Source of the DNA: Lagopus muta
Lineage: Eukaryota; Chordata; Aves; Galliformes; Phasianidae
Assembly: GCF_023343835.1 (NCBI RefSeq)
Contig: NC_064472.1
Coordinates: 10,159,469-10,223,468 of the forward strand
Direction: 5' to 3'
Length of the DNA: 64,000 nucleotides
Position 1 is the first letter of the stretch, and each line of letters begins with the position of its first letter. Positions 1 to 64,000 of the stretch are shown here, piece after piece. The translations under genes and the position numbers were made by a program. The notes beneath the pieces were generated by a model. The model worked only from the letters and a program-made list of their open reading frames with translations. It was not told the DNA's origin and searched no databases.

Positions 1-229
1 CCCGTATTTGACACAGGGAACAGTGATGCCACACTGTGAGCCCGGAAAAGCAAACCCACGGGGAAAGCAACGCTGGGACGGGGACATCCCTGCGCTGTGC
101 TCAGCCGCGGGTGAGAAACGCACCGCACTATCTCCAAACATTACTGAATGCCGGAATGAAAAAAGCGACCGAGACCACAGGGTCTGAGCACTACCCCCCA
201 AAAGTGACTCCAAAACTTGAAAGCCCTCT

Positions 230-1240
230 GCGTGGGGTGAGGGGAGGCACGCCACAGCACCCAGCCCCGCGCTTCCCACGCTCCCCCATCCCACCGCCCG
301 CCGTGGTGCAGCCCCACACCTGCCCCGCTGCACGGACCCTGCGGGCGGCCGAGAGCCCAGAGCCGCAGTGCGGTGCGAGCTGTCCGGCGGGAGCGGGATG
401 CGAGGCTGCGCGCGGGGCGGGGACGCGGACCCCGCGGGGGTCGAAGAGTTGGCGGGAGCGGGGACAAAGGCAGCGGCGTGCGGGGCTGTGCTGGGCGGGG
501 GGAGGCGGGGTTCCGTAATGGGTGGCACTGCAGCCCCAAATCTCAGCGAGAGAGCACCCCCAAAATCGTGCACAGGAGCACAAAGGTGCTCCGTGCATCG
601 GGATAACCCGAAGCCGGCACTGGAGAGCCCCGTGCACGGCACTGCTCAGCGCCTCGGCGATCCCAAAGCCCCCATCGGGGGAGGGGGGCTGTTCCGTCCG
701 TCGGGGTGCCCCGCGCACTGCGCACCCCACAGCCAGCGCTGTGCAGCCCAGCCACTTCCCCTCACCTCTCTCCTGGGAGTGCGGGGCGTTCTCGTCGTTG
801 TGGTCGTGCTCCTGCCCGGCGGCGGTTCGGCCCAGCCCGGCCAGCAGCAGGACGCAGATCCGCAGCGCGGTGCGGTTCATTTCTAGCAAGTGCGGCGTGC
901 GGGACGGCCCGTGGCTGCCTGCTGGTCGAGACTGCCGCACATACATGGGAACAGGAGGGGGGAGGAGGCAGCCCTGACTCGACGCCGCCGTTACCTTTTA
1001 TAGAGGCTGGAGGCAAAGTCTGCCGCCGCCCGGCCCGGACAGGTGAGCCGCGCCGCCGCCGCCCCTGCACCGGGACTCGAACCCGTGATCCTGCCGGGAC
1101 GGAGGAGGGGGCTACCCCGCCCCCCCTGCGCCGCGGGCACCTGAGTGGGGCGCGCGGCCCGGCCCCTGCGAGGGGGGGCGGGAGACCCCGTACGTCCCTC
1201 TGGCGCCTCTGCTGAGGGCGTGAGGGGCCCCTCGGGGAGA
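230..1240. promoter_or_regulatory. CpG island around the 766-880 exon
   Basis: This stretch is strongly GC-rich and dense in CG dinucleotides, in contrast to the AT-richer sequence to its right. It covers the putative first exon at 766-880 and about 360 bases upstream of its ATG, which fits a promoter for a leftward transcript. Long open frames on both strands here are a by-product of GC richness and are not counted as genes. Confidence 0.6.
766..880 (-). CDS. First coding exon of a secreted or membrane protein (carbonic anhydrase 9 candidate)
   Basis: A minus-strand ATG at 880 opens 38 codons beginning MNRTALRICVLLLAGLG, a typical signal peptide: a short basic start, a leucine-rich core, and small residues (RTAAG) near the probable cleavage site. 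A polar, acidic stretch QEHDHNDENAPHSQER follows. The frame then meets a consensus donor (GAGAGAG|GTGAGG) at 765/764, leaving phase 1. The exon lies in a CpG island, as a first exon should. No continuation is visible to the left, so the remaining exons would be off the window. CA9 is suggested by synteny, since in human it sits head-to-head with ARHGEF39, and because CA9 has a signal peptide followed by an acidic stretch. No carbonic anhydrase domain is visible here, so the identity is a guess; the exon itself is better supported. Confidence 0.5.
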
Positions 1241-1254
1241 GCTGAGGGGTGTGC

Positions 1255-1735
1255 GTAGCTGTGGGGCGAGACGTTTCAGCTATGGGATTCCCTCAGTGCT
1301 GGACTGAGGGACCCTCTCAGAGAGGGGCTGAGACATCGTCAGCTATGAGATTCCCTCAGTGATGGGGTGGAGGGCTTCCCTCAGCTTTCTCCTCAACAAT
1401 AGGGTGATGGATGTCCGCAGTGAAAGAAGTGAGGGAGATCATCGGTGATGGGGTGTGGGACACCCTCAGCAATGACACAAGAGACTTCTCCAGCTGTGGG
1501 TGTCCTCTCACAGTGCTGAGCTCAAAGAGCCCCACCTCCAGTGAGGGACATCTCCAGTGATGGAGTACTGACCAATCCAATGACTGACATCTCCAGTGAG
1601 GGATCTCCTCAGTGAGGAACATCCTCAGCTCTGGCTTGAGACCCCTTGGTAGAGGGGTGAGACCCAGTGTGCCCTCCTGCAGCAGGGCTTTGAGGGACCC
1701 CGTCAGCACTGGATGTTCCCCCATGTGCCAGTGAT
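1255..1735. repeat. Degenerate minisatellite of CCTCAGTGATGG-like units
   Basis: Variants of words such as ccctcagtgatgggg, tctccagtgaggga and cctcagcaatga recur many times across about 480 bases, spaced roughly 20 to 40 bases apart. The copies have drifted, so the unit is not constant. No exon is recognisable inside. It abuts the right edge of the CpG island. Confidence 0.6.
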
Positions 1736-1740
1736 GGCTG

Positions 1741-4700
1741 TGCTCAGGAGGATGTGCCAGGACTCATGCTTTCAGCATTTTCAGCAATAGTCTGGAAAAG
1801 TGTGCAGGCAGTGATGAGACGGAATTAGCAACGATGTTAATTTGGGTCAGGAAAAGGCTGAAGTGGTCTTGAAGAGTTCAGGGGGTTGTGATGTATGGTG
1901 CTTGGGCAGATCTACAGCATGTTGCAGTTCTATGTTGTAGATACCAAGGAACACAAAAGTAGTGCAAGCAAGGGTGCAAGAGCATGGTTTTAAATCAGCT
2001 ATTGCAGCTTGCAGAAGAGATCCAAGTCGCGAAGATGACAGTTGACTGCTTGCCAAGAAAGTGAAGTGAACATCAGGGATTATCCAGAAGGAAACAAAGA
2101 ACAAAACAACAGAAAGAAAAAAAAAAAACCAAAAAACAACAAATAAAAAAAAGCACATTCTGCTGTTGTATAAACCTCTGGTGAATCCTCCTCTCAGTTA
2201 TTGCCCATGGTTTTGTTTCTCCCATCACAAAAGGTACTGAAGCAGCAAGTGCAGGGCCAGGCTGGGCACAGAAATGGCTTTTGCACAAGGAAAGAACAAA
2301 GCAAGATGAGATGAATTCTATGGTCTTGGCATCCCAGATCATACAGGACCAGGGAGTGAGGAAGCATTTACTCCTTGAGTAGTGGATTTATGGCACAGTC
2401 AACCCATGTTGTCTCGCAGGAAGTTTGAGAACAACCAACAAAGTATCTTTTCTACCCTGCAGAAGGGAATGGGGGAATTCCTTCAGCCAAGTGTATTATC
2501 TGTGTCTGTACAAGAAGACACCAGGCAAGTTGCTGGGCTCCTTATTACCAGCATCCCAGCTCTGTGCCATATCTCCATAGCGTCACGCTTCCTCTAAACC
2601 ACTTTTCCCAGCTGTTTCCTAGCCCACACCTTCCTATATGAACATGCTCGGTGTAGCCCTAACCAGTGCATCCAGACCTATTGCTGTTGTCACCGTGACG
2701 GGGCTTGAGACCTGTCACAGAGGGAGGGAGCTCTTTGTGCAGCCTGGATTTTGTGCTGAGTGTGAGAAAGATGTCCCCAGAAGATGACAGCTAGGACACA
2801 AGTTGCTGCACTGATTCTTTGCAGTCTGGCACCGTGTGTTCCTGCTCTCCCCTGTAGCAGGTGCCTTACCTTGTGCACCTGGGGTCTCTAGGGATGACCT
2901 GAAGGTGGGATCAGTGCACTCCCAACCTGCAGGTTTTATCCTGATTCACCTTGTTCCTCCCAACACCAGATAAGCCAAACCATCAGATAGGAAGACATTT
3001 ATTTGTCAAGGCTTAAGGAAACAAGACTGTGGGGGGGAAAACAAACCATAAAATGCAACTCAGGCACCCTTCTCACATTCCTGTAGATTATCCTACAGGA
3101 TAAAAAGGAAGAAGAGTTCTGGTCCTTTTAATCAAAACAGAAGAAGAGGAAGAAGTCTGGTTATCTAGGGAGAACAGGCTCGATCTTTTTCTGGCCAAGC
3201 CTCATGCAATTCTCAGCTTACACCTGGGCATACTCCTGTTCATTTGTCAGGTAGGTTGCCTTGCATTCGCTGTTTCTACTCTGTGCAGCTGGAGTCACTT
3301 TGAGGCCATCAGCCTTGCTGCCCTGCCTTAGGTTTCACTGTCCTCCCTCTTTATTACTCTTCAAGGCTGCATGTATCCTATCACAGAAGCTGTAATTGCA
3401 CACGTCTCCTTTCCACCTCCTGTGCCTTCTCAGCTTTTTGTAGACGAAGATAACTGGCAGTCACAGACACTGGAGGACAAAAGGTGAATCTGTGGACAGG
3501 CCACATTGGATGTGTCGTCGGGGAGTGCAGCGGGTTGTGGATCATTGCCTCATCCCACAAGCCTGGCAGGCTAGGTGGAAGAGCACAGTGGCATCCTCCT
3601 TTGCAAGGTTTACAACATGTGCCCTTTGTTGAGATGGGGCCTCTTGAAATGCACAACACCAAGCTTCTGCTCATCTTGGAGTGCATCCATTCAAGGCACA
3701 AAACTCCAACTCTCCAGGGAGCTTCTCTCATTCTCAGCAGCGCAAGACAGGCTGTGCTCAAGTGGACGTGCCTTAGGAAATGCTGTCTGGTCTTCGTTTA
3801 GTCATAGTCTTCTGGGGAGTGATAATCTCCAAATGCCTGTGAAAGGATTTATGCTAAGGAAAAAGATATAATTCCCAAGAAAATTAGCTCAGCTAAGGAA
3901 AGACTTGGGTGTCCAGGAGAACTTTGTGACTCTATTCCTTATTAAAATCGGAGCAGTAATCCTTTCTCGCAGGACATACAGTGACTTTCTGAGATCTTGT
4001 GCAGGCTGACTTGTAATATCACAGCAATGGGCATCACTTCATCAGTGCCGTTGTGCTCCTTCATGACTTATGGGCTTGATGGTTGACTTCTGCAAGAAAC
4101 CTACCTGTCTGGGTGAATCACATATGCGGTATTTATTCCATTACTGGTATTTGAGAAAATGAACTCTCCAAAAATCCGAATATTGTAGTGATGATGACAT
4201 GGTGACCCTCTTATTGTGTTCGTTGTTAAAACGTTGCTAAAACAGAGCTACCTGAAGAGATGCTCCACGGACCTACCAAGCCCTCTACTGCTGCAGTGCA
4301 TGGCTTATCTCCAGCAAGTAACCAGCATGCAGTGCTTGGGGGTAGGATGGTGAGGAACACTTCGAGGTGAGAGTGATAATTAGTTTGTTGACATCTCCTA
4401 ATTTTCTAGGATGATGCTTCCTAATTTCAGAGCAACCCCAGCAAATCCTTGTTATGGGGCTCTGGACCAGTCAGGCCAGTCCTTGGAGTGCTCTATCTGG
4501 TCCTCTGTCGTCGGGTGGTAGGAAGCAGGCACCAGAGGAGCTGGTTCCCCTGGCAGTTCCTGAACCAGGACTATACCTGCAGTGCAGCAGCTGCTTTGGA
4601 ACTATGAATTCCAGCAGCTCTAGTAGAGATTGTTTAAAAATATGTACTTACGTGTCTCTACGAACTGTTGAGATATTTACATGTCTATTTTTAGGACAAG

Positions 4701-7700
4701 CCTAAAAAAACTGGAGTAAGGAAAAACTGAATTTGGTTTTAATTTTAAGGGATTCACTCCCAAATCTGACCTTCAAAATAGCAAAACTTCTGGGAACTAT
4801 TAACTCTGGCTTTGGGCAAGGTCTACATATGACTTGGCCCCTGTGTCAGAGTGTTTCATGCAGGCAAGCATCCCAGAACCTGCTGTCAAACAGCAGCCAT
4901 AGTGTGGTCCCAGCAGGACACAAATGTGGAGACTCACAGCTGGCAAGCACTTCTAAGAGCACTGAGCTGCAGCATGATCTCTCTCAAGCAGTGAATAAGT
5001 CAATCTCTTTAATTACAGCAAGCAGAACAAGATTTTACCTATAGTTTTGTGCAAATCAGGGCTGACATAGCTTGCCCGTGCACCAAGTCCAGTCCTACTT
5101 CTGGAAAAGCAGTTCTGTGTTTTCCCTCATGACTTGGAGAGCAGGAATCTGCCTCCTCCTCTGTTCTTCTCTGAGTTTCAATGTGTTTCTTTGATTTTTT
5201 CCATTAAAATATATTTATTTGTTTCTAAGTAGGGCTGCCCTTTTGATAGCATTTATTCTCTCATTTATTTATAGACAGCAATTCAATCCCTCCACAAACT
5301 GTGTTTTGAAAGGTTAAACAGAAGTCCACACCAGCTTAGCTTGTCAGAAAATAAATGTCTCTGCTTCTCCTGATCACATTAACCCTCTGCACCTCAAGTT
5401 TTAATCAACCTTTCCTGAACATACACACCCTAAATTTTACATTTACTTCATAAGGATAATACTGCTCCAGCTACATGTGAAATCGCTCATAGTAAACACA
5501 TGATCGAGTGCTTTGCTTGCTTGTTATTATTCTTGTATCCTATGAGTTCTCATTAGCAGCTCATCAGCACTCACAAATAGGAGGTTTTGTGTTCCTTCAT
5601 CTTTCACAACTGTTCTGCTATGGCCTGATTTTCAGCTGCAGCGGCAGCATTTCCAGCAGCTTCATTCCTCTTCTTTGTAAACATCCCTAATGATACTTTT
5701 TATGAAGGTAGGTCCCAAAGCCAACCTTTGAGGAGTTTCAGTCACATTCATTTTACTGAGCTTTATTTTGAGTCGGGCGGTCTGTTCTTAAATTTGCTTT
5801 TTTTGGGGTCCTCTGCTTCTATTCCTGCATCCAGCAACATGGAGGGAAACATCGTTCATTTTTGAGTCACAGCTAAAGTTTATTTTTTGATCTTTACATG
5901 TTAGCTATCTCCCTCTGTTGTTCCATCAGACTGCTAAAACGACTAAAGACCCTTCTCTCTAGTATTAGAGTTTCTTCCTTAGGGTCTCGACTGGGAGCAG
6001 TTCTCAAGTTTTCCATGCACGTACTCACCACCAAGCCACAACCTCCTTTCTCAGCTTTTACTGCTGCTAGCAAATTCTTTGTTCATTCTCAGTGCCATTC
6101 ACTGCAGTTACACAACCACTGAGGGATGGAGTCACTCTCTAAAAACTTCACCCATTATTTGAGATACGAGTTTCGGACCTCTCCTGTACTAAAATGAACA
6201 AAAAATTTCCACGCCACTCTTTATTATGCCGGGTGCTCTTGTGCTTCAATCTAGGTGGAGTCATTAGTTTTCGTATATTTTTCTCTAACTGTTGTCCTTG
6301 AAATTAGGAATTTTGAATCTTTTTATCACTTGATATATGGCAATTTTTTAGAAGCCACCTAGTATGAGGCATTTTCCCATTACATTCCATTTAAGAAACT
6401 ATGTCAACCCACTCTGGGTGGTGTCTTGGATGTTTAAGTTGAGCAAACAGTGCCTGCTGCAAGTAGGTGTTGTCAGAAGCCATCAGCAGCTTCTGTAGTG
6501 TGTACTGTCACAGGAAACTGTGACGTTACTCTCGCTTCTGCTGCCTCAGTGTGAAATGGCATTAGGGAAAAAGAAACTATGTCTCAATTAATAAGAAGTG
6601 AGCACAGTTGAAGATCTTGCCTCTAATTTACAGAAAGTTGTGAAATGCTTCCTTCAGTACATTTCCCAGATTGGCAAAGCAAACTAAACATGATTCATTT
6701 CTTTGGAGATGAGTGGTGATCGGTGGTGATCAGGGTACTTTGTCCTGCATGATGAACTGCTCCCCCTGAACTGCTCCTCCAAAAAGGGAGACACACTAAT
6801 GAAACTTCCCTGAGGACCATACGTCCAGAAGCCATCTAAAGGAAGGGAAATCTGGGGGGTTGCAATTTAAAAACACCAACTTCAATATATGCAACAGAGA
6901 TTTTTTTACCTACACCAGCTTAAACAAAATTGAAAACATCTGGGATGAGGGGCAGGATGCCCCTGTGGCAGAACAAACGGAGGAGTCTGTGGCTGTGGAC
7001 TCACAGCTGCAAGGAGCAGTAGTCTCTGGAGTATTCTGTCTGGCTGTGCATCACTGCACGCAGTCACCCTGCTACAACGCTCAGCAGCCTGTGTGACTAA
7101 GTTGCTTGTGGGATGAGGAAACTTCAAATGACAGAGCTCCAAAAACTCAAAGAGGCGTAAGGTTTCCCATAGGAAACTCCTCTCATGCGCAGTCTCTCTC
7201 AGTGTTGGCATGTCATGATTTTGATCCATTTTTCCTAAACCAAGGCATTGGTTCCATCCATCTTGCTGTCAGTTCAGCCCCAGTGTATTTTCCCATATCC
7301 TAACCAGGAACGTCTCAGCAGCCACCTTAAAAATTTCATCACCTGAGGCCCTTTAAATTTCTCTCTAGAGGGCACTTTCTCTGCCTTAGAGCAGCCAGTA
7401 ATTTTTTCCTGTGCACTCTCCAATTTTCCACCAAAGTTACCTCTAAATGTGTATACCAGAAGCAGATCTTTATGTCAGCCTCAGCATCATGAGAACTGCA
7501 CACAAAATAAATGTCTCTGCCCCGTCACAATCACTGGTGCAGGATTCGCAGCGGAAAACCATCAGCTCTTCCTCACACATCGTCCTGGTAGGAATTCTTA
7601 TCATTCTGCTCTGAGGATCCAAGAACATTTTTCAGCACACGGATTTTCAAGAAAAACTCCCTCATCCCTTCAGCCTGCTCCATGCCACATGTGTAGCTTT

Positions 7701-10700
7701 CCTGGGTCACACTTACAAAGGGATCCAAGTCACTCGGATCTTTTGGTTCACCACAACTTTGCCAGCATTTGAGAACCAGAGGTCCTGTGTACCAACCTCC
7801 AAAAGGGAGACTGCCCTCAGCCAGTACCGTTCTCTGCAGAACAGCCAACAGCAGCTCCCAGCAGTCAGACCAGCAGTGCCTTTCCCATGGAGAGGTACAC
7901 ATTCAGGACCTCCATCATCCAAAGTCTGACTGAACCAAACTCAGGTGCTGCTTAGGTGGAAACCCACAGACAGAAAATAGGAAGCTTCTCCAGCACGTAG
8001 CAAGATGCTGCAAGGGCAGGGGAGATCCAGCATGCTTCATCTCTGTTCTTAATCATCACTTCTAGCAGTAATGAGGCTGTGCCATGTGCTGAACAGGCTG
8101 CCCTGAGGCAGCTTGAGCACAACCCAGTGCTTGCCTCAGGGTGCTTGGCATCAGCCAGCTGCCCATTGCCTACCCTGCAAACAGTGCCAGCTGCAGACAC
8201 ACAGCCACTGCACAACACCACATGTTTTGCTGCAGGGTCAGATGCAGAGTGATGTGGTGCTTCAGATTAACATGCTCTTATTCATTGTCACCCAGCTTAC
8301 TTTTCTGAATCAGATTTATAAAAAGGTAGTAAGTCTCAAGTGCCATCAGCACGTGCTGGCCCTTGATCTTTTGCAGATCCAGGAGCGCCAGGCCCTCCTG
8401 CATGCCATGACAGGCAGTGGAAAAGCAGACAGGCTGTGATATCAGGAGGGATTTGCAGGCAAAGGTCCCCCGGCAAGACCTGCTGCAACATGGCTGGGTG
8501 AAGCCCTTACCCATGATGGCTGCACAGTAGTGCAAAGAGAAAAGACCTGCAGATCAAGCCAGCTGAGCAGCTCTGCCTAGCACAGTGGGCTGGCTGGGGC
8601 AGAGTGCATCCCCTTACGCAGTAGGATTAAACTTTTCTCGTTTTGCCAGATTTGAGGGAGAAGATGAAGTGAGCCTGCTTATCACAGCCACGCAGCATTA
8701 CCTGTTGGCAATCCTCCCCGTTGAGGGCACCATGGGTCTGCCCTGCGTGACACCTGCAGCTGGCATCCATGCACAGATCAACTGGAAACAGACTGCTGAG
8801 GAGAATTGCTGGGCAGGAGCTCCAGGAGGCAGCAGATTCTTGGACCAAGCTGGCCTGATGAGTAGCTCTGGGATATTGCTGAGGGACTGCTTCTGGGAGG
8901 GCCCTCAAAGGAGACAAATTTATATAGCATGAGGAGTATAACAAAAAAAATGGTCTCTTGGGCCAAAAGTAACCTGCTCTGAAGCAGGTTAAAATCTTCA
9001 AACCATTAGAAACTTCATGAAGATTTGGCTAAGGCTCTACAGCAGATTTGTTCCACAACAGAAGGATTCCAGACACTTCCATCTTTATTTTCTGTCTGCT
9101 GCTAATTATCAGCACACCTCTCACTCAAAGCAGTGCAGTTCTCTTAGGCTTTGGACACGGGGGTCCTGCACAAACCAGTCTCCAGCCTGAAGGCTGATGT
9201 GTGCTGGGAGTACGGCAGGATTCCTTGTGAACCCCTTGAACCCCTTGACATGCATGCAGGACTGTGTGGCCAGACCATGTTTGTATCTGCTGCACGACGG
9301 TGGGGCACTGTTTTAATTTAAAATGGATTAGGCTTTGTTTTCTTTCTAGCTCAATAACATTGCATGCATTGTTGGGCGATAAAACCCACAGATAACCATG
9401 CCAGCAGGCTTTTGAGGTGGACGTGATCAGCAGCACAGCATGAGCTGAAATGGCAAAGAATAGAGGGAAAAACTGCATAAAAACATGCTGCTGGTAACAC
9501 AGACTGCACAGTATATGCTGCAGCTCCTGGAGACACTGTGGAACATCTTCCTGACAGAGAAGGGTGAAAGAACCAGAGCAGAATGTGGGTGAACAGCTCG
9601 AGCACAGCCCAGTTCTTGGCCTGGGATGCAGGACATGAGGTGCAGGGGAGCAGGGAAGCATGTGAGCTGTTACTCCTTGTCCCAGTCCTTCTCTCAGTCA
9701 TGGATTGCTGATGGTGACGATGACTCCCAGGAGAGGAGCTCCTCCCTAGGCAGTAAGGATGTCTCAATTCACCAAAGCGTTGTGCGTTGCTGTTTTTCCC
9801 AAGCTGGTTCTGCCCCTTTCTGCTCACCTCTGGCATTTCATGAGCTTAAGATTTGCTCCATGTCTACAAGGCAAGTACAGCCCTACCAAGGAGCTCTGGC
9901 AAAAGCATTTTGTTTCCCAGGTTTCTTGGCAGAGCCTCATTATCACATGCACTAGATTCCTTCACTACCCTAATCCATGCCTTCTGGCTGGCAGCAAGCA
10001 TGAGGCTGAATGGATGGCACTGACCATGAGCTGCAGGAAGCGCAACCTGAACACAAGGTCTTAGGTTGTCCCAGAGTCTGATTTGGGACTCCCCAAGAGG
10101 AAGCACAAGGTCTCCGCAGAGCTAAGTATGAGGACACCTACCTACACCCCACTGTTGTGCTACAGACCAGCCCACATGTCTCTCCTGCAGACTCAAAGAG
10201 ATCCCTAACAAAAACTCTAAAACCACGCTCACTCACCATACCATCCATACCAACCAGGCTGGGCCCTGTGGCCCTGCCTAGATCTTCATTCACACTGACT
10301 CCCTCGCAAGTGATGTCTGAGGAGGCTGATGCTGCCAGCAGGATGCACTGAGAGCTCTTTGGAAGGTCAGATAGCAGAATCACAGAATCACAGAAGCAGC
10401 TGGGAACCTGACCCCATACAGCTTTCTGTACGGTATTTTCCCCAAACATTCTTACCTGAAACCCTTTATAACCTCTCATGACTTTTTTTTTTTTTTTTTT
10501 TAAACATGAGTTTTGCTACTGACATGTTCCAGACCAGGCATCCCTTACTTTGAAAGCTAACAGAAGGCATCAGGATCCCCCAGGATACTTTGTCACTGCA
10601 TCTCTATGTGGACAAAGATGACAGCAGCTCACACAAGATGTGTGTTGGTGCTCAGATCGTGCAGCAGTACACCATGTAAGCATACCAGTGCTGCTGCCCT

Positions 10701-11429
10701 GGGCAGGAACATAGAGGGAACCAGAGGCAGGAAGAGCAACTGCATAGCCCTGCATGACATCAGCATCTATCTGCCCTGATCTGCCAGGCAAATGGCAAAG
10801 CCCCAAATAGGACTGCAGATCTGTGCAGGTGTTGTAGCAACGTGCTCTGTGGGGAGAGAGGTGTACAGATGATAGAAACACAACTGTCCAGGGGAGCAGA
10901 AGTAAAGCAGATCTCTGCACAGTTCTCATAGGAGAAACAGACAGCCCACAGCCACTAAGGCAGGAAACTGGTGATCCACATCACCTGACATGGGCTGCAG
11001 CACCAGCGGGGGCTGGATGGTACTGCACAGAGAAAGACAGCAGGAACAGAAGTCTCCCATACAGCTCCTGTGAACACCCTGGCCTCTGAGATTTGGTGTT
11101 AAACTCCTGCAAAACTTTCATTAACATAATCATTTTAAGGGTTACAAGCAAACCAAACCACAAACCCTTGAAAGCAGCGAGTCTGCAGCACCTGCTTGCC
11201 CCAGAGGGCTCTGCCAGTGGTCCAAGAAGCAGTCATGGACAGGCTGAGAAGCCAGAAAACTGAGCTGCTGTGAGCCACCAGACAGCAGCAGAGCTGACAA
11301 GCATAGCCTCAAGGACAATCTGACCTTGCTCGATGTGGCAAGTACTGCCTGCAAGCCGTCCCCTCCACCTTCTGAGGGCTGGCCCAAGGATCCAGTATTC
11401 TTTCAGTCTTATAATTTTTGGGTGGTTCT
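1741..11429. other. Intergenic sequence, no gene recognised
   Basis: I found no exon with flanking splice signals and no familiar protein motif on either strand. Open frames are short, low in information and differ from strand to strand as expected by chance. The stretch holds an A-rich tract near 2101-2153, a T run at about 10484-10502, and a small CR1-tip-like motif (agaatcacagaatcacagaa) at about 10375. A distal exon of an unrecognised gene cannot be excluded. Confidence 0.4.
2101..2153. repeat. A-rich low-complexity tract
   Basis: Runs of A interrupted by C and G over about 50 bases. It could be the remnant tail of a retroposed sequence, but no source or target-site duplication was identified. 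Confidence 0.6.
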
Positions 11430-11525
11430 GTGTGGAGTCAGGATTTGGACTCGGTGATTCTTGTGGGTCCCTTCCCACAAGAAGGGGACAATATTCCCTT
11501 CAGGATATTCTATAATTCTGTGAAC
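11430..11525 (+). repeat. CR1 LINE 3' end fragment
   Basis: The stretch carries the CR1 3' tail words: ggatttggactcggtgat, then gggtcccttcccac, then gatattctataattctgtg. The octamer-like ending (ATTCTATGATTCT family) marks the 3' tip, so the copy lies on the plus strand. It is 5'-truncated and diverged. Confidence 0.7.
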
Positions 11526-11899
11526 TGATAACTTCTTTCCTGCAGTATGCAGCTTTTGTTACACAGAAACTCTTCTCTGTTAGGTGTAATTACAGCAGGA
11601 ATGCAGAGAACCAGGATTTGCCTACATTAGTTGCTGGTAATTCCCTCCTCCCACAGTCAGTCTTCCAGTACTTCATATGTCTGGCATGTCAGATCCCATT
11701 TTCTTAGATCCCAGTTTCTTTGCAACAACAAGTTAAGCGTTATTAAGGCAGGCCATCACAGATCTTCACTGATCCAGCTCTTCCCTATGAAGAATTACTC
11801 AGTGCAATATCTAGCCACCCTGCTTGATAGACATACGCATCCAGCACTCAAGAAAAATTGGGACCTTTTGTATTTGATCCAACCCAACACTGTCCATTG

Positions 11900-12243
11900 C
11901 AATTGAGGGCTCTGGAGCACAAGTCTTATGAGGAGCGGCTGAGGGAGCTGGGATTGTTCAGTCTGGAGAAGAGGAGGCTCAGGGGAGACCTCATTGCACT
12001 GTACAACTTCCTGAAGGGAGGCTGTGATGAGGAGGGGTTTGGCCTCTTCTCCCAGGCAACGAGCAGGACCTGAGGAAATGGCCACAAGTTGTATCAGAGG
12101 AGGTTTAGGTTAGACATGAGGAAAAACTTCTTCTCTCAGAGAGTGGTCAGGCACTGCGATGGCTGCCCAGGGAGGTGGTGGAGTGGCCGTCCCTGGCAGT
12201 GTTCCTGTGATTCTATGTGACTCTGTGATTCTATGATTCTGTG
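11900..12243 (+). repeat. CR1 LINE 3' fragment
   Basis: Classic CR1 3' sequence: gctctggagcacaagtctta, gaggagcggctgagggagct, ctggagaagaggaggctcag, then gggaggtggtggagt, and the terminal gattctatgattctgtga. It is plus-oriented and 5'-truncated. It closely matches the copy at about 34830-35250, so the two are probably the same or sister subfamilies. Confidence 0.9.
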
Positions 12244-14649
12244 AGGTACGGACCTTTCAGCTCCTACCTGGTTGGCAGGAATGGGACTAGGCAAAGCCAG
12301 AGCTTTGGGAAGCACACTGCAATCCAACACAGACCCAAAGTGCCTAAGGAAAGTGCACCACAAACAGCACATGGTGCTCTCCTAGTCAAATCCAGCCAGA
12401 TCAACTATCTTCTTGGGCTGCAATCTCTACAGAACAGAATATGTTTTACGTGTATGGAGCCAAGCAAGAGCAGCTTAACTGCTTTGAATCCAGTAGAGGC
12501 ATGCGAGGGACTCATCCAAGTGCTAATTGCTCTTGCACACAGTGAAATAAACCTGTGCAAACACAGTGAAAAAATAAAATTCAACAAAGTTGTTCATCAC
12601 TGAAACCTGGAAAGAACAAAGCAAAAGTATTTCATATATATATAAAATATATGTGGGAAGAAGAAGTAAAAAAGATTTGCAGAACATACCACACCGAGTT
12701 TGGCCAATGTGAGCAGAATGCAGTAGGTGCTAAATACAAAACCTGCATCACTGCAAAGTCATAGATACAGGTTGCTGTTTTTCAAGAAGGACTGCAGAGA
12801 AAACTGGGCCATTCATTATTAAGTTGCAGACCAGCTTTCTCTGACTGTATTCAGGGAGTGTAAAAATCTGTCAGAAAAAAACACAAAACTCAGCAAACCC
12901 TGGTGAAAGAATGAAAGAAAAATCAAAGCCAGTAGTGCTCAGTCCTGCATGGTCTGCCTGTCATTAAACCTCCTTGGTGGCACTGCATCCTTTCTCCATG
13001 GCCAGGCTAGAGCTGGGGTCCTGCTCAGCAATGCACAGATCTGAAAGCCACCATCTCAGTCACACTGCAGCAGAAACAAGAGGGAAAAACAGGATCAAAG
13101 CAGCAGTGACAAGCCTTTGGAACTTGTCAGACAAATGTGTTTTTAGCAGAATCCTGAATGAGCTGATGAAGGGAAGCATTAGTGCCGTCATGCGAAGCAC
13201 ATGATTTTGGAATTCACTAAGCCTTTGATGCAGTGTTAGCACTGCCGTCTCCGTCTCAACCATTAACCATCTGACTGAGAACTAGCCAAATTCCCTCCAT
13301 CCTGGGATCACAGAAATGGAAGGAGTTCGCCACATGTTGCAGGAGACACATGCTAGACAGGCTGAACGCACCAGTCTTGATGCTTCCGTAGAAACTTCCT
13401 TTCTTCTTATTCCAAGTTAGGTTAGAAAGGAAAGGAAAATTTACTTATGGATAAGTGGAACTTGAGTTGGAAGTCCTGCACCTCCTTATGTGACCAGCAC
13501 AAAAGCACCTCAATTTGGATAAAACCAGGAGAGAATTGCGATTGAAGGCCATAGGAAAATGTCACCAAATCTTGCTGGCCATGGCAAAGGGCACAGAGTC
13601 AGCTTTTGTAGCACTATCTCAAATACAAAGTCCCCTCTGAAACTCCAGCTCTCCCTTGTTTGTGGATGGTTTGCAGATTAACTGCACGCTGCAAATGTGA
13701 AGATTCAGAGGTGGCCCATCCACAGACAGGGCTAAGTAAACATCCTTACATTTTGTGTTCTAGGCTAGAAAAACCCCAGCTACTTATTTACAAGTGCCCA
13801 AACTAAGAATCCACCAAGCAAGCCTACATGCTGAAGCAATTCCATCTTCAATCCCCACCCACAGGTGCACCAAGATACTCATGCAGCTCTATGCAGAGGA
13901 AACATGCTGCCCCTTATCCCTGGCTGATGTGAGCAGTGTGGCAGAGCCAGACTGGAGCCAGAGCAGCATTCACACTGACACCTGCCCTATGCAACTCAGC
14001 CTTATGGAGCACATCTCCCTTGTTTTCCTTCTGCTCCTCCTCCTTCTCTTTCTCCTTGCAGCAGGTTGTGCAGGGCTACTGTTGGGTGAGGCTGACATAC
14101 CCTCAGCTTGGCCAGCCCTTGCTGTATGGCTGCTGTCTTTCCAGCTTGAACAGTATTTGGGTGAGACTGTGACTTTGGCACAGCAACCATGACAGGTATG
14201 TTGCTGGCAGACATCTCTGAGGCACAAAAGCATCAGAAGAAACCCTTGGAAATGCTTTACCAGGACTTATCGTGCTGTGAAGTGCTCTTTTTTCACAGTT
14301 TGCCAAAATTCTAATTTGCCAAATGTTTTTTTTTGCTTTACAGGAAGACGACTACAGCTTTGGGAACAAAATCCATGTTGCATGAGGTTCCCCAGGCTGT
14401 TAACCACTAGAATCTATTGTACTCAGTGCTCACTCTGCACAAGGCAAGTTTGATGCACAGGCGAAAGCACAAGCTGAGAGCTCTCCAGCCCAGCCTGGTA
14501 AGCCTGAGATGTTTCCTCCAGGGACTGGATAAGCTGCAAAGTGCCTATCCACAGATCTCTAGGCAGCAGCATCCCAAAATGCAATGACTGCAGGATAAGT
14601 AAATGCCCAGAGCTTCACTCTGGTGTGAAAGTAGGGGCAAAAGGGGCTG
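12244..14649. other. Intergenic sequence, no gene recognised
   Basis: No splice-flanked exon or known motif was found. A hydrophobic, leucine-rich open frame on the plus strand near 13990-14070 comes from a cct/ctc/ctt pyrimidine tract and was not accepted as coding. Confidence 0.4.
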
Positions 14650-14775
14650 AGGACTGTCTGGAAGGGACTCTGAGCAGCCTGATTTAGCTGTAGATGTCTC
14701 TGCTCTTTGCAGAGGAGTAGGACTAGATGACCTTCAAGGGTTTCCTCCAAATAATGATTTTATGGCTCTATGGTA
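14650..14775 (+). repeat. CR1 LINE 3' tip
   Basis: The words ggactagatgaccttcaagg and gattttatggctctatgg correspond to the CR1 ending GGACTAGATGACCTT..GATTCTATGATTCT. It is a short, old plus-strand tail. Confidence 0.6.
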
Positions 14776-16119
14776 ATTTTTGTTGCTTAATGCAGGGCTA
14801 TTGCAGAAAGATTTAATCCTGGACCTTTTTTGAATGCTTCATGTCCGACCATCCTCTCATGCAGATCTAAAAGAACTCAAGGTGAGACTGCTGAACTCTT
14901 ATATGGTTTGTAGCTTGCCATGTAAGGCTGCCTTGAGGAGACAGGAAGGTGTCAGGACTGGATTTCCTTCTGGGTTTCCAGCGAGCTCCAGGTTAGTTCT
15001 AAAGAATCAAATTAGCATGCAAAAAGATAAATGAGATATATTTTGAGAAATGATGTGCCCTCTGTTGTACCTTAAAACTTCCTGCAATTCTATGAAGGAA
15101 ACTAACCACAACAAAAATGGAAAGCCATAACAGATTCCATTAGAATGATAAAGTGACTGAAGATGAAAAACTGAAAAAACAGGGCTCACTCAAAAGCAAC
15201 AGAAAATAAATTCACACTGGAAGCTTACTGGAGAGTCAGTAGATAGTAGAGTCATGAGAGTCATTCAGAGAAGATAATGGCAACAGCAGGAAGACACAGT
15301 GAGTTATCCACACTATCAAGCAGTTAAGGGAAGTTCCCATCCTGAAACCATGTTTTAAGAATAAATGTGATAACTTGCTTCAAGCGAAAGCGTAGCCAGG
15401 TATGTTTCAAAACAAATTAATAAGACAAACAGTAAGTGACACAGATGGCACTTATCCAAGACCTTGGAGGAACCAAACACAGATCGCTCAGCAGCTTTGG
15501 GGCATGCAACCTATTGCTTAACTCAGCCTGAAACCAGAGGAATGACAGAAGGTAAATGAGATGCCTAGGTTGGCTTTTGTTTTTTTTTGCTCTAAGGGCT
15601 TTGGGTAAGTCTGTGGATCTGTGCCTTCTGGGAATTAGGAACAGCACTCCTGGGCATGGACTTTCCTTTCCATGAGCAGGAAAGTTGAACAAAGGGGAGT
15701 AAAATAGCTTGCTCTGGGGAGAAGGTCATGTCAGTCCTGGAAGGAGTTAGGAAACTAGTTCCATGGATGTAGCTGGGCAGAAGGATATACTATAACTGGA
15801 TGCCCAAAACATTTTCAGCAAAGTCTTCCACCAAATGCCTTTAATCCTTCTTCTCTACAGCATGTTCATTCTCAGTTAGTAAAAGGGCAGGAGATACTGA
15901 ATGGAAAGTGGTCAGCACAGAGGGGTTTGCCTCAACAGGATCTGTATTTGGGCTTGTGCTTCCTCCTCGTTTCATAAATAGTCCAGAAAAAGGGTGTGTG
16001 TGGTGACGGGACAAGGCTTGCTGGTCAAAGTGAGGTACTAATCTGGACAGTCAGATGGCAAAGTCACTGCTGGTAGACATAAAGTAATTTACATGGAGAA
16101 GTTCTAAGTACATGAGGAG
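14776..16119. other. Intergenic sequence, no gene recognised
   Basis: No exon or familiar repeat was identified with confidence. The right end may contain diverged CR1-like sequence continuous with the next block. Confidence 0.35.
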
Positions 16120-17900
16120 AGAGTTCAGACAAGTTACCTCACTCAGGGAGGTGGCCTGGGGACTGGCTCTGTGTTTCTCCACTTCTTTCTCAGACAAGAA
16201 ACAGAGCAATTAAGAGCTCCCAGCCACCTCTCACGCTCCTTGCCCTGCAAAGCCTCACCACCATGACAGCCCTCCTTTGGGCGCTGTGTGACAGCTTTAT
16301 GTCTGTACACTGTGGCACCCAGCCTGCACCCAGAGCTGGAGGTGAGGCCGCCCAGCACAGAGGGAACAACGCCTCCCCTCACTGGCTGGCAGTGCTGGGC
16401 CTGAGGCACACAGGGTACGGTCAGCCCTCTGAGCTGCTGGCTCATGTTCAACTTCCCACTAACCAGAACTCCCAGATCCCTTTCCACAGTGCTGCTCCCA
16501 GCTGGCCTCCCTCATTCAGCTAGGTGAGTAGCCTTGCTGTAAGAGGAAATCAATTTAATTAAACAGCACTTTCCCCTTGTGAGCCCATGGTGGCTGTGAC
16601 CAATGTCTGTACTGTTTTCAGGTGCTTTTCAGTAACTCCCAGAATAATCTTTTCCATAGGCATTGAAGTGAATTGACAGGCTTGTCATTATCAGGGTCCT
16701 CTTCCTTGCCCTAGAGAACTGGGACAATATTTCCAGCTTCCATCAAATGGGTTCTCTCAGTGGGGAACTGAAAAATAATTGAAAGGGTTCTTATGATGAC
16801 ATCAGCCAGATCTTTTGAATTGCTAGCACTGAATCCCATAGGGCCCCATGGATTTAGATGCATGTATCTGGAGTAGCAAGTCACACAAGCTGGGAGTTGG
16901 CTGGGAGCTGGTTGTTACTGCAGCCCTGGTCCTCCAGCTCTGGGCTACAGGGGTTCCAGAGCTCATCTTCGGGGTTGAAGACAGAGGCAAAGAAGACATT
17001 AAAGCTCTCTGCCTTTTCTACATCCCTGTTTGCGAGGTGATCTTCCTCGTCGACCAATCTTATCTGTTCCTCTGTGTGCTGCTAACATGTTTAACAAAGA
17101 CCTTTCTCTTGTCCCACTTTGGCATTCTTCAACTTTAACTGGGCTTTCACTACACACATCTTCTCCCTACTCTCTCTGTTCACAAGCAACAGATCTAGGA
17201 AAGCACCTTTTTTTGTCTGTTTCCCTTGTACTGGTACCAAGATATTGTCATCAACATATTTTAGGAATCTCCTGGATCTGTTTGTACCAAATGTGTGGTG
17301 TTCTCAGCTTATGTCTGGCAAGCTGAAGTTTCTCATAAGTACGCTCATAAATTACTCATAAGTACGTCACACGTAATGTGTTTGATCTAGAGATATCTCT
17401 TAGTTCCTTAAAGAACAGTTCATTAGTGTCACTGTGCTGGCTGGGTGGCATATCGTAGGCTCCCACAATGTCATCTGCTTTATTTGCTAATTTCTTATGC
17501 TGTATGCATTGGTGTAGAAACATTTCAAATGTGCTTCATTGCACCTACCACCTTGTGCAGCTGGCTGAAGGATCTCACAGGCACACAGTCCCTCATGTTT
17601 TATTGTGCCAATACATAGCATACTACTAGCAAGCTTAGTTTTATCCCTTTCCTGTTTGGAATCTAGTTTAAATCTCTCTTGATCAGCTCTGCTAACTCCT
17701 GTGCAAAAACCTTTCCTCCCTGTCTGAGAAAAGTGCATCCAACAGATGCCAACAGGCCTGGTGTTGTGCAGACCATCCCATAATCAAGAAACCCAAAATC
17801 CTGCCAGTGACACGAGCCTTGGAGCACATAATGACATCACAGGTTAAAACCCAAACAGATCTAAGTACTTCACTACGCATCATAAATCTGAGGAATTAAT
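16120..17900 (-). repeat. Long, old CR1-type LINE block
   Basis: Several stretches recall interior CR1 sequence read in reverse orientation, beyond the common 3' tail: gaagacagaggcaaagaag, the run around 17040-17160 (gaccaatcttatctgttcct, then aactgggctttcac), and the section around 16240-16510 with aactcccagatccctttcc. The words occur in an order consistent with one minus-oriented copy of about 1.8 kb. The copy is diverged and probably interrupted. The edges are approximate, and the right half (after about 17200) is the least certain. Confidence 0.55.
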
Positions 17901-20900
17901 TGCTTAGAGTTGCTGTGGAGGCAAATAGCCTAGAATTGATCAAAAGCAATGAGATACTTTCATGAAAGAGCAATTCAGCAAGGACTGCTAGAGGTAAGGA
18001 TACTTTGGTCAGGGTGTGACTATCATGGATATTGCTGGAAACATACTAGAGAAAGCATTGCTTTACACCCACATTTTTCCTTAGTCTGTTTGAAGCACAC
18101 TGCACTTACCACCACTGTTGTCAGGATCCATGGCTGGTTTGATCCCTATACACCAGGTAGTAGTTATTGTGCACCAGGATGAGAAGCAAAGCCCTGGCCA
18201 AGTAGTCTGACCTAAATACTGCTGCACAGCAATGCCATACCTTGCAAGCACTTAATCTGCACATCAGCATTAAATCGAAGATGGGAAAGACTGCAACTCA
18301 GATGTGCTGTTACGACACTCCACAGTCACTTGATGTAATCCAGCATGATGCTAAGGACCTTGCAGAGAGTCTGGGCTGAGGGCCAGATGGGCCCTTAAAA
18401 CATATCTGAGGAAGGAAACATATCAGCATACACCATAACATTTTCCAGGAAGAAAGTAAGCAACATCAGGGCTGCCAGTCTTGTGAAAACAGATTGTAAG
18501 CCGTACTGGTCCCTGAGTCAAGTATACCTTAAAGATCTAGGAGAGATGAGGAAAAAGCATAGCTGGGAAAAGGGGAAAAAGAAGGGCTGAGAACAGAAGA
18601 AAGCCCTTTTTTTAGCCAGCCTGACGGTGAGTTGCTGGCTAGATATCTCTATGGCCAAAGACATGCCAGAACCTTGGGCTGGCCAGAGCAAGACTGAGCT
18701 TAGCGGAGTGATGAGCTGAAATGTTTGCAGCCAAGATAATTCAGTTGTAAAGCATGGAAGGAGATAAGAGTGGGGCACAAAATGCTTCTACAAAACCAGG
18801 GAGGCAAAATAGGGAAGTTCTCTAAAGACTGTGCTGAGGCACACACACAGTACCAAGCCTCAGTCAGGGACTCCTAGTTCCTCCAGCTGTAGGGAGCTCT
18901 GCACTGGAGTTCTCCATGCCACCACACAGGGAAATTGTTGTAGGAAACTGCCTCCAGCTGTCTGACAAGAACAGAGGAGGGGCTGGAGAAGAGTATTGAG
19001 AAGGTTGTATGAGTTGAAAAGAACAGGCTCTGACATGAAAGAAAACCAAACGTGCATAGATTACCACAAAGAAGGGTGAACAGAGGCTTTGCTGCAATAA
19101 ATAAGCAAACACCTGTTTAATCACCAGGTATTTAACATGACTATTATATGGAACAATGAAACAATAAAAATGCAGCAGGCACTTTGTCTTTGCATTTAAA
19201 GCAAGTACAGCCTACAGTTTACCAGGTGGTGCTGTCATACATTCTCCAGTTCTGCCATCACTTTTGCAATGCTGCATCCCCAACTAGGGGCCACATATTA
19301 TCCAAGCTACAGGCTCGGGCCCTTCTAGCTCAAATGGTGCTTTATCTCATGGTGATCTAAGGTAGGAAGGACATTGCCTTAGATCAGGAACAGGTCTTGA
19401 TGCTGCACAGAATATCAGCCCTTGCCCAGGCAAACTTCTGAATTTATCTGAGGACATCGTCCTCTCTCTGTTCACCTTCTCTTCTATGTTCATGTGATAA
19501 AATTCCTCCTCCACCTCCAAGCCCTCGGCTTCCTCCAGTACTCCCAGTTGTCATTCCCAAGGATGGCAGAGCTTTCTGACTGCTCTCCCTACCTTACTTG
19601 GGTGCACTCTCTACTTGCACCCCCACCTGGGAGCTGGGAAGACTTCTCAGCCTTCCTCTCTGAGCTCAGCTCCAGTTCCGTGGGGCATGAAATGCAGTAT
19701 TTGGAGGATCTGGAGGCTGCCTCCATTTGCACAGCCAGGCACAGCCTGATATTTACCTTTTTACGTGAGTACCTCTCGTGCAGCTCATCACATCACTATA
19801 ACATGATATGACATGAATGGCCTTCCCACTCTGGCTTACTCAAGTTGCTCTTTGCTTATCATAAGGTATAATTTCTCAAGTTCCACAAGACAAGCAGGTC
19901 CTGTAGGGAATGATATAGGGCAGCTGTTGTGCATCTGTTCCTTTTCAACAACAGTCTTCTTGCCGAAGCACATGAAAGAAATCCTCAGGCTACGTCATCC
20001 TCTTGCAGAGCGCTAAAACTCCAGTGCCTGGCTGGTTCTGAGCTGAAAGCATGGGAGTGAAGACCACACTAGAGATGACAAATTTGTATTTTCTACTTCA
20101 GAATTCAATTGTATTTCCATCTCTTCTCCCAGCTTTTTCTCACTTCTGGCACATGTTTCTCCCCACAACCTTATTTAGATGTTGAGTATCACTGAGTTCA
20201 TTTTAACGCTCCTTCAAACCAGAGCCTCACAGAAACCACCCCAGTGCCTCCAGTGCTGCACAGCCTCCTCAGCATAGCAGCTTCTCACCCTTATCCTCCT
20301 TCGGTTTCCTCCCACCATGCCACAGAAAGAGCAGAAGCAGCAGATGTGGAAGAAATCCATCCTGCCAGCCCAGGCGTGCTGCTTGGGTCTGTGTCAGGTC
20401 TCTGGCTGCCCATGTTGTGATTCCACTTTCCACCAACCACACCAAGGGCAGAATAAATCTGTGATCCATCCGTTCTGGTTTTGGGAAGCTTTCCATCCAG
20501 ACATGCCACTGGATCTTAGCCCTGGGTTTACACTATGCTCTGTGGCACAAAAACTAGGAAAGTTACACAGCAGCTTGGTTCCTGAAATGCACTTCTCGTG
20601 CGTCCCATTTCTGTGCATGAGCAAGTTCTTAGAAATGCCTAGGTTATGATGCAGCTCTACGTGCTGCCCAGAAGGAAGGCACTGAAGTTGCCCAGTGGTG
20701 GAGAAAGCCAAGGAGAACATTGGTAGGGGCCAAGGCTGCCCAGAAAACGCCCCTGGGCTTAGTCAGGAAGATCTGCAAACAGCAGCCTTGGACTGCCTGG
20801 ACTGGTTCTGTCCTGAACAACCTCAAAGCAGCTGCCAAAACCCAGCATGAGGAAGAGAAAGGGTGTGTTAATGCTGCAAGGCAGTGCTGGGAAGAGCCAG

Positions 20901-23900
20901 GACATCAGGCTGAAAGAACCACCGCTTCCAACACATTCCCAGCAGCGCTCCCTTGTGACCACTGCACCACAGAGCTAATATCTGCTGAGAGCACGGGGAA
21001 GAGAAAAAGTCCCGCGGTTAAAGGCAGAGCCACTAGAACCCCTGCAACACGAAGAAGCTTCTGTGGCTGCAGATTGAGCCTGTGTAGCAAGGATGAGGTA
21101 GGACTCTTGACCCAGCGAGGCTGCACCAGGCTATGCACTTTGAATATCCTCTTGTGCACAGGGATATGCAGGGTGCTCTTGCCTGAAGGACACACAAAGA
21201 AGTGAAGTGACATGGGGGGAGATTACTGTTGGCAGTTTTGGACCAGCATTACTGGTCAACCAGCCTTTATCTTCTCCCAGTTTGCTTGTTCAGAAGTAAT
21301 CTGCAGTGATAACACAGTCAAGCCTCTTAACCCTACTGTCCCTTCTTTAAACCACAGACCTAAGCAGTGCATGGCACAAGGGAGAAAGTAAACATCCATG
21401 GTAGCTTTCCCTAATGCAGCTCCATGGGCTATATCTTTTGCCTAGGTCACTCCAGCAAATGTGGGTAGCAAACAGCTTGCTTATTAACACTGCTTCTCCT
21501 AACAAAAAAACAAACTGCACAACTCCATTCCCTGGTGAGCTGGCAGCTGCATTGCTGTAGGCTAGATCAGTGCAGGACAGCCCTGCTCTGGAAATGCCAG
21601 GGCTCTGGCAGGCAATCTGAAGCAAAGGTCTGCCTGAGGAGCTGCAGGTATGCCACCTGGCATAGACTCAAGTGACAATGTTATGTCTGTCACCTGCCTT
21701 TATGTCCCAGAAGAGGCAATGCAGAGCCTTTGCTAGGACCCTGCCACTAGCACATGAGAAGAAAACTCCCTGGTGCCAGCATTTAGAAATAGCCCTGTAT
21801 CTCAGCTACCATCCATGTCCTTATGCAGGCATGGACAGGTTGACTCTGAACAACTCAGAGGTGAAGCCCTGCTGCCAATTACTCTCCTACTAAGAAGATC
21901 CTGTATTTACCATTCACAGGAGCTGTTGGCTGTTCTTCCTTTGCAGTTCATGGTGAAACTGACTGTAGGTAACAGGCACAAAGAAAACACAGAGCTTTTT
22001 GTAAGAACATTAAGAGATTTTTTTTAAAAGATAGAAAACACATAACAAGAAGCACTGCTCTACAACTTCCCAAGCTCTTTCCCCTCAGTGTAAAGAAGCA
22101 TATTCTGCAGCCCAAACTCGCAATGCTTCCCGTGCTTGCAGATGAACAAGAAGAGCTCACTTGTGCTCTGGTGGAGAGGTGGGAGGCAGCAAGCCAGGAT
22201 GACACTGGGCAGGAAATTCCATGTGCACACAGATCTGGTCTCGTGTCAGTTCATGTTCAAATACTGCTGCATTCAACAAAATGGACGCAGCACTTTCATC
22301 CCTTACCACTCAAGCCCAGCTTCCCTTAGCACCCAGGGCAGCAGATATATAGAACCATAAAAGAAAATAAAAAAAACCTGAACAGAAACAGATAGGAAAT
22401 CAGTAGAGGTAGCTGTGAGTGAACACATTATTGCAATATCCAGTTTGCGACTGTTAACAGGTGAGGGGGTCTCCCGGCATGTTAAAGTAATGACGCACAG
22501 GCCGTGAGGCACTGTGAATCTGTGCAGAGTGTGACTGTTCCCATCTTATCCCCTTTGCCTGGATGGTCCATGTACTGCAGTCTCAGCCGCTGAGACCATC
22601 CAAGTGTTGAAGAACATTCACTTCTGCAGGAGTCCTGTCCAAAGGCAAAGTCCCAGCAGAGTGCAGCAAAAAATGTGCAGTAAAAAAGGTTGCTGTATGT
22701 CTGCATATAATCACCCAGCTGTGCAAGGCTCAGCAACACTGGAAGAGGATGTGGCTGAGCCACTCTGACCTGCAAAAAGTCGGGAAACACAACTCAGTGC
22801 AGGACACAGGGACATCCCAATCCAACATGCTTGCAATCATCTATGCATCTGCATAGTTTCCTGTTTCCACCTCATCTCAGACCGTTCTGGGGACATTAAT
22901 ACTCATATAAAAGAATGAAGCAATTGAGTCAAATATTTCGGGGATAGGCCTTTCTCAGGCACCAAGAGAAAGACTAGATCGATCCCAGCTAAAAACCTTT
23001 GCTGTGAGCAGCTCATGAATTTCTGTGAGCTGAACCACACAGGAAGCTCTGGCAAACCTGTGCAGGGCTGAGTCCCACAATGAGTCAGTAGCCAACAGCA
23101 CACTTGTTTGACCTCTTTCACACTGATCTGTTACAAATCTCTGTTTCTCCAGAAGTGTATAATAGCACAAAGGCTGCTTCCTCCGGGCTTCAGCAAATAA
23201 ATAGGGCAGGAGCAGAGCCCACTGGCAGCAAGAGAGAGCTGAGCATCCATTCCATGCTCCAAAAAATTAACACGTAACCAGCTGTCAGAAGGACCTTCCT
23301 GGACCTCTTTCACATACTCCTTTAACTTGCCCAGTTTATCAGAGTACTCAGTTTAGCTGAGTACTGCAGTGTGCAGATATGCTTTCTGATAGTACCCCAT
23401 CCAGCCACAAGCCTTTTGACTGCAGCTTCTATCGTACTGTGGGCTCCCTCCACCAGCTTTATTATTGTACTGAAAGCACACCATGTACCACAGGTACTGG
23501 GAACCCAAACTAATTTGGATTGTTCCCATTTTTCCTGATCTCCCTCTGCCATTGGTCTCTGCAGCTCTGGAACAAATGCTAGCAGTTGCCGTTTTTCTTG
23601 TTCTGCTTTTAAATGGTTGCTGGCCACGAGATGCTCTGTGTGGATTCTGTAGGACAGGAAAGAGCCCTGTAGCTCTCCATTTTCTGGGGAAGCTGCAGGT
23701 GCTGTCTGTCCTTCTGTGTGTAGTCTCGTCTTACCTTGTCCCATGGGCTGTACATCCTCAACGTGGAGGGCTTTACTGCAGCTCTGTACAGGAGCCATTC
23801 AAGGAAGCAGAAGAGGACTGCAGAAAGAAGAGACGGTGTTAGGGGAACATGAAGTGGGTTGCTAGCTGCATCTTAGCCCCTCGTGCTGTGGTCAACTCTT

Positions 23901-24027
23901 TAGGCATGTCAATGAGCCAGGCTCTCCCTCAGCCTACCAATTTCAGTGAACACAGTCTTTATCTCAAGACCACTGAATAACACCTGTGACCCAGGAGCAC
24001 TATTTGTGGAACCCTCCTCTTTCCTGC
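17901..24027. other. Intergenic sequence plus probable 3' untranslated region of the myosin gene
   Basis: No coding exon could be defended. The right part (about 23450-24027) is likely the 3' UTR of the minus-strand myosin-SH2 gene if its last exon ends at 24028. A minus-strand open frame of about 158 codons at 23322-23798 could instead be an extra 3' exon; it has no recognisable domain, and its splice acceptor is unclear. Confidence 0.4.
23458..23463 (-). terminator. Candidate polyadenylation signal of the myosin-SH2 gene
   Basis: AATAAA on the minus strand, about 565 bases beyond the proposed stop codon. Single hexamers are common by chance, so the support is weak. Confidence 0.3.
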
Positions 24028-24399
24028 TCAGGTCAGCTTCACACATCCCACAGTAGCTGTATGTGCTGGAGCTATGACACCCTTGCTCACTTTCTGGATT
24101 TCTTGCATTGCTGTGTGTATGGAAGAATGAAGGCGAGGAAAAGCCCGCTGGTTGTCTCCCTCCTTGGTTGACATTTGCTTTTTTCTGCCTTTGTCCAGGC
24201 TCTGTTGCTCTTGGCAATTTTTGGTCCTCCTGAACCACAGTGGTCTGAGAATCGTATTTGCTTCTGCCTGCAGAGTGGACTTGCCAGTGGGAGGTCCTGG
24301 AGAACAGGGCTGCTCCTTGGGAAGGCTCTCCTCTGTGCTCGTGGAGTGTGTCAGTGTGAGGCACTCCAGGGCTTCATAATCCAGACTCTCACTGCTTTT
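24028..24399 (-). CDS. Myosin-SH2 exon 28: candidate terminal exon
   Basis: A good acceptor (TTCCCTCAG) at 24401-24400 follows the phase 0 end of the SH2 exon. The frame reads [14 protein letters not shown] to a TGA at 24028, adding 123 residues. Y953 in LDYEAL could be a phosphorylation or SH2-docking site. A second possibility is a donor at 24090-24089 (CAGAAA|GTGAGC), which would leave 103 codons here and put the true end further left. An overlapping frame ending at 23909 is also open but does not fit the incoming phase. The C-terminus is the least certain part of the model. Confidence 0.6.
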   Translation of the reverse strand, partial: KSSESLDYEALECLTLTHSTSTEESLPKEQPCSPGPPTGKSTLQAEANTILRPLWFRRTKNCQEQQSLDKGRKKQMSTKEGDNQRAFPRLHSSIHTAMQEIQKVSKGVIAPAHTATVGCVKLT

Positions 24400-27300
24400 C
24401 TGAGGGAAAGAAGAATGGATTCGGCTGTGGCTTGCAGATGTTAAACACAGCCCCAGCAGCACAGCTCTGATGAAAACTCATCAGTGAACAGCTGTGATCA
24501 GCTTGAGGCAGGGGGTATCATCCATCCACAGGCACTGCTTCTGATGCCCTCACTCCTCAGCACCCAGCTGCTTATGTTTGCTGGTGTATGCGGAAGAGGC
24601 CAAGCTGGTTGGCTAAAATTGGATACCTCCAGCAGGATCTCAGAGCAGAGACAGTGCAGCAGGGACTTTCTTAGCTTAGTGCACGGTCCATGCCCCTTTC
24701 CCTGCTGGAGATCCTCGCCACTCACCTGCCCACAGGGAACAGTCAGTATCTCCATGAAGGGCTGGATGCCCACAGTCTGGTGATACCGCACCAGTTCAGT
24801 GAGTGAGGCATGGGCCCGGTCTTCCCCCAGGATCACATAGCGTGCATTGGGCTGCATCTCTATCATGTAGTGCCTGCAGCGGCCTTCACCTCTGGGAAGA
24901 CAGACAGGCAGAAATAGTCATGGAAGGGGGCCACAATCTCTCTCCAAGGCTCAGTCATCACTTTCTACACTTGTCTTTAGAGCCTAAGTGTGATCAGAAG
25001 CTACAGTAACAAATACTGCAAAGATGCAGGAGACACTCTATGCAAGACTGTCACACACTGTGCTATCATTTGCTGGAAGAGCAGCGATTTCCCCAAAGTC
25101 AGTGATGGGCTGGAGAAACCAGGCAGCAGGATCCAAACCCCAGCAGACTGTACTGCTTCCCAGGCTCATTGCCCACATTACAACTCCACACCACCCGTTG
25201 CCTGAGGCTGTATTACCATCATGACCTTGCAGCATATTCTGACTGCTTCTCTGTGGCCCTCCTCTCATCTCCTGTGCTTCAGTCACTGTTTCTTCCAACT
25301 GGTTTTCCCTCTCACCCAAAGTAAGACCTGCACCCTGCATGCTCTGGAGCAGCAACAGTGCACCCACAGTTTCTGGCAAAAGACAGACTGCAAGTCTCCT
25401 GTCTGCTACTCCAGACTGAGGCACCCACAACAGGAGATACTGAGTGTCATGCTAAGCAGATTCTTCTCCATAGAATGCTATGGAGCTGTTCCTCTATCCG
25501 TGAACAGCTCAGTTTAGGACCTTTATATTCCTTCTCCGCAAGGTTTATTACCTGTAGGTCAGGGTGTAGCCTGGTCGGCTCTGGCTGATCCGAACAAGGA
25601 AGCAACCCAAAGGCTTGTCAATCAGCAAGTTTTCAGCTTCCCTGAAAGCAGGAAAGAATTTTTCAGCAGAAAGTGCGCAGCTGCCTCTGTGCAGAAATTC
25701 CCAGTCTATCTAATTTGCTACCATTGTAGTGTTCCTCATCCACAGGGCAGCCAGCATCTGCCAGAGAGTTCCCAGCTAGAGGTTTCCAAACTCTGGCTTG
25801 CTGGTTCAGGGATACCGTAGCACGCTCAGAAGATGGAGCATTCTCGACAAAGCCCTTCCAAGCAGTGCTGCTCCAAACCTGCTCCAGCAGCCTGCTGAGT
25901 GCAATAGCAACAACTTCCTAGCACAGAGCACATAACAAAGCGTTGCTGAGATGAGGAGGTTAGGCACGTGGGCAATTCTGAGGTTTGAGGGTTGATGGAA
26001 GAAGTCATGGGTTAGTGGCGCCTAGCATAAGGTAAACTCCTGCCTTGGAAAAATACCAAGTGAGATTATAGCACTGGCTCTCTACTTCCTGCTGGAAAGA
26101 AGTCTTCTCCCTCTCTGCCCAAAGGACAAAGCACTACTTTGTGCTCTAGGTTAAAGGTGACTGTAAATCACCAATGCAATTTGAGACTGCTCTGATTGCT
26201 CTGTTACATGTTATACTACTGCACAGAGACTTAAATCCAGCAGCACGAAGCATCAGTTAGTAAGAATTTAAAACCTCGGTGTTTTTGGGAAGGATTTGCA
26301 GGCAAAGAACCTGCTGTGTCTTCCACTGTGAAGTACTTGTCTCTCGCCTATAGTTGAACTCTGACAATTTAGTCCCCCATGCGCTAATTGTTTCCATGCA
26401 TTCTTGACTCTGTAGACAAAAGCGGTTACACAGGCGAGGGCCTTGTTAATTATCCATTGAAAAAAAGGCAGATACTGAAGAGATGTCAGCTACTGCCAGT
26501 GTCCTTTACTCAGCTAACATGCTATGCGATGTTTCTGAATAATGTTCACACTGACAGGCCAGCAAAATACAGCAACTTGTGATCTAATAAAGCTGCAAGA
26601 CTCCTTTGGTCGTAAGATAAAAAAGTTACTAACAGAAAAAAGATGACAAAAGTGCCCAAATGACAGGCACATTTGGCACCAGAACCACCACTGAAGTTTC
26701 CCTAAATAAGGGACACTTGCAGTTGGTAAGAACCCGGATGAATTTGCACCCACAGAAAACTAGCTAGAAACTCTGACATCTATCCTGTCTAGCTCCACAG
26801 CCTTGCTCCTATCTCATCACTACTTTAATTAGCCCTTCTCTGACTGTCACAATGCCTGGAAAGCAATAATGCTTGGCTTGGCCAAGATAGTAAAATGTGA
26901 GTTCTCAGTAGCAGAATTTCAGGCATTTAAATAAGGGTTTTCTCAAAAAAATGTGAGAATTTGCAGCCATCTCTTCTCCAAGAAGGTAGGAGGACATGGA
27001 ATTGTCTCTCAGCCTAAAGGTATGTGAAATTTCACCTACACTGCACTTTCCTTAGATGACAAAAAATATCAACAAAATGCCTTTTATTTCCACACCTAGG
27101 GGCTCTGCTGCCTCTTGCCACCAGGTATTCACTAAAATCCCTCTTAACACTTTTAAAAATAACGAATACTAAATTCTGTATTCTTCTGCAATTTCACCTA
27201 AACCGAGAGGCATGAGGTCATAATGAGTTAGACCAAAAGTCCACCTTCATTCAATATCATGTCTATGCAAATAGTCTAGAACATGCCAAATGTGTATTTC

Positions 27301-30300
27301 CTCAAGAACTTTCCCAGACTCCGTTTCCTGCACTTGATCAGTGTTTAGGAACTCACAGTTAATTTCCTATGGGTTCCTACAGTCCTTCCTTAGAGCCATG
27401 TAAAGTTTCACCAGTTGCATCCTTTCATAAGGAACTTCACACTTACTTTTGATGGCCTGAAGTTTACAGTATAAAAGTGAAATTCCTTAAGGAATTTCCC
27501 ATTCCTTAAGGAAGCAAATCCAGGGCAATCCAACCTACGCATCCTTCCTAAGGAAAGAGCAGCTTCTACCTGCCTGCCACAGCCCAAGCTGTGACCAGAG
27601 TGTGCAGAATACTCACCTTCGGCTGATCATCCCATGCAGCCAGCTTGGAAAAGCCCCATCATCCTGCACGACTTTCTGGGCTTGTGTCTCTCTGAACCAG
27701 CGGAGAGTTGCTCCTCTCTTGAGTTGTTTCATTTTTGCCTCTTCTCCTGTCTGTTCCTCTGTCCCCATAACAGGGCAAGGCCCCGAAAGGTGCAGGAAGT
27801 TATCAAAAGGAGTGAACTGAAAACGAGGAGAAGGGGAAGGCAGCAATGAAAGCAAGATCAGAGGCAGGGACACTCTGAAGCAATTACTGTGGTAGATCCC
27901 ATTCTTCAGTGGCTTAAGAAAAGATCAGTCACAAATTACCAGACACTGCTCTCAGTTCCTCGCAGGTCACAGAGTCAGATAATCAGGTAGGGTTTGGAAG
28001 GGACCTCTGGAGATCATCTATTCCATCCCCCTGCTAAAGAAGGTTCCCTAGAGTACATTGCACAGAAAAGTGTCCATACAGGTACTGAATTTCTTCAGAG
28101 AAGGGAACTCCACAACCTCTCTGGGCAGCCTGTTTCAGTGCTTTGTCACCCTCACAGTAAAGAGGATTTTTCTCACGTCTGTATGGAACTTTCTGTGCTC
28201 CACTTTGTACCTATTACTCTTTGCTTTGTCACTGGGTACCATTGAAAAGATCCTGGTGCCAACCACCTGACTCATATCTTTATTCTTGCCCTCACCGTGC
28301 TTTTTAATTAATGACATTAGAAAGGCACTTTAACTTCCGATAACTAGCAAGACAACATTCTTCAGTAGAACAGGTGTGTGCAGAAGTTGGGAGCAGCAGG
28401 GAACCAGCACACCTGCATAAGAGACCCCCAAGCAGAGCCAATACCTCTGTTAGCTTGCTGCGTGGCCGTGGCACAGGTGGCTGCGACAGCATATCAGGTG
28501 CAGTCTGAGGACGGGGACAAGGCAGCGGGCGTCTCTTCCGTGGCACAGGGACTGGGAGGGAGATTCGTTCTGCAAATAGGGAAGAAGTAGATGAAAGCTG
28601 CAATCCAAGATCTGTGAGATCAATCCCCCCAGGTATGCTGTCACCCTTGTAGGAGAGGAAAGACTTTGTCTTTTCAGCATAGACAACAAATGTTAGGAAG
28701 AGAGAGAATCAAGAACACAAGTTTGTGAAGCTCAATCCTTTCCCATCTCTCCTTAGCCAAGGAGTCTGGGAAGGGGCAAAAAGAGGCAAAGAGCCTCATA
28801 ATCACCGTCAGCTCCCACTCTGCATGCCATTAGGAAGCCTACATCCAGGCATACAGCCATGATCAAAGTTCTTCTGTATGGAGTGCAAGGGCACAGTTTG
28901 GCTTTCCTCCCAACATAGCTAGGCAAATGACCTTTACCACGCAAATTCAGCTCCCCAGAAAGTCTCATTTTCAAGAGGCAGAAACGTCAGCACCTTTCTG
29001 CCCACTGCACCAGCCCCACAAGAGCCAAAGACAGGGCATCATCACCTGGAGCTTACAACAAGCTTACAAGGTGGCCACGCAGGTGGCAGTGGGAGGAGAA
29101 GGAGACTCACTCTGGGCCTCTGCTTCCATTGCCAGTTGTTGACATCTTTCTCTTTCCGCCTCCTCCTGTTGGCGCTGTGCCTGAGCTCTCAGCTCAGCCA
29201 CCAGATTCAGATAGGTTCTCCTGCATCGGAATCTCCTGAAAACTGTTCAAGGAAGAGTGGTGGTGAGGAAAAAAAACAGCGATAATCATGTTTCTGCCAC
29301 TCCCTGGTGGAAGCACACTTGGAAATATTCCTTCACCCAGCACAAAGCCCTCAGCACTTGAAGCACAGAAACAAAGAGCAGTGTAGCCCCTCTGCTGTAA
29401 ATACTCCAAGCTGTGTGAGAATTGTCCTCTAACCTTTCAAGCAGTCAGATCGCAGACTTAAAAAAAACAACCAAACAAAAAAAAACAACCAACAAGTTAC
29501 AAATCTAAGCTCTCATCTCTAGTGCCAAAGTGCAAGATGCCAAAAAACAGTCACACAGAAGAGCCACTTTTAGCCATCTATTTACTTGGTACCCTTCAAG
29601 CACTGCTCAATAAAAGCAAAGCTCTTCTATTCAGGAGACAGGATTTCCTTGGTGCCAGTTCATGAGATTCACCAGAAAAGTTAGAGACATCGCATTATAT
29701 TGCCTACTTTACCAGGTACTAAAGGACACCAGTTGAAAGAAGCACCCTTCTCATTCTGCTGTGGACACTACTCACCTGTCTTCCTGAGAGACAAGAACAG
29801 AGAACAGCATGTGGCAGTCAGACTGAATCACTGACTGGACAAAAATTTTTCTTTGCTCTAATATGAGACCACAGTTGAGGGGACTGTCCTGCTTCAGTGC
29901 TCACCTTTCTGTATAACAACTGCTGCTCTTTCCAGTTGCTCCACATATTTTGCCAGCTGATCCTGGTGCCAGTATTTAAAGAAAAGTCGTGACTTTCTAT
30001 GAGGTTGGAAAGAGAGAAAAGTACAGAAATACTGTTTGTTTAAGCTTGCATTCAATCATCCTTTGGACAGCCCACAGCCATAAAGTTCTCCCTGAAGGCA
30101 ACCACGTAACAATTTATAGGTATAATGTCTCTGCAGTTCAGGACTGCACTGACAGCAAGAATGATTCACACCTACCCGCACATCCAGCCTGTCAGGTCTG
30201 TACTTTGCAGTATCTCCAAGCAGCTGAAAGAGAGAAATAAATTGAAAAAAAAAACATTTTCTGCACATAGTGATCGCTAGGTGGCTGTGTTTTTAGGCAT

Positions 30301-33300
30301 ATCAAAGGGGAGGAAAGTGCCTCCGTGTTTCTGCGCAGCATTCTCCGTTCCCTGCCACTTGATCACACCAACTGCCTGTCGATCTGTAGAGCTCCTTGGG
30401 GTATAGCTAGGAGAAGGTTCCATTCGGGAACATCAAAGCAGGGCTCAGAAATAGACTTTGTTCTGCTTTCTCAGAGGCAATTCTGCAGAACCTGTCTTAT
30501 TCTCAGAACTATTCTTCCTCATTTCATTTCCATGTAATTTCAAAGTACAGAAGTTACAGGCTCAGCAAGGCAAGACTTCTTAGAGAAAGTCTATTTTTTA
30601 ATTCCAGTTTCACTTTGCAAGCTTTTGTGACAAAACCTGTGCCATGCAGAAAGATTCCACACAATACTCCAGCTCTGTCAAGCAGTCTCCTTCCTCTGCC
30701 TGCAAACCTAGGCTGTGAAACCGCAGTGACACTTTTTGCAAGTGTCCTGCACAGCAAAACAGAAATAGCTATCCTGTGATTTCAGCCAACTTCTGCTGAG
30801 CTACATTCAAGATAACAAGGAACTGCATTCAAGGTAATTTTTTCATAATTGCATCCTATGATTTTTGTATCTGAAAACACATCGTGCTGCCTGCCTCTCT
30901 ACCTCATCTCCATCTCGTTCATGAGATTCCTTCTGATTCTCACTTGGGTTTGCAGTTCTTAGCAATTTAGTATCATCAATAACTTCAAGGCATCTGTGTG
31001 AGGACTGGAGAGGCTGCTGCCAGGAAAGAACTTTCCCAGAACAACATTCAAATCCTTTCCTTAAGAGACCAAAAAAACAAACAAAAAAATCAGTTGGCTG
31101 TCTTACGTGCTTCATTGTCATTATCACAATTAACTGTGGCAGGAAGAAGGGAGCAGGACAGTGAAGGACAGGAGGTGTGAAGTGCTGCCCTACCTGCAGG
31201 AATTAAAAACCTAATAGGATAAGACTGTGCAGCTGAGGGACATTTACATTTGGAAGGGACAGATTTCTGAAGTGCTGTGAGTATGTTGTGCCAATACACA
31301 CATAAACATTCTTGGGCCAAATGTAATGTTTTTAGCTTGGTGATACCCAAGTGCTGGCTGCTTAGTCAGCATTGCCTTTATTTTCTTCCCCCTGTGAGAC
31401 AATCAGAAAAAAGAATCTAGAAAGGCAACTGGCAACTGTGCTGAGTCTTATCATACTGAGTTCAAGGGACACCCCTGGCCAATACTGTAACTCCAGACTT
31501 TAAGCCTGTTAGCCAGTCCTCCTTCTTCAGCACTTTAACACTGAATTGAATTGCTGCAGAGTATTGAAGAAATATTTCATTCATCATACCAAACTTTTAA
31601 ACATTAATTGTTTTTGTCTAGGAATTTGTGTTCCCTGTCACCACAAAAATGCATCCCCATTTTGTTGCCTCTAGTCAGTTTGCTATTCTTTCCTGAGAAC
31701 CAGAGTCTCTGTAGAGCAAACTGGATAACACATAACAAAGGAAGAGCTCTTACCTTCCTTTTGTCAAGGAAACATCTGGTTTAACTAGAAGAATTCCATA
31801 TCTGCGAAAAACAAATGAATTCAGCTCGGTAAGAGCCACATCCTTGATGTACTGAGCTGACCCACGTCAAGCCCACAGCAAACAATAACAAATCAGTCTT
31901 TCCCACTAGGGTTCCCACAGCAAACAACCTTGTCGTCTCAGGTATGCAAACTTTAGAGAAGTAGTTTTACTCCCCGCCTGTTTCAGTTTACCAGCGTTGT
32001 TTCCCTAACAGTATCTAATAGGAACATTCAGAGGCTTTAAGATACCTTTCAGCAAATTCCTCAAATGATGGTCTCCAAGAGAAACCATCTCTTCGGATCC
32101 GGATAGTCTCCAGCAGTCCATTGTATCGGAGCTGGAGCAGCACCACAAAGACAGGATTAGAGAAACAAACATACAAAGGCCAGAACAGTCATCAGGACAT
32201 GAGTTTGTCCCTCTCCTGCCCAAACCTCTCTAGGTTAAAAAAAAAAAAGTTTCTGAAAGTATTTCCTTGATTAAAGTCTGAATTCACCACATCCTGAAAC
32301 TCTGATGATTAACCACCTCTAGTTGAAAGCTGGAAACCACAACATCCAAATAACTTCACCTGCCAGCCATGGGCACTACTTCACACGTGGGCACTACTTA
32401 CTTGTCCTTCGTAGGACAGCCTTCCACTTCCAAACCTGTACAAAGCTGTACTCTGATGCACACAGATCCACTTCCCTCTTTATCCTATCTTTTCTTATAT
32501 GTTTATATATGATACAGGCCACAGAGTGTTCTGAACACTTCTAACTAGTTTCAGTATTCTTTAAGGGCCTGGATATCAGACCTGACACAATACCCAGAGA
32601 CACCTGTATCAGCACACATCAGCTCCTCTCAAAGCTTCTTGGCTTCTGTTCACAGCTGCCCTGAGAGGTACTGTCCATACCAGTCCCCACATCAGAGATG
32701 AGAAGACGGATGCTAGTACCTGACAAGCAGCTCTCATTACATTCATGAATATGAAATTAATATGAATGGGGGAGAACTAAGACTGTAAAACCTGGACATA
32801 GCAATCTGTGTCACAATAAAACCTTAAATGCTCAGAACCTCTACATGCATAGAAGGTGTGCCCACGCTTAATCCTACAAGGGAAGAATCAGACCAGCAAA
32901 CTTCCAATGAGCTCCACTACTTTTCAGAAGGCTCTGAACCTTAAATCCATTCCTTCCCTGCCTTAGATTCACTTCCTACTGAGACCTGGCAGAAGTACCT
33001 GCAAAGAAAACTGCTTTTCTTTACCTGCTGCAGCAACATCTGGCTGTCCACAACACCTGGCTGCTTCTGGCTGTTGGGCTTTATACAGCGCACGAAATGT
33101 GGGTTGGCAGAATACATCCTCTCCATGAGCACCATCAGGGAATGCTGGTTAGAGCAGAGAAAGATCAGAAGCCCAGCATACCAAAGCACTGCCAGACTTC
33201 CGAGTGCAATACCCTGCAGCTAAAAGCTGCCTTCCTTCCCATGCCACTAACTCAGACTCCTGAAACAGCAACAGTTCAGGCTTCAGCAACAGCCAGACCA

Positions 33301-36300
33301 CCATTACAGGCTGCGCCTGGCACCCAAAAGTAAAGCTCTTCTACAAGCTGGATACTTTAGCCAGTGACTGGCAAGCTCTCAAATAAATAATGCAGCATAT
33401 ACCTCAAAGGGCAGTGCAGGGCATCAATACTTTACCCGGAACTGAGCTCCAGCAGACTGCTTTCGTGTGCTGTTGAACTTGTCTGCTCCTGGTACAATCT
33501 GAAACCAAACCCAAACAAAATGATCATCTCTGGAAGGAGTCACTGATTGCTATGTTGATTGCAGATGAAGAGAGAGTAGATTTCAGGGGTGGGAAGGTAA
33601 AAGAAACACTGCAATAGAGGCAAGCAGAAGACAGTGTACAAAGATTGCTGTCTGCTCCTATTATCAGCCAATTGCTGCCTGCTCTTGTTTTTAACCATTT
33701 TTTCAAATAGTAAAAATCAGGCACCTGTGTCATAATTTATCAACTGCCACATGGGCCTCAAGCACGATACCTTGGTTTTCATATGAGGCATCAGCGTCCC
33801 CGTTCTGGAGATAGTGGCTGGAAGAATAGAGACAGGAGTTAATTTTGTATCTAGCTTTGCCCACAGTCAACCATTCCAAAACATTCAAAGCTTACTTCAA
33901 GCACAAATTTCCCCACACATACTAAATCACAGATGTTACTTTAGGTTTCAGCATTTGGAAATATAAGGAACGAGCTAAAGAGTGAGGGAAGAAGATGCAA
34001 ATATATTAAGCATGCAATCCAGGGAACATTATTTTCTGTCATGGAAAAGACAAGACAGCTGGGTTACTGAGCAACATTAAGTGAACTTCAAAACAAAGAT
34101 CATCCGGAGTAGGCACCTAACAATGTAGAAAACAGTACAGGTAGAAAGTGGAAAGCTCAGCAACGCACAATCAATGTGGGAGATTACACAAAACAAAGTA
34201 ACTCAAAATTAATTCAGTGATAAGATGAAAAATTCAGGGAGGCTGAATTTTCGGAAGGATCAAATGACGGTGTGGCGTACTGTCGATGCCATGGTGTCAC
34301 GTCAATCACAGAATGACTGAAATCGGGAAGGACCGCAGCAGGTCAACTTGTCCAACCGCTCTGTTCCGCAGTGCCACCTACAGCCCGTCGGTGGGAACTA
34401 CACAACCGCAGAACAGGAATGCACTGAGCAGATTCTCTCTGATGTTTACCAGCTTTCAGAAAGAGCAGAGGCGAGGCTGTGTATCTCCAGTAACAGTGTG
34501 GGGGTGGCAACAGAGAAACATACTCATGAAAGGTAGTCATCTCCAACAAGTGGAAAATGTGGAGCTGTTGGAGTAGTGCAGAGGAGGGCCACTAAGATGC
34601 TCACAGGCACTGAGCACCTCTCCTATGCAGAAAGGACAAGAGGGCCAACGGCATCCTGGCCTGCATTAGAAATAGTGTGGCCAGCAGGAGCAGGGAGGTG
34701 ATCATCCCCTTGTACTCAGCACTGGTGAGGCAGCACCTCGAGTGCTGTGTTCAGTTTTGGGCTCCTCGCTGCAGGAAAGATGTTGAGGTCCTGGAGCGTG
34801 TCCAAAGAAACTGGAAACAAACTGGTGAGGGGTCTGGAGCACAGGGCTGATGAGGAGCGGCTGAGGGAGCTGGGATTGTTCAGTCTGGAGAAGAGGAGGC
34901 TCAGGGGAGACCTCATTGCACTCTACAACTTCCTGAAGGGAGGCTGTGGTGAAGAGGGATCTGGCCTCTTCTCCCAGGCAACGAGCAGGACACGGGGCAA
35001 TGGCTGCAAGTTGTATCAGAGGAGGTTTAGGTTGGACATAAAGAAGAGAGTGGTCCACTAAACTCAGAGAGTGGTCAGGCACTGCAATGTCTGCCCAGGG
35101 AGGTGGTGGAGTCACCGTCCCTGGCAGTGAAGAGGCATCTGGATGACGTGCTGCGTGACGTGGTTTAGTGCTTGTGGTGGCAATGGTGATGAGGAGACAG
35201 TTGGATTAGATGATCTTATAGGTCGTTTCCAACCTTGTGATTCTATGATTCTAAGGCTGGTGGAGCTGGGAGTGTTCAGCCTAGAGAAGAGAAGGCTCCA
35301 GGGTACCTCACTGCAACACTCCTGTACTTGAAGGGAGCTAATCACAGAATCACAGAATTGTGGGGGTCGGAAGGGACCTCCAGAGGTCATCGAGTCCAAC
35401 CCCCCTGCCAAAGCAGGTTCCCTACACCAATAATAAAGAGGAGGTGATTTTTTTACATGGTCTACCACTGATAGGGCAAAGGGGCAATGGTTTTAAACTA
35501 AAAGAGAGGAGATTAAAGTTAGACTTAAGGAGAGGATCTTCACTCAGAGGGCGGTGAGGCGCTGGCACTGCTGTCCAGAGAGCTGTGGTGCCCCATCTCT
35601 GGAGGTGCTCAGTGGGTTGGAATGGGGCCCTGGCAGCCTGAGCTGGTGGGGGCAACCAGACCATGGCAGGAGGTGGAACTGTGTGGGCTTTAAGGTCCCT
35701 TCCAACTTAAGTAATTCACTGATTATAAGAAACACGAGCAGAACTGCAAAACACAGTGCAGAATAGATATAGAATTCATCAGTTACTTGTAAATTCCAGA
35801 ATATGGCTTGGACTTAACAAGGATATAAAACAGAGAGAGCCCAGAGGAGAGCTGCAAAGGTGGACAGGGTCTGGAGGGCAAGGTGTGTGAGGGATGGCTG
35901 AGGGCCCTGGGTGCGCTGGGCACAGAGCGGAGGAGCTGAGGGGAGCCTGATGGCGGCTGCAGCTCCTCAAGGAGCGGAGGGCAGCGCTGAGCTCTGCTCT
36001 GTGTGACAGCGACAGGGCCGAGGGAACGGCATGGAGCTGCGCCAGGGGAGGGCTGGGGGTGGGGAAAGGCTCTGCACCAGAGGGCGGTGGGCATGGAACA
36101 GCCTGCCGGAGCTCTATGGGCATTCAGACAACACTTTAAAGCAAAATATAGCAAACAAACAAGACCTGGATCTCTGTAATTAGTGTGTGTAAGAATGGTT
36201 AGGCTTGTGGTCAGAACTATGCACATGCAGTGTTTTCCCAATTCCACAGGAGGAACAGCTCTGACGGATATTCTTGCTTCCATGCACATGTACCATGGGG

Positions 36301-39300
36301 AACAGAACAGTTCACAGCGCTGTATATCCCACCCCACAGGCTGCAGCCTTCCTAGAGGCTGTCAAGTTGGGAAAATGTTTGTAGTACTCATGCCTTATCC
36401 CCACCCTTAGCTTTTGCTGGGGAGGGCCCCAGTTCACGTGGGATGCCCCAACATAACAGAGGGACTTGCCAGTGAACAGCAGGCTGAGCAAGGGGGTGAT
36501 GCTGTTGATGAAGAGCCCACGGACATTGGCTGGCAACGTGTCTCTGTTCTTCTCCAGAAAGCCACCAGCAGTGTATTGTACCTAGGAGAAAAGGCAGAGA
36601 ATCACAAAGTGCTCACAAGCTTGAGGTGAAAGCCATCTCCACAGCCTGACAGGAAAAACTGTAAATCTGAATGTAGTGTCTTGGAAGGTGAATTCTGTAA
36701 ATGCAGTGTTTACAATGAAATTGTAACTGCAGTACTCTGGATCTCAATAGGTAAAGACAAAGCCAACAGACTCCCTTCTGGGGCTGTGATATAGGACTTT
36801 TATTTTAAAAAGGACTATTTTAAGATCAGTGCACCAAAAGGCTGCTGATCAGTGTGACAGATTCCTCTAATACCACATGCTTCCCAGAGGAAGTCCCACA
36901 TTCTTCAGAGGTCCTTTTTCTATACCTTCCAATGAGCTCCCAGGAAGTCCTAGGAGACAGCTCCCGGGGAACACAATATTTTTGTTATATAACTGTCAAA
37001 AAAACAGATGCCTTAACTTCAAAGCCTTATTCGTCAAGCAACACATCTTCCCTCTCCTACAAACATTACAACAACATTCTTTTAGCAAACAGTACATACC
37101 TTCCCAGCATAGTGAAGGATGCTGAAGCCCAAAACACGTCCTCGGCCTGGCTGGAAGTATACATTCCCTTTAAAACTGCTGTTTAGTTTATCCACAAAAG
37201 TCTTATCAGTTGCCTGCAAGAAAGCAGATTTTATAATCAAATTACAGGGCTGCAACAGAGACATGATCAGAGCACATGGAAGGAAAGTATAGTATTGGAA
37301 GCGGCCTTGGCTGTGGAACAGCTTCACGCTGCATCCTCTGACACTCCACAGAGATCCCAATATCGACAGTCCGTCTGTGATTTGTCTGTCCTGCCTCATC
37401 AGCCACATGAGGACTCCTTTGTTCATCCTGCTCTTTATAGTCACACATCAACATAACAATTTTCTCTGCAGTCTACAGATTTATTGCTACTTCCCCCACA
37501 TCATTCTCCCTGTCCCACACCTGAGGGAATGCACTCTGTTCATCCAGAAGAGACAGCAGCCCAAGTGGCTTGGCCAGGAGCAGATTCTGTAGGGAAAGGA
37601 GAAACATTACATGTATCCAAAGCTGAGCAGGGTACCCACTCTCATTTGTACCACCCTTTAAGCAGCATTTTCCCAATGCATCTCTTCCCAGTGATGGAAA
37701 GAGCAACACTGCTCCCTTGGCTGAGCGGAGCAACTCTCTTCTCTCAACTCTCACTCACCAGAACAGGTTCATTGTTGCTGAAGGTGATGGTTTCCCAGGG
37801 CAGCTCTTCTGCCCTATAGGCATCCTGCTCCATCTGGAAAATGTGCTGAGACAGAGAAAACAGAGGTTTAAGCCCCCAGCAAACTCAGTTAGATAACTTT
37901 GAAAATCTCTCTGACCCTGAGTTGAGGGCACAGGCATGACTCTCTTACAGCATCACTAAAAATGAAACTGCTGTTCTGCATGCTCTCCTATAGCCTGTGA
38001 GCAGCTGCTGCTGCATAAAGCAGGAACACTTCTCAGAGTATGTGTCCCTACATTGCCAACTCAGGTCATTGCTTGACCCTTATACTTTCATTGATGGTTC
38101 TTTTGCAATGGCAGTAAAGGTCACTGTCACTTTTTACCCTGCGTTGCCCATTACCACTTCTGTCCTTCCAGTCAACCAATTTGCTTTCCAACGAGTTCTT
38201 TATGTTCTAGGTAGCTCAGTGCTCTATTTTCCCTGCTACACAAGGTGAGATAATCCACAACAGACTTACATGGTTGAAGAAGTGCTGAAGCTGCTCATTG
38301 GCCAAATTTATGCAGAGCTGTTCAAAACGATTCACTGCAAAGTTTTCAAACCCAAAAATATCCAAGATACCTGAAAGAATGAAAATGAGCACAAGAGCCT
38401 GCAGATCTCACCACACAGCTGAATATCCCATCACGCTCCTGTTATGGCACGTGAGCCCCTGGCCAAGCAGCTAGTGACACCCCTCCCATAACTTCTCTTG
38501 GAAGATCAATTCAGATCAATCCACTCCAATCTCCAGCTCCTCTGCAGAGTCAGCACGTCCTAGAACTTCAGCCTCACATTTGTTTCAGATCAGCTAATTG
38601 CCAGCACTTTCTGCTGCCATACAGATTTAATGCCGCTCACCAGTCTCTCCAGCATGGTCGTGTCCCTTATGCAACTCTGTGAAATTGTGCATTCCTTTGT
38701 CATGGCACTTGAGATCAGATGAAGGAGCAACGCAGGCAGAACTCACCTATCTCCCTCAGCTCTACTTCAGGATCCACATTCTCAGCCAGCAGCTCATTGA
38801 TCTTGCAAACAATCCAGCCAAATACTCGGCCATATGCCACCTTGGCAATAGAGTCCCGAGCATCTGCATGGAGAGAACAAGCGATGCACTGAAGGGCTCC
38901 GAGGAAGGTAGAGACCACAGCACCAAAGTTGTCTCAATATATTCCCTTCTACAAGGTCTTGAGTTCTAAAAACTACCTTAAACATCAACATTAGGTGTGT
39001 CTGATCATGCCTGCCCCCTGCAAGCTGCTGCTGTCCATTGGTCAAGAGCTCATTCAGAGCTCTTCCATTCAAAAGTTTTCATTATCTTTCTACAAGACCA
39101 AATATGGCATACTGGGGTATTTTTGAGACTATCCAAAACAGAAACAAAACCTAACTTCCCAAAAAGTCCCTCCACTTTTTAGAATATCCAGACTTGCTTT
39201 CTTCTCTGGCAGTTAAATTAGTACAGTCCTGCTAAATGACCCAGAAGCTCCATCTTGTTCTTAGAAAATCAAATGGTTCTGCAGCAAACAATTGAACTTC

Positions 39301-42300
39301 TTTTTAATCCAATAGCTAACACCGAAAATAGTGTGTGCAAGAGGAGGATGCTATTGATGAAAAATTTGCTGACCAACTCAACACGTACCTACTGATGAGA
39401 GATGGTTATGCTATTGTCTAGATATAAGCAAGAGAAGATATTTGAGAAGCAGAACTAAATAATTCTGTTTCCAGTTTTGCCTTTCCAACTTGTTTTAAGC
39501 AATAATCTGAAGTACTGGCATTTAGTGTTTGTTTTTAAAAAAACATCTTGCATTTCAACTGAATCTTGTTGTGAAAATTATTTTCTTGTTAGTTTTTTTT
39601 AGTGAAAGGAAAATAACACCTTACACTTACCACACTTCCCCTTCATTTGGCTTCTCTGATATTGTGCTGTCTTACCGATTCTCTCTCCAGCAACTTTCTA
39701 AAGCTCTGCACACTGCCAAAACTGTGCAGCAGTAGCCTTTCCCTCTTTTGTACAAACACCTACATTTATCTTCTAGTCTAGATTTGAGGGAGAAAGTAAC
39801 GATAATTCCTTGGTCTCCCACTTAATCTCTGCAGTCTCTTTGGGGTCAAACAAAATGAGGCCAGCATTCATGATCCCAGCTGTTAGTAAGAGACCAAGCA
39901 GATAAGCTTGCCTCTGTGCAAGCAGAAGAAGGAAGTGGCACAGACAGACATTCTTGTTCCTAAGAAGTTGCACATGTGCAGGGACACCCATCAAACAACT
40001 CTGGGTCATTCGTTCAAGCCAGCACATCTGTGATTCATTATGTTTCTTACCTTCTGCCTGCTGCTGGGTGTGAAAACGCTGTATCTGCTCTCCCCGGGTC
40101 ACTGACATTGTGCAAACGAGGCATTTCAACAATTCATCCTCCTGCACTCCAAACTGACCCTGGGAAAGGGAAAACAGATCAGGAGGCAATAGCGAATCCT
40201 TGTTCTATATGTGAGGATTGTATCTGTATCATTACCGACCCAGTGTAAGGGGATGCATCTTGCAGAACCAGAGTCAGATACATGCTCTGAGATGCACATT
40301 ATCTTATCCAGGGTGTAAGATCATTTTCTGAATACTTTCCATTTGGTTCTCCCAGTGGTGCCACCTGTCACCTTATTTGCGTGCCACATCAGTCCAGGCT
40401 GAATGACTTATGGAATAGCACCACACCAAGGTGACTGTGCACAGAGATCAGCCATGTGAACCCACAAGAAAACAAAGGGAACAAAGGGAACTCAGATGCA
40501 GTTGAACTCTCCAGTAATTACTTTAACAGGAATTCCCCCTTCTGTAGGCAAAAACCAAGAAGCAGATTTTAAAAACAAAGACAAAAAGAAGTTGGCTGCT
40601 GAACAGATGCATGTGGTTAATTCAGGTATGCTGTAGGAGGAATGCAGATGAAGAGATGAAACACAAAACCAAGGGTGCTGGAATTTCTAACAGATCAAAA
40701 TAAAAAGACATGGAGAAAGCAAAAATATTTTTTCTGTACTGTGCTGTTAGTAAAGCACTATAATGCATCCATCTCATATACTAAAGATCAGATAGGCCTA
40801 GGGAATATCTGCTTTTTAATCTGATAATTTCATGTAAAAATAGTAGAAAATTTAATTCAAGATGATCAACAAAAGTGACTGCAGTTAAGGTGTCATCCTT
40901 GGACAGGATTTACATAGATACACAAAGCCAGTGTTCAGATACCACATATCCAAATTTCTCCAAGGTCCCACACTTAGTGAAACATGGAATCGGATTTTAA
41001 AACGTTTGCATTGTGTGAAGTCAACAAGGCATGTGTAGTATCTCCAGATGAAAACCCTAGTCCTAGTCGAGAAAGAGAACCTGGGAAGTGTTTCTTTGGG
41101 TACCAATGGCAGTGAACACAAGGCAATCAGAGGGACACACTGCAAAATCGTGACTCACCGCTGCAGCCTTCAGCCACCCCTGTGAGCTTTCACTCACTTT
41201 TAGAGACCCATTGCTCTCCTGAGGCTCGAAGGTCACATTGCCCAGTGACAACACACCAGCCAGGATTGCCTGCATATCCACTTGTTCCTAAAACACACAT
41301 GAGGGGTGACTGAAAATCTATTAGTATGTAAAATACAAAACGTGGGGACCCCAGAAGGAGAAAAGGTGAAGGAAAGGCATGGGCAGCCTGTGGGAAAAGC
41401 TCTAGCTGTCACAAAGCGTAACAAATTCAAGTGTTTTGGAAGCAAGATGGAAAATTCAGGTATAAACAAAGCAATCCCAGAACTGACCTGCTCTTGGAAG
41501 CCCACCATGTCAAGGGCATTGCACACCTCCTGGTATTTCTGCTTCCAGTGCTGAGATACATCCTCCGTACCAAACCATTTGCTTATGTACCTGAGAAAGT
41601 ATACAAAATCATAACAAAATCAGTGCAGCAATTCAGTTCTACTCCAAATAAAGCAGATCAGCGATGGCTGAGATCTGAAAGAAATAAAAATCTTTTCTAA
41701 GGTAACGCAACACAGAAGAGATCCAGATCTATCAGCTTTCATGATGACTTGTAAGATCTCTTTATAAACACCATTCAGATCCCACTTCAGCTTCCTTTAT
41801 TTTATTTACCTGTACCAGGCTCCATCCCCAATGGCACAACTGTAGGCTCCATTCCACTACTTTCCCTTCCACTCCCCATCACGAAGACTAAACCAAGACC
41901 TGACTTTGAAGTACCTATAGAGTGAAGGATCCAATAATCCATACATCTCCTTTTGCTCTGAAGACAGTCCAGCAAACATGTAGTAGAAGATATGAAAATT
42001 CCTCTCGCCAGTATCTTGTTGCACCACTCGTGACTTCTCCAGCAGATACTCACTCAGCTTGGCACCTCGCACTGCACACAAGGAGGTAACAGGGTGTATT
42101 TTGCACAAGGAGACATGAAGCTGACTGAGCTGCCCACATCTCTGCACTACTGAGAGAAGCACGGAGTTGCCTGAAACAAGTCTTGCATACAACTTCTCTG
42201 GGCTGCCCAACACGCTGGAAATGGGCTCCTCCATGCTTCCCATGTTCTCAAAGATATCTACTCACCTCCTTTAATCACAACAGTCATCAGACACCACTGA

Positions 42301-45300
42301 CCATTGCTGATATCTCCCCCGCATCATTGCCCCAGTATTCTTCCCTTACTCCCACATCATTCAAACCCAGGTCTCATCTCAAAGCTGTGGCTGCTATAGA
42401 ATTCTCTTTACACGCACACCCTTTCCACAAAGAATCAAGTAACAAAATCTTACCCTCCTTAAGTTCCAGCTACTCAGTCCACTCCCTCAACTGCCCTTGA
42501 CTTTACCTGTATTGTTCTGGAAACGCAGCTGTATGTATTTTCCAAAGCGGCTGCTGTTGTCATTCATCACAGTCTGGGCATTGCCAAAAGCTTCAAGCAA
42601 TGGGTTTACCTACAAGACGTACACAGACAGAAAATGCATTCTTCAAACTAAGCGATCCAATCCAACTTGTTTGGAAAGGGTTAGCTTTAGCATTTTCTGC
42701 TTAACATTCTGATGGAACAGGAAACACTCCATGAACACTCAAAAATGTATGTTTTATCATATTCTGGGAAAAAAAAGTCTGCAAGAGGCAAACGTGACAA
42801 AGACTAAGCAGAAATTACTGTAAATAATCACAAAAAGCGATGGACTATCAACTCATTTGTTAAGGTAATGTTGGTATAACAGACTTTCCCAGGAATCTAG
42901 TATGGCACCACTAGATTGTTTGTTTGCTAACCAACAATAAGCCAATACACATGACACTCACTTTTTTTTTTTTACTTTTTTTTTTACATTTTTTTTTACA
43001 CTTTTTTAAATTTTTTTTTTAAATGTAAGCATGATAAAATACCTAATGGCATCTGTAGACAGCATAAGGATCAGAACAGTGAATTATGAAGAAACTGAAA
43101 GAACAATCAGACCAGCTTGGGTCTGATTCCACCACAGATGTCTGAAACAGACTTTAAAATGGAGCAGTCCAAGAACTCATTCCACTTAATCCATCAACTG
43201 GAAGTGTAGGATATGATTTGCTCAAAATAAAACTCCTCTGGGAGCAAGTCAAGACCAAACAGCCATGTTTCAAAATCAGCTAGCAAAAGTTATGAAAACA
43301 GTAAAGATTAAGTCACTGAGTTAGCAAGTATGTGTCTGACTGTAAGTATAACTAGCCAATGAAAGGTTACTGAAGGCTGTGCAGATTCTCCATCCCTGGC
43401 TTTCATTAAATCAATATTTTATTTCTCTAATAAAAATATTGTTCCATCTCAAACAGGAAATGATTCAGAAAATAAACCCCTACTTTCTTGTTGCAGACAT
43501 CATGCTAAACAATCACAATAGTTCTGTTCCATTTGGGAACCAAAACATCACATTCCCAGCAAACCTACCAACCCTTCTAACTTGTGGTCAGCTGTTTCAT
43601 CATCCTTCCCCCTATGTTCCTAAAATCTGTCTTAATGTTTCGCTCCTCAGCTCAGTGGTGATGATTCACCAGGAGGTTCTCTGAGCTTGGTGCTAGCTGC
43701 CTCACAGCAGTGCTACTTCTGCATCTACAACAAGACCCCCCCAGCACCTACCTGAAGGATCTGCTGCTCCAGCTGCGAGTTGCCTTTGCACAGGTTCATT
43801 ATGTGCTGCAACAGTAGCTTCGTACTCTCTGTTTTCCCTGCACCGCTCTCTCCGCTGCAAAGAAGTGAGGAAATCACAGTTGCCATAAAGTACAATTGCT
43901 CTGACCCTCATGTCTTAATGTCCTATTGCTTGAGCATGCAATCCAGCAGTTTTACACCTTTTTCAGCTGTAACAGTGGGTTCCACAGTGTACTGATTTCT
44001 GCCCGGAGGAGTTTTTCCCCATTTACCAGGAAGTACAGAAACACTTCATGCTGTCATTACTGGATGGGACACATAGAAGAGTTCACTTGATCTGCTTCTT
44101 AATGATCTGTTAATACTTAACAATCCCCCTCAGAAGTGTTCTGATTCACCAACTGCCTCATATATGCTGGGGTCAACAGATTCCTGCTTCTACGGACTAT
44201 TTGCCCCATCTCACATCCAGAAGTGAGCAATTGATCTTGTGATACTGCTGCAATCTCAAATCTCAGGCTCTTTACATGCTTCAGCTGGTTGATAATGCTG
44301 GCCTATAGCTGCAGAGCTGCTGTCACACCTACAGCAGCAATGCTGCACGTCATTTTGGCATCGCACAGATTCAGCACTCCACCTCCAAGTCAAATAAGTA
44401 GCACTCAGAAAGCACAGTTTCCCAACCTACGGGAGAGGGAATGTCCAGTCAAGGACACACTGCCTCACCGACCAACAGCATCACAGTGGCACGCAACTTC
44501 AGCATCTGCATAGTAAAATAAAAATGCAGGAAACGATGCAGGTATATGTGAGGGCTGGTCTCTGTTTACACACCTGACCTTTGAGCATCAGGTGTGGCTT
44601 TGCTGCTTCGCAACTTCCCCTAACTCCGTGCTTGCACCTGGCACGGGCTGCTAAATACCTCAAGCTCTAAGATGAATACCTGATCCCAAGCATGTATTGA
44701 GCCATCATCACCTGAATATGGGAAACCAAAACAAGACCATATGCTATCCAGCACTCCTGCCACACAGATAAGATGATCTCTGATTGTCATAGAATAGTTT
44801 GGGTTGGAAGGTACCTTTAAGATCACCTAGTTCCAAACTCCTACAATAGGCAGGGACACTTCCCTCTGGACCAGGTTGCCCACAGCCCCATCCAGCCGGG
44901 ATTTGAATACCTCCATGGAAGAGACACCCACAACCTCTGCACAACCTGTTCCAATGTCTCATCACATTCACAGTAAAGAACTTCTTCCTAATATCTAATC
45001 TAAATCCACCCTCCTCCAGATTAAAGCCATTTCCCCTTATCCTGTTGCTAGATCCCTTAGCAGAAGTCCCTCCCCGGCTTTCTCGTAGAGCCCTTTCAGG
45101 TACTGGAAGGCAGCTATGAGGTCCCCCTGGAGCCTTCTCTTCTCCCCCGGCTCTCTCAGCCTGTCCCATAGTGGAAGTGCCCCAGCCCTCTGATCATCTT
45201 TGTGGTCCTCCTCTGGACCTGCTCCAACAACTCCACATCCCTCATGTTAGGGGCTACAGAACTGGACACAGTTCTTGGAGACTTCCTTCCTCCACGGAAG

Positions 45301-48300
45301 CACTGTCATTCAGCGCTCCCCCAGGTCAAGCTCACCCTTATGTTCTTAAACAAGAGCAACAGCTCTGCCAAGTCCTGCAAGCTCACTCTCCAGCTGTGGG
45401 TATGTAACTGCCCCAGGCTGTGAAGAAAAGCAAAGTCATCTCCAGGAGACCCATGTGCTGTTCCACAGCATACTGAGGCTGTGACTAATGCCAGCGAATC
45501 TCAGCCAGTGGAATCTGCAGCTCAAGAAAACTTGATTGCAACGAACTTTTGTCACCCAGGGGGCAGCTGCTGTGTTCAACATCAGTTATAACCTCTGAAG
45601 TAAGTCATCCAGATCTCCCAGAATAAGCTGAAGCGAACAAAAAGAGAACAGAAAGGGCAGGAAGGCAATGTGTGTATCCTAGAGAAAAGTACGCGGGTTC
45701 ATGCCTTGCTAGAAGTGGGCAACTGCAATGCAGAAACAACACAAGCACAAGGAATAGTAGAACGTGGTGCATCGCTACACTGTTCTGATAAACTCCAGTG
45801 TAACAAGAGTGACATCAACCTCCATACCCAAAGCTTTGCTCAAAGTAGGTAATCTTGCTATTCAGTGTTTTACCACTTGCAGATAGTAAAACCATGAACT
45901 TCCTGTTACAACAACATACTCAACAGGATTGCAAGGTGCATGACAGTTGCTTGAGCTGTCATTTCTGAGACCACAAACCGCTCTCAGAAAATAACAAGAC
46001 CACTGCCTTACTGGGAAACACCTACAGGTCACTCATTTTGTCTTCCACCTCCTTAGACAAATCCTGTGACTTTTCTCAAATCCTAAGAACCCCACCAGCA
46101 GCACCTTTCCCACCTGCAGACTCACAGCCACCACATCCTTCTGCTTCATAAGAGCACTTCAATGTGCTGTTGGCCTGCAGGCTGTTGAAATGAGCAGGGC
46201 TGAAACCTGAGGTCTGTTCCAAGTTCCAACTGCAAAACCCAGTAATGATTCAGTAAGTCATTTCCATACAACGTAGCATGAAAATGATCAGAATGTTCAC
46301 ATAAAGAAGGAAACACTAAATCAAGCAGCTGGCAACTAACACATCAACTCAAAAGTCATTTAAAGCCTCTACAATACTCAAAACAGAAAGTTATCTGGTG
46401 ATTAAAAGCTTCTTTTGCTAGTCAATACTGTCAGAGACTTTCTCTGCTAGATGATGCTATCTGCTGCCCTGAAGATGAGAAACAATAATGACATAATGGA
46501 GGGAAATACTCATGGTATTGGATCACAGTCTTGTGATACAGGAACTCATTTCTCTCCTGTTCCACAGAATTCTCACAACAATACAGAATCACAGAATTGT
46601 TTCAGTTGGATAGGACCCTTAAAGGTCACCTGGCTCAACTCCCAGCAGTGAACAGGGACGCCCACAGCTCCATCAGGTGCTCAGAGCCCCTCCATCCTGA
46701 CCTTGGGTGGCTCCAGGAATGGGGCATCCACCATTCTCTCAGGACAATCTGTGCCAGTGCCTCATCACCCTAAATGTAAAAATCTTCCTTATATCCAACA
46801 TAAATCTCCCTTCTTTCAGTTTGAAGCCATTTCTCCTTGTCCTTTCACTTTCTTTTCTGTAGCTCCCCAATAGACACAGACAGGCCGCCCTCAGGTCTCG
46901 CTCAGCCTCCTCTTCCCCAGGCTGCACAGCCCCAGCTCTCAGCCCGTCCTCACAGGGAGCTGCTCCATCCTGACCATTCGTGCGGCCCTCCTCTGGACGC
47001 TCTCCAGCAGGCCCCCGTCTCTGCTGTGCTGAGCACTCCAGCTGTGGACGCAGCGCTCCAGGTGCGGTGTCACAGCGCAGAGCAGAGGGGCAGGATCCCC
47101 TCCCTCCCCCCGCTGGCCGCGCTGCTTCGGATGCAGCTCGGGATGTGCTTTGATTTTAAGATTTTTCCTGACTAGATTTTCTTACAGCAAAGAAACTCCT
47201 TCTCTTCCCTTTCCTCTTTGGTTACTTAGGGAGATGATAGAATAATAGAAAGGTGTAAATTAAAAATTAACTTCAAGGTCAGCCAGTTTCCTCTCCCTGC
47301 TGTGGGCTGGTTGCTTCCATCAGCTCAGGTACCCAGGGCTCCATCCAGCTCAGCCTTGAGCACCTCTAGGGATGGAGCACCTACAAAAATAGGTCCACTC
47401 CATCTCTCCTATGAAGTCAGGCTGAGAGAGCTGAGCCTATTCAGTCTGCAGAAGAGAAGTCTCTGGGGAGACATCATTTCAGCCTTTCAATATTTAAAGG
47501 GACTTTACAGGTAGGACACAAATCAGCTTTTTACATGGGTAGATAAACAAGAGGATGTGGGGAAATGGTTTTAAACTAAAGGAAGGGAGATTTTCATTAG
47601 ATGTCAGGGGGAAGTTTTTCAGTGAAATGGCAATCAGAGAGCTGTGGTGCCCCATCCCTGGAGGTGCTCAAAGCCATGCTTGATGGGGCCCTGGGCAGCC
47701 TGGTCTGCTGTTTGATTTAATGGATGGCAGCCCTGCCTGTGGGAGAAGGAAGGAACTTGATGATATTCGAGGTCCCTTCCAACACAAGCCACTTTATAAT
47801 TGCATGATTTATAAGATTCAATACACAAATTACAGTGGAAGATGTTTTGCCAAAGAAAAGCAATGTGCAGAGTGGGTTAACCTTTCCAGCACTACAACCC
47901 AACAGAAGCAACCCTGCTAGACTCCACACAGTTGCGCTACCATCAAAGGCTGGCTAGCGACCACATGAAACCCAACCTCTTTCACAACACCTCTCTCTTC
48001 ACCATCTGTCTGCTAATCTTGCTGGAATGCAGCCAACGAAGCTGGGTTTGGACCCACCAGAAGCGTGGATACGTGAAGGTCTGATGGGGAGAACGCCGTG
48101 CCCTCGAGGCACCTCACCTGATGACGATGCACTGGCTCTGCGGCCGGGCGCCGCGGCGACCCAGCATGGCTTGGTAAGCACGGTCGGCCACGGCGAAGAT
48201 GTGCGGAGGCAGCGTGCCCTTCTCATGGCACCGGTACTGCTCGGAGACCTGAAGGGTGAGACGGCCCTTGAGGACGGGCTGGGGGACACGGCACCAGCAC

Positions 48301-48611
48301 TCGCTGCTGCTTGGGCTGCCCGAGCGCGACACTCACCTCTCTCCCGTAGAGCTGCAGGGGCTGAAAGGGGTTCACGGCGATGAGGATGTCCCCCACGTCG
48401 GTCTGGAGGCGGTGAGGGGAGAGCGGTGAGGGGAGAGCCGGGAGGGGGGAGAGCCGGGAGGGGGAGAGCCGAGCCCCGCGCGCACACTCACGTAGATCTG
48501 CTGCCGCAGGAAGCGGTCCCGCAGCGCGCCCAGCAGCGACGCCTCGTCCAGCTCCGCCAGTGCCGCCAGGTCCCCCGCCACAACTCCGCGCTGCTTCCCC
48601 GGCGGCCCCAT
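24028..48611 (-). CDS. Unconventional myosin with C-terminal SH2 domain (class III-like motor, IQ, proline-rich linker, SH2)
   Basis: Twenty-eight exons on the minus strand join in consistent phase into about 1068 codons, from ATG at 48611 to TGA at 24028. Residues 1-690 are a full myosin head: P-loop GESGAGKT (107-114), switch I NDNSSRFG (156-163), switch II DIFGFE (383-388), and the actin-binding FVRCIKPN stretch. The closest remembered relatives are class III myosins ([34 protein letters not shown]), but the class III N-terminal kinase is absent. After the head come one IQ motif (705-715), a charged helix (723-751), a proline-rich linker (752-793), an SH2 domain (about 851-945) and a 123-residue tail. 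The likely role is an actin-based motor that docks on phosphotyrosine proteins; this is inference from domains. Human has no myosin-SH2 gene that I know of. It may match the vertebrate class XXXV described in myosin phylogenies, which I cannot confirm. Confidence 0.88.
24726..27816 (-). CDS. Myosin-SH2 exons 25-27: SH2 domain
   Basis: Exons are 27617-27816, 25552-25641 and 24726-24891 (residues 794-945). The SH2 begins [15 protein letters not shown] (W852, R859), continues [10 protein letters not shown] with the phosphate-binding arginine R877 in the FLVR motif, then GYTLTY, CRHYMI (H897) and [15 protein letters not shown], and ends TVPCGQ. The upstream run TLRWFRETQ is the signature that precedes the SH2 in the SH2D2A, HSH2D and SH2D7 adaptors, so this tail appears to derive from that family. 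All core phosphotyrosine-binding residues are present. The acceptor of the last exon must be CCCAG|AGGTG; shifting by two bases would give a stop. Confidence 0.92.
27975..28320 (-). repeat. CR1 LINE fragment in a myosin-SH2 intron
   Basis: Reverse-oriented CR1 tail: ggtttggaagggacctctgg, agatcatctattccatcccc, then cacaacctctctgggcagcc and cacagtaaagagga. It sits between the proline-rich exon and the first SH2 exon. Confidence 0.85.
28445..31801 (-). CDS. Myosin-SH2 exons 20-24: converter, IQ neck, charged helix and proline-rich linker
   Basis: Exons are 31754-31801, 30176-30223 ([17 protein letters not shown], first residues of the converter), 29905-29996 ([15 protein letters not shown]), 29111-29242 and 28445-28569. 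Residues 645-793. The motif [11 protein letters not shown] fits a single IQ site (705-715), so one calmodulin or light chain is expected, giving a short lever arm. A run of E, Q, R and A (723-751) should form a helix. Residues 752-793 are basic and proline-rich ([19 protein letters not shown]), like the linkers that SH3 domains bind in SH2D-type adaptors. The two 48-base exons are easy to miss. Confidence 0.87.
32046..37845 (-). CDS. Myosin-SH2 exons 12-19: lower motor and actin-binding region
   Basis: Exons are 37759-37845, 37521-37586 ([12 protein letters not shown]), 37100-37213 ([10 protein letters not shown] to HYAGK), 36470-36581 ([17 protein letters not shown]), 33771-33817, 33436-33498, 33025-33144 (FVRCIKPN) and 32046-32131 ([14 protein letters not shown]). 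Residues 414-644. The exon ending at 36470 uses a GC donor (CTG|GCAAGT); the next exon restores frame only with this junction. The surface loop between SLLF and AQFRHSL is short, about 30 residues. The intron between 33817 and 36470 has taken several CR1 insertions. Confidence 0.9.
34310..34555 (-). repeat. CR1 LINE tail, reverse orientation
   Basis: Begins aatcacagaatgactgaaat, then cgggaaggaccgcagcaggt, the reverse complement of a CR1 3' end, and runs on as diverged sequence. First member of a dense CR1 mosaic inside the intron before the exon at 33771. Confidence 0.65.
34556..35254 (+). repeat. CR1 LINE 3' fragment of about 700 bases
   Basis: Plus-oriented, with the ordered CR1 words gtgcagaggagggccactaa, gtgaggcagcacctcgagtg, ctggagcacagggctgatga, ctggagaagaggaggctcag and the ending ggtcgtttccaaccttgtga plus ttctatgattcta. 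It is the longest and least diverged CR1 copy in the window. Confidence 0.92.
35255..35341 (+). repeat. CR1 LINE fragment split by a later insertion
   Basis: The short plus-oriented piece ctggtggagctgggagtgtt, tagagaagagaaggctccag is followed directly by a reverse-oriented CR1 tip, after which plus-oriented CR1 sequence resumes. This suggests that one copy was interrupted by another. Confidence 0.75.
35342..35424 (-). repeat. CR1 LINE tip inserted in another CR1 copy
   Basis: Sequence aatcacagaatcacagaatt, then ggtcggaagggacctccaga and catcgagtccaacccccctg, is the reverse complement of a CR1 3' end. It is flanked on both sides by plus-oriented CR1. Confidence 0.8.
35425..35735 (+). repeat. 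CR1 LINE 3' fragment
   Basis: Words gcaatggttttaaactaaa, agaggagattaaagttagac, ggtgccccatctctggaggt and ggtcccttccaacttaagta follow CR1 order and end. Probably the continuation of the piece at 35255-35341. Confidence 0.85.
35825..36120 (+). repeat. CR1-related fragment, GC-rich subfamily
   Basis: The GC-rich segment contains cagaggagagctgcaaaggt, gagcggaggagctgagggga, tctgcaccagagggcggtgg and gcatggaacagcctgccgga, corresponding to the body of a CR1 3' region. Its base composition is richer in G than in the neighbouring copies, which suggests a different subfamily. Confidence 0.7.
38270..43854 (-). CDS. Myosin-SH2 exons 4-11: nucleotide-binding core
   Basis: Exons are 43752-43854 (P-loop), 42507-42609 (switch I), 41915-42071, 41488-41590, 41159-41287, 40051-40159, 38747-38863 and 38270-38370 (switch [10 protein letters not shown]). 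Residues 106-413. Each boundary has an AG acceptor and GT donor, and phases chain without a break. Several exons are exactly 103 nt. Key ATPase residues are present (K113, T114 of the P-loop; N158, S160 and R161 of switch I; D383, G386 and E388 of switch II), so an active motor is expected. Exon 4 follows the longest intron in the motor region, about 4.3 kb, rich in CR1. Confidence 0.92.
42960..43022. repeat. T-rich low-complexity tract
   Basis: About 60 bases of T runs broken by ac, aca and aaa, lying in the intron between the P-loop and switch I exons. On the minus strand of the host gene it is A-rich, so it is not the polypyrimidine tract of an acceptor. Confidence 0.8.
44788..45290 (-). 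repeat. CR1 LINE 3' fragment, reverse orientation
   Basis: Starts tcatagaatagtttgggttg, continues ggaccaggttgcccacagcc, cacagtaaagaacttcttcc and gaccagattaaagcc-like sequence, ending near gaactggacacagttcttgg. It is about 500 bases, minus-oriented and 5'-truncated, in the large intron between exons 3 and 4 of the myosin gene. Confidence 0.9.
46583..47145 (-). repeat. CR1 LINE 3' fragment, reverse orientation
   Basis: Runs from aatcacagaattgtttcagt through cttgggtggctccaggaatg and ggtctcgctcagcctcctct to ctccagctgtggacgcagcg. It belongs to the same subfamily as the copy at 49496-49909 but extends farther toward the element's 5' side. Confidence 0.9.
47235..47395 (-). repeat. CR1 LINE tip, reverse orientation
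   Basis: The words agatgatagaataatagaaa, caaggtcagccagtttcctc and cagccttgagcacctctagg match a diverged reverse CR1 3' end. A plus-oriented copy follows immediately, making an inverted pair. Confidence 0.6.
47396..47815 (+). repeat. CR1 LINE 3' fragment
   Basis: Plus-oriented CR1: tatgaagtcaggctgagaga, cagtctgcagaagagaagtc, ggtgccccatccctggaggt, and the end gaggtcccttccaacacaag. It lies about 300 bases from exon 3 of the myosin gene. Confidence 0.85.
48118..48611 (-). CDS. Myosin-SH2 exons 1-3: start of the motor domain
   Basis: Exon 1 is 48492-48611 (residues 1-40, starting MGPPGKQRG), exon 2 is 48337-48402 (41-62, [14 protein letters not shown]), and exon 3 is 48118-48248 (63-105, ending QCIVI plus two bases of the next codon). 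All donors are GTGAG. The start was chosen because it is the first ATG upstream of the motor frame in the CpG island. It leaves only about 40 residues before the first conserved motor block, so there is no room for a kinase domain in this exon. Between AYQAM and QCIVIS, exon 3 carries an arginine-glycine-rich insert (GRRGARP) that class III relatives lack. Confidence 0.9.
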
Positions 48612-48730
48612 GCCGTCCGCTCCCGACCCGGCCCGCCGCCCGGCCCGCCTCGCCGCAGCCCCGCCCCGGGACCGCCCGTCGGGGCGGAGCTCGGTTTGAA
48701 TGTGGAGCGGCGGCCGCGGGGCCGGAGCAG
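48612..48730 (+). other. Possible 5' noncoding first exon of ARHGEF39
   Basis: The ARHGEF39 start codon lies in an exon that begins after a clear acceptor (tctgtttatcag, ending at 51185), so at least one upstream noncoding exon should exist. The best plus-strand donor in the CpG island is gagcag|gtaacg at 48730/48731. The left limit is unknown; the span given only marks the gap after the myosin ATG. This is inference from splice signals. Confidence 0.3.
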
Positions 48731-48775
48731 GTAACGGGCGGCGGTGCCACCGGAGGAGGGGAATGCCGAGGGGCG

Positions 48776-48820
48776 GCGGTGCGGTGCGGTGCGGTGCGGT
48801 GCGGTGCGGTGCGGTGCGGT
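48776..48820. repeat. Perfect pentanucleotide array (GCGGT)9
   Basis: Nine uninterrupted gcggt units, followed by a partial gcg. It sits inside the bidirectional CpG island, within the predicted first intron of ARHGEF39 and upstream of the myosin start. Being uninterrupted, it is likely to vary in length between individuals. Confidence 0.97.
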
Positions 48821-49114
48821 GCGAGCCACGCTCCCCTCCCCTCCCTTCCCTTGCCTGCCCTGCCCTGCCCGGCTGAGGGTCGCGCGTAGCCGCCCCGGGA
48901 GCGTCAACATGGCGCCAGGACAGCTCGGGGGTCGGGGCAGCAGCAGCAAACCGGGGCACAGTGCGGGGCAGCGGGCAGAAGAAGGGGATGATAAGGAGAG
49001 TCCGTGTGGGCACGCTGGAGCCTCCTCAGGAAGGAGGGAGCTGGAGCAGGGCTCCTACGGAGGTGTGTGTGATGAATGCTTACCTGTTGGGTGTGTGGAG
49101 ATGGGTTCAGGCAC

Positions 49115-49195
49115 TGCTTCCCGGAGCTGTGGTGCCCCCTCCCTGGCGATGCTCCAGGCCGGGTTCGATGGGGTCCTGGGCAGCCTGAGCTGGTA
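49115..49195 (+). repeat. CR1 LINE short fragment
   Basis: The words ggagctgtggtgccccctcc and tggggtcctgggcagcctga are the CR1 3' body. Only about 80 bases remain. Confidence 0.75.
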
Positions 49196-49495
49196 ACATA
49201 AGGCAACCCTATTCCCGGGGCTTGATAGGCACTCAGGGGGACAGAGTTCAAATAAAAAGCAGCTCTGAAGGGAGTCTGGAGGAGCCTGACAAGGAGCAGC
49301 ATGCACAGTGTGTGTGCATCATCTCCTGCTCACTGTGTAAGGAGTCCATTGTAAGCAATCTAGTGAGTCTCTGCAGTGTGCACCAACTGCAGTGTGCCTC
49401 ACAATTAGTCCTAATTGCAGGTTGGTATTCCAGGGCTCCCCAGACTCTTTCAGAATTAAAAAAAAAAAGACACAAAGAAAACCCTGCATGTTTCA

Positions 49496-49909
49496 CAGAA
49501 TCACAGAATCATTTGGGTTGGAAGAGACCCTTAAAGGTCACCTGGCTCAACTTCCCTGCAGTGAACAGGGACGCCCACAGCTCCATCACGGCTCAGGGCC
49601 CCTCCACTCTGACCTTGGGTGGCTCCAGGGATGGGGCATCCAGCACAAACTGGGCAGCACCGTACTGCCCATGTAATAAAAATCTTCTTCCTTATGTCCA
49701 GCATGAATCTCCCCTTTTCATTTGAAGCCATTTCTCCTTGCCCTATCACCACAGATACTGCTGAAGAGTCTGTCGATGTCTTTCTTACAGCCCCCATTAG
49801 ACACAGGCAGGCCGCCCTCAGGTCTCGCTCAGCCTCCTCTTCCCCAGGCTGCACAGCCCCAGCTCTCAGCCCGTCCTCACAGGGAGCTGCTCCATCCTGA
49901 CCATTCGTA
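49496..49909 (-). repeat. CR1 LINE 3' fragment, reverse orientation
   Basis: Runs from cagaatcacagaatcatttg and ggttggaagagacccttaaa to tgctccatcctgaccattcg, where CR1 similarity stops. It is minus-oriented, so this is its 5' truncation point. It is nearly identical over long stretches to the copy at 46583-47145. Confidence 0.9.
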
Positions 49910-51198
49910 AATTGAAATGGTGTAACCTGGTGGTTATTTATTGCTTTGTTTTGTTTTAAACAAATTATTCAGCCTGCCCTGGGTAAAGATACTTACTGAA
50001 TGATAGTTGCTCAGAATGAGATCCGTGGGTATTTCACCACATTGTGCTGATGCTAAACCATTGGTTAGCATTACTGCAGCACTACCTCTCCAGCTCCCAG
50101 CTACATTTAGTCATGAGAAAGACTTGATCTTAGCTAAACTTGTTGCTGTTTCATGAATAAATGTGAGAAAAAAACCCTGAAGAAACTCCTGGTGCTATGA
50201 AATAATGTGCATGTCCCTCAGCTATCTGGACTTTTGCTAGGACAAAGGAGGCCATTCTCTTTTTGTGCGACTTTTGATATCTGGAATATCTGAAATAGGC
50301 TGTATTTGACAAATGCCTTTCTCTGCAACAACATAAATTTTTGTGCTAGCATAGCTTGGATGTTTGTGAGCCAGAACACTTGTGGGGGTAGCTCAAGACA
50401 GAGTGGCAGGCTTCCCCTGAAACCACAGACTTTATATCATGGCAAGCATGCAACAAGCCTCTCTAAATTTTAATCAAAAGAAAGCTTGAGGTAATGAATG
50501 CTGTGCTGGCACGTGCTTCTTTCTCAGGAGAGGGTGCTGAGAGTGTTTTTCGGTGTTAGAAAAACATGATGCTCTTGAAGAAGAGCAGCAGAGAAGCCTG
50601 TTAACAAGTGCACAAGATGGCTCATGTTGGTTGCTCAGGCTCTCACCTCTGAAACGACAAACTACTGCTAGCAAATAAGAGTGCAGAACACTCACTGTTA
50701 GGGGATCCTCTATGGAGAAAAAACAGTCTCTCTCCCCACCTGTAACACAGATCTTAGGGCTGTTTTCTATTTCTGTATGCTGTAGCTCTTCCACGTGCAG
50801 GTGAGCTGTCTGTGTTTGTGTCTGTGACTTGAGTGAGAATCCTGCATGAAGAATGGCTTAAAGCAAAGGAAGCAGCAGTAGTGGGCTATGAAAGCAGGTG
50901 GGATTGCATGCATAAGTTTTGCTTACGGATGCATCGTGACGTACTGCTTCTCTTGCTTTTATAGTCTGGTCTTACTGTCACTTTTCCTCTGGTTGATGCA
51001 AGGCTTCACAAGAAAGAATGCAGAAGGAAACTGAGGAAACTGTTGTTGAATGTTAGCTGACTTCCTGTCTTCCACAGAAACAGTAGAATCTGTGTCTTAG
51101 AATTGTACCCTTTGGCCCACGTTGTGCGTTTGTTGTGTGTCCACCTCTCCTGGCTCTCAGTAGCGGTTACCTTTCTGTTTATCAGCCCTGAGGCTACC

Positions 51199-54100
51199 AT
51201 GAGCTACTCACCCCTTCCACCGGTGGCTGGAGCAAACACAGTGGAAGAGCAGAGGGCTCGCTGGGAGAGAAAGCGCAGCCGCACGGCCAAGGAGCTGCTG
51301 GAAACGGAGCACAGATACCTTGAGCAGCTGGATTTGGTGGTAACGGTGTGTATTTGGGCCCTTGTGATACACGGCTGCCCTCAGGAAGCACATGTTTATT
51401 TCTGGCGTCATGAGGTCACAGAACATGAATTTGATGCATCTATACAACATGTGACAAATTATAGTTCTTTATGTTGCTGAGCCTGAAAGCTATTTTTTTT
51501 CTTCTGTCTTTTACCTCCTGTTATGCATCTGATTCCTTGTGCTTTTGGCCTTTTGGCTTTGGTCCGTATCCAGCCATAAGTTTTGATTGTACAGGGGACC
51601 TGGTTTAAGATTCTTGAGACATAAAACATGGGGGCATAGAGGACACAGAGGTAGATTAAGAAGTAGGTGGTTAAAAACAGATGCATCTCGGAATACTGAA
51701 ATAGACTCAGTCACATGTTTACAGCTATAGTCAAAGTTACCAAAAACACTTACGTATAATAATAGATATTTTAGATAGGTGCTCATGATACCTGCTGTCC
51801 TTCTGAGCTTAAGTGTGCAGGCTGCAACTTCTTGCCTCCGCTCAGTGCTAAGAATGATCTCTGAATTACCTGTGATTTTTAATTCTTTCCTGTTTAGTTC
51901 TTTGTGACAATTTTAAAGGCCAAAGGGACACTGAAACCTGCTGTAATGGAAACCATATTTGGACCCCTGGAATCCATATATTCTGCCAGCCAGTAAGTGA
52001 ACAAACTCTTACTGGGGGAAAAGCTTCACTGTGAGCGTGATGGAGCACTGGAACAGGCTGTCCAGAGAGGTGGGGGAGTCACCTGGAACTAGGTGATCTT
52101 TAAGGTCCCTTCTGTTCTACGATTGTTTTCTGGATAGTAGTTTAAACCCAGTAAGTCGACTCTGTAGTATTTTTATGGGTTGTTTTCTGCAGCTTGTTCT
52201 GTGACCACCAAGCACACATTCTGGATAGAAACTGAATGTGAGATGAAGGCTGGCAAATGAAAGTAAGCGTAGGAGTGAACCAGAAGGAGCTGGGGAAATG
52301 GTATCAGAAGTGTACTCTTGCCTAATTGTCTTTCCTCCTTGTGCACAGAGTTTTGTCGCTTCACCTGGAGAGAGGCAATTTAGGAGTAGGATTGGAAAAT
52401 TTCTGTCAGAAATTGGAGCTCTATGGTCACTATGCTGAGAATTTCGAACAGGCAAATAAAACTTTGATGGTATGTATTGCCTTTACTCTTCCTGTTGCCT
52501 TTTCCCTCCTCTCCATTCTTTGAAGCATTATTTTGCTTTTGCTTCTGATTCTCGAATGCTTGGATTTCCTCCTTTTTCTGGGCTGTTTTCTGTCCTTCTG
52601 TCATAATAGAGTGGTAAAAGCTGTTCTCTTTATTTAGAGCTTCAGTTTTTTAAAGTATGTTTCAGGTGTTTTGGTACCTGTTTGTGTGCACATACTGAGC
52701 TTTCTCTAACAGAGTAACGTTTTCACTTCCACTCCTTGGCTTGCAAGCCTGGAGTGTGTTCAGTGTAAACAACAGGGGACAGTGGTCTTTTTCCAGCCAG
52801 TTACCAGGTCTCTCAATCTCCTCCACTGCTACTAAGTGTATCCTAGTGGTGGGATTTCCTTTCTCCTCCCCATTTTTCTTTTCTGCAGTAAAGGAAAATT
52901 CCTGCTTAGCTTTCCACATATAGTCTGTCTTCTGAGATATTTCAGATAAATGTGTTTTTATTTCTAAGTCCTGAAAGCCGTATTTGGAATTTAAACTGCC
53001 TGACCTCGGTTCTTGTCAGTGTTTATTGCTAGCTGCAGAATGTACTAGGATTTCTGTTCTTTTCTGCTTGCTCACATATAATCATACTTTTCATTTTGAG
53101 TAACTGCCTTGATGTGATAGGAATGAGGGGTTGCATTGCATTGTCTTGAAATGAATGGCAAAAAGCTGCAGGTGGTAATACTAACTTGTGGCTTAACCCC
53201 ACAGCAGCTCAGCGCCTGTTCTTTGCTCACTCTTCCCCTCCTAGAGTGGTGGTGGAGAGGATCAGGAAAGAAACAAATACGAAATACTTGTAGTTTTTAT
53301 CTCAACCCAGCAGTGCTAGTAACAATTCTGTATTTGTTTATGTGTGTGTTAATGTGTATATTTATACACACACAAAACGAAGGATGCACAAGGCAGTTGC
53401 TCACTACCAGTGCCTGGCTGGTCTTTCAGCAGTGCCTGCCCCACAGCCAACACCCTTCAGTTTTATTGCCTTTTTACATGATTCCTTGTGGTATGGCATA
53501 TTCCTATGGCCTGCTTAAGCTGTCCTGGTTCTGTCCCTTCTCAGCCCCTCTGCTGGCAGGACAGTGCAAGAAGTCGAAACGTCCTTGGCTTTGTGCAGCG
53601 CTGCTCAGCAACAACTAAACATCATGTGCTATCAACATAGCCAGAGCACATCATCATACCAAATGCTGTAAAGAAAAGGTTAACTCTGTCTCTGCTGGAA
53701 CCAGAATGCTAGCTTAGTATTGCTGTGCATATATGTAGAGGGGATATAACTGAAACTACTCACTGGGAGATAGTGGTCAGAAGAAAGGAAATGGCTTGTC
53801 CATGGCCACAAAATAAGCTGCTGATGCTTGCATTTAGTACTGACGTTCTGTTTTCTAAGCGCTGGTGCAAACTAGCATGCATATTTCTTTTGTAGTCTCA
53901 AAATAATGTATCTTCTCTGCTGCATGCAGGAACAATTGAGGAAAAATAAATCATTCCGACGTTTTAAGAAGCTCCAAGAAACTCGACCTCAGTTTCAAGG
54001 GAAAAAGCTAGAGGATTTGCTTCCTTTGCCTCTGCAGAGGTTGCACCAGTAAGTAAGCAGTTCTGAGTCCTCAAGGTGTTAGTATGAGAAAGCAAACATA

Positions 54101-57100
54101 CACATATAGTGTCTTGCTAATAGTAATGTTATGTGTCTCCAAATTGGAACATGTAGACTGCAGTGAAATGGTCTTCAGGATGTACCTGTAAAGCAGAATC
54201 AGTGTGTCTGGATGGTGACTGATGCAGAGATTGCTTTGTTTAGCCCTGGCTCTTAAGCCCTTTATTAAGCTCTCAGGTAGAATCAGAGTCATCTCAGTAG
54301 GTGGCTGAAGTTAGGTCCTCAACAAAAGCAAGCTGTCTGAAACACCACAGAAGTGCTGCTCCTAGCTAGAGATTGCTGTGCTCTGCTTTTGTGCAGGTTG
54401 CTGATCTGGAGCATGACTCCCTTCTTGTAAAGGGCTGCTCTTGGAGAGAGATGAGATGAAATCAAGGGTGCTTTTCTCCTCTGTCTGGTTATCAGGACCA
54501 CATTTTCTTTGTATTTGCTTCTCTTGTATTTGGTGCCTGCCACGGTTGTCTGAGACAGACAGATCCCATCTGGATTGCTGCCCTCTCCTTGAGGCATCCT
54601 TTGAGGGGCAGGCTGAGTGCATGAGGAGAGTGCTGCATGCACTCAGTGGCTGCCTGTTTTGGAGAGGAGTGTGAGGGTAGTACAGACATAAGTAGGGTTC
54701 TGGGGTCCCGGCCACAGCTGTAGGACAAGCTGCTCTTTAGCCATGGTCTTATCCATACTATGGTACATTTAAGAGATCAGAGCCTTGTTTCTTTGAAAAT
54801 ACAGGGTTGAGCATACCATGGTCTTTCAGGTAGCGTTATACAACATTTTTAATGTACTTAGTAAATGCAAGCTTTCTTTTTTGCTGTAATTCTTTGGGTC
54901 ATTCCTTTGAATTTGTAAGACAACAGTATATTTCTTGGAGAAATTATGCCTTTTTAACAGAAGGTCTAACTTTTTCATTAATCAGCTCTTTCATATTCAC
55001 TTTTCAGTTACATATACTGCAGGTGAGATGACTTCTACCATTTCATGAATCTGTTCAATATTGTATATGTTCTGTCATTTCAGACTGAAAATAGTTTGAT
55101 TTTATGGGGAGAAGCTAGTTGCAGAGATCTGATTCTTTTTAGTTTAGTTTAAGACTGGACAGGAATGCCTTTATTTTCTTTGTAAATAGAGAGTATATGG
55201 CAGGAATGCTTCCATTCAAACATAAAAAAGAAACAACAACAACAACAAAAAAGTTGTTCAAAGCAAAATGTCCGTAATTTAAGGCATTTGTGTGAATCTT
55301 GAAGTTGTCTCCGTGTCTCATGCAATAGTAAGTGAAATTGTTCTTACCAGCTCCCCAGGAAATTCCAAAGGCTTGCAAATGTATAAAAAATATAGGGTAC
55401 TGCAACTGATGCATCTGAAGATAAAACGAGTGTGAACAATGAAATATGACCCAAAGCTGCTGAAATATGACCGAAAGACCTAGAGTGTACTCTGTGTGCT
55501 GATGGCACACTGCTAATGATTTTGGTAATAAAGGTGATATTTCTGTTCCTGGTGTTGTGCAATAAAGCTTCTTCTGTCTTAGGTACAAGCATTTCCTCAG
55601 AGACCTGCTGGAGAACACCAGCCCGGGCAGTGCTGAATGCCAGAAACTTGCAAGTATGATACCATCTGTAAACATTGCTGCTTTGATTGCCACAATAAAT
55701 ACTAGCATTTTTATCAGTCTTAGCTTCCTTGCTAACATTTTGAGTCCAGTTTTTTGTCTTTTTCCCCAAGAAAAATCTTGGGTTTCCAGTGCATTACTAT
55801 TTTCCATCACCATTTTGATTGACCCCTCCTCCTGAGAAAGAGTGAGGAATTGCAGTGTAGACTGACCTACTGGGAAACTGGTGAGGGGTTAGAGTGGAAA
55901 AATGTCTGTTCTATTTGTCACATACCTCAGTTTTCTAGGATAATTAATGTCACGTTCTCCTGCAGCCAACATCATCTACAGTGGGGCATTTGTTTCTTGT
56001 TCTTGCTTCTAAACCCGTTTGGATAGTATTTCACTGGCAAATAAATATTTTCCAGAATCGCAAAAATGTTGTTTGGAAGGAATCTTCTGATGGCTTCTAG
56101 TGTAATCTCTGTTGGAAATTAAGAAATAAATTTGTTACGGATACTTGGTTTAAAACATTTGCTTCTTAATTTCACCTTATGTTTTCACAGCAAGACAGTA
56201 CACATACTCGTTTGTGATAACCTGAAAATATGCTGCTATAATTTCAGGGACTGTGAAATCTGTTTCTGAGGTATCTCAATGGGTTCAGGACGTTGTTCGT
56301 AAGAGAGAGAACTCACTGCAGCTACACAGGATTCAGAAACTCCTCAAAGGACAGAAGATCCAGGTGTTGACTCCAGGTAGGTCCTACAGACGGCTGTTTT
56401 CCTTCTGCCAAGCTGAGACAACTGGGGGTATGCTTGCCTTCATCTCTAACCCTACTCATGTCAGTCAGAGTTCCCCTTCTGATCTGAATTTCACAGGTAG
56501 TAAAATAATGTAATTAGTAAGGAATTTAGGCACCTTTTTAATTTTTGAGTAAAGATAAGCAGCATATTAGATGTCTGATGTTCAGATAAAAGGAGCTGAT
56601 GATACGCATTCAGAAACTTAGTTCACAGAAACCCAGGGAGGTCTGGAATACAAGTCCTGGGTGAGAACAAGAGAAAGAAACTGAATTATTTTGGAGAAGA
56701 ATTTCATAAACTTCTGCTCACACCTTATACATGAAAAGAAACATCTTTTAGCTGCAAGGTTAGACTCTGTCAGAAATCAGAGTATCTGTACTAATAGCTG
56801 AGATACATAAAATCACAGTAACTGGCATGTAAGATCATCTAGTTGGATAATAAGTTTTTTTAGGATCTGTGGTTTGACCGACTGCTCTCCATGCCCAGAA
56901 CATGCTCCAAGGTACACATGGAACACTGTGAGAAGTATGTCCAGCTTGGACAAATATGAGTCGACCACTGGGGGCTTCATCCATGCCTGCACAGCTTCAC
57001 TAAAATTTGCTGTTGCAGAGGTCACCTAGAAACACTGCAGCAGCTGCAAAGTTAAAGATCTCCAAGATGCACCCCCCACGTCTGTGACTGTGATGGTAGT

Positions 57101-60100
57101 TTTTTTTCTTTGTACATAGGGATTATGGTGAAAGTAGAAAAAATGATTTGCTAATCACAAGTTATCATTCTCTAGTATGCACAGTCAACATGCAGAGAAT
57201 TATGATTATAAGGCTTTCCATTAGCTGGAGTCAACTAGGTCTTGTGAGATGTGGTAAACAGGAAAGTCAGAGGCTGCAGAGTATTACTGGTTCTATGCAA
57301 GCTTGACAACATTGTTTGTCCAGCAGCTAGCTAGCTTTTTTTTTTTTAAGGATTGCATCCTATTATTAGGGAGAAAAAGATCAGAAAACGTAATGTTTGT
57401 GGATTCAAGGAAAAGTGGTTTTGAAGTTAAGTTTCTCACTACTGGTGTTGTCTCTGACAATACCAATATTGCTCACAATGCAAAGAGACCCTGCTTTTCT
57501 TGCTGCCTTTCGCATGTAGAGCAAACACCATCTCAGCTAGAACTGTCTGCTTGACATAAAATGCTGTTCTTGTCATCTCTAGCTTCCCTAGGGGTGTTTC
57601 CCTAGACTTCATTCACAAGAATTTCCACATGCCGACGTGGAATACTGAAAATGCATCCCTATTCATTCCCGCGTAGTCCAGCTCAGTCTATATGTTATTG
57701 AGCCTGATCACAGCATAGCATGAGGGAAATGATGCCCAGCCCCACACCAACACCTTCTTTCCATTTGTTTTTTAAACTTGAACTGATCCCTGCCTCTCCG
57801 TTCTGTTCTTCAGCTTCCTGTTCTGGCAGGAGACACCATTTCTGTAGACTGAGCTAAGCAGCAGCTCACTTGTCCCTATTTTGTATGTGTAGTATACTAA
57901 GACACATGGTCCATACTTGACACAGTGCTCTTCTCTAAAAAAGTGCAAGCACAGCCAGAAGCAAGAGCACAAAAAACAGTGTCTGAAATTCTCTGGCAGC
58001 TGTTTCCCAGACCAGGACAGGTGGTGATATCATATTAAGGCTTTGGATTGTTATAAATAATCTTCTTTCTGGCAGGTGTTTTCACTAAGAGTTAATGGCT
58101 GTTGTCTACAATAATGCTGAGTACAGTAAAGTTTAGAAGCATAGCTTTAATTATTCCATTTTGTGTATGTCCTTTTTTTTTTTTTTTAATTATTGCCTAC
58201 CTCTGGGCTTTTCAATTACTTTTTTCCAGCTGATTTCTCTACCTTTTTAATTATTGCTGTTCATTCTGTGGGTAGAGTACAGAGGATCCTGTCTATAGTC
58301 TAATAAAATTGCCTATTGAAGCCCTCTTTGCATCTTATTTTTGTATCCCTTTGCTGTCTTTCATTACAGCAGCAATCTCCACTCTGTGATTTGTTAACTT
58401 GTACAGGTTTGTATATATTTAGGTGACCTGTGAAATGTTTTTTATCATCACACACAAGCAGGAAAAAACAGGGGAAATATAATAAATATTCAGACTTTAG
58501 GCTGACTTCTGTTTTGCTGTTAATGACGAACAATTAAGTAACCCAGTAACCCAGTTCAAGACAGCACGTGGGATCTGAATTAAGACGTGTTGACGCGCAG
58601 GTGCCTTCTAGTGGCTGGGGTTGGTGCAGAGCCTGGTGGTTTACGAGGCAGCTCACGGTATTCTCTTTTGTAATGGTAAATCCTTTCTCGTGCCGGTGAT
58701 TGTCTGACAACTGTCTTTATTTCTTCTTGAATGCCTAGGGCGCTGGTATATCCGGGAAGGCTGGCTTTTGGTTGTGCCTTCAAAGGGCGAAGAATTGAAG
58801 CGCAGGATGTTCTTCCTTTTTTCTGATATCTTTATTTCAGCAAAGCCCTGCCACCCACTGCATCTGCTGAACTCCAATAAATTTGCCTGCACAGCTGTCT
58901 ATCCCCTTCACCAGTGTGTAGTGGATAAAGTATTTGGCCACACTCAGAGTGAGGGAGGGCTGCTCAGTGTAAGTCTTCCTGCTTCTGCTTGGCAGAACTA
59001 TCAGTGGGTCAGATTGCAAATCAAGTCTCTAACTGTCTCAGCAGCAGCATGGCTGAGGTGGTAAGTGGTGACAATGGTAAATGCAAGGAACTAGTCTGAG
59101 TTAGGGCAGCTCTTCTCTTTTGGGCAGGCTGTCTTTTTCCCGTCATCGTTGGGCCCTGCTGAGCACTGGAATACAGGCTCCTGCTTGTTCCACATAGGTC
59201 AGCTGAGGAGAGTCTGATCACACTCTGGCATGCCCTCAACTGAGCACATGCTCGTGTCATGAGCCCACAGCCTCATGACAAGCAGTATGCAGCATTACAG
59301 TGATGTGGAATTAGTTCAGAGGGAACGCTAAAAAATAGAGAATGCAGAAATAGGATGGAAAAATAGGATGGAACAATCACAGTGGGCACTGCTTGTGCCT
59401 ACAACTCTTTGAGGACTGCACTGGCTCTGACTGGGAGTAATGCCTCAGGTGAGGGTTTTAAATTCAGGTTTTTCTAGACTGCAGCACCTGGGAGGCTTTG
59501 TTGACTCATTGTTTGAGTGTAAGCTATAAATTCTTTGTCAAATTGTGTGTTTGTAGTTGGTGGTAGTAGAAGGACCTCTAGAGGCAGCTTGAAATAATAG
59601 AGAAAACTGAAAGACCAGCAGATACAGATTGGCATTGCTGACTTCCAAACACTGTTAAGTCAAAGCAAACTGACATCTGTAGCTAGAAGTCTGGCACATG
59701 CTGTGTTCTTTCCAGCCTGTGTGCCAATGCAAAACGTTTCTAGCTTTCTGGGGAAAAAAAATGGCAGAAATCAACATGCAGGACTGAATCTCTTCCATCT
59801 GTCTTTCAGCTTTCCTTCCCACACAAGACGCTGTTGTTGATGTCCACTGACCAGCAAGATATTAATGACTGGCACCAGAGTCTTACAACTGCGGTCAGGT
59901 ATGCCTTTATCTTCCAGAGGGCTGGGGACAGAAGAATTATACTGACAATCATAAGGACATGTATATTTGAATCTATTATATATCTATTGTAAGTCTGATA
60001 GAGAAGATCTGACTGATAGCCAGAACGCAAGAGAGTAAAAAGAACAGACTTAAATTAACAGGGAACTTTCCCTTCATTTTCCTCCACAGGCAGCTGAAAG

Positions 60101-60105
60101 CCTGA
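51199..60105 (+). CDS. ARHGEF39: ARHGEF39, Dbl-family Rho guanine nucleotide exchange factor
   Basis: Nine coding exons join in phase to 338 residues (human protein about 335): 51199-51345, 51898-51992, 52349-52469, 53930-54048, 55583-55653, 56248-56376, 58739-58968, 59810-59898 and 60090-60105. It opens MSYSPLPPV, with EEQRARWERKR and the DH block KELLETEHRYLEQLDLVV (31-48), then LEDLLPLPLQRLHQY (148-162), the most conserved DH helix. The PH domain runs about 232-334 (REGWLLVVP, MFFLFSDIFISAKP, LSFPHKTLLLMSTDQQ). These match human ARHGEF39 closely as remembered. The protein catalyses GDP/GTP exchange on Rho-family GTPases in the cytoplasm. The ATG follows a splice acceptor at 51185, so the 5' UTR is split. 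A CR1 tail sits about 15 bases after the second coding exon. Confidence 0.95.
52008..52125 (+). repeat. CR1 LINE 3' tip in an ARHGEF39 intron
   Basis: The words tggagcactggaacaggctg, tccagagaggtgggggagtc and ctaggtgatctttaaggtcc with ttctacgattg are a plus-oriented CR1 end. It begins just downstream of the donor at 51993. Confidence 0.8.
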
Positions 60106-60490
60106 CCCATCTGAGTACAAGACAGCCTAGCAGGACGACTGCCTCTTGAGAGAAGCCAGCATAAATTCAGGAAACATTCAGGGACGTACAGTAGGAGAGT
60201 TGTGTTTAGAGGAACGCTGAGCTTGTGAGATTAGGAATGCATTGTCAGCTCTCTTAAACACCTGTGGCAAAAAATGGGTATGCACAATCAATCTGTAATT
60301 AAAAAGACTTTCCCCCAACCTCCCTTAGTGTCTTCTAGCTTTTCTACCCCTTTTCTCTTGAGATTATTAAATCTAAGTCCCACTAGAAGAAACCTTCACT
60401 TGCTTGCCCTCATTAAATATTTTTTACCCCGATCACCACTGGCACATTTGAGTGTCTGCCTTCTCTTACTTCTGGCTTACAAATTCTTTG

Positions 60491-60496
60491 AATAAA
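60491..60496 (+). terminator. Candidate polyadenylation signal of ARHGEF39
   Basis: Plus-strand AATAAA about 385 bases after the stop codon at 60105. Spacing and strand suit ARHGEF39; no other test was possible. Confidence 0.45.
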
Positions 60497-61907
60497 ACAG
60501 ATGTTTTGGCTACCAGTAATGTAGACATAACACAGGCTTTTCAGCTAGTGCCAAGGGGCCACAGTGTTCCTCCCCGACATTGATTTTTCATCATTCATAC
60601 CCATCTGTTTTTTACCAAAGTGTTTTGAATAGTTTACCCTTCCTCCTCTGAGAAAGTGACAAGTAGGCAGATAAGGGAAAACAAAGCCTACCTCTCATCA
60701 AATCAACAAAAATTGATCTGCTGAGATAACTGAGATGAACTGATAGGCAACAGAGTCACACTTATGAAACATGGCTCGCATTTCTGATCTGAGTCCTAAG
60801 AAATGATACAGTTGAAACAGCAGTGAAAAAACTGGGCAGTAATTCTGCTCCTGAAGCGTGGTGGGAATCTGCGGAGGGATAGAAGCAGCATTCTGGGGCA
60901 TTAGATTGCAGAGGTTGTGCTACAGTTCAGTTTGCTGGGGCACAAGACCAATTTATGGCTGCAGCAGGCTATTCTTGAATTAAAGCCTCAACATTAACTT
61001 TTAATATGGGGAAGCTACACAGCAACAACAGTTGGTTCATTTCTTCAGTTATGGAGAAAATACCTGTAGTTACGTTAGGCCATCTAGTGCAAGGCATGCA
61101 ATTTCTTATTTCTAATGACCTTAGAATTGCACACCCTGCAGGCGATGACCTAACCTAACCCCACCTTCAAACAGATTAAGGTCTCTGTAACATTCACTTT
61201 TCCTTTCCTTACATGATATCTCACACATTTTAAATTTCTCATTGGATTTCATTAAAAGAGAAGTGAGTGTGGGAGAAAGCATGACTGAATTGTAAGCTCT
61301 TTCATGTGAGTTAACACGTTTCAGCTAACACTTCACTATCTAAGATTACTGAGTAGTCTTAGCTTGTAGACACTTAGAGGGAGAAAGGAACACAAGGTCT
61401 CTATATCTCTTCCCCAACTCAGAAGCTACAGCTAGGACTGAACAAATCAGGGGCAAAGCTAGCAATTCCAAGTTTCGAACCTCTGAGTTGTTACATTATT
61501 GCCTGTAAAAGTTCTGCCACTATCCCTTTGTTTTGAGAGCACAATAAAGAGGTTTCCTACAACTCTACACCTGAGGCTGTCTACCAAGTTCAACGACAAC
61601 TTAGTTCTGGTCACATTGCCTCCTAGTAATACAATTTGCTATAGTACTGCTGCTTTTATGAACTTCAGTACTACTGTCCTTGTTTGTAGTCAGTAATGCT
61701 GAAACAGTGAAGCTAACTTGATTCTTCTCTGAATTTCCAGTGCTGAAAGTCTGCACAGTGGCTTCTAAAGAATATGAAGTTACGTGGAGATGTTATCCCA
61801 GAGTACAGGGCTGCAGAGTACAGGATCAGAAACTGGCTGGAATAAATGATTAACTCTTGCACACAATAACATAATCCAAACAGAAGCAAACTCACTTTTC
61901 AAAGTAG
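60497..61907. other. Spacer between the tails of ARHGEF39 and MRPL17
   Basis: About 1.4 kb with no recognised exon or repeat. The two flanking genes converge on it, so it should hold 3' ends and nothing else that I can see. Confidence 0.5.
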
Positions 61908-61913
61908 TTTATT
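61908..61913 (-). terminator. Candidate polyadenylation signal of MRPL17
   Basis: AATAAA on the minus strand, about 295 bases past the MRPL17 stop. The position suits a short 3' UTR. Confidence 0.5.
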
Positions 61914-62207
61914 TACACAGAGGACATCAGTAGGGCTCGCAGCTTGATTTCCTTCTCTTGTGAAGTTGCTAGTAAATCACAGGAGCACGAAGGTAAACCT
62001 TGAGCTTGTGCCCTGTTATGATCACTTAAGGCTAGGAAGGTGTCCTGAGCCCTCCCAGGACCCTTCCACCCCTGTGCTCCAGGAGAGCAGGTGTCCTGCC
62101 CTGGGATGTGAGCTCAATGCCTGGTGCACAGGCAGCTCACCCCAGGCCCCATCCTGCTGCCCACATGGGACACGCTGGGGGCAGAGCAGGATGCCTGCAC
62201 GATGCCC

Positions 62208-62847
62208 TCAGGGGCCGGCATCCCGCTGGGCGTCCTCCCGGCAGCCCTTCAGCAGCTGGTTGAGCAGCGTCTTATCGCTGTCACGACGCGGGCGGATGAG
62301 CGGTGGGTAGGGGTTCCCCTTCAGCTCGATCACAGCCATCTTGGCACGGTCCAGGCAGTCACGGTTGGGGATGTGCAGCATGCGGGTGTAGCTGCCGGGG
62401 TACGGCTGGAAGCGGGGCGCCAGCACTTTGAACAGCTTGTGGACGAGATCCTTCTCCTGCGGAACGGCACGCTCAGCCCCGGGCCCGCGGGACGGGGGAG
62501 GTGAGGGGCCGGGCGCTACCTACCGTCAGCCAGAAATCCGCCATGCGCATGGCGCGCTCGTCCGCGTCCCCGCGCTTGGCGTAGTCGATGAGCTGCGGGG
62601 AAGAAGCGGGGCACGGCCGTCAGCCCCCCTCAGCCGGCGCTCCCGCCCGCCGCGGCCCGGCCCCGCCGCTCACCCGCTCCGCGTAGCCTCGCATCTCGTC
62701 GGCGCGCGCCCACGGCGCCTCGATGCGCTCGTGCCGCACCAGCGCCGTCACCAGGTTGCGCAGCAGGTCGAGGCGCGAGCGCGGGCCGTGTCCCAGCCGC
62801 CGGTACACGCGCCCGTGCGAGATCGCGGCTACCAGCGACAGCCGCAT
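62208..62847 (-). CDS. MRPL17: MRPL17, mitochondrial large-subunit ribosomal protein bL17m
   Basis: Three exons on the minus strand, 62674-62847, 62524-62592 and 62208-62456, give 163 residues (human about 175). Exon 1 reads [12 protein letters not shown] and [20 protein letters not shown], the bL17 signature. Exon 2 has LIDYAKRGD and exon 3 [19 protein letters not shown] and [14 protein letters not shown], as in vertebrate MRPL17. Donors and acceptors are canonical and all junctions are phase 0. The protein belongs to the mitoribosome large subunit near the exit tunnel. The C-terminal end after LLKGCRED is shorter than in mammals. The ATG follows a (GCC)n 5' UTR in a CpG island. Confidence 0.96.
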
Positions 62848-62916
62848 CCCGCCGCCGCCGCCGCCGCCTAGCCAACAGGAAGGGGGGGAGAGGGGAGGGG
62901 AATCGTCGCGCGTCAG

Positions 62917-62924
62917 TGACGTCA
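62917..62924. promoter_or_regulatory. CRE palindrome TGACGTCA
   Basis: A perfect cAMP-response element 70 bases upstream of the MRPL17 ATG, in a GC-rich promoter. CREB/ATF factors bind this palindrome; use here is inferred from position. Confidence 0.65.
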
Positions 62925-62965
62925 CAGCGCGACGGCGCGACGCAGCCGTCCCACGCGGGCGCGCT

Positions 62966-62984
62966 GCATGCCGGGAGGTGTAGT
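62966..62984 (-). promoter_or_regulatory. ZNF143/Staf-type site
   Basis: The minus strand reads ACTACACCTCCCGGCATGC, matching the ZNF143 (SBS) consensus ACTACAATTCCCAGCATGC at all but three positions. Such sites are common in promoters of housekeeping and mitochondrial ribosomal genes. It lies about 120 bases upstream of the MRPL17 ATG. Confidence 0.65.
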
Positions 62985-63300
62985 CTCAGCGCGGGGCTCG
63001 GCACGCGGTGGCGACGCGCTGAGCATGGGAGGTGGTGGAGTCAGCATCCCCGGACGTGTTTGGGAAGCGCGGGGATGTGGCGCTGAGGGACACAGTGGGC
63101 GTGGCGGGGTGGATTGGGTGAGAAGCTCTGAGAGGTCTGAACGGTTCTACAGCTGTAAGCTGCGCGTGCCGACAGCGCGGGTAAAACCACCAAGCCAGCG
63201 CTCGTGAGGCCGTGGCGGTACCGAGGTGGGTCTGTGCCTCACGGCCACGAGCACGGAACGCCGTAACCCCAACGCCGCGGTCGTGGCTGTGCGTATCGCC

Positions 63301-64000
63301 TAGCTCCAAGCGGGATGCTAAAAGGCAGCGTCTGGAAGCGTCCTCCTTGTTTCTCCCAGTCACTGCCGCAGGTGCAAGCAAAACTACATGGAACAAAAGC
63401 AACTACCGACAGTGTAAGAAAAAATATCTTTGTTATTACGAATACATCATAAAATCACAATCATTTTATGCACATTTTAGTATTTTGTATATAAATAAAG
63501 TGAACAGTATAGTTACTGGAATGTGTAATAGGAACAAACATATCGATCTTAAGTGAAATTAACAAATTCTTGGACCCCATCTTTTGTTGCTTCTCTGGGG
63601 CTAAACATGTTAACTCTGAAATACTTGTAAGAAAAATGTTATTCAAACCGGGACCAAAAATATCTCCAGGGATTGTCGTAATTCTGTACACAATCAATTT
63701 TCCTCTCCTTTTTCTGGTTTAACCTGACCATGTAAGAATTGTTATGTGTCAGTATTCTAGTTTTGCAAGGAAGACTAATCCTGTATGTCCCTGGGAGGTT
63801 TATGTTTTGTTAAACCTTTTAACAGTCAGTATTTCCCCATCACTACACACTCTTGCAAATGTTTCCATTAAATATATTTCCAATGTTAATAAAATAACAA
63901 CCTCTTTATTATCCTTCTGCTTATAACTTGATGTCTTAACATCAAAATAATATTTCTTTCTAATAAAACTATACATAGTATTTATACGAAACAAAGTTGT
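63301..64000. other. AT-rich flank, nothing recognised
   Basis: The sequence turns AT-rich right of the CpG island. There are a few chance AATAAA words (near 63494 and 63887) but no exon, repeat family or RNA gene that I recognise. Confidence 0.45.

Follow-up and report, generated by a model that had tools for sequence, protein, structure and literature searches.

A predicted Lagopus muta gene fits the motor-IQ-SH2 architecture of class XXVIII myosins

The window analysed here, a stretch of 64,000 nucleotides of Lagopus muta DNA, carries on its minus strand a predicted gene for a myosin motor and an SH2 domain in one protein, running from an ATG at 48611 to the end of a stop codon at 24028 (Table 1). 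The gene model was assembled by hand from minus-strand open frames and splice-site scores, with the homologous grouse protein P0001 then used as a check; its 28 in-phase exons, the boundaries of which are predicted, comprise 3207 nt with the stop codon and encode 1068 amino acids with a single terminal stop. An earlier note on this DNA had placed one unbroken motor-SH2 chain at 24028..48611, and these outer coordinates match the start and stop codon ends exactly. Rfam at gathering scores gave no match anywhere in the 64,000-nt window, and ten long flanking ORFs gave no Pfam match at 0.01. The minus-strand ORFs near 44747-45193, 46742-47155 and 28138-28329 are repeats that we take to be the ends of CR1-type LINE elements, which are common in birds.

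Table 1. Predicted exons and accompanying features of the motor-SH2 gene, in positions of the whole window.
Feature	Position	Strand	Content
exon 1	48492..48611	-	start codon at 48611, aa 1-40
exon 2	48337..48402	-	motor
exon 3	48118..48248	-	motor
exon 4	43752..43854	-	P-loop GESGAGKT
exon 5	42507..42609	-	switch [10 protein letters not shown]
exon 6	41915..42071	-	motor
exon 7	41488..41590	-	motor
exon 8	41159..41287	-	motor; in-frame alternative donor after 41198
exon 9	40051..40159	-	motor, Glu at presumed TEDS position (E328)
exon 10	38747..38863	-	motor
exon 11	38270..38370	-	switch II DIFGFE
exon 12	37759..37845	-	motor
exon 13	37521..37586	-	motor
exon 14	37100..37213	-	motor
exon 15	36470..36581	-	motor, GC donor
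exon 16	33771..33817	-	loop 2 ([16 protein letters not shown])
exon 17	33436..33498	-	loop 2
exon 18	33025..33144	-	motor
exon 19	32046..32131	-	motor
exon 20	31754..31801	-	converter
exon 21	30176..30223	-	converter
exon 22	29905..29996	-	motor end and IQ start
exon 23	29111..29242	-	remaining IQ and charged helix
exon 24	28445..28569	-	proline-rich linker: PVPVPR (aa 757-762), PVPRPR (783-788)
exon 25	27617..27816	-	PFDN motif, pre-SH2 helix, first SH2 residues
exon 26	25552..25641	-	SH2 with FLVR arginine R877
exon 27	24726..24891	-	remaining SH2
exon 28	24028..24399	-	tail: DYExL (952-956), C-terminal FPRL..SI motif (1032-1047), stop
CpG-rich stretch	48001..49200	.	spans exons 1-3, likely promoter region
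AATAAA	23458..23463	-	3' of stop, possible polyadenylation signal

Every one of the 27 introns in the final model has an AG acceptor; the donor is GT in 26 of them and GC (CTG/gcaagt) in the intron that follows exon 15, an exon whose end at 36470 is backed by P0001. Exon 8 has two in-frame donors of near-equal splice score 39 nt apart (41159 and 41198). Since precisely the 13 intervening residues are missing from P0001, alternative splicing of this exon is likely; the long form (41159) was chosen for the model, and both it and the short form (41198) may be real. For loop 2, one exon with its start at 33488 was given up in favour of exons 16 and 17 after comparison with P0001.

The encoded protein consists, in order, of a motor (14-684), a weak IQ motif (699-718), a charged helix, a proline-rich linker, an SH2 domain (852-927) and a tail. 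Pfam finds only the motor (Myosin_head, E=8.3e-210), the IQ motif (E=4e-4) and the SH2 domain (E=1e-16) in the 1068 residues, with neither a MyTH4 nor a kinase domain, and 13 residues precede the motor match; the sole IQ match lies just above its cut-off (20.4 vs 20.3 bits), and chance is no concern at these scores. The active-site motifs are intact (P-loop GESGAGKT at 107, switch I [10 protein letters not shown] at 156, switch II DIFGFE at 383), as is the SH2 arginine within FLVRIS at 874. E328, located 16 residues ahead of DSIAK, occupies what we take to be the TEDS position; it is invariant in 30 aligned rows, together with W852, R859, R877 and H897, presumably the phosphotyrosine-pocket residues of the SH2 domain. 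The features read earlier from the letters (P-loop, switch I and II, IQ motif, proline-rich linker and a complete SH2 domain) are thus all present in one protein, the IQ motif barely so.

The charged helix-like stretch measures 30 residues in the Lagopus muta protein and 23-49 residues in 29 of the 30 rows (P0013 was excluded by the pattern). It looks partly single-alpha-helix-like in some fish rows, and no long coiled coil is visible by eye. In some fish rows the counts of i,i+4 salt pairs in this stretch exceed those of shuffled sequences, being reached by 0 of 500 shuffles for P0081, 3 for P0060, 5 for P0061 and 6 for P0109; the count of the Lagopus muta stretch does not stand out, as 130 of 500 shuffles reach it, and a single alpha helix was dropped for it on this ground.

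A search of approximately 5.8 billion proteins returned 7,925 matches, the best 120 of which were listed, each row representing a cluster at 90% identity. Both PF00063 and PF00017 are found in 118 of these 120 rows (P0036 and P0049 are listed without SH2), and the best match among those listed, from Tympanuchus, is 95% identical. The 113 rows with a species name come from birds, alligator, turtles, salamanders, a caecilian, ray-finned fishes, coelacanth, sharks, rays and a chimaera. Of the groups in which the earlier note proposed to seek a motor-SH2 architecture, birds, reptiles and fishes are represented among these rows, and frogs by fragments recovered with a tail query. No mammal or squamate occurs among these 113 species-named rows, in line with human myosins not being known to include an SH2 protein; this suggests, short of proof, that the gene is absent from mammals and squamates, because the rows are 90% identity clusters from the best 120 of 7,925 matches. 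The tail-only query (35 rows) added the frogs Pelobates cultripes (P0137) and Ascaphus truei (P0146) and the sea slug Elysia chlorotica (P0142). The two frog records are fragments, and P0146 lacks the middle of the SH2 domain including the FLVR arginine, through either a missed exon or decay. The mollusc record P0142 has the helix-SH2 tail of the motor-SH2 family (39% identity over 83% of the tail query), with no PxxxPR seen in it, and falls outside the animal groups given for class XXVIII in the available text of PMC2375034. Many of the database names for these proteins are misleading: they include myosin-IIIb-like, unconventional myosin-VIIa-like or -X and, for proteins with only motor and SH2 listed, "non-specific serine/threonine protein kinase", and tail fragments are recorded as HSH2D, SH2D4A-like, SH2D7-like or inositol phosphatase.

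The existence of records comprising an SH2 tail alone, under the names HSH2D, SH2D4A-like or SH2D7-like, would be expected if a myosin gene had been wrongly joined to an adjacent SH2 adaptor gene. The tail-only records also align through the linker, however (e.g. P0121), and look like partial gene models; motifs of the linker between motor and SH2 are conserved, and both domains co-occur in the 118 listed homologues mentioned above. In seven of the 120 listed rows (P0056, P0060, P0080, P0081, P0082, P0102 and P0109), a whole protein, 1,074-1,136 residues long and containing both domains, is encoded on a contig of 3,329-3,937 bases; with 60-63% identity to the query, these proteins do not come from birds. 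Contigs of this size leave no room for introns and are most simply spliced transcripts, with retrocopies as the alternative, from which we infer that in other vertebrates the motor and the SH2 domain are encoded on a common transcript. The whole proteins on transcript-sized contigs, together with the linker conservation, rule out a two-gene artefact for practical purposes, and we regard it as extremely improbable.

Conservation was measured against the Lagopus muta protein in an alignment of 30 rows (this protein and 29 homologues). The motor has a median identity of 74% and SH2 one of 75%, against 60% in the proline linker, 57% in the neck, 35% in the charged helix and 25% in the tail; the SH2 domain is therefore as conserved as the motor by this measure, with a smaller share of invariant positions (29/95 vs 311/671). 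Strict motifs nevertheless stand out in the variable tail region: P757, P759, P761 and R762 of PVPVPR and P783, P785, P787 and R788 of PVPRPR are each found in 30/30 rows, as are Y953 and L956 of DYExL and P1033, R1034, L1035, S1038 and I1039 of the C-terminal motif, and each residue of PFDN (796-799) is kept in 29/30. PXXXPR is the motif bound by the SH3 domains of CIN85, according to the available text of PMC2833206; both PVPVPR and PVPRPR contain it and are predicted ligand sites, and the motif suits other SH3 partners as well. An AlphaFold2 model was obtained for the duck tail P0121 (29-row alignment) in place of the Lagopus muta protein. Its mean pLDDT is 67.8, with block means of 84-96 for the SH2 domain and 76-85 for the pre-SH2 helix; over the C-terminal helix that coincides with the last motif they fall from 85 to 69, and most of the linker and tail is below 60. 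Foldseek with this model gave HSH2D as the best PDB match (E=9.4e-11, 48% identity), and HSH2D (2cs0) is also the closest solved SH2 domain in a PDB sequence search (106.6 bits).

A new motor-SH2 fusion was rejected as an explanation of this architecture, which is already known because animal myosin class XXVIII has been defined since 2007 by a tail that combines IQ, short coiled coil and SH2; in the available part of that account, the class occurs in Nematostella, Xenopus, Gallus gallus and some fishes, has been lost in most animals and has a bootstrap of 750/1,000 (PMC2375034). With its motor, its single borderline IQ and its C-terminal SH2, the Lagopus muta gene fits the known class XXVIII architecture. 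A class III myosin (MYO3B-like) that has lost its kinase domain might be considered, as many listed homologues are named "myosin-IIIb-like" and SH2-tailed filasterean myosins are called myosin III-like in the available text of PMC3942036. This reading is very improbable, given that Pfam finds no kinase, that full-length homologues likewise begin at the motor and that the tail matches published class XXVIII as described in the part of PMC2375034 at hand; with regard to kinase exons 5' of 48611, the flanking DNA was covered through the ten flanking ORFs. When class III sequences were sought with a kinase-motor chimera, the 120 matches listed contained only Myo10, Myo15 and MAP4K4/mig-15 kinases. 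A trout association paper naming "Myosin-IIIb-like" was set aside, the gene meant not being identifiable from its available text (PMC6723134).

Class XXXV had been put forward in the earlier note as a possibility, and to this identity, or to class XV, we attach practically no probability. The PDB motor scores, obtained with an earlier 27-exon, 1049-aa model without exon 16, were 550 bits for Myo7a, 526 for Myo10 and 522 for Myo15, indicating no special nearness of the motor to class XV. The Lagopus muta protein has no MyTH4, whereas mouse Myo15 (P0156) has PF00784. FERM is presumably a further tail domain to be expected of class XV or the former XXXV. In a motor tree of 21 rows (Lagopus muta, 16 homologues, one Myo15, two Myo10 and one Myo7a), the Lagopus muta motor and the 16 motor-SH2 homologues, which carry no class label, are split from Myo15, Myo10 and Myo7a by a 100/100 branch. 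The tree, which carries a long-branch warning, leaves out class III, class XVI and labelled class XXVIII and XXXV rows. Its groups are otherwise as expected (birds, alligator with tortoise, amphibians); sharks fall within the ray-finned rows, attributed to a distant root drawn at the midpoint. Class XXXV is further ruled out by its merger into class 15 as a subgroup, in a 2017 account that, in its available text, also reports class-28 in Capsaspora (PMC5583752).

We propose that the gene is a bird orthologue of the class XXVIII (class-28) myosins, encoding an actin-based motor with an SH2 tail that works as follows, a reading that we consider rather probable. The motor appears catalytically complete and, given the Glu at the presumed TEDS position together with the complete active site, would act on actin with no need for head phosphorylation. 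The single IQ motif would bind calmodulin or a light chain to form a short lever, which the charged helix may lengthen. As the phosphotyrosine-holding residues are kept, the SH2 domain would bring the motor to receptors or adaptors that carry phosphotyrosine at the actin cortex. The linker's two invariant PxPxPR motifs are candidate binding sites for SH3 adaptors of the CIN85 type, through which the motor would be connected with receptor uptake or cortical actin. To judge from the residues kept, the idea of a phosphotyrosine-reading motor is reasonable.

The lone IQ motif, the short charged helix with salt pairs within the shuffle range and the lack of a visible long coiled coil would also suit a cortical tether, with a motor that is slow or non-processive and keeps SH2 and SH3 partners attached to actin instead of transporting them. 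The active site and the TEDS residue resemble those of a working motor, and kinetics cannot be read from sequence; we see the tether as unlikely, though with some weight as an alternative. Alternatively, the SH2 domain might act mainly within the molecule by binding a putative phospho-Y953 of DYExL, leaving the tail autoinhibited or dimeric, as the invariance of Y953 and L956 inside a tail of 25% median identity could suggest. The approximately 26 residues from the SH2 end (927) to Y953 make a short way back in cis, and the P0121 model is poorly resolved over that part (block means 56 and 52), which leaves this intramolecular role doubtful. Returning to the class XXVIII motor that docks on partners, a bolder version, which we offer as distinctly speculative, would make it a phosphotyrosine-gated receptor-uptake motor: SH2 would pick activated receptors, the PxPxPR pair would bind CIN85/CD2AP-type adaptors and the motor would pull on cortical actin; mammals would have lost this direct kinase-myosin link, and the HSH2D-type adaptors retained in mammals would have the tail module as their sister or their origin.

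If the phosphotyrosine-reading motor is true, it would link tyrosine kinase signalling directly to force generation on actin. The gene is less surprising than the earlier note claimed, because class XXVIII has already been described; the class is little studied, and our literature search, mostly of papers outside subscription, found no functional study of it. What is added here is the conservation of SH2 on a par with the motor in median identity, the lack of mammals and squamates among the 113 species names of the best 120 matches, and the strict motifs in a variable tail, which open concrete binding tests in chicken cells or zebrafish.

Among known systems, class XV myosins (including the former XXXV) share the motor; mouse Myo15 differs in having MyTH4 and no SH2, and stands apart in the tree. 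Class III myosins share a database name with many orthologues, whereas they possess, in the available text of PMC3942036, an N-terminal kinase that the Lagopus muta protein lacks. The SH2-tailed choanoflagellate and filasterean myosins, placed in a myosin III-like group in 2014, share the motor and the C-terminal SH2; they form a separate, diverse group in the accessible part of the same paper (PMC3942036) and are likened here by description, not by sequence. HSH2D offers the nearest solved SH2 domain both by sequence and by the fold of P0121, a comparison limited to its SH2; PDB entry 2cs0 is an adaptor chain without a motor. The published accounts of class XXVIII, in the portions available, make no mention of the strict linker and tail motifs seen here; otherwise no difference was found from the class as described in those portions of PMC2375034 and PMC5583752, and motor, IQ, short helical stretch and SH2 are all shared.
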